From: Hirudinaria manillensis
Taxonomy: Eukaryota > Annelida > Clitellata > Hirudinida > Hirudinidae
Direction of reading: 5' to 3'
DNA: 64,000 bases
Assembly: GCA_034509925.1 (NCBI GenBank)
Contig: CM067530.1
Location: 5,162,501 to 5,226,500, forward strand
Shown in pieces: positions 1 through 64,000 of this stretch (positions within the stretch are counted from its first letter, which is position 1; the number at the start of each line of letters is the position of its first letter). The notes beneath the pieces were generated by a model. The model had not been told where the DNA came from and did no database searches. It saw only the letters and a list, made by a program, of their open reading frames with translations. The translations under genes were made by a program, and so were the position numbers.

Positions 1-1813
1 TTCATAAGTTTAATAAGCACGGGAGCAGCAGCCATTGAACGATCTTTTGAGGGAGACAACAGTTTGTTAGATGTGTACAGGAGTCTAACCGAGATGTTTC
101 CTGATATACGCTACTTCCTCGACGAAGCGTGGCAAGCGGAGCTCTTCGAAGAAATGCTGGCAAATCCTTCGACATTCCGTAACAAGTGTCTCCATGTTGT
201 AATGATGATGAAGCGGATGGCCATAGAAGTTTATCAGGGAGAAAAAGAAGAAGGATTCGAGAAGGAATGGAACAAATGCTTGGCAGGTGAATAATTATTC
301 TTTGTCGAGTACAACGAATTATTTGATTGGTTATTGAACCAGGTGTGGTTGTTTATTTGATGGCCTTTGTTGTGCTCGTGCCAAACATGGTAGCCATTTA
401 CCGAAATTCCGAGATGACCATCAATACCCTTCTACAATTTATGAAATCGCTCCAATCTCAAGTGGATAAACTTACCGAAGAGAAAGATAGGAGCGATGTG
501 TTGCTCTCTGAAATGTTCCCCAGATCAATCGTTTCTCAATTGAAGAATACGAGCGAAGTTGAAGCGGAATTTTTTGAGGTTAAAAACCTGAAAAATAAAT
601 TTCAAACTCAAAATTTACTTTCGACTCACACTGTTCAATGCATTATAATTAATTATTTGTAATTAATGAATTAATTATTTAAATAATTAATTATTCAAAT
701 AATTAATTATAAATATTTAATTATTAATTATCAATAAATTTGCATTTTTAGTCAAGCACGGTCTGTTTCACAGACGTCGTTGACTTCAATGACATAATTT
801 TCTCCCACCAATCAATACAAATTGTTGATTTCCTGAACTGCGTTTATAATCTCATCGATTCCAAAATAAATCTGCACGATGTGTATAAAGTTAGTAATTA
901 AGTGAGTGTATTGTTTCCACCGACTTACAACTTTATAAATCCTAAAGGTAGAAACAATAGGAAGCGTATACATGGTGGTAAGTGGAGTTCCAGTAAGAAA
1001 TGGTCAGCAACACGTGGTCGAAGTGGCAGACATGTCCCTCGACATCTTGGAGGCCATTGATCGTCAAACATTTCCAGACGTTCAACGCAAGGTGGAACTT
1101 AGAATAGGCATCCATACAGGTTGTTGAGTTGAAGAACCTGAGACGAACTGAGAGGAGTTTAGAACGATGATTGGTTCAATCTCGCAGGGCCTTGTGTTGC
1201 AGGAGTGGTGGGTAACAAGATGACGAGGTATTGCTTGTTTGGAGACACTGTCAACACTGCTTCCAGGATGCAATCAACTGGAGCAGGTACGATAGGCGCG
1301 TTACAACAACACGAGTCAATATATTCAAGAATGTCCTTTTTTTAAAGATTATTTTAATGATTTGATTTATTATTCAAATGTTTGTCGCAGCCTCTAAAAT
1401 TCAAGTATCTTCAACAACTCATTCCCTGCTCCTCATCAGCGGTGGTTATGTTATGGAAAAGAGAGGAAATGTACAAGTTAAAGTAAAAAATACGATTTAA
1501 CTGTTATGATAGCACCTCTTCATAAGGCTGCAATGTCAATAGTCTTGCATAAATGGTCTGCATATCTGCTCGCATATGGCGCCATTTGGTCTTAAATAGA
1601 CGGGTTTCAATCACAAACTTAATTTAGATACTCCCATGAAGTTATCATGTTTCTTGTTAATAAATAAATTGATAATTTTGTTTATTTTATATATAAAAAT
1701 AATAATGTTTATTAATAAACTAATAATTTACTGATAAATCTTTATTATTGTTTATAATGAATATCCAGGGAAAAGGCATTATGGAAACATTTTGGTTGCT
1801 GAGGAAATGCTAG
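1..1813 (+). CDS. Membrane guanylate cyclase, NIT type (5' end outside window)
   Basis: Makes cGMP from GTP in family members. Seven exons join in phase: 1-286, 343-578, 752-889, 948-1119, 1188-1286, 1391-1482, 1769-1813 (TAG stop). Exon 1 is the end of an extracellular helical domain like the NIT sensor domain; exon 2 opens with a membrane helix ([13 protein letters not shown]) followed by a signalling coiled coil ending at [11 protein letters not shown], the usual lead into the cyclase domain. Catalytic motifs seen: first metal Asp in CFTDVVDF, guanine-binding Glu in KVETIG and Cys in RYCLFGD, transition-state Asn and Arg in NTASRM, and the standard ending [11 protein letters not shown]. 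The second metal Asp, normally ETIGDAYM, reads ETIGSVYM (Asp to Ser). The family call is firm; the NIT label rests on architecture. Activity is doubtful because of the lost Asp. The gene converges on DNAJC13. Confidence 0.88.
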
Positions 1814-3197
1814 ATTTAGTTTAATTGGAAAGGAATACAGGGGAGAATCTCGTTGACCAGAATGGAATTTTTGCCTCTTCACCGAGATTTTATTTAGTAC
1901 GTTAATGAAAATATTTTCAATTTTATTGTATATTATGAACATTCGTCGTGTTGAGATTCCATTGACTTGTTTAGTTCTTAGAATTAGAAAATTCAACGGA
2001 ATTCATTTTAAAATAATCAAACAAAATCTTCACGGTCGTACATTCAGTGAATTCCACCCTTTTTGCGAAATTGTCACTTTCAAATTTTAAATTTAATGAT
2101 GTACAAAACAAAATATGGTCAGCTTAAAGACATGACGACATGACGACCACTATGGAAGTACAGAATGTACTCATTACTTTATAAACTCGGTTCAACAGTT
2201 CACGCCTTTGAACCTAGTTATATAAGACGATAAACTCGTTTAAGATGCGATGCAGAAGAAAACCCTAGCTTGAAAGTTTTCAATGAACTGTTAAATAATA
2301 ACAACTCACTGACTCTCTTGACGTTCACCCATCAAAAGATTAGCAACGATCCCACGGCGACCTTCAAACAAATTCCAACAAATGCAAAGTAAACGACTTT
2401 GTAAAGACCCGCGCTTCATCAGTCGTGGTTAGGCATATCATTTTTAACTGACCAGGATAAGACGGGTGAACTCTCACGGGTCGACCAGAGTTGTGTTTGC
2501 TCATAATTGATAAATCGATTTGAACGTCCACGTTAGAGGCATATAAAAAATGATTACTGGATGAAAATAAATGACGTTACCCCTCCTGCGGAGCCATAAA
2601 TTTTTAATTGGGGGATTCGTGAGTAGCTCATTTTGTTGCCTCAGAGCAGTGTTCTTGGACTTGCACTGTTCTTACTGTTCAGATTATTTGATTAAGCGTC
2701 AAATAAGCTTCAAGCCACAAGATTCGTGAAGAACCATAGTTTCAAACCACAACGGTAGCAAAGATAAATTCTCAGCATTAGATGCACAGCATCTTACAGT
2801 TATGCTGGGGACTACATTGATAGTCACAACAATGAATGACACGGATCCATTCGGCATTATGTAATCAGATTGGCATCCAGAGTGTCCTCAAATTCCTTTT
2901 CCCCATCTTTTGGCATTATTTTGGAAAAGGAAAGTGGAAAACAAAATACATTCAAAAAACAATCATGATGAAATATAAACTGAAAGTGCTGACAGTCAAT
3001 GCATCTGAAAGGTTTACATTTTTCGGCATCAATAATACTTGGGACAAACACGCAAGCTGTCATGAAAGTTTCAAAAGATGTCTTTCTCCAAATGCAAATT
3101 GAAAATACTAAAGTTTAATAGAATTTATATTTTATAGCTTCTTTTTTTTTAAACATAGTTTTCATCACCAGCAACAATTGCGAATGGAACTCCTCAG
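1814..3197. other. Convergent intergenic region
   Basis: Lies between the stop of the guanylate cyclase (+) and the stop of DNAJC13 (-), so it should hold both 3' UTRs. Short open frames here show no protein-like composition or splice support. No repeat or RNA gene was recognised. Confidence 0.5.
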
Positions 3198-6100
3198 TTA
3201 CACCATAGGAGGAGGGATGCTTGAAATGGCAGAGTTTGTTGGATTAGAACATGTCAGGTAGCCTGCCACTCCAGATCCTGCAATTTTTTTTTGTTTTAAG
3301 CTGATTATTTCTTATTTAATTGTGATAAATAAATAAATAAATAATTCATTCATTCATTATTAAACATAATTTAAACATCTGGTTTGCATAAACATAACCA
3401 TTTCTAATTACCTGTTAAATAGCCTGCGTTAGGTCTGTCGGAAAGGAATAGATCGTGTTTTTGACTCTTATAGTCTTTCCAAATGGGGCTCTTTTCAAGT
3501 AGTTCATTAATCTGCAAGAATGGCATCCATAAAGATTCTATTCCTCACGAAACAAGCACAAAACTCCAACCTGCTCTCCATACTTTGGATTGAGTTGCAT
3601 GGCTTTCAGAGCTTTTACAATTTGCGCTTTCACTGAGGCAATGTTTTCCACAAATTCTAATCCATCTTTTTCCAGAAGGTTCAACAAGAACGATATAATT
3701 TCAGTTTTCAGTGCCTTGAAACATATAACAGTCACCTTTGATTTTCATGATGGAGCAATTTAATTAGAAGATTAGAAAATAAGAGGATCCTTCAATTTGT
3801 TGCGATTAATAAATAAATTAATTAATTAGTTAATTAGCTAAAAACAAACCTGTTCCACAAGACATTCGTCATTTGTGTCAAACATTTTCATCAGAGATTC
3901 GCAGCCCACTCCAACCATGTCTTTTCTACTTTGCATGGCTTCCTTCATTGGACCTATTGAATTCGTTTGACCGACAGCTCTCACGCAGACCTGATTGAAG
4001 GAATACGATTGAGATTGAAAAATTTGCCAAAAAAAAACTAAATTAACCAACCACAAGCAAAGTAATTAGTATTAAATTAGTATTAATTAATTAGTATTAA
4101 AAAAAGTAAACTATGTTTGATGTTCTAATGTTAAGACGTACCTCGCTGTTCGCCAGTTGTTGTACAATCAACAAGGCCGACTTGGGAATGGCGTCGTTCT
4201 TATTCGTCATGGATTTAAATAATTTTGGAATGAGACCCAACTGAGGCACCTGATCGAGTAAAGCCGACTGGAGGCTCAGGAAAGACACGAGGGCTGTGGT
4301 TACCATCTCTAGTGCTTCCCCCTGTCGTGGAAACAATAACATCACACATAATTTCAATTAAGAAATGTTTAAAGCTTACATCAAAATGAGGTTGGGAAAC
4401 AAGTTGCGACCATCTCTCGAACAATTCCACCAGGAAATCTTTAGGTTTCCTTACCACCCACCCAGGGTTTGCAATGAAGAGTCTCAAGTACACATCACCT
4501 ACGATTACTTCACCCTTTCCTCCAGCATATAAGCATTCCATTTCTTCATCATATGCCCATTTCACAGATGGATTATCCTTTTGCAGGTTATAGTGACTAT
4601 AAAAATAAAAACAATAATAGTTAATAAAATTTATAAAAAATATTCTTACTACAATATCACGACTCACTTTTCCCTCATCTCCCTGATGGCTGAGCTAACG
4701 TGCTGTCTTGAATTGTCGTTCCAAATTAATTCCGGGTTTTCGTGGGTGCCTAGCGACGTAAAGAAGAAACTTCAAAAACAGGAAAAGGGTGAGTGAATGA
4801 GTGAGTGAGTGAGTGAGTGAGTGAGTGAGTGAGTGAGTGAGTGAGTGAGTGATAAAAAAACTCAAAGACAAACCTTCGAACAGGTGGATGCTCGTCTCCG
4901 GCGAGTCCCTCATGGCATCCAAGAGGAGCGGAGGCAGGAACTTCATCATGATGATTCTGACGCGAGGCCCGACCAACTTGTCCGAGAGCATGCGACCGAA
5001 CAGCTCTGCACATTGTTGCCTCGTGGCGGGAGTCGTGGAATTACAGAAGAGATCCAACAGGTAAAGCAGGCCACCTGATTGCAATGCATTAGAATCATTT
5101 GTAATTGTTATATCAGTTATTATCACTTATCTGAGAAAGTATCATCACCTTTGTTTATGATTTCCTTGAGTAGCTTTGTGTTGGAAGTCAATGGATACAT
5201 GACTTGAAGTGTGAGTTGATTGACTGAAAAATACAAAAGATTTAAAGTCATTAAATATTCAAATCAGTTCTTAAAATAGGAAGAGAGAAGTTGTAGTAAT
5301 TGTTGATGTCGTTGTCGGACTATACGAATAAACTTGAATGACCTTCGTGACTGGTTACCGAGCTCGACGCAAAGTCATTCAACAAACTTTGAGGGAGCGA
5401 AGTGATGGCCAGAAGAAGGTACGCCATGACTTGGGAGGCTGATATGTCATTAATGCACTCCTGATTGCCAGTCACGCAGGATATGACCTGAAATAGATAT
5501 TCTTAATGTTCAATATTTTTAAATTAAAGCCATATTTAATACCTGTCTAAAACCAATAGCCACCATGAGGAAGTGTTTGCTCATTCCTTAATTAGATAAA
5601 TTATGTTAAAATGTTAATTAGATGTTAATTAATCAGATTTCAAACCTCAAGAGCTTTTTGTTGGACCTCAAAGAAACCTTCAATTCTGAGCAGACAAAAG
5701 AGAAGTTTGAAATGACCAATGCACTGTATCTCCACTCCTATTAATTAAATTTGTGAATTTCTAATTAATTTGTTTCCTTTATGGGACAAATAATTTTTAA
5801 AACATGATTTCATCCCTACCTCTCTTGTAAACAAAACAAAATTCACCACATCAGATAATAATAATAATAATAATAATAACAATAACCATAAAACATGAAA
5901 AAAAAGATCATACCAGGATTGTTCATAATCACATTATGCAAGGCTTCAAGACAAGAGGCCACATTTGAAATTCTCTCTTGACTAGAATTGGCAGAATTGT
6001 TTTGTTGCTGTTGTAAGGTCATCAAGGAATGAAGGTACTGTGCAACAAATAATCATTTGCCTCATTATTTATTTTTATTAAACATTTTTCATTCAACATT

Positions 6101-9100
6101 TTATTATATAATAATTGAAATACCTGAGCCTGGGATCCCAAATGGTCCAAAAGTTCAATAGTAAAACCTTTGGCATTCTACAAAACCATGCCCAGAAATT
6201 TAACAGTATTTTATTTTTATTTATGATAAAATAATCTCTCACATCCAAAGGAAAGGTAGGCTGCTGGTTGTAAATTCTAACAAAGACATCTCCGATGATG
6301 AGTTCCTTACTCAGCGAGGAAAACTGAAAGTTGCTGCCATAATCCTCATCACAGCAGCCCTGGTGATTGAAGCAGTGATGATAGCAAGTCGGTGTTCAAA
6401 GGAATCGCTTAAGAATCACTCACCGTTCTGATCTTCTCTTGTTGTTGATCGGTCAGAAATTCAACGAGTTCTGCTCTCGTCTCGTTGTTCCAAATCAACA
6501 TCGGGTTTTCCGAGTTGCTATTCAACAACTTAAGCAACTGAATCGAGACAAACATAAATAGATTATTATATTAATTATAAATAATAAAATAAATATGATA
6601 ATAAATAACATCTGAACTGCAAAACAATTGACCTCCGCAGGTTTGTCTTGTGACAACTTATTGGCGAGGTACGGCGTGAGGAGTGCGCAGAGAGATTTTT
6701 TGATTGGTGGATTCTCGGGCGTTGAATCTTCCCCTGTCAAGTAACCACCCAATCTGGCACAACTCCTTGTTGCTAGTTTGGCCAATGAATTTTGAATCTC
6801 CTATTTATGATAGAATTTATGATTAAAAAAATATTTCAAATAAAGAAAAGAATGCATAAACAACTACATCAATTCACCTGTTGATTGGATTCGTCGCATT
6901 TCTGAACGCCTCCTTCCTCCAGCGTGAAGTCGTAATCAAAGAGAAACAGCAACAGATGCCACAAGACACCAGCCTTAAACAACTGAGTTTGCAAGAGAAG
7001 GTCAACAGACATCAGACTGACACACTCAGTGGCATGTTGGCACAATTTTGGAACATTCTGCAGATTTAACAAACTTAGTAAATAAAAAACTAAATAAACA
7101 AAATCTAATTTCTAAAGAATATCAGCAAACGATGAACGATTACTCTGTAGTAGAGAATTCGAGATATTTCTTGAGTTATGGTCGGCATCTCCACAATTTG
7201 ATTTCTGCAGGATTCAAACTGAGACGACACTCCAAGGCATTGAACCACGTGTGAACAAACCTAAAGAGAAGGAATTTAAAAAAATTCCATCACTTCCGAG
7301 AACATTCAGTCGATCGTTGCACTCACTTGAACCGAAAGGTCATCGGGTTTGGAAGACCGACTTAGGACGCCGACGCATCTCGCAAAAGCTTCGTGCAGAA
7401 CCTTTAAATTTGTTAATTGAAATTTATAAACAAACAAACAAAGTTGGTTGCAATGCAATAAAATCATTAATGATAAAATATTGAAATCGTACTTCAATGC
7501 CGTTCTCCCTTCTGAGTTCTTCTGCGTTGAGCGCCGAACAATTTATCGTGTGGTAGCAGAGTTCGGCAGCGGCGCTGAGCAAAGGAACAGACTTCGAGAA
7601 GAGTCCTTCGTCCGTGGATTCCAGCCGGATGGTTTTGATCAACGTGGGATAGCCGGCGTATTTGTATGGCTCGAGAACTGCAATGATTAATTGAAAACAA
7701 AAATGTTTTCTAACATTTAATGCAGAAGAGCAGACATCTTACCAGACTTGAATCTGCTGAAAAGTATTGTCTGAGCCTTCAAGATAAGCACAATGTTCTT
7801 AGGGTTTGGTCCTTCGACTAGTTTCGATCTGCTGCACAGGAACTCGTAGGCCTTGTTTACTTTTTCAAAGACTTCCTACAAGGACATTGACATTTAATCA
7901 AATTGTAATCAGTTCATCAAATTGCTTTTAAAAAATCAAGACATCAAACAGCTCACCCTTCCTTCTGGATTTTTGTCAGGATGGTACTTTTGGGCCATCT
8001 TGAAGTAAGCTTTTCTGATCTTTGCCTCGTCCAACCTGAAGAAAAGAATTTAAAGTTGGCAAGAAAAAAACCTCAACGAAGCTACTTAACTTCCCTACCC
8101 TGTGACATCTTTGTCCAGACACAAGGTTTCAAAAGCATCATCAACGGACATGGAAGGAGGTTTCTTCTCAACTTCAACTTTCCAACACTCAAGGATGTCC
8201 TTCAACAACCTCACCTAAAAAAACCAGACAATTTTTTTTAACAAATTATCCTAATTTTAAAGAAATGGTTTAAGTAAAGCTTATAATAGTTTGGATCGTG
8301 AAATTTGATCTCCCATTAAAGTTTGTTGTTGTTATATATTATACATAATATATATAAACCATATACATATATATATACATAATATATATAAACCATATAC
8401 ATATATATATACATACCATATATATATATAAACCTTATGTAAGTGCCTGTATATATAAATAATTATAAAAATAAAAGTCTGCCACATACCGGTTCTTTTA
8501 TAGGCCAATCAGGAAACCTAAGCGTATCGCAAAGGTGTCTGAGGTAATAAATACTGCAGAAGAGTTCATTTTCAAGTTGTGGATAAACAATGACAGGAAT
8601 GGGACAATAGTGGTAAAGGGCTCGAGTGTTGCTCTGAAGACGAGGAGAAAAGTCGGCAACGTGCGAAGCAATTTTTTCGATCATCAGTCGTCTGGCGGAA
8701 CAAAAAACAAGTTTGGATGTTTTTGAATTATTATTTTGAATTTGGATGTTATTTATGTGCCCTTTAATGATTTGTTTGAATAAATTTTCTTGATTAAATG
8801 CTGTTTGGATAATTCAAAAACATTTTGAAGTTCCAAGAAGCTTTGAGATTAAATTTGAAATTTTGAAATAAAAAGGGAAAACCTCATTTCTCTGTTCCAA
8901 ATTGCTTCTGGAGTATCAAATTCTCCCAAAAATATCTCTGCAAACTTTTCAGGTTCATAATTCTCCAGATAACAAACCATTGCTTCTGGCAACAAATGAC
9001 CCAAAACACTTTTGACCATTATGTCCGATCCTTTGTTCTGCAAATTAATGACAAATGCTGAAAAAATTCCACTGATTTATCACATTTATTGAGCTCGTAT

Positions 9101-12100
9101 TTCTAGGAGACCAAAATGTGTTTACTAATTAAAACTCATTGAAGCAATAACTTGGCCAGCAAATAAGTTTAATTTCAACCAGCAACTCATCTCACCTCAT
9201 CTGATCTGAAGGCCTGCTTCATGTGCGTGGCTTTCAAGAACCTGGCCACGGGCAGCACGTTGGAACCCGTGTACATGAGGATGAAGTAAAAGACCCCGGA
9301 CAAATAAAGTCGCGGCATCACCGGATTCTCGTCCATCACCAGATGGAGGAGGGTGCTGACTTTTTCAACCAACGTCGGATCAAACGTGATCAGCAGCTGT
9401 AGAAGCAATCGTTGATTGTATCAAGATTCCTGATTTCTTAAACTCTTTCGATGAATTAAGGATGAATTGATAGCACGCAATTCAAGCATGCAACAATGAT
9501 GGTTTCGGATAGGAATATTATGTAAATGACAATCATTTATCACTTATTTATCCTAATAATAGGATAAATACAAATTTAAAATAAAAACTACTTTTTTCTA
9601 CTTTTTACCTATGACAAGGAATGAAAATATTATTTGACCATAACATCAAGTGAAATATAAAATAGAAACTTTAATTAGGCTCCTACCTGAACCAAATGAG
9701 GAAGGCAGGAAGCATCGGACAGCACTCGTTTAATTCTGGGTAAAGGCCTAACTACTGCATTATCTGCATCTCTGCAAGTCCAAATAGAAGTTGACTCAAT
9801 GGATGTTGTTTATATATTATGTAATATAATATAATTAATATATAATAATATAATAAAATAATTTGAAAATTAATAAACAATTACCTGCTAGGATAGAATT
9901 CAGTTATTTTGATAAGCATGTTGAGGATGAGAACGGCCAGTTCGCTCTCATTCAGAAGGGGAGGACTGCTTGCCACGAGTACCCACTTGAGTTGCGGAAT
10001 CATCTGCAGAGGTCGCCAGCCTTCCATGCCTTGAGCCCAGCATCTCGTCTTGGCCGTTATTTCTTCATTTTTCCAAAACTTTTGCATCTACGAGCAGGAA
10101 ACATTTAAAAATGCTAAACTTTAAAATTGAAGTTCATCGCTCAAACCTCCTCAAAGCTGTACGGTCCCAGTCTTTCCTTGTCGGCATTTCCAAAGTACCA
10201 CTCCTTCTCGCCTTCTCTGTGTGAATTTGGTGCAGCTTCGATGACGTTTGTCTGCATAGTTGTTGTTGTTTTTTTAAACCTTTGCTTTACTTCTCCAATA
10301 AAAAATGTTTATTTATGAACAGCAATACTTGTGTTGGGACCATGGCTCTTGAAGTGTGCAGATGGGCAAGAGTTAAGAAGTCAACAAGTATTTTTATGCC
10401 ATTGCTATCAATTACATCTTTGACATTGCTCTGAAACAAATATATTCCAATTTAATTGGCAATGTAAATAATATTTTAAAAAGTAAAGTGTTTAACTACT
10501 TGTGTTCAATTATAACAATTGCACTAAAGAATTTAATAATTATATTTAATAATTTAATAATTATAATTTAAAAATACAAAGTGTCACGTCGAGTGAGTCG
10601 GTAATGCGGTCAATAGAATCGGTCGTACTTTGTTAAGCAGCAACTTGCTTATAAATATGATCAGCCTGTCTCTCTCTAGCCGATCAGAACACTGCAGGAT
10701 GAAAAAAAATTGCTGAGACTTTAGAAATCAATTTATTTTTAATTGATTTGGAGATCAATTTATTTTTTAATTAATTCTTAACAAAAACTAACCCTTTCGA
10801 GCATCGAAATGATCGACTTTGTGTCATTGAAAGGTCCAATTTCCTCGTGGCATCTCCCGTAAACGACCGACATGGCCTGCAAACACATGCACTTCATGGA
10901 GACTTTTGACGAGAGCAGGAAGCGATGGTACAGGTCGTTGAAGAACTCGTAACTAAAGTGAGGAAATTAATGAAAAAAACATTTCAAATTCTTGGAGGAA
11001 CCGAATGCAACTCAAATGATTTCAGACTCACGACTGCCTGATGACATTGTCTGCTTCCTTTTCATCTTCCTCCAATAATATCCTCAAATAATAATCACCT
11101 GTTGAAAAGTACCTTGGTCAATCATAAATTAAATTACATATCAATTTATTATAATCAAATATAGCAAATGCAATTTAATAATAGATTAATAAATGAAACG
11201 TGGAGGGCACATTCGACTGAGCAATCGATCGATTAGGAACGATCAGAACCGACCGATTTTGATCTCGTCATCCAGGCTGGCATAACGGACTTCGAACTCC
11301 TGATGGTTCCAAGAAATGACGGTGTTTCCCGACAAATCTCGGTCGGCGTTGAACATTCTCAGTTCATCTTCGAGGGCGCATCTCAACTCCTCTCGTGTCT
11401 GAAAATTCAAAACAACTCCTAACAACTGTTTCTTCGACCTTCTAGTCATTTTTATTTATTTATTTTTCGACCAAAACCATGAGCAAACATTCAATTAATT
11501 GAAATTTTATTTGATATTGAAAGGGTAATTCTATCACCCCAAGTATTTCAAATATAAATCTCATATCAGGATGATAATTACAAAATATTTCAAGCCCCTC
11601 ATAACATACAGCAATAAATGTCGTTAAGTTATTAATGTTTATGCTACTTAGTAATAATCAATTGTATCTAGAGAACAAGTAATAATATAAATATTATACA
11701 TAATAGATTATTAAATAAACCAAAGACTTAACAAAATCTACATGCAATTCTTGAATATTAATTAGCTCCTTAAAAGAAAGACAGAAACATTGCAAAAGCT
11801 ACCTTGAGGTTCCAAATGAGGTTAGATTTTGCATGGTCCTTTGAGAACTGATAATAGAAAAGTTTCCAATTGGCAACTGGCTTTATCCTCTGCCTCCTCT
11901 TTCTGAGGATGACAATCTTCTCTTGTTGCTGTGTCTGCTTCAGCAACAACAACAACATCAGTAACAGTACTACTGCACTCGAATCATCAACAATGATGTC
12001 CTCACCTGAACACTTTCCATTCCAATCCTTGACTTCCAATGCATGAGCAGATCTTCGATGTGCCTCTCAATCTGCTTCCAGTGAATGTTTCTCTTCCTTT

Positions 12101-15100
12101 TGTCTTCCTGCTCCTAAATTCACATTCATTTGTTACAAAGTGCAAAGTTTATACATAGTACTATAGTTTAACAAAGTACACTTTGGTAACATTTGTTTTT
12201 TTAGTATTTAATTTAATAATACAATTATTTAATGGAAATTAATGTTTTCTATTCAGACATCACCTGAGCTATCTTGAGATTGTCTCTGACGGTGATCCGA
12301 TCGATCTCGTCTTCTGGAACCTCATCCTTCGAGTCCAAAAACAACAACAATCCGGAAGGCTACGAGCAGTAACTGCCTCATAAATATTCACGTCTACTAC
12401 TACAACCACGTCAATAAAGAAGTCCTACCAAGATCCTCTTGAGTAGACAGAGTGATGTTTTATGTCCAGTAACCCAAAGTGCAATCAATTGCCTGCTGAG
12501 TTGCCTGGAACGCCGGATGAACGGATAAATATTTTATTAATTAATGAATACTTTATTAACAATTAAATAATTTACAAATTCCCATAGCAAATGCTTGTAA
12601 GATGCTCAAGTTCAAAGCATCTCACCTAGCAGTTAGTAGACGGTTGTCCGTGCTTTGAGTGTAAAAAGCCGTCAACAGGTGTCGAGGCAGAGCTCCCTCG
12701 GCCAGCGACAGGTCTTGCATTCGACTGGAAATCTCTGCATCGCCCTCCTCTATGATGGCCTTCATGACCAATCCGGCCCCCTTCACGATGGCCATAGAGG
12801 GATGCTGGATAATTTTTTTTTTAAAGTTCAAGATATTTTTACTAAAAACATGCAACCATTGCAAACAAATGCAGATGATATTACCTGGAATAGCTTGAAA
12901 ATGGATCTGCCGTTGTTCGCGACCATTTCGAGAAGAGTGTCGAAGCATGCTCCATCCGTCGTCTCGCTGTAGGGCGCGCACAGGGAGTACGTGAGAAAGT
13001 CGAGCATGGCGCATATGACCAGGGCTCCCGAACCCCTCGTCTGAAAATAAATCGAATCCGTGAGCGACGATTCTCAATCCTGAGAAGACGAAGCGGCTTA
13101 CGACGTGGCCCGTGAACATGTCGAGGAGGTTTTCGAGAAATTTCTTGGAGGACAACACGGAGGACTTGTTGAGCTGCTCCTGTCTCAGATCGTAATTGTC
13201 GTGCATCGGCTGCAAAATGAATTACAAATTAAAACTCGACCGTATTCCAGGAAACACCTCGGACGATTTTAAATCGATCGGTGACTCGAGCGGATGAGCG
13301 AACCTGGATGAGCGAACACAACATGTCGATGGCTGCATGACTGACGCTGAGGTCATTCCTCTTCAATGCCTTCACGACTTTTACACCAACTCTTTCTCTC
13401 ATTCTAGGATGATAAAACATTTTTATTAAATTATTTTATTAAAACTTTATTGATGTCGCCTTCAATGTTAACATCCTCATCATTGAAATTGAATAAAGTT
13501 AATACTGGGGCAACGAGGTGAAGGCTGAAAAACCAGCTTTGGAAGCCACGAGTCGTCTGAGGGCATGGAGTTGTGCCTCAAGTTCCTCAAGGGGCATTGT
13601 TTTCACGTCGTTGCTTCCATCCAAGAGTGAGGATATGGCTCCATTTATCAACTTTTCTTTGTTCTCAGCAAATAATGTCTGCAATGGAATATTTAAACAG
13701 CTGACAGTGTTGCTATGTCAACACAGTCGCATTGAATACAAACTCACATCTGCTGTTACTGCGTGAAGCAGGCCACTGTAAGAAATGTTGCTGTTGAATC
13801 TCAACAGAGTCTCTGCTGGAGTCATACCATTAGGAGGATTTTGGAGGAATTTCAGATGTTGACTCTCCACTTCTTCATCTACAGGCACTGTGAATGGACC
13901 TGAAATGAATAACAATAGTAAAAATAATAATAATAATAATAAATAAATAACTAAAAACAAGACTCAAGATTGTTGGATTCCCATTAATCACTTCTAATGA
14001 ACCAATCAGAAAAATTTCAAAAAGATCTTAGGTGATAAGTTACAGATCTCAATTCAGATGAATAACAGACAATCAGAAAAATTGAAATTATGTCATATAT
14101 AATTTCATACAATATTAAAATATATATTTGCATGAGAAACCAAGAAGCTGGATAAGCATAAGTAAAAGAATTAAAATCTATAACAAGCTCTATTTAGAGT
14201 TCAAATAAAACTTCAAATCAATACCTAATCTGTGTCCTCTATTGGTTGGATTCATTTTAATGTGGACATCTTTGTTGCCCGATGACCTCACTCCATCCAA
14301 TAAGGTTGCCAGGAGTGCATCCCTGCATACATTCAAATATCACAACATGATATAATGGCATAATTGTGACATCAAAGATCCTGGCAACAGCAACAACCAA
14401 CCTGTCTGTGGATGTGTAGGTTCGAACCTCCCCTTTCATGTATTCAATGCTCAATGCTTGAGGGTTTTCTGATGAACGAATGATTGAAAAAATCTGAAAT
14501 GGACAAACAAACCATGCACACATGTTGGAAACATAAATTGTATGTGGATGAATAAACTGGATTCATGAAAGAAACTGACATCACAGAGAGGTTTACAGGT
14601 GACTGCTTTGTAGGTCAGTGGATCTCGTTCAATGACACAAGTTTCAGACAAGCACAATACCCTTTTTACAGGATCATCACTTCTTATGCTCAGCTTCATC
14701 ACCACAAATTCAGAACATGATGTCAATGACTCATCATTGCTGGAGATAAATGTCAGCTGGTTAAATCATAGAACATGCAACAAATTATCAGGGCTAAAAA
14801 TAGAATTCTAGTGGGCTTTTATTCAAAAACGTAGAAGCATAATAAGTGACGAGATTACCTGTATTTGCCAAATTTCTGAAGCAAAAAGTGATCAAATGGA
14901 ATTGCATCCCTGCTTAATTTGAGATTTAGTCCAATATAATTCAATGCTGTATCTTGAATGGCTTTTATCAATTCATCTTTATTCTCCACTTGAAATAAGT
15001 GCTAGAAGTGATTTTAAGCAAATATTAACCAACATGGCTAAAAACCAAAAACACAATTTCACATTTCAATAATTTTTCTCACAAGTCTGCCAAAACCTCC

Positions 15101-16024
15101 ATGAATGATCGTGACTCCATTAGCATAGTCTTTAACCTGTTACAACAGGAATGCAAATGTAGTTAAAACAAATTTTCATTATGAATGTAAATTGAAGTAA
15201 TTGCACAAACTAATTTGAAATCAATTACTATCAAATACTCACAAGAGCCATGCCTTCCATGTCCTTGTAGTCATAGGAACATAGAACTCTGCCAGTGGCT
15301 TCATCGATTTGATTCAAAGATGCAGGTCCCACCTCGAGCAAAACACGCAATTTTTTGTCTGACCAATGGTGTTTGCAAGCACGGAACATCTAGAATATTG
15401 TGTCAGAGTGTTAGGTTTATTTTGAACTTAATTAAAATTTTATTATTAATTATTACACTAATTAATTAATTCTGATTTACTTACATTTATTTGGGCTAAT
15501 GTGCCACTATAGCATGTTATAATTATCATTATAAGTACCGTTACTACTAAGCAAAATTAACTGTGATGGGTTCATTTTTAAAAAATTGCAAATGGTCTAA
15601 ACAAATCTTTTTATCAGACTTTTGTTGAGAAGATCTTCTCAGCAAAAAATTTGTGATGCCTCAGAGCCTCAGTTAGAAGATCAGATCTATGTTCTGTTGA
15701 AAACCTCATTGTGTCAATTTTCTTTGCTCCCTTCTTCATCATTATGCAGAATTCATTGGATGCTGGTGCTTTGTCATTCAGTCTAATGCTGACAAACTCT
15801 TCATATGGCCATTGGTTTGTTATTTCTAAAGTGGAGGGATTATAGGTAGTGATACCTCTGGTACCCACAGAAAAGATTCTTTTGTATCTGCAAAATTGAT
15901 GTGCATGTTTAGCTTCAACTACAACTCAAACAAATCTTCTCAGGACTAACTTTCCTTTCCATGAGTGCTTTGTGGTAAAGTAACAACTAATATCCTTGTT
16001 ATCCTTCATTAAAACAGATACCAT
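3198..16024 (-). CDS. DNAJC13: DnaJ homolog DNAJC13 / RME-8, endosomal co-chaperone
   Basis: Large J-domain protein of early endosomes that recruits Hsc70 to control clathrin, WASH complex and retromer-dependent sorting. The gene is complete, in roughly 25-30 short exons. The start at 16024 gives [11 protein letters not shown], matching the family's N-terminus; exon 1 ends at 15951 and joins in phase to KRIFSVGT. Seen in order: conserved N-terminal PH-like repeats (about 13.7-15.9 kb), SKKFLENLL and [10 protein letters not shown]-type armadillo blocks, the first IWN repeat (LIWNLK, near 11.8 kb), a GYF-like segment ([15 protein letters not shown], 9.9-10.1 kb), FDTPEAIWN (8.9 kb), the J domain with HPD at 7975-7983, two more IWN repeats (near 6.5 and 4.7 kb), and the terminal exons 3412-3511 and 3198-3277 ending SSIPPPMV. 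Every conserved block of the family is found in order, with no stops inside exons. Expected length is about 2,200 residues. Confidence 0.95.
4797..4852. repeat. (GAGT)n microsatellite in a DNAJC13 intron
   Basis: About 13 near-perfect GAGT tetramers. On the minus strand they read Thr-His-Ser-Leu repeatedly, but the exon before (ending at the IHLFEG block) has a donor site just upstream, so this is intron. Confidence 0.9.
8331..8460. repeat. AT/TA-rich tandem repeat in a DNAJC13 intron
   Basis: Repeated units built from ATATATA and ACCATATACAT; roughly 35-bp blocks recur two to three times. It sits between the exon holding [15 protein letters not shown] and the one before the J domain. Confidence 0.8.
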
Positions 16025-16899
16025 TTCCCAAAAGTGAAAGTAAATTTTTAGATCTTTGCTCTTTCTTAAATTCCAGCAACCTAATTTATTTGTTTTATAA
16101 ATAATCACTATTTTAAAAGTAATTCACACTGCAAAAGGAATAATTATAACATTTTACCAACATGCAAATAACGAGGATCATAAACTTATTCCGATATATC
16201 CTCCACCAACCATATCACCATTATTGTTTACAATATTTTTGTGGGCGTCACCAAGCTCTGAAATATCAAACAAGAATTTTTGGTGATTTAAAGTAATCCT
16301 GAAACGCTTTTTTTGAGTATTTAACCTAACGTAATTTAACTTATATTTATATTGAGGTTTAAAGGATCCAAAAATTGACAAATCGCGTCTCAACAGATAT
16401 ACAAATTTAATTTTAAACTGTTCCAACGAATCTCGACAGCTATCTTATTCTAACGGCTAACGATTTACAAATTCGTGACTGACGTCCATTGGCATAAAGG
16501 GGGAGCCCCTACCCCAGGTAACTTAGACTAGAAGATTGCAAATGTTTTAAACAAATCTTTGGTATCGGGAGTATGTCTGAAAGGTTTTTGTAGAAAAAAG
16601 GCGTTCAACTTGAAAACTTATAATTTGTATCTCCTTAATGACCACTCGACTAAAGAGTAGAGACCTGCACGGGTCGGAATTTGCTGTTCAAGGCCGACCC
16701 GGTCTGCTCTCAGATTTATCATGCCCGTCATACCCCGCCCGCCACCTACTCTTAAAGAACATGGCCCGGACAGGCTCGCTCGCATCCATCCCATGCAAGA
16801 TCTTAATAATCACTACACTACACTATATAAGTCTGCTGTGCAAAAGAGATTGAAGATTGAAGTTTTCAAGTATAGGCAATAATACAGACGATTTTGCAG
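16025..16899. other. 5' flank of DNAJC13, with GC-rich dispersed repeat
   Basis: Probable promoter and 5' UTR of DNAJC13. At 16655-16830 there is a GC-rich patch (GACCCGGTC, CCCGCCCGCC) with a weak counterpart at 40020-40200, both followed by a CCATCCCAT and an ATCTTAAT stretch, so a degenerate dispersed repeat is likely. An 82-codon minus frame at 16178-16426 has no recognisable match. Confidence 0.35.
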
Positions 16900-17333
16900 T
16901 TGTGGCATTTGGAGGTCCTGTCTTTGAATTTAAAAAAAAATATTTTCCATGAGACAGATATTCAGAAAGTATTGTGGCTATTGAATCCTTTCCTCAATGA
17001 CATCACTGTGACCAATTTGAGCAACAGAGAACAGGAAATTTGTGATTCTGCTGAAACATTGTGATTATAAGATGAAAGATGGTTACAAATAATTCTCCAG
17101 AACAAATCCTTAGCAAGAAAAGTCAATTGAATTGGTTTTATTTAACAGCTTATAATTGTTTGAGTAAGGGTTTTCTCAGATGATAGATATAAAAAAAATA
17201 AGAAACGGAACAAACTGAATGGCAAAGCCCTATCACCCTGCTTTACGTATCGCTCTGACAAGCTGTGAGTCATTGGTGTGTAGGCAATTTTTTGATGGGT
17301 GTCTCGTTCCAAAAATGTTTAAGAACCACTGTC
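16900..17333 (+). mobile_element. hAT-family transposase remnant with terminal repeat
   Basis: Conceptual reading with stops gives the hAT C-terminal dimerisation landmarks: NPFLNDITVTNLSNREQE near 16985-17040 and RNKLN near 17205. The block ends at 17333 with AAAATGTTTAAGAACCACTG, which on the other strand is the typical hAT terminus CAGTGGTTCTTAA. The other end was not found. It is dead: several stops and shifts. Confidence 0.6.
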
Positions 17334-18122
17334 CTAAGTGTTGGTTTTATTTTATTCTCGGGTATCCCAATTCGAGGGTTTTAATGCATTTTGTAAACTA
17401 GTCATCTCATAATCCCTAGGTTGCAAAAGCGTTTAATATTTGTCATAGTGTAATAGCAATGTATTTATTTTAAAATTTAACGAAAATTTAAATTCTATTA
17501 TAGATTCATGTAGCGCATCTAAAAGACATAATTTTACTAAATTTCGGCTCATCAAGATGAAATTAGTTTGATGCGTTAATTTTTTAGTTTTAAACTTTAA
17601 AACTTAGCGAAATTTAAAATTAATGGTTGATTCATTTATTGCCATGCAAAAACCAAAAGTTTGCCAAATTTCAGCTCATTTTTTGATAAAAAATAACCGG
17701 GAACCAGTTGTTGTCGGCTTAATCCCTGGGAATTAAGGATTGGTGAATCAAGCGTCTAAAACGGACTGGGTCTTACTCCATTATTTAGGCCTTTATGAAT
17801 AGAATCGAATTTGACTGATGTAAAATTAGCGACGGCATGGAATTTAAAAATCTGCGGAGGCTGCGGCATTATCCAGTTCGACCGGCTCCAGTCTCCCAGG
17901 TCTAGTGCAGTCTACCAGCGGTGCATTTAGCCCCGTTCTGCCCTACGTGAACGTTGTCTTTGTTTAAAAAGGTCGCCATTTGTATTAAATTTCGATTTAT
18001 TTTCCATTTTAAGAATTACAATGTGATGAATTTTCCGTGATCCAAATCCATCGGTAGGTTGAGTTAATTCGATAAACAGAATAAATATCCCGAAGTCCAT
18101 AGATCAGAGAGCAATTAAAAGC
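17334..18122. other. No gene seen
   Basis: AT-rich sequence with a GC-richer patch around 17850-17950. It lies downstream of the myosin stop and should contain its 3' UTR. Confidence 0.4.
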
Positions 18123-21100
18123 TCACGATAAATTAACATGATTTAACTTCTCAGGTTTTTTTAATTTTTGCTGATTGCGCTGAATCCTTTTGGTTCTTGT
18201 GAATTTATTCTGCAATAAAATTATTGCATTAGTGCATTAGGCATTGTCACATTTTTAAGTTAGATTAATAAAAACGTTAAGTTATTTTTAACGAATTTAG
18301 TGCTTTAGTTAATGTTATTTAATGTTATTGCAGCTTATATTAAAAACAAATATTTTATTCCTGGAATTAAATCACTGCCTCACCTTTAAAGCTAAGAATT
18401 CTTCCTTCTTTAACCCTCCTCGTAATGACTTGAGTTGTTCTAAAACTGTGAAAGTTTTCTTCATATGTAAAACTTAATTAAAACACAGGTTAACAATTAT
18501 TATAATTATTAACAAAAATTATTAACAAAAATTATTCACCATCTCTGCTTGACAGCAGTTCCAGCGCAGATAAGTTAATTGCGAATAAACACAAGTTTGT
18601 ATCGTTTACTCTTTCATGGAAATTGATCGAGACGCAACAATGCCAACAAAGTTCTTCAAAATCGAAAGGAAGTTTGGAAATCTTGTCCATAATTTTCGCT
18701 TTGCATGCGTTCCTATCAAAAATCTGTTGGATGATGCCACTATGGTCATTTAAGCCATGGTTATTTTAATGCCAAACAGAAAACTTAAGTTTTACTTTAA
18801 TGGGTTCCTCCTCGATCTTTGCGAGCGATCGTTCACTTTTGTGTTCGAGGAATTCAAGATGCGATGGAAAGTAATTCATCTCCACACCAGATTCGAGTTT
18901 CTTGGCAAAGATGTTTTCTTGTTTATCTCTCCTCAGAATCAAACCCTGCAATTAAATTCTTTTTAATTCAACCCAAGTCAACTTCAACCTACCAACTTCT
19001 TGAAGATTGTCAACAACATCCTTGCCAGCACCCATCTCCCAACTGAAAGCTGAACTTTTTAACCCTAATCTGAAGTTTAAGATCAATTGTTTTAATTACT
19101 GCTATTTAAAAGTTAAACAAATCATTAACATTTTGCCATCGTATTTATTAGTAGTGTTGTTAATAGTAACTTCGTCGTCTTCAACGTAACATTTCACTAG
19201 GATATTTTCTTCTTCCAAAATGATGATTTTCATCCAATATGAACTGCAGATCGTTGGAAAAGTATACAAGCAGTCTCTGAGGAAGCCCTGTATAATGGTT
19301 TACATCGGAAATGGTTTATTATGGTTTTAGGATATTAAGGATTAATTAAAACAATTATTACTTTGGTTGCTTTAAAGGAATGAGTTTAAAAAGTTATAAT
19401 CAGAATCAAACCTTTAAAACCATTAGTCTTTTTGGCCTCATTAAATTTGTACCAACGGGATCGATTCCAGTGATAGAGGCTTTGTAATGTTTTTCAGCTA
19501 AAAATCTTCTTATGTGGGCCTGACATATTCTGATTTGTTCCGTTTTTAATTTTACGATTTTATTCAATCTTTTCCAACAAGAGTAGCTGAGATAAATCTA
19601 TTCGAATCAACAACACGATTATTTTATATTTTAATGCTTTGTTGCCAAACATTAAAATTAATAATAATAATGATTCCTTTTTCAGATGGTCCCCATTATG
19701 ACGCTTCCAATATTAGGACAAAAAGATTAAGGAAATAAATCTAATGACAATCTAAAACGATATCGTCTAATGAAAGCGTTAAATCCTGTAACAACAAATA
19801 ACAAATCCCAAAATTTTAACCAACAAATTTAATGAATCCATAACCTTCGTTTTTCCTATGAAATAACCGTTCAATCCCAAAGACACCAACAACTTGACGC
19901 AGTCACTGAGATTCATTCCAGAATTAGACAGCATTGGCAAGCAAATAAGCCTATATCTATACGGGGAATAAAACAATCAATTTAAAGATGATAGATGCAT
20001 GAATTTAATCAATCAATATAATCGCTGTCTGTTAATTAACATTTGAATAATCAAAATTAACTTAATATTTAAAGTAGAATAAGTCTCAACTTGTTACTAA
20101 CTCGTTCATAAATTCGAAGCTGTCGAATGAGATAATAAATGTTTGATGATGAAGGACAATGGTGTTTGGAATGTTGTGGAAGGATATCTGCTGTTGGACG
20201 AAGTCTTCGTCGAACGTTTTTAAAGAGCTTGTAAGTCTTGGGTTGATGCACCTAATTCCATTAGAATAGCCTTTATATATAATCATTTCAACAATTGACG
20301 TAAATCAAGAAATTTAACTATTTCGAATACACTTCAGGTTTGATTTAAATTATTTTTATTTTCAATCGTATAAATCAATTTGCCTAATAAATATCAACTG
20401 ATGCCATTTGCTTTATTTATAAAGATATACAATGCATCTGTCTTAAAGCTGCTCTAAAGAGAATTTAAATTTACTTTATAAATATCGTTGGCATTTCCAA
20501 TTCTGGAAAAAGCTCCGTGAGGTTTTGCTGTAATTAATAAATTAATTATAAATCAATCTATTGTCAAATGTTTTACTTTGCAATCCCTCATAGCAGCAGA
20601 AATAATTCGACAACTACCAGATCATTAATAGGAAGGTTGTTAGTATAATATTATTATAATATTGGTTATAATATATACTACGTGTTGTAATTATGCCTCG
20701 TCATGGGTTAACTTAACCCTTTTATGATAATGATTAACTTAGATTAACAATCATTTAATCCTAAATTACTAATTACAATTACGTATTTCAATTCAACTTT
20801 ATAAAACGTATGTACATCTATGCGGTCCTCTTTAATAACTCAATAACTTCAATAATCACATATTAAAACTATATTTACATAACAATTTTACATAATATTA
20901 AAACTATTTTAAATAAATGGAGGTTAACAACTGAGATCTTTAAATACATGAAAATAAAATTAAAAATACAAATTTTAATTAAGAACCCTGAAGGCTTGCG
21001 TCAGAAAAATTTTTTTCTTTGACCAATTCACATCTTCCTTGCTAGATTATTAAATTTTAAATTCTTTTTAGGAATAAAGTTCACGCAGACCATTAATTAA

Positions 21101-24100
21101 TTGGAACATATTCTATTCAATATATAATATAATATGATATAATGTATAAACAGCAAGTTAAATCAAAATTAATTTGAATAATATGATTAAAAACAAATAA
21201 ATTAAGCAACTTTTTTTGCGAAGTGTCCCTTTTCCTAAGTGCCAATGCATTTGTTGCATCCTGTTGCCTAAAATAATGTCAAATGTAAGTATATTCGTGG
21301 GGCTTCTCAAATATTCATTTCTATGATATGAGGATATTTAATAAATATTCATAATATTTTCATTATTTCATTCATTATTTCATTATTCATTCAAAATGTT
21401 TCATTGCAGAATCACAGTTCTTACGTGTGATCGGCCTTACAGCGTAGCATACTGACTACGAATTGATTTTCAGACTTGTTAAAACAGTCAAATAAGTCGC
21501 TAGCTAGAGATCGGTCCCTGTTTTTCTCCAAGAACCCGTGAATTGAGTACACGACCTACAAGCAGACGATGACGAGACAATTGTGAAGACAAAATGTCTC
21601 TAAACGAGTCTTTCTTACCGGACAAAGTGTATGGTTGATGGCGAATTGTAAACCGTTGTTTTCTACTTTGTTGAATCCGTCATTATTGTTGAGGTTTTGG
21701 TTGAGCTGTTGAATGAGGTCGAGGTCTGAATGCTTGTGCGAAGATGTTACTTCGTCGACGACGTTGAAGAACGTTCCTGGCTGAATAAAATAATAACAAA
21801 ACTTAATTATTAATAGGACAGTTAATATTTAGAAAGTGATAATCAAAAGAAATCATGGCACTGAATCTCAATCCACCTCAATCAGAAGATCAATGAGGAG
21901 GTCGTTCGAGCTGAATTCAACTTCTTTCACCGATTCGTGGCTCGGTGGAAGGACTTCATGAAAATGTTTGAACAGAACGTGGTTGCAATGCCAAGAGAGT
22001 TTTTCGTTGAACGAGTTGATGATCAGTTGTTCTAATTGGTTGTTCGCCTTGTCTTCAAATCCAAACGCATCCAAAATGTTTATCTTTAACTTGTCATACC
22101 TGTTTTGTTCGAAGTGAAAAGATGAGCGAACGACGGATGTTATCTTCCAAAAGCATCTTCAAAGTACCCCGGAGTTTTTGGTAGAAGATTGTAGTTTATC
22201 CTAAAGATGATGAACTTCAACATTCGTTCGTACAAAAACCTCACAGAAGAATCGCAGTTATGAGATGCCTCCTCCAAATTTCTTAGATTTCTTATTTTTT
22301 CTCCTGAAAGAGGCAGATTTATGATTGCAAGCCAAGGTAAATAAGCTTTATAGTTAAATGTTAAATTGTTAAAATGTAAACCTCTTTCAACAATTTCTTT
22401 TGTAATTAGAAATTTTTCCAGTTCAACTTCGTCCAGTTTTAATAATCTGCTAACTGTAGTTATGATTTAGACAATCGAAGTTGTATTCAGGCACTTTATT
22501 TAATTATTTCTATTTTTAAGTTGTAACAAATAACCTGTTTTGAGAGTTTTATCGCTCTCAATAGAAACGTTATAAAGTGAGTTTTTACAAAATTTCACGT
22601 CTTTTAAAAGAATCACGGACGTCAAGACATCTACAAGATCTTCTATTTCCTAATTAAAATTAATTCCACTTTTAAATTGTGTAATTTAAACATAAGCGAT
22701 AAAGGCCTCCACCAACACTCGAGTTGAAACCGAATGAAAGGAGGCATTGTACAATCTCTTTCCATTGATATGAAAATGATTCTTCTTTCTTTGAAACGGA
22801 GAAGTCTTGCAAAATATTAGCCCGTGAAAGTCTGCACAAAAAAATTCAAATCTAAAGCAAAATCATGTACAAACTGTTGTTGGCATCAACATGAGCAACG
22901 CCAAAAACCTGTGTGAATTTGGATCTTTTATCGAATTCTTGGAGAGTTTCTGTTTATCTACTCCGAAGAAATAGTAATAAAATATGTGAAAACTTTTCTC
23001 ACCTGTTTCCAAATTTGTCAGCCTCAGTGATTCAAGGAGGTAATGTTTCACATTAACTGCGGTAAAATATAAATGCGAATAATTTCGACATTCAGCACAT
23101 TATTGCCATAAACACTACACGAGGAACAATTTATGAATACACAGCCCGCCCAATCTAAATTGGAAATAGTCATTTTTATGATAGCTCATCTTATATTTTA
23201 TGAAAATTACTCAAATTTTAGAATGTTATGTAAATATTGTTTATAAATTATGTTGCATAATTTATCTTTTGCACTGCATCATACGTATGCAATGCATTGT
23301 ATTATCTTTAACTTGTATTGTAATAACCCGGGGTCCTCAAACTAATTATGGAAGGTCATATCACGGGTTCAAGTACATCCTTAAATCAATCACCTCCCAA
23401 GCAACTTCCGTCGTTGTTGAAAAACAATTGAAACAGCTTGACGCATCTCGTGCTGTTCCAGTGAAGATTAGTTTCAGCGTTTGTAAACGCCTCGATAAGT
23501 TTGTTCAACTGAAATCGTGATTGAACGAAGATTGAAGATTGGTTAAAGAACATGGTTGGTGCTTAACGATTGATGGATTAAATAGAAAGTCATAGAAATA
23601 TCAACCATCATCATTTTTTTCATCATCACTTTGTCGTCCTTGCATTTCGTCTCCGCCATCACTTCAATGATACTTTCACACCAGCGAGATTTTCCTTTAA
23701 ATACAAATGATAACAACTATTATTATCTGTTTGTATTATTATTATTATAATAATTGATCTGGACAAAACAGTACAAGGGTATGGACCGTTTACAAACGCT
23801 ATTGGTCCCAGCGAATGGCTATTTGGTGGAATTAGCAGAATGACTTCAAATTATCAAATGTGTGATATGGTTCGAGCCGCGATCCCACTCAACTTGCGGG
23901 AATCTAGAATGGGAATGCAAGTATTTCAGCATTCTCTGCAATGCTGGCTGCCCGATCTGGAGAGGAGCAATCGCAGAGAAGAATGGAGGGTTTAGAGGAT
24001 ATTTGGAGTCTCAAGGAGGTTCCTCATGTGGACCTCCATAAAAATCATGCAGGAGTCCCATAAGATCTGGGAAAGAAGGGAAAAGAACTAAACTGAATGA

Positions 24101-25504
24101 CATTTTTGAATGCACATTGATTCTCAAGAATGATTTGAAATTCCTTTTTTCAACGTTGTGACGTGATTTCCCAAACCCATTATTTCCCATGGACCTAAAA
24201 TTATTTAATCGGGTCATGAACTGATGTGATTTTTTTTGCGAGTTCTCGCTGGGCTAATAAAGAAAACGTAATGTTATTAATGATAGGCATTCATCGTCCG
24301 ATAAATGCCTCAATTTTCAAAATTACAAAAAATATATTCCAAAATTGGATGGAGACAGACCCGATCCACATACTCCTGTTGGGATAATACAGCATTTAAA
24401 GTTCTTCATAGTATTCACATGTGCTCGTTCAGCAATGTCACGTATGGATGGATTCACTTTCTTCATGCGTGGATAAAACTCCTGTATTATATGACGACAA
24501 AACCTTAATACTTGGTCATTTTATCCATTTTACTCACCTTGGTATCTTTAGTTATATTTCCTGGATTCACGGATATCAATACGTTTCCAAGGTACGTCTG
24601 TGGAATAGCAACTCATTTGTAAATCGCCTTAGATTTTTTTCAGTTTATGACATTATAAAAGACATTCAGATTGCGTTCACTACAACTAGCAATGGGAATA
24701 AACGTGTGATAAACAAAGTACGGGTTTAAAAAATATTTTTTGTAGCTTCCTTCCTATATCTGAGCGTAAATTCCGGTTTGAGTAATCACTCAAAACTGGT
24801 TTTTGAAAATCAGTTTCGTGAGTGAATATGCGATGTGTTCGATTTTGAAATTAGCACCACATGCAGAATTTCAATAGAACAAATTGGAAAGAATTAAGTA
24901 TTTCACAAGGTGAAAGCCCAGAAAATGTTGATGCATGTTATATTTTTAAGGAATTTCGAAAGTGCAACCATTTTGGAAGGTCTCGTAACACTCGCGCATG
25001 CTATACATTCATACACTTATTCAACAGAAGGAAGCAGCAGGGTGGAATTTGCACCTCCTTGAATTTTCCTTTTGCTGACATTTTTTCAAACTACCATAAC
25101 TAATACTATTTAGTAATACTACTACTAAAATGTTCATGCCTTTAATATTTATAAATCTAATAATTCTAAATATTCACAATTTAATTTAGCTGGAGCTTAT
25201 AACAAAACTAGAAATCGGTATCTCGTAATAAACAGTCGATAGCCAAGCCATTCTGAGCTCTGCTGATAAGTTCCACAAAATGAATCGCATTTACGACTGA
25301 ATGCTTTTATGGAAATCATAAGATACGAGCAGGATGCAATATATGATAATGAGAAAGTGTAAATAGTAACAAACTGTGTGTTGCTAATTGTTTACCCACT
25401 TGCGACTGGCCGCGTTTAAAGCGATCACGAAGTTTTGTGCAGATGTTTGCAACATCATTTCCTTCAATGTCCAATAAATTGAATTTGTCTTTCGTCGCAT
25501 CCAT
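18123..25504 (-). CDS. Highly divergent unconventional myosin, class-I-like
   Basis: Actin-based motor by family. Exons that join in phase at the 5' end: 25400-25504, 24538-24597 (TYLGNVLISVNP), 24361-24481, 23606-23694, 23394-23508, then one ending the YLLESLRLTN / FHIFYYYF block near 22990-23067. The ATP loop is split: TGVCGSG on one exon and KSRWCES on the next, giving GVCGSGKS against the family's GESGAGKT. Switch I reads NSTRCVK (usual NSSRFGK); switch II reads DAFGFED (near 22040). Further landmarks: PGTFFNVVDE, GFLEKNRD, GIRCINP, GYFIGKTKV, and one IQ-like motif (EQIRICQAHIRRFL, near 19540). The tail exons (18766-18940, 18543-18740, 18379-18475, 18123-18209) form a basic TH1-like end finishing LNHVNLS. 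The short tail and single IQ point to class I, but identity is low and I would not fix the class. It starts 436 bp from an oppositely oriented gene. Confidence 0.8.
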
Positions 25505-25940
25505 TGTAGCTATGAATAAAGTCAGAATTGTACAACTGCTGATAGTGGGCTAGACCCCTGGCTTGATCGTTCAACCAACAAGTGTAACTGGTACCAGCAA
25601 CAGTATTATCGATGACAATTACATATTAACAAACACCCTATTAATAATAGTAATAACGATGTTGATAAATTCTCTAACTTCTTTCTGCTGAGAATTGAAG
25701 TTCTCAGAATTAAAACTTAATAACTCAAACGAACCAATGATCAGCTTCTCTTTATTGAGCCTATTTTCGAAAGCATTCAGTGGCCCTTTCACTTCAAATT
25801 TAGCAGGGCATTGTTTGACAGCTTAAATTGGGTTTAAGTGAAGAAGGCGATTGGTTGTTGCAGCAAACGATTTCGAGTAGATCACAAAAAATCATAATAC
25901 GACAATAACGTAGGATTAGGAAGTTCAACGTATTCTAATA
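25505..25940. promoter_or_regulatory. Shared 5' region between divergent genes
   Basis: 436 bp between the start codons of the myosin (-) and the 461-residue protein (+). Both promoters or 5' UTRs must lie here or in upstream exons. No core promoter motif stands out. Confidence 0.35.
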
Positions 25941-27326
25941 ATGGATGAGGAACTGGACGGAAAAGAAAATTTTAAAAGTTTTTTAAAAAGTCTTAAATCT
26001 CCCGAGGTGCAGAGACGATTGATTTCCTTATTTTGCAGATTCGTTGACATTTCCTTCACGGCTGGGTCGGTATTTTGCCCTGTACTTGGATCCGTCCACA
26101 GCATTGTTAAAATGTTCTACCCAAATTACAGCCAAGAGGAAATCTTGAAGAACTTTGTTGACCTCAAGCGAATGATCAACAAGATGAACAACAAGATGAT
26201 GGAGGAGGCTGCTGAGGAAAAGTGGAATCACATCAAAACAAGATTCCTCGACGACATCGAAAGTCTCGAGTCAGCAATTCAGATAACTTCATTCGCTCTG
26301 AAGGCAGATAACGAAGAGTTTGCAAAGAATTGGATGGAAGAATTGATGGACCGAGGCAAAGGGCTCATGCGATCATTGAACCACTTGCTGGATGGAGTTG
26401 CTGGAGTTGAGGAGGATCAATGTGAATTTGACGATCAAATTTTAGTGTCGTTTTACAATTACACTGGTGGTGACAAAAGAAAGACAGAAAGATTGTGCGT
26501 CCATCTGGACCAACTCCTACTCAATGGACTGGCATCTTTGTGCGTCTACCTGACATCCAAGAAAGGAATTAACTGGTGTCATGAAGTTGTTGCCAGCTTC
26601 AATTTTGAACAGAGACTTTCTAGGTCTGTTGGGAATATGAAACTCGTTCTGGAAAGATGTGAAAAGGAATGCACAATAAACATGCGGAGGGATGCAAAAG
26701 ATATTTTAAGGAATGAAACAGGCGATGTTCAAAGCAATCTTCTAAAAATGTCAGATATTTATGTCAAGAAATATTATTGGATGGAGACATTTTTCATATT
26801 TTACAAATTAACCGGAAGAAAATCCGAAATTAAACCGAAGGATGTTTTAATCGACAAAGCATTGATTGCTTCTGTGTACAGCACGGATGAATGTGACGGG
26901 ATGGAGTCTGATTACGCGATTAGTGATGGTGGGATAATTGAACATTTTCTTTCTAATAGCGAAAAAGAGACGGTTGATGAAGTCGATTTCTCTAGCCAAG
27001 AAGACGATAAGCGCTTTGCTCTCTTCATTTTTGCGAGAAGAAAACCATCCGACGAAACGTATACGTCAAAATTGGAAGCGACCAAAGTAGCGGAAGATTC
27101 TATTACTTTAACAGGAAGTTCTAGAACCGTTCTTATAAAAATAAAAAATGAACTTGATTCCAGAGGAATAACATATTGGGGGATGGCTGTTATGAAACAT
27201 GCCGGACATCTTTGGGCGCCTTATGCGAGCATTTTCAAATCCGGGAGTAATGAAACCTGCGACTTCGTTTGGGTCGCGAAAAAGAATTTCACGGTCTGCA
27301 TCTTATTGGGAAACTATTTCAGTTAA
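25941..27326 (+). CDS. Intronless 461-residue helical protein, possibly rapunzel-like
   Basis: Single open frame in a region where most genes have introns. Residues 1-110 are mostly helical with a hydrophobic PVLGSV hairpin-like stretch near residue 45, followed by a long charged coiled-coil-like helix (about 60-90). The centre (150-290) is helical and Cys-containing. The last 110 residues (ALFIFARRK to LLGNYFS) alternate in a way that suggests a beta-rich domain. The N-terminal pattern recalls rapunzel-type proteins of fish and invertebrates, but this is a resemblance of pattern only. No signal peptide. Function unknown. Codon use and length make it a real gene. Confidence 0.75.
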   Translation: MDEELDGKENFKSFLKSLKSPEVQRRLISLFCRFVDISFTAGSVFCPVLGSVHSIVKMFYPNYSQEEILKNFVDLKRMINKMNNKMMEEAAEEKWNHIKTRFLDDIESLESAIQITSFALKADNEEFAKNWMEELMDRGKGLMRSLNHLLDGVAGVEEDQCEFDDQILVSFYNYTGGDKRKTERLCVHLDQLLLNGLASLCVYLTSKKGINWCHEVVASFNFEQRLSRSVGNMKLVLERCEKECTINMRRDAKDILRNETGDVQSNLLKMSDIYVKKYYWMETFFIFYKLTGRKSEIKPKDVLIDKALIASVYSTDECDGMESDYAISDGGIIEHFLSNSEKETVDEVDFSSQEDDKRFALFIFARRKPSDETYTSKLEATKVAEDSITLTGSSRTVLIKIKNELDSRGITYWGMAVMKHAGHLWAPYASIFKSGSNETCDFVWVAKKNFTVCILLGNYFS

Positions 27327-28072
27327 GATTCCAAACGCTCCTAAAACTCTGTTTTTGAAAATTGCTTTCCGACTAATCGATCCACTTATTGCTTTTAACC
27401 ACTTAACAATTAACCGATCCTATCGGTCCAAAACCCAATGGTTAATCCTCGATTAACTGGATGTTTTTATCATATACTTTAAATATTTTCGGATAGTAGA
27501 ATAATAATAATAATAGTAATAATAATAATAACAACAATAATGTGTTAAGGGTTTGGCTTAGGGTTATGTTTGTGGCTAGATTAAGGTCTAACTGGCCTAA
27601 ATATTAAAATATAAATGCTTAATCCTCAGTCAACCTTTAAATGTGGTACGTTAGTAGAATAATGTTAATAACGTACATCATCGTTACACACTCAGGATCG
27701 TGTACATTCAGGATCATGATACAGATTGAGCTTTTCGCCATCCTATTTATTAGCGAACTGTCAACCGTTTCGAAATTCAAGCTATCAACAGTCTCAACGG
27801 CAAACGTCTAGAATCAAATTTTGACTCATCATAACTAAGGCAGCGTCGTCAACTTCTGGCGACCACAATCACCAGAAAAATTGCTCACCGACTTCTAACA
27901 TTTCACAAACGAAAGCTCATTTTCCAATTAAGAACAGAGTAACAATGTCATCTAAAAGAGTTCAAATAAATGTCAGGGAACCATTGTTTATTTAATGAAA
28001 GTCACGCCATTAAAGGCTGGTGTTTATAGAACTGGCATGCCCTACAAACGTTTCTCAATCGATTCTATATCT
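27327..28072. other. Intergenic, with (AAT)n tract
   Basis: Holds an ATA/AAT trinucleotide tract at about 27502-27540. It should contain the 3' UTRs of the two converging genes. Nothing else recognised. Confidence 0.5.
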
Positions 28073-31000
28073 TCAATCAGCCTCAGGTGGTGCATCAAGA
28101 TCCGTGTAGCTCACCACCGCCCTCGGGTCTGCTCTCATCCTTCACAAAAAAGATGAGTTGCCATTGGACATGAGACATCAAAATAAGCCACACCAAACAC
28201 CAGTTACCTGTCTCTCCTTGGAAGTGCATGCATGTTTTCCCTCTCCCTCCTGAAATCCGCTCTGTACGAATCATGCCCCCTTACTGCAAACGGAGTCGGA
28301 TAAACGCCTTGAAAAATATTTACATATAATTACTCATCCCATGTTAATCAAGTTTATTTCATTTGAGCATAACAAGTTAAAATCTTTTGTTTAAATTATT
28401 TACCAGGATAGATTGGTGGTCGATAGAATGGATGGTGAACAAATCCATGAGGAATGGGAGGAGGCAGCGGATTGGACACCTGACGCGTCGACGGATGTTC
28501 GGGAAGCTGCAACCTTCTCGGATCGTTGAGATAGTTGTTAAAATAGGCAACCTGTTATAGAGAGCACAACGGCCAAAATGTTAGCCAACATCACGAAGAA
28601 TATTGACAATAAAACTCTTAGACTATGAAAGCAAAGCAAAACCATCTCACTTCTTTTCTGACATCATCAATCTTATCTTCGTGTTTGCTTAAAATATGCT
28701 TCCTGATAAATTCAGGACCCTTAAATTTCTTTCCACTGAGAGGGCACAACCACTTGTCCTTTCCAAGTTCCTGAGTATTGGAGGCAATGAATTTTTCCAT
28801 TTCCTCTTCTTGGTTCTTCCTGCCCAACTTGATGGCATCTGCATCGTCCAGCTCAAACTTGGGGTTGAGGAAAGGTCCGATCTTGTTTTCAAACGTGCTC
28901 ATCCACTCGGTCACTAAAACGGTCGAGCGAGTAAAAAAAGTCGGTTGACATTCTTTCAGATCGTATTTTTATTGTCACTCACCATCTCCAACAGTAATTT
29001 TTGCAACAGTATTGAGACCTCTGGCATGGATTATGCCACACCTGTGAGGCATTTCATCTTCATTAGGATACTCGTAAGCTCCGTAGTAGTCGATCGAATA
29101 AACGATCCTGAGATACAACAACATGCGGTCCAACACCTAAAGAAAAGCAATAATTCATAACAAACATTCATAACAAGAAGTTTTAGACAAAATCAAGACA
29201 TTGAACACATACCATTAAGAGTTCATCATCTCTCTCAATAACCACTTCAGAGCTAGAATCTTTCTCTTTTCCAGATCCTTCGCCTGCAGTAAACCATCAA
29301 ATATCTCCAATTAATAACAATTCATTGCTGCTCAATTCAATTCAATTGATATAAATATTTATAAACTTGTATGTAAAAAAGATGGATAAAAATAAAATCA
29401 ATAAAGCTACATTAGCCTAATTTCCAAATTTTGCTGACCTAGAGCAGCATCTTCATAATCAATCTCGTCGACCAAGAATTCCGTGATGTTCTTAAGAACT
29501 GGATTGTTGGTAACAAATCCCTGAAGCACACAATTTAACAATTGTATAATCAAAACAAAGGCTTCTGCATAAACGATTCAGTATTTGCACGAGAGTCTTT
29601 GTAATCATTCTCAATGATAAATGCATAAATAATAATTGTTGATAAAATTAACAAAACACTAATGTATTCTAATTAATTCAAAGGAAGAATGCAACCAATG
29701 CAGATTCTCTTCAATTATCAGATTCCTAAAGATGGACATCAATTCACAGATGATCCTGAGAACAAACTCACAATTTTCTGCTCCTCTTTTTCTATTGCAC
29801 AGTTCTCATCCCACATTTTCCATCTTTTATCGAGGCTTTGAATGATCTTAGCAGCATGTTTGACATCTTGTTTTGCTACCGATTTGTGCACGGACAATCC
29901 GTTGACGGCCCTCACTCTTTGCCTCAGTTCTCTGTTCACTATGGCACCCATGTCACAATCTCTCACCTTTGTTTACCAAATGATCAAAAGTAACTCATTA
30001 GCATTAATTTACATCAATGGCTTACCCTTTACATCGATCATTAATTTTTGCTTCTCAAGTTATTAGCAATGATTTACACCCAATGCTTACTCTGAGATTG
30101 TTCAAGTTCCAGCAGATGTCCTTTACATTGACATTCCTGTCAAAGGTTATCCAACCCCTCCTAGCAAATCTCCTCTCAGGCTGAGGGTCTTGTATGCTTA
30201 CTCGAAGATATCCAGGGTATCTCTTGCAAATCTGCATTCATTTAAAACACAAAAAATTTTTTTAAAAAATAAATTGATAACGAAATGCAACTAGAAACCC
30301 TACCGATTCCACTTCCTGCTTGGTGATGGAAGGAATGAGATTTCTCAAGAATATGGACTGTGTTCTGTGAAGAGCTCTTGGTTTTGGCTCCACTGAAGTG
30401 TCAACCCCTGACATATTAAAAATCAACTTTCAGATAAAATAAATTCAATAATTTCCAGTTATAAATTACCTTTGATTTCACCTTCAGTTGTCTGATCCTC
30501 TTCTGGATCTTTATTTGATTCTTTGCCAGTTTCAGTTTCATCACCGATTTCCATCTATAATAAATTCTTGGGATGTAAATTTAGAATTTCAACACAAGTG
30601 ATAATGAAACACACCTGCTCCTTATTTTCAGTTGAACTTTGTTCCTCTGTTTTAGATGGACAAGTCTATTTTAAAATTGAAAAATATTAATTGAGATGAA
30701 ATCTTCAAATGTAATACTATAATCAATAGTCTTTACTTCCATTGCTGAAGATTCTGGCTTCACAGTAGCTGATTCTTTATGGTCCTGATCACTGAAGTTG
30801 ACAAAAAGAAAAATAGAAAAATTAACATATTGACTGTTAAGGGAACTTGTTAATGGTTCCCAGCACTGACTTCTTCTCGAGGTTCTCTTGAGCACTCTCG
30901 TTAGCTGCCGCTTCGTCGATAACATCGAGAGCTTTCAAATCATGTTCTGTTCCTCCCTCCATTAGAATAACAGCTGCAGTGATAAAAGAGAGAATGCTTG

Positions 31001-32707
31001 TCAGTGTGCGAATAAAACTTGTCAATGAGGAACAAAGTAGAAACAATAGAAATCATTATCCAATGATGAGAAAGCATGGCGATCACACGAGCACGAGAAC
31101 CTGAGTCGAGGAGGCGAACGAGTTCGTTGCTACAGCTCATGTCGAGAGTAACGGCTGAAATGCTGCCCATGTCCAAAAGCTTCATGAAAACATCTCTTCT
31201 GTGTCTGAGTGAGGAGTTCATTTCTTCTTGCCTCAAAGCATACTCATCTGGATGATACTTGGATCTAAACCTTTGAGATAAAAATCAACCAACCTTTAAT
31301 GATAAGTATGGTAATTGATAAAAAAACAGGCCAGTAGAATCCAAGCTTTTAACAAAATGCACTCAACAGCCCCATCTTACCACACAAGAGATCCAGAAAT
31401 TCTTTCAACGAGCGTGGCATGTCATAACAGATCAAAAAACTAAAGGCCTAACTACCTTACTTTCAACCAAGCTCAAATTAAATAAAAAGCTCAAAATTGA
31501 GGATATTAGCATGTACAATCCAGGTCTTTCATGCTTCCTGTTAAGATAGCTAGCAACACAAATAATCATGATGAAGTTTCTTGTCATTTCCTACAAACAT
31601 CAATCATGGCATACCATTCTTCCTCTTTATGTTGAAGAAAAAATTCTTTAATCTGCTCTTTCTTGAACTCTAGTTTATATTCGTTGTAGCGTTTAAAGCT
31701 TTCTTCGTCCGTGATGTTGTCATCCTGAGTGGACAGGAAGTGTTTGAACGACATCATGGGAGGTTGGGTAGGGTAATCAACTTCAGACCTAAATGGAGAA
31801 ATACAGAACTCAAGTTTTTTCAGTTAATATTTTTATGCTTCTCTAGACTATACTATATAGAACCACATTTAATAGATTGCTTACCCTTTCTGATTCTGAA
31901 TTCCAGATGAGTGAGGAAGCAATGAGATATCACCAGAGGCAGAGCTCCATATGGGGGGAGGTGGACCATGAAGTCTGGGACCATAAGGCACATCATAATG
32001 TGGATAACCTTCGTCCCTGTTCAGCATAAACATAAAAAATTTGTGAATGCTGAAACTCAAAGAGTAACACAAGCTATAATTGAGCACCAGTCTCTTCTCA
32101 TCCTCTTAGCTTGGGGACTGCTATCATTCCTGGCCGGACTTCTTCTATCTCTATGGCTTCTGTCAGCATCCCTTCTATCACGGGACTGTTTAGACCAACC
32201 AGACCTACTGAAAAGGCATTTCACAAATTCATGACTTTTATGATGATTTTTGTTCAGATATAACTACATTATCGCATTTAGGTTAAATTCATCCTGTCCA
32301 TTCACTTTATCTGATCTATATTTATAATATATATTTATAAAAACTATCTTTATAACACCGCTTTATAACATTGCAAAGAATAAAAATTCCTTTCAAGGTT
32401 TGAAAAGCATAATTAACCTAATTTTTTTCTTAAAAGTAACAATTAATATCCAAACTCAAAAGAAAATTTATAAATCAACTTCTTCATGTCATTAAAATGG
32501 CATAGAAATTTTGCCTGCTCCCACTAATATTCAATCTTAACATACATTTAATGCTAAAAGTGGATAAACATGAACACAGGTAATAAGTCCAATAGAGAAC
32601 CTATTCTGATCTCGGCTGCGTCTATCATCTCTTTGATCGTAATCATTCCTTTCATGTCGGAATTTATCACGACTCCTCCTTTCGTATTCATCATCACTGT
32701 CAACCAT
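28073..32707 (-). CDS. SRRT: Serrate RNA effector molecule (ARS2), copy 1
   Basis: ARS2 links the nuclear cap-binding complex to RNA processing, export and decay. Complete gene. Exon 1 (32601-32707) starts [11 protein letters not shown], nearly identical in pattern to the vertebrate start; exon 2 is Arg-rich and ends [12 protein letters not shown]. Then come the conserved N-terminal domain ([10 protein letters not shown], 31.2-31.8 kb), a Glu/Ser-rich acidic linker (about 30.46-30.96 kb), an RRM-like domain ([11 protein letters not shown] and RGWITFDR, 30.05-30.36 kb), the RRVR-type block ([12 protein letters not shown], 29.7-30.0 kb), the zinc finger ([15 protein letters not shown], 28.64-28.91 kb), and a C-terminus reading [16 protein letters not shown], ending TGA at 28073-28075. 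The full domain set of the family is present, so this looks like the functional orthologue. Confidence 0.94.
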
Positions 32708-33457
32708 AGCTATTTCGCTTTATCTGAAACACATCACGAGTGCTTTACGCTTTCTTCAAAAAACTTCAAATATAAAACATCATCGTAAGTGTTTAAATGT
32801 CTGCCTTGGCAAGACAAACAAAACAATTCAAGTGTTAGTTATTTGAGTGAAAATGGATGTGGGCGCCATAGTTAGCAAACAGACTAATAACGTCACAGAT
32901 TATTCACTATCGAACTAACGATATGTGTCAAAGTGACTGGAAGAAATTGAAATGCGTCCTAGCAGAAAAATATATCAAATTGCAAAAGGCAACCCACTCG
33001 CAAATCCAATAAAACACCGACACCAAGCAAAAACAATCAGGCGATAAAAGAATTGTCGGCGACTTATCATTCCAAATATTCTAAAATCTTATTTAAAAAC
33101 ACAACTAAAAAATGCTAAAATCTAGGTAATATAAAACATCATTTAAACTATTGTGTATCATATTTCTTCTTAAAATAAGCTCAACGTTTTAAGATTAATC
33201 GATTTAAATAATGAAAACCTGTAAAATACTTTAATTTACTTATTACTTAATTTATTAGTTAATTAAAATTAAAATTAATCAGAGTGCTAGAAAATTGTGC
33301 CCGTACTTTTGCGACCACAATAAAGAACCGGAGCGCCAAGAATCACATATACTCGATTACAGTCAAATCTTGAGGAGAGAGTGGCATAGTAACAAGGGTT
33401 TGTAAAAACGGCATTATTTTATCAAATAAAAACGGCTTTATTTTCTCAAGTTACCCA
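32708..33457. other. 5' flank of SRRT copy 1; no gene seen
   Basis: Likely contains the SRRT promoter. At 33359 a CAGTCAAATCT motif resembles the end of the pogo-type MITE found at 44331, but no second end was located. Confidence 0.4.
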
Positions 33458-33628
33458 TCAACTCAGTCTTAAGCTCTCAAGAATCGTTAGCTGGTGCATC
33501 TTTCGGCGGATATCGTGCATCTCGCTGAGTAGCCGATCGCACGTTTGCATCACACCGGACTTGCGATTCCAAGTCCAGCAGTCTTGAACGTAATGCTGTT
33601 CTGCCAGAACTCCATAACTGTACTCGGT
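33458..33628 (-). CDS. Terminal exon of an unrecognised gene
   Basis: Follows an AG acceptor (33629-33630) and stays open for 57 codons to a TGA. The peptide begins TEYSYGVLAEQHYVQDCW and ends with an amphipathic helix (CDRLLSEMHDIRRKMHQL), a plausible coiled-coil tail. Upstream exons are not firmly placed; a 70-base open stretch at 33645-33720 (KERMNKRFEEIRAKK) may belong. It could be the end of the gene whose exons lie at 39-44 kb. Family unknown. Confidence 0.45.
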   Translation of the reverse strand, partial: TEYSYGVLAEQHYVQDCWTWNRKSGVMQTCDRLLSEMHDIRRKMHQLTILESLRLS

Positions 33629-33629
33629 C

Positions 33630-35840
33630 TAGATCTCAAGTACTTGGGAAATTAACATTTTTTTGCTCGGATTTCTTCAAATCTTTTATTCATTCTTTCC
33701 TTCAATGCAACAGCCAACGTTTCCACAATAAATATCGTTTCATTAAAATAATTTAGGATTACACAACTTTATTTTAAAAATCGTGAATAGCAATGATGTA
33801 GTATAATAAGAAACAATCTTTTATCCCTTTTACACACTCATTTGATTAAGCAAAAGCATTTGTCGGCACTCTGCCAATGGATATTTGACGTCCAGGACAA
33901 AACGCACAAATTTGCGCCACTGACTGCCCGTCCGAGTATTTCTGTTAGCATGCAGCAGCATATTGCAATCGCAAATGACAGTGCATAGTTCTTCCCCGTC
34001 AATATTAGTGGTAAAAAAGCCTTAAAAATCTAAACACTTGACGAAGGACATGCAGATCTTCACTCCTAAAGAGAGTTTGTGTGGAAGTGTTCAATTAAAT
34101 TGTTTAACCAGCAGACCAGCGTTGGAACCAGGATTTTTGATTCGCTTATCAACCTTCCAAACTTATATGCTTTTAAGAAAGCACTAAATCACCATATTAA
34201 TAACTCGTAATTCATATAATTATGAGAGTTCTCATAATTGTCACCAACAAGTAGATTTGGACAAAATACTTTTCATACAGATTATTTTGTTCGAAACGCA
34301 CTCAAATTCAGTTTATAATGGAAAGTCCACTAGGGAGTCATCTCCCTCAGGACAATTCCTTCCATTTTTTGGCTCTGATTTGTAATTTTTGGTTGTTTGC
34401 CATAATGAATTGACGGAGAACGCTTAAAAAATGCAAACAATTGTTTTGATAATGGCCCTAAGTGATTAGAATTAATAGAAAGTTTTGAAACTTATTTACT
34501 AAATGCAGTTCTACAGTGCGCTTAATTACGTCACACCTCCCCTCATCTAATTTAAACATAATTCCCTAACAGAACCGATCAGGGCCAAATTTTGAATTTA
34601 AATTGAATAAAAGAAGCCTGTAAAATTAATAAAGATGTCTTATTTTGATCGTGTTAAAAATGTTACAAAAGCTTTGCATTTTTCGATGTTAAATCCGTTA
34701 GCGATTATCAGCTTTATCAAAGGAACAGCTTTATCGTAAAATCTGTTGAAATAAACCTCTAATAGATCGAATTCAAGCTTCTATTTCAACAGGCCATCTT
34801 CACTTCAGGAAGTCGTGAACCGAACCCGGGTCGGCTACTAGGAGGAAAACTAGGCTACCTCTACACCAAAATAGTCCCCAAAAATCTAGTTGGTTTGATG
34901 GCAAAATACTGATTTGGATCGGGCGGCACTGCGCGGTGTGTCGCGCCCTTAAAAAAAGATTAAGAACCTTTGCTCTATATATAAGTCAGACTGTACGATG
35001 GGAGAAAATCCCCATCAGCAACTGACCTTAGGGTCTCGTCATCCAAGTCTTTTGAAACACAACTTTAGGATGTAATCAGTGCAAGTGATTCACTAGATAA
35101 TACACATCGAAGCATATTCTCTACTGTAAGGAATCTACCCTGAAAGCAACAGAACGATTAAGATTAGACAAACTTAGCAGAATGAGGTACTTATTCCACC
35201 CAGTTCTCGATCATTTGTTGTCACAAGATCGAGACGAATAATAAGAAACTCACTCTGTAAAAGGATATTTTTCTTAAATTTTAAATATTCTATATATTTA
35301 ATAATCCGTTAAATGTTTTTTGTTGACGCTTAACTCCCACCCAACAAGACATTGTCCCACTTTGTTAACGAATGCATAATTCTCCGAAGCACAACTTTTA
35401 TTTAAAAATATTAACCCCAAGGATTTCGAAAGTCAATTCCATGTGAAGTTCTTTTTATATAATTACAATTAAGTTTGAGAAAATTTTATTATTATTAATA
35501 ATCAACATAATCAGTGATAATGAGTAAGAGCGATATTTTGATAGAGTCATTCGATGGATTTCTCCCTAGTGGTACAGCGTCTCAGAAGGTTAATCTGTGT
35601 GACAAAATTTAACTTAAATTATATATCAGGCGATAAACTTGATCAAGATATCAAGTTAACATAATGCAGCGGTTCGCTAATGTCGATCGGTTAGAAAGAT
35701 TAAATCGTCTTACTATTAATAAATAAATTCGAATTTTTGAATAAATTTGCGTTTCAGTTTTTCTCCAAAGTTTGACAAAAACATGGCAGAGAAACACTTT
35801 GAATAGGATCATTTGTAAAAGAGGCTATAAAAGGTCCTCT
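33630..35840. other. No gene seen; hAT-like terminus
   Basis: At about 34935-34972, GCGCGGTGTGTCGCGCCC is followed by AAAGATTAAGAACCTTTG, the shape of a hAT-element end on the minus strand. The rest is AT-rich and shows no coding pattern on either strand. Confidence 0.35.
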
Positions 35841-35844
35841 CACT

Positions 35845-36860
35845 TCTGAAGAAGCCAAATTTCGACCCTGCCATCACTGCCAATTACAGACCCATATTTC
35901 CACTATGTCTAAATTGCAAATTGTTAGACTCATCCTTTCCAGAATCTGATCTAACATTACCACATCCTCCAACTTCTTGCCTTTCCAATCTGCTTAAAAC
36001 CGGGCCTTGACCTCTCAACTTTTTACACAATTTAGATACTGTTAGACTTAAGATTGATTTGATGGCCCTGCTTTTTCTTGGCTTCAATGTGTCAAGATTG
36101 ACAAAGACCACTGTAAAGCTTCTAGCTGATGTCCCTTAAGGCTCTGTCCTTGGCAATCTACTCTTCACCACTTATACTACCTTTGGCACATAGCACAAGG
36201 ACTTCGGCATCAATATGCTGATGACAAGCCTTTACTGCACATCCTCAAACCAAAGCTTCTCTGCCATAATCTATAGAAGGGAACAGATGCAATCAAAAGT
36301 GGTTGGATTGATGGATGGTTAAATAGATGGGTGTGTGGATGGTTAGATGGATAGTAGGGAGGATGCAGTGGATGAAGGCATTGCTTCCTAAACTACCTTC
36401 AACTAAACCCTTAGAAGTCTGAACTTATTTTCATTTGGATACCCGGAATCCTAGAACTCTTGATCCTCTCTCAACAAACATTGCTTGTACTCTTCTTCAC
36501 CCTACTACTCTAGAACTACTTGGTGTCATCTTTGATTCTCAGGCAAGTTTCAGGGAAAACATCGCCTGCACAGTCAAATCCATCTCATCTGAGCAATATG
36601 GCATATCTGCCCACTTCTCTCCGCTGATTTAACTTCTGCACTTGCTGGCTCTTTGGTCCTATCTTGCCTTGACCATTGCAATTCATTCCTACATATCATC
36701 TTTTCTATCCAATCCATCCAAAGCATTCAAAACAAGCTTGCCTAGCTCATTCTACTCAATCTCACTCTCAATAGCTCTGAATGACTGACTGGTCTGCCAT
36801 TTAAAAATTCATCCTGTGTGATCCAGCTCGAATCATGCTGCCTGTAGAAAATCTTATTAT
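35845..36860 (+). mobile_element. CR1/Jockey-like LINE reverse transcriptase, decayed
   Basis: Reading across stops and shifts gives reverse-transcriptase landmarks in order: ITANYRPI (near 35875), GSVLGNLLFT with one stop before it (near 36140), and the catalytic HQYADDKPL (near 36210), followed by LDHCNS-like sequence near 36680. The element is disabled by many stops. A GGAT-rich simple stretch at about 36295-36370 interrupts it. Confidence 0.7.
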
Positions 36861-37249
36861 CTGGCAAGTAAAATCATGTTCAACAGAACTATTAAACCTT
36901 ATCATTGTAATGCAAAAGTAATATTTCTTGAGTTAAATTGCTCCTGCAATCACTGGATGTATTCAGATCCTGTATTACTGAAATTTCTTTTGCTGGCAGC
37001 TTTTCTGCCTTAGTCAAGAACAATGGCATATCTGATTTGTGATTTACATCTTTGGTAGAAATTCCATATTGTCAAGGCCAACCAGTTCTAAAGAGATCCT
37101 CATCCTCCTTCACATTTCTTTCTATTCTTTTGTCAGCAATGTCTATCACATAATAATAATTTCAATAATTTTGCAAGGTGATTCGCTGGAGTAATTGGAA
37201 GTAATTTGGACATCTTTAAGGTTCCATCTAGTCACTCAAATGGTTGAAA

Positions 37250-37372
37250 ACAAGCTAGCTGGCAGAACCGCAACAGTTAGGTAAGGAAGGAATAATAGGA
37301 CTGAATGACAAAGCAAATGGATAATGTTGGAAGATGTGATTCAGAGATCCCTCTTGGGCTGGACATTGTATT
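37250..37372 (+). mobile_element. R2-like retroelement fragment, 5' part
   Basis: Nucleotide-level similarity to the coding sequence of the retroelement at 61075-62535: the stretch around 37316-37372 (ATGTTGGAAGATGTGATTCA) corresponds to the KWTTWEDVIQRSL segment there. It is broken at 37372 by another LINE. Confidence 0.65.
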
Positions 37373-38094
37373 ATGACTGGTAGACCTCCAAGGACAGTTT
37401 ACAGGATGATGTTGCATGTCTTCTTCAGCAGATTGCGGAATGCTTCTGTGAGATTGCTGCCTGGGCATCCTCTAACCGTCTCCATCTTAACTCTAATAAA
37501 ACAGATGCAATATGGTTTGGTTCTGATTCAAATGGAAAGCTTATCCCTGCAATACCTTTGCATCTTCATGGAGCTGATATTGTTCCGTCGGAGACAGTCC
37601 AAAATCTTGGGGCTTACTTAGATTCTGGCTTGACAATGGATGAGCATGCAAGAAGAGTGTCTGCAAGCTGTTATGCTACACTTCGTGTTCTCAGAGAGGC
37701 AAAGCCATTAATTCCGCATGACACATTTGTTACCCTGGTAGTTCAGTTCATTCTGACAAAACTTGATTACTGCAACTCTCTGCTTACAAATGTTAGTAAT
37801 AGCATGCTCCACTACTATCAGGGTGTGTTGAATGCAGCGGCCAGGCTCATCTCTGGAACCAGGATCTCTGAGCACATCACACAGGTGATGAAGAGTCTAC
37901 ACTGGCTTAAAATACCCTACAGAATATCGTATAAAGTCTCTTCAATAATATATAGTCTTATGCTATGATGAGCCAAAATATATCTCCTCTTCACTGGTGA
38001 AAACAACCACAATACTGGGACGAGCACACCTTCGCTCTTCATCTCATCCCATGTTCCTTGTCCCCATGTCACACAGAACCAGGACATTAAACTA
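37373..38094 (+). mobile_element. CR1/L2-like LINE fragment, nested insertion
   Basis: Encodes the post-YADD part of a reverse transcriptase: WASSNRLHLNSNKTDAIWFG, NLGAYLDSGLTMDEHARRV, TKLDYCNSLL, LNAAARLISG, ITQVMKSLHWLKIPYRI. One 136-codon frame survives at 37558-37968; the remainder needs frame changes. It lies between two pieces of one R2-like fragment, so it inserted later. Confidence 0.75.
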
Positions 38095-38480
38095 TGTGCT
38101 TATTAATTACACGTGTGACCTTGGCAGAGGTTGGTGCACATGATAACTCAACTGGGTCTCTTGAGGGTCACAAATGCAGCAATTACAAAGCATTGTAATC
38201 TGAAGATCTGCTTCCTATGCTAGGGCTTTGCAAACCTCCACCAAAAGTGATGTTAAATACCAAGAAGGGACATCCAATGACTGAATTATTGCTTATGAGA
38301 AGGGATAAGATACTACCCCAGGTGTTAATTGAAAGTGCCAAGAGATGTGATGGACCAGATGGTAGACTCAATGGTTCTGTGTGACAGCAGATTCAAGTAT
38401 TGAAATGCTCTAAAAGCAGTAAAGTATGCAGATATATCGGTGAATAAGTAAGCAAAAAGGCGCTGGATCTACTTATTCAG
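38095..38480 (+). mobile_element. R2-like retroelement fragment, 3' part
   Basis: Continues the similarity to the element at 61-62.5 kb: NYTCDLGRG resembles its NCTYALAHGRYTW, and the stretch 38210-38345 (GGGCTTTGCAAACC, ACCAAGAAGGGACATCC, GTGTTAATTGAAAGTG) matches the segment from FLREGHAHL to LIESGKRPD. Contains stops. Confidence 0.7.
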
Positions 38481-39045
38481 TGTCAGGCCGAGTCCCTTTG
38501 TGACATACCATGTGACCCATTAAGCCCTCAGAACTACACACATATTTTTATGTGGCCCTCAGTTCCTTCAAATTTGATATGCCTGCTATAATGCTTAGCT
38601 ATGAATTATAGGATGAAGGACCAAGAAGAGAGATCAAGAGCATTGAAAGCCAATTGTTTCCTTTAAACCAAAGACTGAGCACAAATTAAAGCAATTAAAA
38701 GAAATTCAGATTGATTTTGAAATCATTGATTTTGATATTGATTATACTATATAATTAAAGTGAGGCATTAAAGAATTTTGAAACTATCTTTACAAATTAA
38801 GAAATGCTGATGATAGTAAAACAGAAATAATACATGACTTGACATTAGAGAAGAAAGGAACAATTTGAAAAATTGGGAGAAACCAAGATTAAGAAAATGA
38901 GGAGAGATTTTGAAGTAAAAGATTTGTCAAGGAACACTAGGATTGAAAAAAAAATAATCCAAGATTTATGCTTAGACATAACCAACTAAAATCAATGTAT
39001 AGCCAAAGAAATAATATGCACTTGCAATTAATATGTAAGACTTAC
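38481..39045. other. No gene seen
   Basis: AT-rich, A-rich on the plus strand; no coding pattern or repeat recognised. Confidence 0.4.
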
Positions 39046-39838
39046 CTTCTTTTTCACTCTTCCATGGTTTGGTGCTTCCGATTGGTTTGGCAATGATCTT
39101 TAAATACAAAATGCCCTTTTTAATCCTGAACTCTTCATCTGTTAACTTTTTTGCAGAACAGTAATCATTGAACTTTATTGCATTAATGCCAGGGAAGTTT
39201 TGGGGACCACGAGGCTTTTCAAGATCTTCACTTTCTCCTGACTTAGAAGGTGGTGTCTCCGTTTTTAGGCTGTCACCCGATATCTATCAGAGTTTTTACG
39301 GAATAATCAGCTATTGGATATCGCTTTTACATTCTAATACTTACCTTGCCTTTTATACCAAGTCTTTGATATCCTTGGTAAATATCCCAACACTTACCCA
39401 GTATTTTCAGAACAAATTCATCCGTAAAAAATTTAAGCATGTTTAAGACACTCACAGGCTAAAGCAATTTGATATGTATTCAAGCCGCGTACCTTAAATA
39501 CAAAGAATCTGATAATGGGAAGGTATTCCATAAGAACTCAGAATAATTTTTTTAACCAACCCTTTTTACTTTTTCACATCCCATATTTAGAAAATAGCTT
39601 ATTTGTGAATTCACCAGTGCTTAAGAAGTGAAGGTAGATCAAACATTTCAGTCCTTCGGAACCCATTATACATTCCGGGTTTGTATCGCATCAGGGGATC
39701 CGCTGTTGCAGAAGTATCCAAAATCCTATATCTCAGGGCTTGTGCAAGTTGATTGATCAAATGATCCTTCTTGCCACTGGTCGCATCTTCCAGCTCGTTC
39801 AACTCCTTCATATGAATTGTCTCAGGAAGTCCGACTCC
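39046..39838 (-). CDS. Two exons of an unrecognised gene
   Basis: Exon 39615-39838 has an AG acceptor and a GT donor and reads GVGLPETIHMKELNELED to RRTEMFDLPSLLKHW. Exon 39046-39283 has an AG acceptor and a GTAAGT donor and reads ISGDSLKTETPPSKSGES, then GINAIKFNDYCSAKKL and GILYLKIIAKPIGSTKPW. Both are rich in well-formed protein sequence with no stops. Their phases (2 and 0) do not join directly, so a small exon between them is missing or they belong to different genes. Family unknown. Confidence 0.45.
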
Positions 39839-40893
39839 CTATATCCATTGTTGGAATGGTTTATTAAAACAATTTAGACAAATTTCCCATTCAAACTGGA
39901 TGAAATAATGACCGAAGCGGACAAAAACACAACAAGGCACCCCCGTGCAATCTAAATTTAGCCCATTTCCTATTTCTATAGCGCGCCCTATTTCGACCCA
40001 GTTACATTCAGTACAAACCTGCAAGGGACGTTATTTTTTTCCAAGCCTGGCCTCTCTCCCAGATTTACCATGCCCAACCAGGCTCTAAAAGTAAAAGGCA
40101 AGAGCCTGCCCTGACCGCCACTTACCGTTTTAAAACGCAGCCCATCTGAATTATGCACCCATCCCATATCTTAATCACACAACATTGCATAAGAATGCAA
40201 AATTGTGTTTAATAGATCTATGAATTTCCATTATTGTAATGCAAAAATAACACTGCAACCACAGTTTTACATTTTGTTTTACAAAAAAAATCATAGCATG
40301 GCTTAAAGTTTCAATTATTTTGTCTTTATACTAACTCAATAAAATTTCAATAGTTTTGTGGGGTAAAATTTGAATAGGAATGAATCCATGGAAAAATTCC
40401 ATTGATGTTGTTCAGAGGCGCTTCCAAAGTTTAGGATGGTGTCTTCTACCAGTAAATAGTAGGAGAGCGGGCCTAATAGCACTTTTCAAATTTCGTCTTT
40501 GCACGCTTTTTGTTCGCGGAGTCTATAAAACCACAGTAGATCTCTGAAAAGGGGCCGTGCAAGTGTTGCAACCTGTCCCTCCTTGTAAAATAACATCCTT
40601 TCGGCTGGATCGCAAACACGCCGAAGCTGTTTGTTCGTTTAACTTATAACTATTTACTTTAAATGCGCATATAATAAACATCAAACTAACGATGTAATTG
40701 TTGATTTTTTTAAATATTCGAACTAGTTCAACACCTTTAACAAAAAAGCACCCAATTTAAGATTGCTGAAAGTGTGTCTTAAACTCAAATCATAACCAGA
40801 TAATGAAAATAGGAATGTCATCTCGACGACTCACTTTGATCCACCCTTTTTTAATGGGCCAGGCATTTTTTCATTATACAATCTGCTGGAACT

Positions 40894-41160
40894 TTATGAG
40901 TTTGCATTTTCTGGAGCAATAAATTGAACAGTTTTTTTTCTTCGAATTGCTTTTGTTTCAAAATCTATAACTTCCATTTCTTCATCATCAGGAAGTTTAT
41001 TGTATACAATATGGGCTATGAAGTAAGTTATATTTTTATCTTCTAGCTTTACCAGCACATAATCATCTTTTAAAATCTCATGGCTTGCAGAGTAATCATA
41101 TTAACTTTCTATAGACTTTTGGCCACCAAAAACCTTCAAAACTGCCTGACAAACCATCTT
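40894..41160 (-). pseudogene. Transposon-derived protein fragment, decayed
   Basis: Minus-strand reading gives DDYVLVKLEDKNITYFIAHI and EEMEVIDFETKAIRRKKTV, ending TAA at 40894-40896, with a stop just upstream at about 41103. The pattern (a 'DYVLVK...YF.A.I' hairpin then a basic segment) is one I associate with transposon-linked proteins in invertebrates, but I cannot name the family. Confidence 0.35.
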
Positions 41161-41446
41161 GCAGCATAATTACTATTGCATTAAAATGTTTATTACCATC
41201 ATTTCAATCATTTTGTGATTTTTCATTGGCTGATTTATATGGAAATAACATATTTTTGCTTTTGTTCCTTTTTCTTTTCAATTTCATCTGTTTTTGAAAT
41301 CCCACAATGCTTCAAGCATTACAGCTTGGATGACAGAACTCTTTCAGTGACACTTCAGTAATTTATAGAACAATTGAAAATGTAAGATAAGAATGACAAA
41401 TCAACAAGTTCATTCTTAAATAAAAACATTAATCAAAGCATTTTTA

Positions 41447-41622
41447 CGCAAATATTTGGTTGGGTCACCAATTTGCTCAAAAAAACTCTCGTAATCGATC
41501 ATAGAATTTAAAGGATTTTGTTGAAGAATACTGCAAACATGTCCCGGGACGTTTAAGGAGGTGCATTCATCCTCGCAACCACTCCTTGTCTCCTCGATCA
41601 TGTCAATATTTAATAAAAACAA
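41447..41622 (-). CDS. Possible exon of an unrecognised gene
   Basis: Open stretch reading MIEETRSGCEDECTSLNV, then LNSMIDYESFFEQIGDPTKYL, with a GTAAAA donor after the last Leu codon. It may be a first coding exon (Met at about 41601) or follow an acceptor at about 41623. Composition is protein-like; no family recognised. Confidence 0.3.
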
Positions 41623-41649
41623 CTAGATGAATTTTAAACATAAATGTCT

Positions 41650-43327
41650 TATTCATTTATTACACCAATTGATATACAAATTAATTCCAACTAGTTTGCT
41701 CAATCAAAGAAGTTAACGAAGCACAAAAAATTACTTTTCACCGCCTAAAACAAGAAACTCGTCTGTCGTGGATAAAGTAAAAAAAATTCGAAAAAAAGTT
41801 TGATCAAACACAAAAAAAATTCCGAAGCTGGGTAAATTGAATTTACATAGAAAATTTTATTGCTCTCATACAAATCCAACGGTGCTTTTAACCCTTGGTG
41901 CATATAGTCCCGCTCTCCCCTATTTTGTTGCATCGACTATTATGAGTGACTGCTGTAATATAGTTTTACGTTTGCTATTGAGTTAACCAACTTAAAAACT
42001 TGTAATGCTAACATAGTTTGAATTATTATATTATTTATTAATGGGTTCCACTCTCTAGTAGTTTGGTTTCCTCATGTAAAAAAAAACTTCCACTTGCAGC
42101 CAAGGGGGAGGCAAGTGTACTCCAACACATTTGGTCTTACTATGTATGTCAACCGAAAGTTTGCTATGAAAATTATTTATTATTAAAACCAGTCAATAGG
42201 TAGAGGTTCTTAGAATATAAAAATATACTTTTCATTAAACAATCACAAAGTGCCATGTGGTAGTGTTTAAAAAATGGAACCTCTGCGCCATGCGGAATGG
42301 CTGTGTTTTACCACTGTGTGTTATATCAATTTTAATTGTTTTGAAATTAATGTTTTGTACATATTTAATTAAAATTGATTTTGTCTTAATGTTTTGTCTC
42401 TAAACATTAGCGAATACCAGGATCAGTGTTCATAAACCAAAGAATCTAAAAGCAGTAAACGAATGGATAATGTGGATCTTATGCCTAGAGAAAAGTGACT
42501 GATCTTAAGCCAAAATCAATCATTAATTAACATAGAGGTATTCCTATCAAACTAAAACAGATCTGCAAATGTGACAATGGGTTCAACCAACCTCTAGCTG
42601 AGAAGAGCAAAAAGCCCTGCATGAGAAAGCATTAACTGAACAAATAGTATTACACACTTACCCAGGCTTGATGGTAGGTACTCCTAAACTAGAAGTCAAT
42701 AGATTATTTTGTACATATTTAACTAAAATTAATATTTTCCAATAATTATTCGTATATAAATGTTGATTATCTGGTGTCAAACACTAATTAAACACACATC
42801 ACTAATTACAGTTTACAATCATTGTGTAGTTAATAAAATTTTTAGCATTTTTCATTTTCTTCATCTTTTTTTCATTTTCTTCACTTTGTCGCACTGCTCT
42901 CGTCATAACATATGCAATTGTATTTATGATCTAAACCTCTAGATAGAACCCCCCCCCCCCCAAAAAAAAAATGATAATTTTCTGAATTTTAACACTAAAC
43001 TTAACTGCTACTATGCCTTTCGTGACGTGAGGGTAACTAAACTCACGGCCTATTTTTTTTTCAAAATGAGATCAAAGGCATGTTCTCGTAAGTTCATGTT
43101 TTACTTAATGCAATAAATGATAATTTTTGTCTTGTCAGTGTCTTGAAATCTGTTTTGAATGGTGTTGCAACGCTTAAGCACGATCTTTCGGGCGCGTTCT
43201 CCGCTTTTTAGTTATTACTGAGACACAGATTTTAACTAGTAACTGTTCGTCACCAAAAGAGCAATGCAAAGCATACATTTTGTGAGTAGTATTGCTTCAA
43301 CTCTGCAGTGAAGGACAAGTCATTTAC
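41650..43327. other. No gene seen; poly-C/poly-A tract
   Basis: AT-rich. A run of about a dozen C followed by A lies at about 42949-42969. No supported exon on either strand. Confidence 0.4.
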
Positions 43328-44303
43328 CTGGAGCGTCGACTGTCAAAAAGCATTTGAAACTCTATACAATGCGATTATAATACAGCTAATTCTGTCGTAT
43401 CCAATTACCGGGTTGACGCTTTTTGATACGGATGTCAGTAGCTGTATAATCCTTTCCAAATGAAGACATTGAAAAAGTCGTAGCATTCTGCAGTAGCTAA
43501 CTATCCAGAGCGGAACTGAAGTATTGCCTAACCAGGAGTGAATTACTAGTCCTTGAAATATTTTGGTCATGTGTTCCTGTTGAGAACTGATCACGGCTTC
43601 TTGAGGTGGCTGCTAAAGTTCAAAAACCCAAATGGCCATATGGCGAGATAAAATGAAGAACTGCAGAATTTTCAGTTTGATATTGAATATTGATATGAAT
43701 TTTGTAATGATATCGGAAAGGTCAATACACAGCGACACTGATAGCCACACTGCAATCTCTCACTATCCCTTCCAGCTCACCTTCAGGCACTGCATTAACA
43801 GAAAAACATGAAACCGAAGAGTCTCGACAAATTCGTCACAGTCCCGTGAGATGAAGGTGAAGCTCTTGCACCCATGCTGCAGCGGCTGGAAGCTGGGTTG
43901 AAACCAGATTAGCAGCAGATATTCGGACATAGGAAAGTAACTAAAACCTGTTTGGAACAATGGGATTCTTTGAAAATTAGTAACGGGGTTCTACATGGGA
44001 AACAGGAAAACTTAGTATAGCATCACCTTCAAATAGTTCAAACCTTCAAGATCTTGCTTCACTGAAGTATTGGATGAATTCCATAACGGAGCCTCATCGG
44101 ACATCTTGGAGTGAATAAAACCATCATCAGGAAAGTGAGGGAGACGTTTTACTGGTTGCATTGCGGGGCATTCAGGAGTGGTGTAGAAATTGCAATGTTT
44201 GCGCAACCAGTAATGGACTTAAAAAGAGAACTAGGGCCTAATGCAACCATATAACGTAGGTTACCTTTTGAAAGAATAGCTTTGGGTATTGCTGGACAAT
44301 TCC
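43328..44303 (-). CDS. Six in-phase exons of an unrecognised gene (both ends missing)
   Basis: Exons 44265-44303, 44044-44217, 43781-43947, 43547-43612, 43409-43451 and a 12-base microexon 43328-43339 all have AG acceptors and GT donors and join with consistent phase (1,1,0,0,1,1). Peptide landmarks: AIPKAILSKVHYWLRKHCNF, TPECPAMQPVKRLPHFPDDG, FSYFPMSEYLLLIWFQPSFQ, FTFISRDCDEFVETLRFHVF, DYTATDIRIKKRQPVDAP. The phase agreement over six junctions makes a real spliced gene likely. I do not recognise the family. It may continue into the exons at 39.0-41.6 kb and 33.5 kb. Confidence 0.55.
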
Positions 44304-44330
44304 CTGCATCAAAAAATAGGAATCAATATA

Positions 44331-44704
44331 CAGTCAAACCTCGTCATTATGCCACCTCACTTCTGTGCTACTCTCGCTATTATGCCACTTTTGCTCACTC
44401 CCGACAAAATTCAATACAGAATAAATTTATTATTCCACTTCTTACTCCCGCTACCATTCCACCAGGGTCATGACAATGCTTATCTAACCCATAAAGTTAA
44501 GCACATATTCCCAGTCGGGGAAGTAATTCAGAGGCATTACCTTGTATTTTTTTTTGATCAGGTTAATACTTTCCTAGGAATTGGTGTTGAAGGATGATTA
44601 AGGACGGTAATGGAAACATTCCACGGAATTTGTTTGGTCGAATGGACAAAGTTGACTGGGAGTACAAATAGGTATGAGAATGGCATAGCAAAGAGATTTG
44701 ACTG
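44331..44704. mobile_element. Pogo/Tigger-type MITE, 374 bp
   Basis: Begins CAGTCAAACCTCGTCATTAT and ends AAGAGATTTGACTG, whose complement is CAGTCAAATCTC: imperfect terminal inverted repeats. Flanked by TA on both sides (44329-44330 and 44705-44706), the target duplication of Tc1/mariner/pogo elements. No transposase inside. Confidence 0.8.
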
Positions 44705-45013
44705 TATTTTATTTATGAATCTTTATTTAGATTTTATATGGCTGCAGTAGTATTTTTTTGATATTATGCTCCAAGGAACACATAACTTTAATATAACATT
44801 GCTAGAATAGATTTTTATGTGCAATTTTTATAAACTTGCCCCCTAATTTAGTTACATTAATTCGAATTAAATTTGTATTGAGGAAAATAAATTTAGTAAT
44901 GCATTTAATTAATAAAAATTCAATTCATCTATTCGAGAAGGCTTGGATAGAAGTATTGTTTAAAACAAACGAATCACGCCGGTAGCTGTGATCGGTCTTT
45001 TTCGTGTGGGAGG
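44705..45013. other. 5' flank of the MTCH gene
   Basis: No gene seen; should hold the promoter of the carrier homolog starting at 45014. Confidence 0.35.
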
Positions 45014-47840
45014 ATGTCTTGCTCAGAATGCGTAGCAAGAGCTGTTCGGACAGCCATTTGTTATCCTATTACTTGTGCAACTACACTAGCTCAAGTCAGT
45101 AACTTCTAGATAATATTTCTATACAAACCGCAGCATTATAGAAATTGAAGTTTAAATGGTAGCTTAGCCATGTTTCTGCGGTGAAGTTGAGGGAATATTA
45201 ATATTAACCGAAGTTAGCGGAAAGAATATTGATTTGATGGGCACAATGTAGAAGCAGTAGAAAGCATTAACAATGCATTGATTAGCAGACATTATTCATA
45301 TTTTTAGTTTGGCCATGAACCTTTTTGTCCGCTACTGTCAACGACTCTTTTTGGAAGCCAAGCTTACATGTATCCAAATGTTTTCAGATACAGTATGTCT
45401 TTATTAAATTAAGAATCTTACTTTTATTGATTATTTATGTGTGATTTTGGTTTAGTTAACTTTATCAATATCATATTGTAGTTAGCCACATTTATCAAAC
45501 TGATGGGTTTTTTGGACTGTATAGAGGATGTCACTACTACTTGATTGGAGATGTTATTTTTAGTGTGGTTTCTAGATCACATGAAAGGGTCAGTCCTATA
45601 ACATCTTGTTCACTAAGGGAATTCAGTTAATTCATTTGGCAATTTCTAGAGACCATGTGATGTGGAATTATGCCCCAAGGAATATGAAATTTGCACAGAT
45701 GGAGTTGATAAAAGTCAACTTCAATTTCCAGAAATGATCAAAAATGTAGCATATTATTTTTGAACAAGTTAAACCGAAATTTCATTGCACATTTGTCTTT
45801 AGACACTTCGGAACATTTTCCTCAGTTGTGCTGGTGTAGTTTGCAGCCGTCCCTTTATTGGTAGTAGTGGGGCTTTTGTGAATTATTATTGTAAACTAAA
45901 ATAAAACCTATTTCTCAGTGCTTGGCTTGAGATGTACAGCCCAGTTTGTTGGCAAGGAGACTTGCTACTCGTAAGTAATTGATTTAATTTTACATCAATT
46001 TCAACAACAACAGTTAAGGCAGTCTTTACAACATCGAGTTCATTTGATTTCAGATCAATTTTCTCAGCAGTTTCTGATATTTGGAAAAATGAGGGAATTT
46101 CAGGGTTCTTTGCGTTAGTTAATTATCAATATTTTATTTTTGGCCAAACTGCCATTATTTTACATTGACATTTTAGAGGCCTTTTACCAAGTTTGGTTTA
46201 TGAAGCTTTGACGGTGGCCATTGTAAACAGTCTCTATCATTCTTTACATTCCATTATTGTTTGTGCTGGCCATTCCCCAGGCTCTGTAATTAAATAATTT
46301 TTTTTCTATTGATGGTCCTATTTTAACATATATGTTTCTCAATCCAGGTACTTAAGGATGTCATTTATTTGCTAAGTGTTGTGAGTTGAATTTTTGTTTG
46401 TTGAACCATCTTTGAATTTTGGATTGGATTTTATTAAACTTTTAGTACTTGGGCTTCAAGTACACATACTGGTTCCAGTGGTAGTGCTTGTTACTGATTA
46501 TTCTTTGATAGCTATTGTAGTGGAAAAGAAAATAAATTTCATTTAAATAATTCAGGTTCTTTAGTTCCATTAGACACATTTAACTTTAGTCTAGTCATAT
46601 TTTTTTATGTGGCTTATGATACAAATGATGGCAACTGTGTGGCATTAAGGGATTACAATCAAATTTGGCAAGTTGTACCAACCTGTAGCCAGAGTTCTAA
46701 GTTTTCTGGCTTCCTGTTATCGGAGACTTGTAGCTCCCTTCTGAAGATTTCCCTATCTTCAGAAAGCTCTCATTGTTTTTTGTATCACTTTATAGACTAT
46801 TTGATACCCAACAAACTTTAATTGCTTGAGGCTTTCTTTGGCCTTCTTGTGTTTAATCTTCTCTGCCCAAATTGACTGCAGTGGTCATGGAAGCTTTCTC
46901 TTGTGGCAGATCCAGAATGAGGCTTTGATATTCTTGTCATAGCCTTTGCTTTTTCCTGGCTAGGCATTATTAATGTGTGAATGAGGATGGAGTAAGTCAA
47001 TTTGCTGATCACTCCTTGCACCAACTTATATTGAAAGTTTTTAGTCAGATATGCTGCTTTTTAATTTTGTTCATTTAATAAAAAATGTTGTAAATGAACT
47101 TTCACAAGCATAGTTGCAGCATACAAAAAATTACAAAAATGAGCTTCAGTGCAAAATTAAGCTTATGAAAATTGATGCTAAATGTTGAAAAACTCTTAAA
47201 ATGCTGTTCAATAACTTATTGTGTATAAGTCTTATAGATTTGCTGAATATGGTAGGTATATTGAGCTGTTGCCAAAAAAACTCGATTGAGTTACTTAATT
47301 GATTGTGATGTGCAACCCTCTTGACAATCTCAGTTGCCATATTGCCCTTAAAGAGCCCTAAGTTTAATGTGCCTGTTGTAATTGATATATTTCTCTCAGC
47401 ATTTCTATGGATGATAATTATTACTTCAATTTTTGACATTGAATTTGCAGGCCTTTGCTTGCCGTCTCACATATCCAATTGATCTTACTTCAGTTGTCAT
47501 GGCAGTTAACCACTCAAGGTTTGTTTTGCAGGGAAATTGTTTTGATGTAGAATGCAACTTTTAATGAGTCTTTAATTAAACCACATGAACAATTATTTGT
47601 ATTAATAATTTAATTCAGGTTGAAAGTTGCTTCCACATTAAACATGCCAAAATATAACAGTTGGTTGTCCTGTTTGAGACACTTGAAAGCTAATGTTAGA
47701 ATGTTGATTATTCTCAATAATGACTGCCACCTGAACAAAACATTTTTAATTTGCAACAAAATTTCTCTTATCAGAATCAGACAACAAGGGGCTCAACTTT
47801 TTTCTTTAGGAGATATCATGGGCCAAGCAATTGTACGTGA
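45014..47840 (+). CDS. Mitochondrial carrier homolog (MTCH1/2 type)
   Basis: Outer-mitochondrial-membrane relative of solute carriers; MTCH2 acts as an insertase for tail-anchored proteins. Eleven exons join in phase to 285 residues plus TGA: 45014-45094, 45308-45392, 45482-45588, 45650-45745, 45803-45860, 45919-45970, 46054-46113, 46177-46285, 47451-47518, 47619-47694, 47775-47840. Landmarks match the family in order: VRTAICYPITCATTL, FGHEPFCPLLSTTLFG, TDGFFGLYRG, LRCTAQFVGKETCYS, WKNEGISGFFAGLLPSLVYE, RLTYPIDLTSVVMAVN, RGSTFFFRRY. Vertebrate MTCH2 is 303 residues, so this is full length. Each exon is short, so no long open frame reveals the gene. Its largest intron (46286-47450) carries a retroelement fragment. 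MTCH1 versus MTCH2 was not resolved. Confidence 0.88.
46815..47035 (-). mobile_element. R2-like retroelement fragment in an MTCH intron
   Basis: Minus strand matches the C-terminal end of the element at 61 kb: AAAGCAAAGGCTATGACAAG and TTCTGGATCTGCCACAAGAG correspond to the segments RTKTMTKM and SFWIWQMR there. It is frame-shifted and antisense to the host gene. Confidence 0.65.
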
Positions 47841-48110
47841 AGTGTTGTGTTGCCTCCTGATTTCCACAAAGACTTGCTGAGTTGCAACATGAGCTTTTGA
47901 ACGGAATAAAGATGTAAGCTACTACTGGAAATTTTTTGGGTGATCCAGTTTGCTGGATATATAAGGTGTTGATATGATCTAGTGATACCTCATAAATTTG
48001 GGCATATGACTTCAGTTTCTGAAGCCATGGAAGCCATGCTTGAGCCAAACTATATTTGATGTGGATGAATCAGACTTCAAACCTTTTCAGTTGGACAGAT
48101 GCTAATATTT

Positions 48111-48356
48111 TTATTGCCAATATTTAAATACTTTTTTTGAGCTTCTGTAGGAATTTTTGGCATATCTTTGTATATTTAGCCTAGTGTTGTTTCCTAAATC
48201 TTCACTGGGATTATGTTTTTGCTTAGTGCTTAGTTTTGTTGGTGGAGTAACTAATTTCTCATCACTTGACGGTTTGTGTTGTTTCTTGCGAACTTTGCGC
48301 CAAAATTTATTGAAACCTTCTGCGCTTGGGCACTGGTCTTGGGCCTGTGGCTTCAT
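48111..48356 (-). CDS. Possible basic protein or first exon
   Basis: 81-codon open frame starting MKPQAQDQCPSAEGFNKF, rich in Lys, Ser and Asn. It could be a first exon with a donor in AAAAAAAGTATTT near 48130. No family recognised and no firm downstream exon; chance is possible. Confidence 0.2.
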   Translation of the reverse strand: MKPQAQDQCPSAEGFNKFWRKVRKKQHKPSSDEKLVTPPTKLSTKQKHNPSEDLGNNTRLNIQRYAKNSYRSSKKVFKYWQ

Positions 48357-48399
48357 GGTTCGTGCTGGTATTAAAACCGATTTATTTTCGTACTAAAAA

Positions 48400-49510
48400 G
48401 CCCTTAGCTTTTGAGGTTTCTAGTTTTGGATCTAAAATCTGGGGATGGGTAATAATGGGGAAGTTAATATAATTACTAAATAAAGGTAAGCAATTTTTAA
48501 ATTTCTAACCGATTTGAGCGGAGGTATGGGTACCGGCAGTATTGCATAGAGTCCGATCATCTCATACTTAAGCGATTTACCTTACAAGCCTTGTTTGGCG
48601 GCAGTGGATGTGCTTGTGTTATTTTTTATTACTCCTGAAGAAAAATTTAGTTACCCTAAAAATTTTCGTGATCGTAGGCTTTTCACTCACCAAACATAAC
48701 ATCAAACAAGAAACAGACTGGAATTGCCCAAAGGCATTTTTGATGTGTTGCCTCATCGCATTGCATTTTCTGGCCATTTCTTCATGAAGATGGATGTGCT
48801 TTATCTAAAGCAGCAGCCTGTTCCTCTCTGTAGGAATTCATTGTGCGTTTTCTTATCAAGCTTGAAATAGTTATTGTAAATTTTTATTTTGGTTATTGCC
48901 TAATTTTACGTTGTCGTCAGATAGACACATTTCAGCGTTAGAACATTCTTCATCACCACTTGAATTATGCCACTTTTTTGTCTGGATATCATTGTTCAGA
49001 ATAAAAATAATGGTAAAACTAAGTAAAACCATTTTCAAACCTTCAACAGAATTAACCTAAAATAACTCCCCAGCAAACACAGCCCGTTTGGCCGCATCAG
49101 CTAAACAATTTTGATGTTATTTAGTTTGAAAATTCTCGCTAAAGTAGTCGCTGGTGGAGAGGATATTATTTAACTTTGAATTATGGTCATAATTTGTAAA
49201 ACTTAGTTTGCGTCTCTTTATGGACTGAGCCACGTGGTCAATTCTATAATATGAAGAAAAAAGATGACGCTCGATAGCTTTCAAATTGCTATATAAGCAT
49301 CGCAACAAATAGAAATCAAGACTTAATTTCATCCGCCTTTAACGATGACGAAACGAACAAATAAAATTCTACAATTTAAAAATTACAATTATGAAATAGG
49401 CCTATATTAATTACAAATTCACGTTAGTAAATATGATTTACAAATAAATAATTCAGTATATTTATTCTTATTTTAAATGTGATATATATGTGTAGGTATA
49501 TATATATATA
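48400..49510. other. No gene seen
   Basis: AT-rich intergenic DNA downstream of MTCH. No convincing exon, RNA gene or repeat was recognised. Confidence 0.4.
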
Positions 49511-49680
49511 CAAGGTTCTACGAGGAGTGTTAGAGGCCACCAAAGTAGCGGTATCCAGAGCAAACTCGCGCGCAATCTCCAAGCAACGGAAGTTTTACTT
49601 CCTGCGCTAGGGCTTCGCACACCTCTGCAGAAAGCGATGCCAAACGCCAAAAAGGACATCCTTGCAGAGGCATGTTAATG
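49511..49680 (+). mobile_element. R2-like retroelement fragment
   Basis: Reads EATKVAVSRANSRAISKQRK, then HLCRKRC, a near copy of the element at 61-62.5 kb (EATKAAVTKANSRAISKQRK). A stop replaces Glu in the FLREG segment. Orientation plus. An AT microsatellite (TATATATA) precedes it at about 49477-49510. Confidence 0.8.
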
Positions 49681-50203
49681 AGCTGAATTTCCCATACGTA
49701 TACCACCACTAACCCAACTATTTAACAAGCCAAGATCAGTGTGCTGAAGATGGTCTACCCATTTCGGCTGGACTACCCTCGTGGTTATCTTGTAGAACCC
49801 GTGATCAAATATGACTTGTACCCATCATCCAAACTTTTTGGGCCCTATTTTTGTTTGCTGGGATGGCAGCTCGTTAGAGCCTGGAAAAGACGTTACGCGT
49901 CTTTCGCACCCGAACGGGCTAGCAATTGTGTAAGTTACATTATAGTAACGCTTTTTTCACCGCAATAATTAATAGTTGGTAAACTTGTAGAAGCCGTTAA
50001 ATGTTACACCTCACCTATCGAGGTGACCGAGATGTCATTATTCGAAATGCTCATTGCAAAATTTTACAATAAAAGTTTATGGGACTATACTGATTAATGT
50101 TAGACTGGTTTAAGCGGACCTTGTCGGTTACCATCACCTTGCAAAAAGTATATCCAAGGAATTTTTAGTAAGATGCATCAGGAAATCGAAATTACTACCA
50201 CTT
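49681..50203. other. No gene seen
   Basis: Between the retroelement fragment and the stop of TOMM70. A 75-codon plus frame at 49741-49968 has no recognisable features. Confidence 0.35.
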
Positions 50204-53200
50204 TTATTCAGCAAGATTAGCAAGCCTGCATACTTTTTGTTTTACCTCGGCAGTTATCATCATATGGTACAGTTCAGCGAGTTCTACCTCATTTATACAA
50301 GAAATGATGGCGTCTCTGGTCACTTGCATACAACTAGTCCAGTCATTCCTGTTAAAAATAAACACCATAGTCATAAACATTCTCATTAAACATCACAAAC
50401 TGAACTACCTTTTAAGGTCAAACTTTGCACGAGTCCAGTGGATTTGAGTAAACTTCTCATCTAACTCCATGCCTCTCCCCAGGAGTCTATAAGCTTCCTC
50501 AAGGTCCCCACATTCATTATAAATAGAGATTCTAGTAATTAATTTATGTCATATTAGAAGACATTCACAAATGTAGCAAAAAAAAGTCTTACGCTTTTTG
50601 GTCATAATATTTAGGATTGGTGGGATCCAATGAAATTGCTTTATCAAAGTACTTCCTAGCAACTGCAAATTCTTCAGTCTCTGCAATAATCTAAAAGGAT
50701 AGACCTTAATTTATGGAAAATTTTTACGGGACACATCAGACAAAAATTCCAAGTTAATTCAAATTAATTCAACTCATTGATATGCATAGATTGAAGAATT
50801 CACCCTATTCAACAGACATTTAGAAAAATCTCATAAATGATTCTCATGACATGCCAAAATTAAACATTTTGTTAAAATTAATAAAAACGATTGCAGGCAT
50901 CAATAATAGAATAATTAACCTCTCCGTAGAATGAATGTACTCTGGGACATGATGGAAATTTCTCAAGGAGAGCATTTAAGCATTTCTGGTATTGGATACC
51001 TTTATACTTTTTTTTGACTGATAGAAAATAAAAATAAAGATTACAAGGAATAGCTTAACATCTTCAGAAAATACAAACTTGCAGAGCATCTTTTAATATG
51101 AGGATATGACAGTTTATCATTGAGAGATATGCATTTTTCAAATTCTTTTATTGCCAGATCCATATCCCCACAATTCAGCCATGCCTAAAGAAGAGTGTGG
51201 AATTACAACACATTCGAAACATGGACATTGACTTACATATCCCATAAGCGTGTAGGTGTCTGGATTATTTGGATTCAAATTTTGTGCTCCTCTTATAATT
51301 TCAATGGCTTCCCCCATATTATGCATGTGCATTTTCACTTTTGCCAATTTTAGGAGGGCATTGGTCGTAATCTGTAAGCACAAACAAATTGAATAAAAGC
51401 TAAGTAATATCAATATAACAATTTGAGCTAACCTTAATGTCAACATTTTCTAAATGCAAAATATCCAGCAAGTCCTTCTTTGCTAAATCATACTGACAAC
51501 TCAAATAATAGAATGTTCCTCTCATGAGGAGTGCTTCTACTTTATGCTCTGAAACCTCCAAATTCATTTCTTCTGTACAAAGTTTAACAATATTGCTGAA
51601 GTTATTGGAATAAAACTCCTTCAATGCCTTTTTGAAGGGGCTGAAAAACAAGAATATAAAATAATGTGTAATTTAATATTTTTTTATATGAATATTTTTA
51701 TTATTTTTTATTATTAAATAAAAAATAGTAAGATTGTCATTACACATCTATGAAAGGAAATGCTTAAACATTATTTATAACCTCTCAACTTCATCTTCTA
51801 TGTTTGTGGATTTGTCTGCTCTGAAATCTTCTTTCTTATATTTGAAGACTGGATCCTGAGAGAAGTACTGAAGTTTGTCCCAAACATAAGTCGGTGAAGG
51901 AATGAAAACAGATCTAATCTACAAGACATAACATATTATGTAATTACATAGTTGAAAGTAATATTCTAACAGATAATTTATGAATAATGATGTATTTCAA
52001 TTCAAATTTCAGCTGTACTTTCATACTATAAACAGCAATCAATTTAATTAATTATATACTACACAATATTTATTGTTATATAAAAAATGACCCCAGTCCT
52101 GGATGGTTTTATTTCAGAAAACAAGACAATCTGGCCCCAGTTGGATTAAAAAAAAATCCTACACCCCTATTAACATGTAAATATGATTCATTTATGCTAA
52201 ATAAAAGGGTTCCATCTGCTTAGCATCAGAATTATTTTTCTTTTCATAGTAATACTTGGCTCTTCCCCAATGATTGTGTGAGCTGGGTCTCAAACATTGT
52301 GATTAACATATGAGGGAACAAAACCATCTGAGTTAACTGTTTCAATAGCTTGTTTCAAGCTAGGGATTGAACACAATAGTAACATAACTAGTGTATTTCT
52401 GACCATTGTTTGCATGCACACTGCCCATTCAGTCATCCTGCAGGTGTACAAGGTGTCTCATAAAAATGAATGGACAACAAGTGTCTCACTAGTAGGTGAT
52501 GCAATATATATCCATGCAAGTCTTGGTATATCAGGGAAAGACTGCATTTAAACTTAACCAAGAATATCGATCTGAGTGTCAAATTTGAAGTACTATATTT
52601 TCATGAAATTAACACACACACACAGCTGTAACATGCTTATGAATTGAGTAGAAAAAATTGAATAAAACACATATCTATATCATGTAAGTTGCATGCAAAC
52701 ATAAAACATGCTTTATATGAATGAATACAATAGTTCAATGAGACAATCTCATTGAGAGTGCACCAATCTAGCATTCATACTCAGGATTAGGTAAAATCAT
52801 TTGTAAATCACAATCACCTCTATTGAAAAGTTCCTTGTTGTGAAAGTTGTTATTCACCCAACTTAAATATAAGCTGAGTCATTGCTACTAACCTTGAACT
52901 ACTTGCTTTTGAATTCAAGGCCATTTGACAAAAATTTAATATTCTTGATGAATGAAAAAGTAGCCTCGACCATGCTTATTTAATAAAACATAAAAGGTGC
53001 ACCCCCAAAGAGCATTGAAATAAGTTAATTTTTAAAACAACAAAAACATGACAAAAAGGAACCTGAAATATTTGAACAATTATTACCTAAAAATCAAATG
53101 GGAAAACCTGGAAAAAATGACCAGATTCCATATTTGCTGGAGCCAGAATTTTGTACATTCATATTTATGTGTGTAAAATCGAACATTTTTAAATTATTGA

Positions 53201-54063
53201 AAAACATTGTTTAAAACAATTCATGCTTAGAAATTATCACTCATTTAGAAACATTTCAACCACAAAAACTAGTTTAATATACCTTTAGGTTATCACTAGC
53301 TCTCATATCACTAAGCACCATAATTGCTACTTCAGCCAACTCAAGATATGATGTTTTCTTCTCATTATCCAAGATGTTTGCCAAATAGATATCTGATAAT
53401 GCAATTGGTTGTAAAGAGTAAGTTGGTAAAATTAAGTTAGTTTATCAATATTTTGTTTATGATAAAGTATACCTTCAATGCATTCCAATAAGAATCCTGC
53501 TTCACAATAGGCTTTTCCTCGAAGGTAAAGAGCATTGACATTTGTTGAATCTAATTCTAAGGCTTCTGTACAGTCAGCAATTGCTTGCTTGTGATTATTC
53601 TAAAAGTTAACCAAACTTTGTTTCATATTTGAGGTCTTAGATGATTATGGCTGTATGCCTTACCAAGTGCATCTCAGCAGCTGCTCTATTCTGATAGAAT
53701 GTAGACATTTCTGCTTTAACTTCAGAACCCATGTCAATTGCATCGTTATAACATTCAATTGCTTCAGCATACCGGCCTGCTATGAAATGCTTATTTCCTT
53801 TTCTCCTATAAGCAATGGCTTTGTTTTTGGCCTAAGCAACAAAAAGCAAATATGGTTTATCACATTAGAAACACATCATGCAATATAAGTATCTTCAAAC
53901 TAATTAGCGTAATCCCTATAACAATGAATTTGATTTCATTCAATCAAATGATGCTCACAATACGGTTTTGGGAATGATTCCAGCAGAGATAAAACCCAAC
54001 AACAGCGCCAGGCAGGCCGATAGCCAGGGCCATCTGCCAGTTCCTCCAAATGTCAGTAGTCAT
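50204..54063 (-). CDS. TOMM70: Mitochondrial import receptor subunit TOM70
   Basis: Outer-membrane receptor that takes carrier-type preproteins from Hsp70/Hsp90 and passes them to the TOM pore. Complete gene of about ten exons. The start at 54063 gives MTTDIWRNWQMALAIGLP, with a membrane anchor (about residues 11-28). TPR repeats follow: KGNKHFIAGRYAEAIECYND and STFYQNRAAAEMHL (the clamp TPRs binding the chaperone tail), NVNALYLRGKAY, then a charged linker (VFIPSPTYVWDKLQYFS), and further TPRs including VEALLMRGTFYYLSCQYDLA and LNPNNPDTYTLMGY. The end ELAELYHMMITAEVKQK matches the family's last helix; stop at 50204-50206. An upstream acceptor at about 54107 suggests a non-coding first exon. 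Confidence 0.92.
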
Positions 54064-55389
54064 TTGAGCTGTTGCAACTTTATACTTAGGTGCGATCTAT
54101 GAAAAATTGAAGAATGATAAATCGTAACACTTTCCCGAGCCAAAATCGTAAGACTCTCTCAAGCCAAAACAATCTACATCAACATCCGAAATCTAAGTGC
54201 AGCCGGAGTCACCGCAACCACGTGCGAGCTGAGCGAAAGACACCTATTAAACCTTTGCTAGTATAGTATGGTAGAAGAAAATATTATATATATATAATCA
54301 ACATAAAATTAATATGCTCATTCGCTATCATAAATGAATTTATCTAATTGATCTGTAGATTTTTAAAATTATAAATCACTCTATACAATATAAAAAAAAA
54401 TTGATTTTAAACTTCTTTTTGTGAAAATGCTCTTCGTGATATATCCAAAAGGGTTTTCCGTGTTTATTTAACTGAATTACTATCTGGCGTGTCCCGGGCG
54501 ATGGTCATAATTAAAATTCCGTTGGTATTCAAGTCAAGCCATGAATCCGTTGATGGACTTTCATTTTCCAACTCATTTCGGCTGGGGCCTCTCCGTCGTT
54601 GTTTTAATTGCCTGGGTCGCTAACCTGACCTCGACAGTATTTTGTGAAAATAGAGTTTAACAACACCGAAACCTACTCTTTGCTATGTTTCAGCTTAGTC
54701 AACCCGTAGACAATTCGCAGACAATAGCGGACAGGCACTTTAACTCATCGCCAGCGAATCAGCTTTTGTCAGCCACTTCCCAGATAACAGCCCGGAGGGG
54801 TCCGCCCGGACCCGTTTGAACCTATTTGCGGGTCCCGCGTAGGTTTTATCCCCGGGGATGGCGCGTAGGCCCCGTGAGGGCTGCTCAGCTATTAATCTCG
54901 GGTTGCCCCGCCAAATCCCATCCATATTTCGACACCATTAATCGTGTATCGACCGCATCTAACCCGCCACAACTAATCACTAACAAACTATTCTTTTTTG
55001 TAGTTCTTTTTTTGTCAATTCTTGCTATCCCTTATTATTATTATTTTGTTATCGGCACTTAACTGTTCTACTTCTTTTGTTCTCTTATATGTTGTTTATG
55101 GATTAGGTACAAGACATTCGCTTCAAACGGCTTAGAATTGATAGTTATGTGATTTAAATTTTGGAAAGACCAATAGAAACACGAAAACAATAAATTGATG
55201 AACAAATTAATGGCTTGTTCTAACTTGTCAATTTTCACTCAATATGTTTTATATTAACTCACTGCTATTAGTGTTATGTCAAAATTAGCTATGTAGAATA
55301 TCAACTGACAGCTTCCGATCATTTTTTATTGTTTTAAAACATCCGAACATTAATTCATTATATCTATAATACCATATAATAAACTTCCA
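54064..55389. other. Intergenic, with GC-rich patch 54740-54960
   Basis: Promoter side of TOMM70. The patch at 54740-54960 (CCCGGAGGGGTCCGCCCGG, CCCCGGGGATGG) stands out sharply from AT-rich surroundings; it resembles no gene I know and may be a repeat related to the GC-rich patches at 16.7 and 40.1 kb. Confidence 0.4.
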
Positions 55390-58300
55390 CTAATCGCTAG
55401 ATTCAGCATCATAATCATGATAGCTGATGATTGGTCTTCTATCTAAATGATTACTGAAAACGATTAAAAATATATAGTAAACAAATCATTTAACAGCAAC
55501 ACCTTGTCGCTTTAATTATGAATTCAACAACTTACCCATTGTTTCGGTCTCCGAAGGACGTATTCTGCAGATATCTTCCCCTTCTCGGATGTTGTTGGTG
55601 ACTGTTGAAGCCTATCATATCATGTCGTGTTATTTAGTAATGACGTATTACAATATTATTGTTGATTAATTCTTTTCAAATAACAAATTTCACTAACCCG
55701 GACCATCCATAGGAAATCGTTCGTATGAATTATCGTATACTGGTTGTGGTGGCAATGCTGGAAATGAGTGATGGTTCGAAGGATGTTCTGGCAGGCTTGG
55801 GCGATTAGGGTCACACAGAAAATTATTGAAAAAGTTTATCTGAAATTTAATAAAAATTTAGTTACTCTTGACATAAATGATTTGTTGATTTTTATCACCT
55901 CTTTCTTAACATCATCAATCTTATTTCCATGTTTGCTGAAGATGTGCTTCCTGACAAACTCAGGCCCCTTAAATTTCTTTCCGCTGAGAGGGCACAACCA
56001 CCTGTCCCTTTCAATCTCTTGAATGTTGGAAGCAATGAACTTCTCCACTTCTTCCTCTTGGCTTTTCAGACCCAACTCCAAAGCTTCTCCTCGGTCCAAA
56101 ACAAACCTTCTATTTATGAAAGGTTCTGTATTTGTCTCCTGCATCGTCAGGTATTTGTCAACTGAAATAGTTAATTTTAGATACGGTTACTTATTTGTAA
56201 GTCACTGACAAGATAAACTAATTTGTTAATTACCTTCCCCTTGAGTGAAATACTGTCTGGAATTGACGCCTCTGACGTGTATGATGCCACATCTGTGAGG
56301 CATTTCATTTTCTTGATGATATTCGTAACCTCCGTAAAAGTCAATAGAGTATACGATTCTTAGGTAAAGAAGCATAATATCCATAGCCTATAAAGACAGT
56401 TGTGATTAAATTTCATTTCAAAAAGGACAAAATCAATGGTTTACTTTTAAAAGTTCTTCATCACGCTCAATTTCTATCTTTAAGTCTTGGTTGCGATTGT
56501 TGACAATGCCTACAAACATTAATTGTGGTTTACTTTCAAGTTCTCCTTTCACAATCACCATGATCATTCATAATTAAACTCAATATGTAACCAACCTAAA
56601 ACAGCTTCTTCGTAATCCATTTCGTCCACAAGAAACTTAGAAGCATTTCTTAAAATTGGGTTTTCGTGAATAGAATTCTGAAACATAATTACTAAATGCT
56701 TAACAATAATCGAAATTTTTATTTCTTGCTTATTTACACTAAAGACGCTAAAAATTAAACTAACAATATGCTCCTTTTTATCTCCAGACTGTTCCCACAT
56801 TTTCCACTTTTTGTCTAAACGTTGAATAATCTTAGCCGCATGTTTGATGTCTTCTTTCATTACTGATTTGTGAACAGATAGTCCGTTGACGGCTCTCACT
56901 CTTTGCCTCAGTTCTCTGTTGACCACAGCACCCAAATCGCAATCTCTTACCTGGAAATAAAGTCATTCAATTGGTTATTTTCATTAAAAATGCAATGCAA
57001 TATGATTTCAATCAAATGTGAATAATCCAAACTTACCCGTGTTTTATTGAGCTGTTCACATATCTCGACGACGGCAGCATCACCGTCAAACGTAATCCAG
57101 CCCTTACGACTGAATCTTTTCTCGGGCTCTGGATCTTGGACACAGAGCCTCAAAAAACCAGGGTAATTTTTGCAGATCTGAAAAGTAATGATGTATATTT
57201 ATATTCAAAAAACCTCTGAAACGAATTATTATTAAACCTAAGGCTAACCGATTTGATTTCACTTGCTGCAATCGTAGGACTGATGTTTTTCAGGAAAATC
57301 GACTGAATTTTTGTTTCGCTTGATTTATTATCCATGAGATTTGATGCTACAATTTACATTTCATTCAAAATTAATGAGTATTCATTCGAATCGTTAAAAC
57401 TCCGTTTCGTCGCTTACCAAAATCGAGTAGTTTTTCAAGTTTTTCACTGCAGCTTGTGTCAAGACTCACGTCTGTCAAGTCAGCCATACCCAAAATCCTC
57501 ATAAAAACATCCTTTCGTTGCTTGTAGGAGGAAGCCTTTTCTTCTTCCTTAGCTTCGAATTCTCCGGGGTAATATTTGCATTTAAACCTACAACATCGAA
57601 AATGTAATAAAATCTGCTGCACTGTAAGATGCAATGTCTAAAATAATCGAGATACTATTTCCTTCCAAATATTTTCGTTGAAGCATTATTAAACTTAAAA
57701 TTTCATCGCTCACCAATCTTCATCTTTGTGCTTAAGAAAAAATTCTCTGATTTGGTCTTTGTTAAATTCTGCCAAATACGTTCTATATCTTTGCATACTA
57801 TCTTTTTCTGTAACATCGTCTTCCAGAGTAAAAACGAAGCGTTTAAAAGTCAGCTTTGGAGGTTGCGTGGGGTAAGGAGTTTCCGGGCTGCGGTGAACAA
57901 ATCGAATTTTTAAAAAATTGATCCAAATTCACTTAATCTACAAAATGTTGGCATTCGAATATTTGAACTCACCAGACGTACATGGAATGAGACTGAAATG
58001 GAGCTGTAAAAGGAGCCCCCTCATTTCCGTGTCTACAAATATTCACGATTAGTTAAAATTGCATTAGCAATGTCTTAGCCAATGTATGTCAATGTATCAA
58101 TGTCTTAGAGTGATGGTGGTACTTACCCGAAACGCCTGAAAGTTTCATAATTGTGATTGGGAACATTAGGACCCCATTTCTGAAAATTTCTGTCATTCCT
58201 ATAAAAACGGATGTTTATTTGAAAGTCTTTTGCATTTTAAGGTTTAATATAGATTTGAATCTATCAATAATTAATGTCAACATAAAGTTTCTGATTTGCT

Positions 58301-58728
58301 TAAGCAAAGCTAATTGTTTCTAATGCCACTACTAACCAGCCTTTCCTTTCCCTTCTGCCATTTCGTCCTGAAAAGTCCTGACGAACATACTCTGAACATC
58401 TGCGTTAAATAGTACAGATTTCACTTAAAAGAAACTATTAAAACTTGATGGGACGAGCTTGTGTTCGGTAATTATTAGAATCATATGTTAATTATCAAGG
58501 GGCTAAAAATAGGAACCTGTTTCGTCTTTGATTTGACGGATTATTGAACCTGCTTCTTCTGGCTGACCCCCTGCTACTTCCACTTCCGCTTCTCGATTCC
58601 CTTTTAAACCTCAACGATCTGCGTCGACTACTTCGGCTTCTACTGCGACTCCTACTTTTACTTCTGCCGCGTTCTTCATCACTGCTGCTCGTGTCACTGT
58701 CACAGCGACCTCTGAATTTCCTTCCCAT
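55390..58728 (-). CDS. SRRT/ARS2 paralog, shortened, with RS-rich N-terminus
   Basis: Second ARS2-family gene, same strand as copy 1. The start at 58728 gives [19 protein letters not shown], then an Arg-Ser tract ([13 protein letters not shown]) not present in copy 1. Conserved parts follow in order: N-terminal domain ([14 protein letters not shown], 57.7-57.9 kb; [14 protein letters not shown], 57.4-57.6 kb), RRM-like domain ([15 protein letters not shown] and [12 protein letters not shown], 57.0-57.3 kb), [12 protein letters not shown] block (56.6-56.9 kb), RGVNSRQYF region, zinc finger ([19 protein letters not shown], 55.9-56.1 kb), and a reduced C-terminus [16 protein letters not shown] with TAG at 55390-55392. 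The acidic linker of copy 1 between N-terminal domain and RRM is missing. Exons are open and splice sites intact, so it looks expressed rather than dead. Confidence 0.9.
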
Positions 58729-59627
58729 AATGGCGTTTTGAAAAAAAAATTGGCTTTATATTTTTAAGTCTTTGATACGCTTTATAATCTTTAATCATTG
58801 TTTCTCTGTTCTCACGCTCAACTTATCAAGTGGACCAACAATTATGAATAGCGTTTTAAATATAAAAATAAGGTTAAAAATTTATTGCTTTTATATCAAT
58901 AATTTATGTTTAGGGCTGAACTACAATATCATAAATTTTAAGTTAAAAAATTGATCTTTGGGAAATATATAAAATTTTAAATGAAATTAGTTTCAAATTT
59001 ATTCGGTTATGCCTAAATGGTGCCATAATTAATAGTATATCAAAACGTCGGTTCTTGATTGTGTGTTTATATGAAAATATATTATGTATTATCAAAAAAT
59101 TAAAAAAAACACAGCGGAACTTTATCTTGGATTCGATTTGTTATTGATGAAAAGTTTGTACTTTTATTATGTTATACATTTATCTACCCTTGTCGTACTA
59201 TAATGTTGTTTGGAATTTGCAAATTCCTCCATCTTCAACGGAATCATTCTATTAAAAAAAAATTAAACCCCTAAACCTTAAAGGGTACGTGCCTACGTCC
59301 TGACTCAAGATTTTCTTGAAATTTTTAATTTATTCTGTCATTTGAGAAGGTATGCAAATGAAATAACTGTAGTTGTCCTTGTAGTTACAAATCATTTTAG
59401 TAAAGTGATATTAACTAGTGGAGTATTTAATTTAAAGATTAAAAGATCCCTTTGGTCGTCATGACTGCAGATACAAACAAATTTTTCTATATCACGGGGG
59501 AAAGGGGCACAGTTCCCGGCCAATGCCCATATCCTTCATCGATAGGAAAATAGATGAACCATCAAAATAACTCACCATCTCAAAATATGAGTTATGAATA
59601 AAAAATTTAATTTTCCGCAATTAGTTT
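58729..59627. other. No gene seen
   Basis: AT-rich, between the start of the SRRT paralog and the stop of the dynein light chain. No repeat or RNA gene recognised. Confidence 0.4.
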
Positions 59628-60263
59628 TTATTCAAAATATATCGCAAAAACTATGGCAACGGCATAAAGTGAATTATTATTAAAAACTACGGAAGAATAG
59701 GAATCGGTGCTTGAATTCCAAAGGCAACGGCTGAAGAGATGAATGCTTGGTCTATCTTTGGAGTCGCCAATGTTGAGCATCGCTACCAACTTGTAGCGAT
59801 TCGATTTCTGTTTCACTTCGTTCATGATCTTTCTGGTCAGAGCCAAAGACATTCTTTGAGCAAATTCTGATGTATAAACGGCATCCTCTAGCTCGGTCTT
59901 CAACAATTTATGAATAATTTTGTCGACCAATTCGCAATCAAATTTATCTTTAGGATCAGGTACCAACTTGAAAGTATTCTCGAATATCGTTTCCCGATGA
60001 TAATTTCCGTAATGGGATATATTATCTTTCATCGGTTCCGCGAATCTTTCTTTCATTAAACTTTTGTTGTCTTCGCTTGAAAATTTTTTTGAATCTTGCT
60101 TTAACGCATTATCTCGAGTAACAACTTTATCAACGGATTTTTTGTCCAACGTTACCCTAGACATCGAAAAGGTGCTTGCAAAAGTTCCGATATAACTTCT
60201 TACTCCCAGAACCCGAAAACAAGGCTCGTCTACATTGGAAACTATGACAACATAAACAGCCAT
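59628..60263 (-). CDS. Tctex1-domain dynein light chain family protein, intronless
   Basis: 211 residues in one exon. Residues about 92-211 form a Tctex1/DYNLT domain: FENTFKLVPDPKDKF, VDKIIHKLL, RMSLALTRKIMNEVKQ, YKLVAMLNIGDSKD, FSRCLWNSSTDSYSS and the strand AVAIVFAIYFE, the usual last strand. The N-terminal 90 residues are polar and low in conservation, as in TCTEX1D (DYNLT2/4/5) members rather than the short DYNLT1/3. Such proteins work in axonemal or cytoplasmic dynein. The lack of introns differs from nearby genes and suggests a retrocopy or intron loss. Confidence 0.85.
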   Translation of the reverse strand: MAVYVVIVSNVDEPCFRVLGVRSYIGTFASTFSMSRVTLDKKSVDKVVTRDNALKQDSKKFSSEDNKSLMKERFAEPMKDNISHYGNYHRETIFENTFKLVPDPKDKFDCELVDKIIHKLLKTELEDAVYTSEFAQRMSLALTRKIMNEVKQKSNRYKLVAMLNIGDSKDRPSIHLFSRCLWNSSTDSYSSVVFNNNSLYAVAIVFAIYFE

Positions 60264-60564
60264 GTGTATAGCAACGCAACTGCTTAATATAAATTATACC
60301 AGGTTTATAAGCTTCGTAATTTTTGTTTAATTTAATAGTTCAGTTAACGTTTAAAATATATTTATGAACGTGAGATTAAAGGTGCGATAATAAGCATTAA
60401 TAACGCTTATAAAACAATAACCATGATAACCTTACTCATTACTTGCGCAATACCCTCGAATGCATTCCAGCTTTTTCGAAATAATAATAACATGTCATTT
60501 ATATAGCGCCGTGCGCGTGAGCTACAGGGGCTACTTACATTAATTTCAATAATTTGTTATAGCC
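60264..60564. other. No gene seen
   Basis: Contains ATTTATATAGCGCCGTGCGC near 60500, a motif that looks like part of a dispersed repeat. Nothing else. Confidence 0.3.
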
Positions 60565-60640
60565 CAAGAATGCATTAAAGACCATTTTCAATCCTACCCC
60601 TTTTTCTCCTCTATTTAAAAGCTTAAAAACATATAAGATA
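60565..60640. repeat. 76-bp direct repeat, left copy
   Basis: Matches 62464-62539 at 75 of 76 positions (CAAGAATGCATTAAAG to AAGATA; one T/C difference). It borders the retroelement on its 3' side. Confidence 0.95.
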
Positions 60641-62463
60641 CTGGAAACTCCTCCTCGGAGCTTTCCGACAGGGATCCTCAGAGAAGGTCCCCCATCTTCG
60701 AACGTTTCGGCCCTTTGAAACCCCTGACGTTCTCCGGGGGTGGGCCGCATCCGGTGATCAGCCGGATGTCCCTGTCGGTTTCCATTGTGCGGACTCGAAG
60801 CTTAGGCTTTGGAAGGCTCTCATTGGCCTCTTTATGCCATCACGTGCCAGACTGGAGCGACTACTGAAAGCTCTCGTTGGCTTCTTTCGTCGCTGCACTC
60901 AGTCGCTGAAGCGACGCCACCTAGCCCCAATGACTCTCAGTGGCCTTCTTTCCGTCATCCCTGCCGCCCAACAGTATCGACTTGGGCTTTAAATTTCCTT
61001 TGCAGCGGCGCGCGGTAACAGACATTTCCGTCACCGGCTCCGCGCCTCTCGGGCGATGAATTACTTTGGTGGATTTATTCTGACCGGAGATCGGCGGCTT
61101 TCTCCGGTCCTTTCGCTGTGGCATCCGAAGATGTTTCCTTGCCTCTCATTTGCCAGATCCAGAACGAAGCTGCCTCCGCCGCTTCCGACATCTTTGTCAT
61201 CGTCTTCGTTCTTTCTCGGCTAGATAGGCCTATTTTCGTGAGGAAAGCGTAAGTCGACTTGCCGACTACGCCCCTTGCGCCAACTTCTATTGGGAAGAGG
61301 TCAACTCTGAACCCTTTCGCTTCCAGGTCCACCGCCAGATCTGCATACTTTTCCGCTTTCAGCGCATTGCTATATTGCATTCTGTCCTCCCATGGGACCG
61401 TCAACTCCACCAAAATGATGGCATCTGACGACGGTGACATCAACACCATATCGGGCCTCTTGCCACTCTCAATCAGCACCTGGGGATAGTGCCTCATTCC
61501 TTCTAAGTCGGCTGCGACTGTCCAATCGTTTGTCTCTGCAAGGATGTCCTTTCTTGGCGTTTTACATCGCTTTCTGCAGAGGTGTGCGTGGCCCTCGCGC
61601 AGGAAGTAAATCTTCCGCTGCTTGGAGATTGCGCGCGAGTTTGCTTTGGTTACTGCTGCTTTGGTGGCCTCACACACTTCTCGAAGGACCTGATTGTGTC
61701 GCCATGTATACCGACCATGGGCAAGGGCGTATGTGCAGTTGCTGAGCACATGGTGCAGTGTCTCGGCTCCGTCGCAGAGTCCACATTTGCTGTCTTCTAC
61801 TAACCCCCACCTCCTTAAATTGTCCTTGGAAGGCAACTGATAATAAATCGATCTTACCGCAAAGGCCAGCCGGAGCGGAGACAACTTCCATAAGTCGCTC
61901 CAGGTAAGGGACCGTTGGATCACATCCTCCCAAGTTGTCCACTTACCCTGTTGTGCTAGCTGTACGGCCTTTGTGACTCGATCTTGTTCCTCTTTCCGCC
62001 TCCTCTCCTGGCCAATCATCGCACCCCTGGTCGATGAGCTGGCCTGGGACCATTTTTGGAAGTGGTTCCATCCCACTGCGTGACGGTCTGTCTGGATAGG
62101 ACCTCTCACTTCTTCGAACATCAGTACATTTACTGACTCGTCGATCTCTTTCTGCGCTCGGAACTTCTTTCCAGATCTGAGCAGTGGATTAACTTCACGG
62201 ATCCTGTTGTCCGCGGAGTTATTGAGCATCCACTGCGTTCGGATTTTGGAGAGTTTGTACTCCTCCACGATGGACCTAAGTGGCAGTCTAAGGCTCGCGC
62301 TCCTGCTGTAGAGGGCAACCGACGACAATGCTGGAGGTAAACCCAGCCATGTCCTGGTGTGCCGATTGATTTTCCTCTCTAACCCCTCGACCGCCGATAG
62401 ACCAATCTCATAGATGGTCAAAGGCCAAAGGAGTCTGGGCAGGAGCACAAACTGCAAAAGCCA
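60641..62463 (-). mobile_element. 5'-truncated R2-like non-LTR retroelement with restriction-like endonuclease
   Basis: The open frame 61075-62535 (its first 24 codons lie in the right repeat) begins inside the reverse-transcriptase thumb: LLPRLLWPLTIYEIGLSAVE, then RHTRTWLGLPP. Next come a zinc knuckle (CGLC, H, C in CX2CX7HX4C spacing, near 61780), and a restriction-like endonuclease core, GKRPDMVLMSP then IILVELTVPWE, followed by EKYADLAVDLEAKG and the KIGLSSRERTKTM / SFWIWQMRG ending. The frame has no stop until 61075, so the copy is young. About 430 bases of 3' UTR run to 60641 with no poly(A) tail, as in R2-like elements. The RT palm and fingers are missing. Confidence 0.85.
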
Positions 62464-62539
62464 CAAGAATGCATTAAAGACCATTTTCAATCCTACCCCT
62501 TTTTCTCCTCTATTTAAAAGCTTAAAAACATACAAGATA
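62464..62539. repeat. 76-bp direct repeat, right copy
   Basis: Near-identical to 60565-60640. It lies at the 5' truncation point of the retroelement and happens to be open in the element's frame. Confidence 0.95.
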
Positions 62540-63234
62540 TGTTTATTGCGGGGAATTTCGTATTTTTAGAAATTGCTGCATCCTGTGTTAAAATTCTAAT
62601 AGCCTCAGTCCGATGGCGGAAGCACGCGCTTCCTGACCTTTTTATCATTATTATTTATTCTGTTTAATTTAGTTTTCCTTTCTGCTTATAATCTTTTCGA
62701 GTTGAGGAATTAACTAGTGTGGAATTTGCATTGAATCAACTCATAAGCCAAAAAAACTCTAAATAATCACACCACCACACCCAATAAGCCATTTCGAGGA
62801 GTTAATAGCAATATTTTGCAGCAGAATCAATCACGTCACAACATCATTTCTGCCACGATTTCCAGCTTCTTCTTTCGTGTTAATTTCCCTAAAATATTAT
62901 TAAGACTTGGAGCCAAAGTGGAAATTGTTTGAAAATATAATTAAATTTGTAAAAAAAAACCATTAACAAAGAAAGGTTGATTGTGCAGATGATTATATAC
63001 ATGAATTTAACCATAACATATCATTAATGAAGCAATTTTTATTAATGACAGTACATTTTCATCATGCCACTGCATCTACTTGCACCAAAAGATGCCAGCA
63101 AAGAGTTACATTCATCCAATGATAATCAAGCTTTAACTTTAAATTTCAATAAATGATCATCTTAAGAATTTCATGACCTTGATAAATAAGAGTCCATGCA
63201 ATTGCATTTCATGTGCTTAAACAATTTAAACTAA
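62540..63234. other. 3' flank of the LAMMER kinase; no gene seen
   Basis: AT-rich; should hold the kinase 3' UTR. Confidence 0.45.
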
Positions 63235-64000
63235 TTAACTAAAAAATGGATGATTAAGTGCTTCGTTGAGGGTAATGCGATGGGAAGGTTTGTATATCAA
63301 CATCTTCCTTATTAGATCAAACAACTGCCTATGTATCTCTGAACTCGATCTTCTGTATCTCTGTTTAACAAGAATTCAAAATCTCATTTAAATATTAATT
63401 GAATAATATGCAAATACAAATTAATTCTTCACTTTAAAAAGAAACTTTTTCAGTTTAAAAATGTTTTTTTATGATTTTGGATATTAATTTAAAACTAACA
63501 AAAATCTTCAAAGCTTAATATTTGCATTGCGATGCAAACGAACCTCTAATGGTTTGCACTGGTCTCTTACAGCCAGGCCATCATCACTATTTTCATCCCA
63601 ATCAAGATGGCCGTTTCGGAAATATTTTGTTTTTCTACAAATTACATGACATGGCTACAAAATGTAAGGAGTGATTTTAAATGGATACTGAAATGGTCTT
63701 ACGAAGATTGCTTTATCATGGATGACGGAAGGGGTCCGAGTATTCTTTCCATCATAGCCAAATGCTCCAAGTTGTCATGAGTCTGAAAGATTGTACTTCA
63801 GCAATATTATAACTTCTAATGAACAATTAAAAACATAGTAAATAACAAAATAATCAAGTCATTAACTGATTTATGCCACAGTCTTGTGTAAAACAAATGA
63901 ATGCATTCTTACCTGAAACATAGTATGGCCAGTGTATAGTTCAAACAAGATACAACCAATGCTCCATACATCACAGGGATATGACCATCCAAGTTCTAAA
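63235..64000 (-). CDS. CLK/Doa LAMMER dual-specificity kinase (5' end outside window)
   Basis: Phosphorylates SR splicing factors in the nucleus. Four C-terminal exons are visible. 63913-64000 reads [20 protein letters not shown], kinase subdomain IX. 63700-63780 reads [20 protein letters not shown], holding the diagnostic [11 protein letters not shown] signature. About 63545-63637 reads [18 protein letters not shown]. The last exon, from about 63362 down to 63235, reads [20 protein letters not shown] and ends NHPFFS with TAA. These match CLK kinases without gaps. The ATP-binding lobe and N-terminal RS region lie beyond the window. Confidence 0.93.

Follow-up and report, generated by a model that had tools for sequence, protein, structure and literature searches.

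ARS2 is an adaptor that connects capped RNA with RNA-processing factors and, together with the cap-binding complex, helps to set the fate of a new transcript: export, processing or destruction. In human ARS2 (SRRT; PDB 8pmp, 6f7j) the C-terminal 27 residues are enough for the cap-binding complex and are apparently the sole contact with it, and the double change R854A/Y859A leaves no measurable binding (PMC5670239). The same source describes R854 and Y859 as absolutely conserved in metazoan ARS2 and Phe871 as well conserved, though not absolutely so, and three lysines of the human protein are the binding site for short acidic motifs found in competing effectors (PMC5923425, PMC10720265). More distant are Arabidopsis SERRATE (PDB 3ax1), relative to which the RRM has been described as metazoan-specific (PMC5923425), and fission yeast Pir2 (PDB 7qy5). 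A survey of 88 SE/ARS2 orthologues, as excerpted, reports the gene as single-copy across opisthokonts, with in-paralogues, a few of them lacking the N-domain, in a few plant lineages (PMC7154892). Within the excerpts of the literature searched for ARS2 duplication we found no animal case. One paper considered as a report of an ARS2 paralog (PMC11265314) was set aside, since the word refers there to NDUFS2 in the 12 places shown of 19.

The window, by which we mean the whole 64-kb stretch of leech DNA analysed, carries two ARS2 genes, both on the minus strand, as a preliminary description made from the letters alone had proposed; its premise that a single copy is the norm is in line with the survey above. 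Copy 1 (28073-32707; 19 exons, 773 aa) has the canonical make-up and copy 2 lies at 55390-58728 (16 exons, 673 aa). Both models are open, both match human ARS2 (8pmp_D; E 2.9e-172 and 1.7e-120, respectively), and the families PF04959 (ARS2) and PF12066 (SERRATE_Ars2_N) are found above the Pfam cut-offs in these two proteins and in the third copy presented below (3/3). The spliced models of all three copies were built by hand; those of copies 1 and 2 have GT-AG introns throughout (18/18 and 15/15), and as their splice sites were picked by eye, the open frames and the common intron positions are the stronger evidence. A hexamer resembling a poly(A) signal (ATTAAA or AATAAA) starts 77 bases past the stop codon of copy 1 and 60 bases past that of copy 2.

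The pair is real, yet it is not the full set, and here the preliminary description was incomplete. Across the 148.4 Mb of genome searched, PF04959 gave three matches over the cut-off among 5 candidates scored, namely the window pair and one on contig C8. The search ran exon by exon and only the best candidates were scored, so that these gene counts are lower bounds, as are those of the cap-complex partners NCBP1, PHAX and NCBP3, with one match each (2/2, 2/2 and 6/6 candidates scored); the matched stretch of NCBP1 runs through one stop. Copy 3 (C8:1856176-1866862), modelled from 19.4 kb of C8, has 20 exons and an open frame of 826 aa. Its 19 introns comprise 16 of the GT-AG and two of the GC-AG type, and one (C8:1865178-1865438) that starts with a perfect ATATCCTT and ends in AC, which we take to be the form of minor-spliceosome AT-AC introns. 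This intron, chosen as the one pair with ATATCCTT among 15 in-frame AT-AC pairs, interrupts an exon left undivided in the other two copies; one GC-AG pair could substitute for it in frame, and no GT-AG pair could. It is either a minor intron gained in copy 3 or one lost from copies 1 and 2. U11 RNA has one match above the gathering score in the genome, and Rfam gave none at gathering scores within the 64-kb window.

To compare the modules of the three proteins, residues of human ARS2 were mapped onto them from PMC5670239, PMC5923425 and PMC10720265, with PMC12350170 as context. All three copies resemble the human protein in having both Pfam domains, an RRM-like domain between them, and a zinc finger with the effector-binding lysines K719, K722 and K734 kept. 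The finger is encoded by an exon of 263 bases in copy 1 (exon 16, 28651-28913) and in copy 2 (exon 13, 55899-56161), and a 13-residue stretch of it is the same in both; the finger is almost unchanged, as had been claimed. The seven residues followed in the RRM and basic patch are kept 7/7 in copy 1, 4/7 in copy 2 (R425K, R463K and R470G) and 5/7 in copy 3 (R470P and R497S); the four metazoan RRM residues among those mapped (F423, R425, R463 and W465) are complete in copies 1 and 3 and reduced to 2/4 in copy 2 by two R-to-K changes. In copy 2, R425K falls in exon 7 (57249-57346), which leads from the end of the N-domain into the RRM, and the equivalents of R463 and R470 in exons 8-9 (56765-57177), which encode the larger part of the RRM together with the segment behind it. 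The acidic linker spans 108 residues (31 D/E) in copy 1 (exons 6-10, 30304-30973, running into the RRM) and 103 (26 D/E) in copy 3. In exon 7 of copy 2 it has shrunk to 12 residues with 2 D/E, and the loss first noticed there is confirmed.

The C-terminal ends set the copies apart in another way. Copies 1 and 2 share with human ARS2 the equivalents of R854 and Y859, the cap-complex contacts, in their last exons (28073-28139 and 55390-55453). DLDAP is kept in copy 1 and changed in copy 2, where D-Y-D-A stands without the P. The C-terminus of copy 2, thought to be shortened, is barely so (90 residues from FNN to the end, against 101 in copy 1), and both contacts are in place. Copy 3 (113 residues from the same point) has N at the R854 position, ends ahead of Y859 and lacks DLDAP, i.e. 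it differs from the human protein by the absence of the tail; its SERRATE_Ars2_N match begins at position 13 of 110, part of the N-domain being lost. None of the three copies has the equivalent of the terminal Phe871, which puts even copy 1 outside the metazoan norm. Judged by these residues, the clearest functional change among the ARS2 copies would be that of copy 3, outside the window.

The three ARS2 copies are old, constrained genes. Copies 1 and 2 are alike as DNA only along 4 exon stretches (69-82%). Fourfold sites, counted at codons with the same residue and the same first two bases, match at 34/88 (copies 1-2), 36/99 (1-3) and 18/57 (2-3), and dN over the core is 0.29, 0.33 and 0.48 for the same pairs. 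The NG86 method gave no dS for the core (value -1), and with so few fourfold matches we call the synonymous sites saturated. Intron positions are nonetheless largely common (same phase, within 3 alignment columns): 12 between copies 1 and 2, out of 18 and 15, 10 between copies 3 and 1, out of 19 and 18, and 9 between copies 3 and 2. The locally similar exons hinted at gene conversion between the two window copies, which found no support in a permutation of synonymous matches (p 0.42). In an unrooted four-row tree copies 1 and 2 stand together against human ARS2 and copy 3 (support 99/99), a grouping at odds with the plain view that all three copies are specific to the lineage, and copy 3 may be no such duplicate. 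Once pieces of SERRATE and Pir2 were added (six rows, with long-branch warnings) no fork among the four ARS2 reached 80, and a clade of all three leech copies was not rejected (AU p 0.31). Both added proteins are distant: SERRATE resembles the leech proteins in the N-domain (E 3.3e-12) and weakly in the C-terminal core (E 0.0018), and Pir2, in the longest end branch of the six-row tree, in the C-terminal core and zinc finger (E 1e-08). One ARS2 duplication could have its source in the ancient genome duplication that has been suggested, at Ks 2-4, for the clitellates (leeches and earthworms; PMC11371463, as excerpted).

Transferring functions from the human residues, we lean towards a reading in which the three paralogues have split the modules of one adaptor, copy 1 holding the usual job, copy 2 a cap-linked subset of it, and copy 3 the effectors without the cap. 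Copy 1, canonical and slowest to change, would most likely do the ancestral work of linking capped RNA bound by the cap complex to effectors with ARS2-recognition motifs. Copy 2, which has no acidic linker, starts with an RS-rich stretch and evolves fast in its body, might serve that complex and those effectors as well, in some tissues or for part of the transcripts. Copy 3 may bind effectors, and perhaps RNA, free of the cap; lacking that tie, it would compete for (titrate) effectors or act on them away from capped 5' ends. A bolder version, which we put forward tentatively, is that the lineage made a cap-free ARS2: copy 3 would divert PHAX, NCBP3 or exosome adaptors from capped 5' ends or work with them cap-free, and the cap-linked tasks would be shared out between copies 1 and 2. 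If true, the leech genes would amount to a naturally occurring separation-of-function set in nuclear RNA sorting. Three old, open ARS2 copies, one of them without the cap-complex tail, would offer a direct way to ask what an ARS2 untied from the cap does.

Other explanations bear on these genes to different degrees. The circumstance named in the preliminary description as one that would undo the duplication, two haplotypes or an assembly join, is as good as ruled out for copies 1 and 2 by the fourfold and dN values given above and by a likeness limited to four exon stretches: synonymous saturation and largely common intron positions make them neither haplotypes nor recent duplicates, and their different make-up is real. 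The introns are, moreover, unrelated in sequence, and NCBP1, PHAX and NCBP3, with one match each among the candidates scored, are not multiplied. A less easily dismissed view, though still an unlikely one, takes copies 2 and 3 as remnants of old duplications that have no distinct role and serve as back-up or decay slowly, the tail loss of copy 3 being a step of that decay. Both do evolve faster than copy 1: among 497 ungapped columns, the sites unique to one copy number 12, 43 and 42 in copies 1, 2 and 3, respectively (relative-rate test, p 3e-5 and 4e-5 for copies 2 and 3), a pattern that relaxed constraint would fit as well. Copy 3 has also lost its tail and part of its N-domain, and the suggested clitellate genome duplication would supply old duplicates. 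Decay, however, would be expected to break what is intact here, three open frames and a nearly unchanged finger, despite saturated synonymous sites.

SR proteins are defined by an RS domain acting in splicing, and the preliminary description saw in copy 2 an SR-like start and a duplicate specialised toward splicing or another cap-linked task. Exon 1 of copy 2 (58517-58728) does open an RS-rich start, with 16 RS/SR dipeptides over 134 residues, where copy 1 has 9 over 118 and copy 3 has 0 (shuffle p 0.041, 0.154 and 1), but the enrichment is modest and the start of copy 1 is Arg-rich as well, so that the SR-like character holds in part. With the cap-complex and effector residues kept, the second option, another cap-linked task, fits copy 2 better, and a specialisation for splicing through the RS-rich start seems improbable. 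More improbable still is that the last exon of copy 3 is mis-modelled and that the true protein retains the cap-complex tail. The exon comes from a hand-built model only and measures 52 bases, but it lines up with the ADP stretch in the final exon of copy 1, and AATAAA follows 76 bases past the stop. In the three plus-strand frames of C8:1866500-1870400, R....Y matched seven times, 0/7 with a D.DA-like stretch, and D(L/Y/F/M/I)DA(P/E) is absent from the 19.4 kb around copy 3.

Upstream of copy 1, an acceptor-like TTTCAG (window 32708-32729, minus strand) ends 16 bases before the start codon, and a CTTGCAG (C8 about 1856133) ends 42 bases before that of copy 3; these sites would mark either an intron in the 5' UTR or a site of spliced-leader addition. 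The ARS2 pair is flanked on one side by exons of an RME-8/DNAJC13-like gene (window 15614-15925, minus strand) and on the other by those of a Tctex-1 family gene (59628-60293, minus strand). Two further open frames were seen in the window: one of 468 residues (25920-27326, plus strand), with no Pfam family over the cut-off (Cyclin_C_2 reaching 16.8 of 27 bits), and one of 496 residues with zf-RVT, retroelement-like (61075-62565, minus strand), inside the 2 kb of the window where GC content is highest.

Elsewhere in the assembly, COX3 matches C9:3029041-3029805 and C23:2626-3390, the latter on the mitochondrial contig, with the same score and the same length, the two properties by which they were compared; the C9 match is either mitochondrial DNA copied recently into the nuclear genome or an error of the assembly. 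Bases 1-5000 of C23 carry, as read by eye and for COX3 by match, cox1, cox2, atp8, cox3, nad6 and cob, interspersed with the tRNAs N, D, G, Y and Q. The placement of nad6/cob directly after cox3 is the annelid pattern, a move that, according to the excerpted source, may extend more widely in Lophotrochozoa (PMC2639372).
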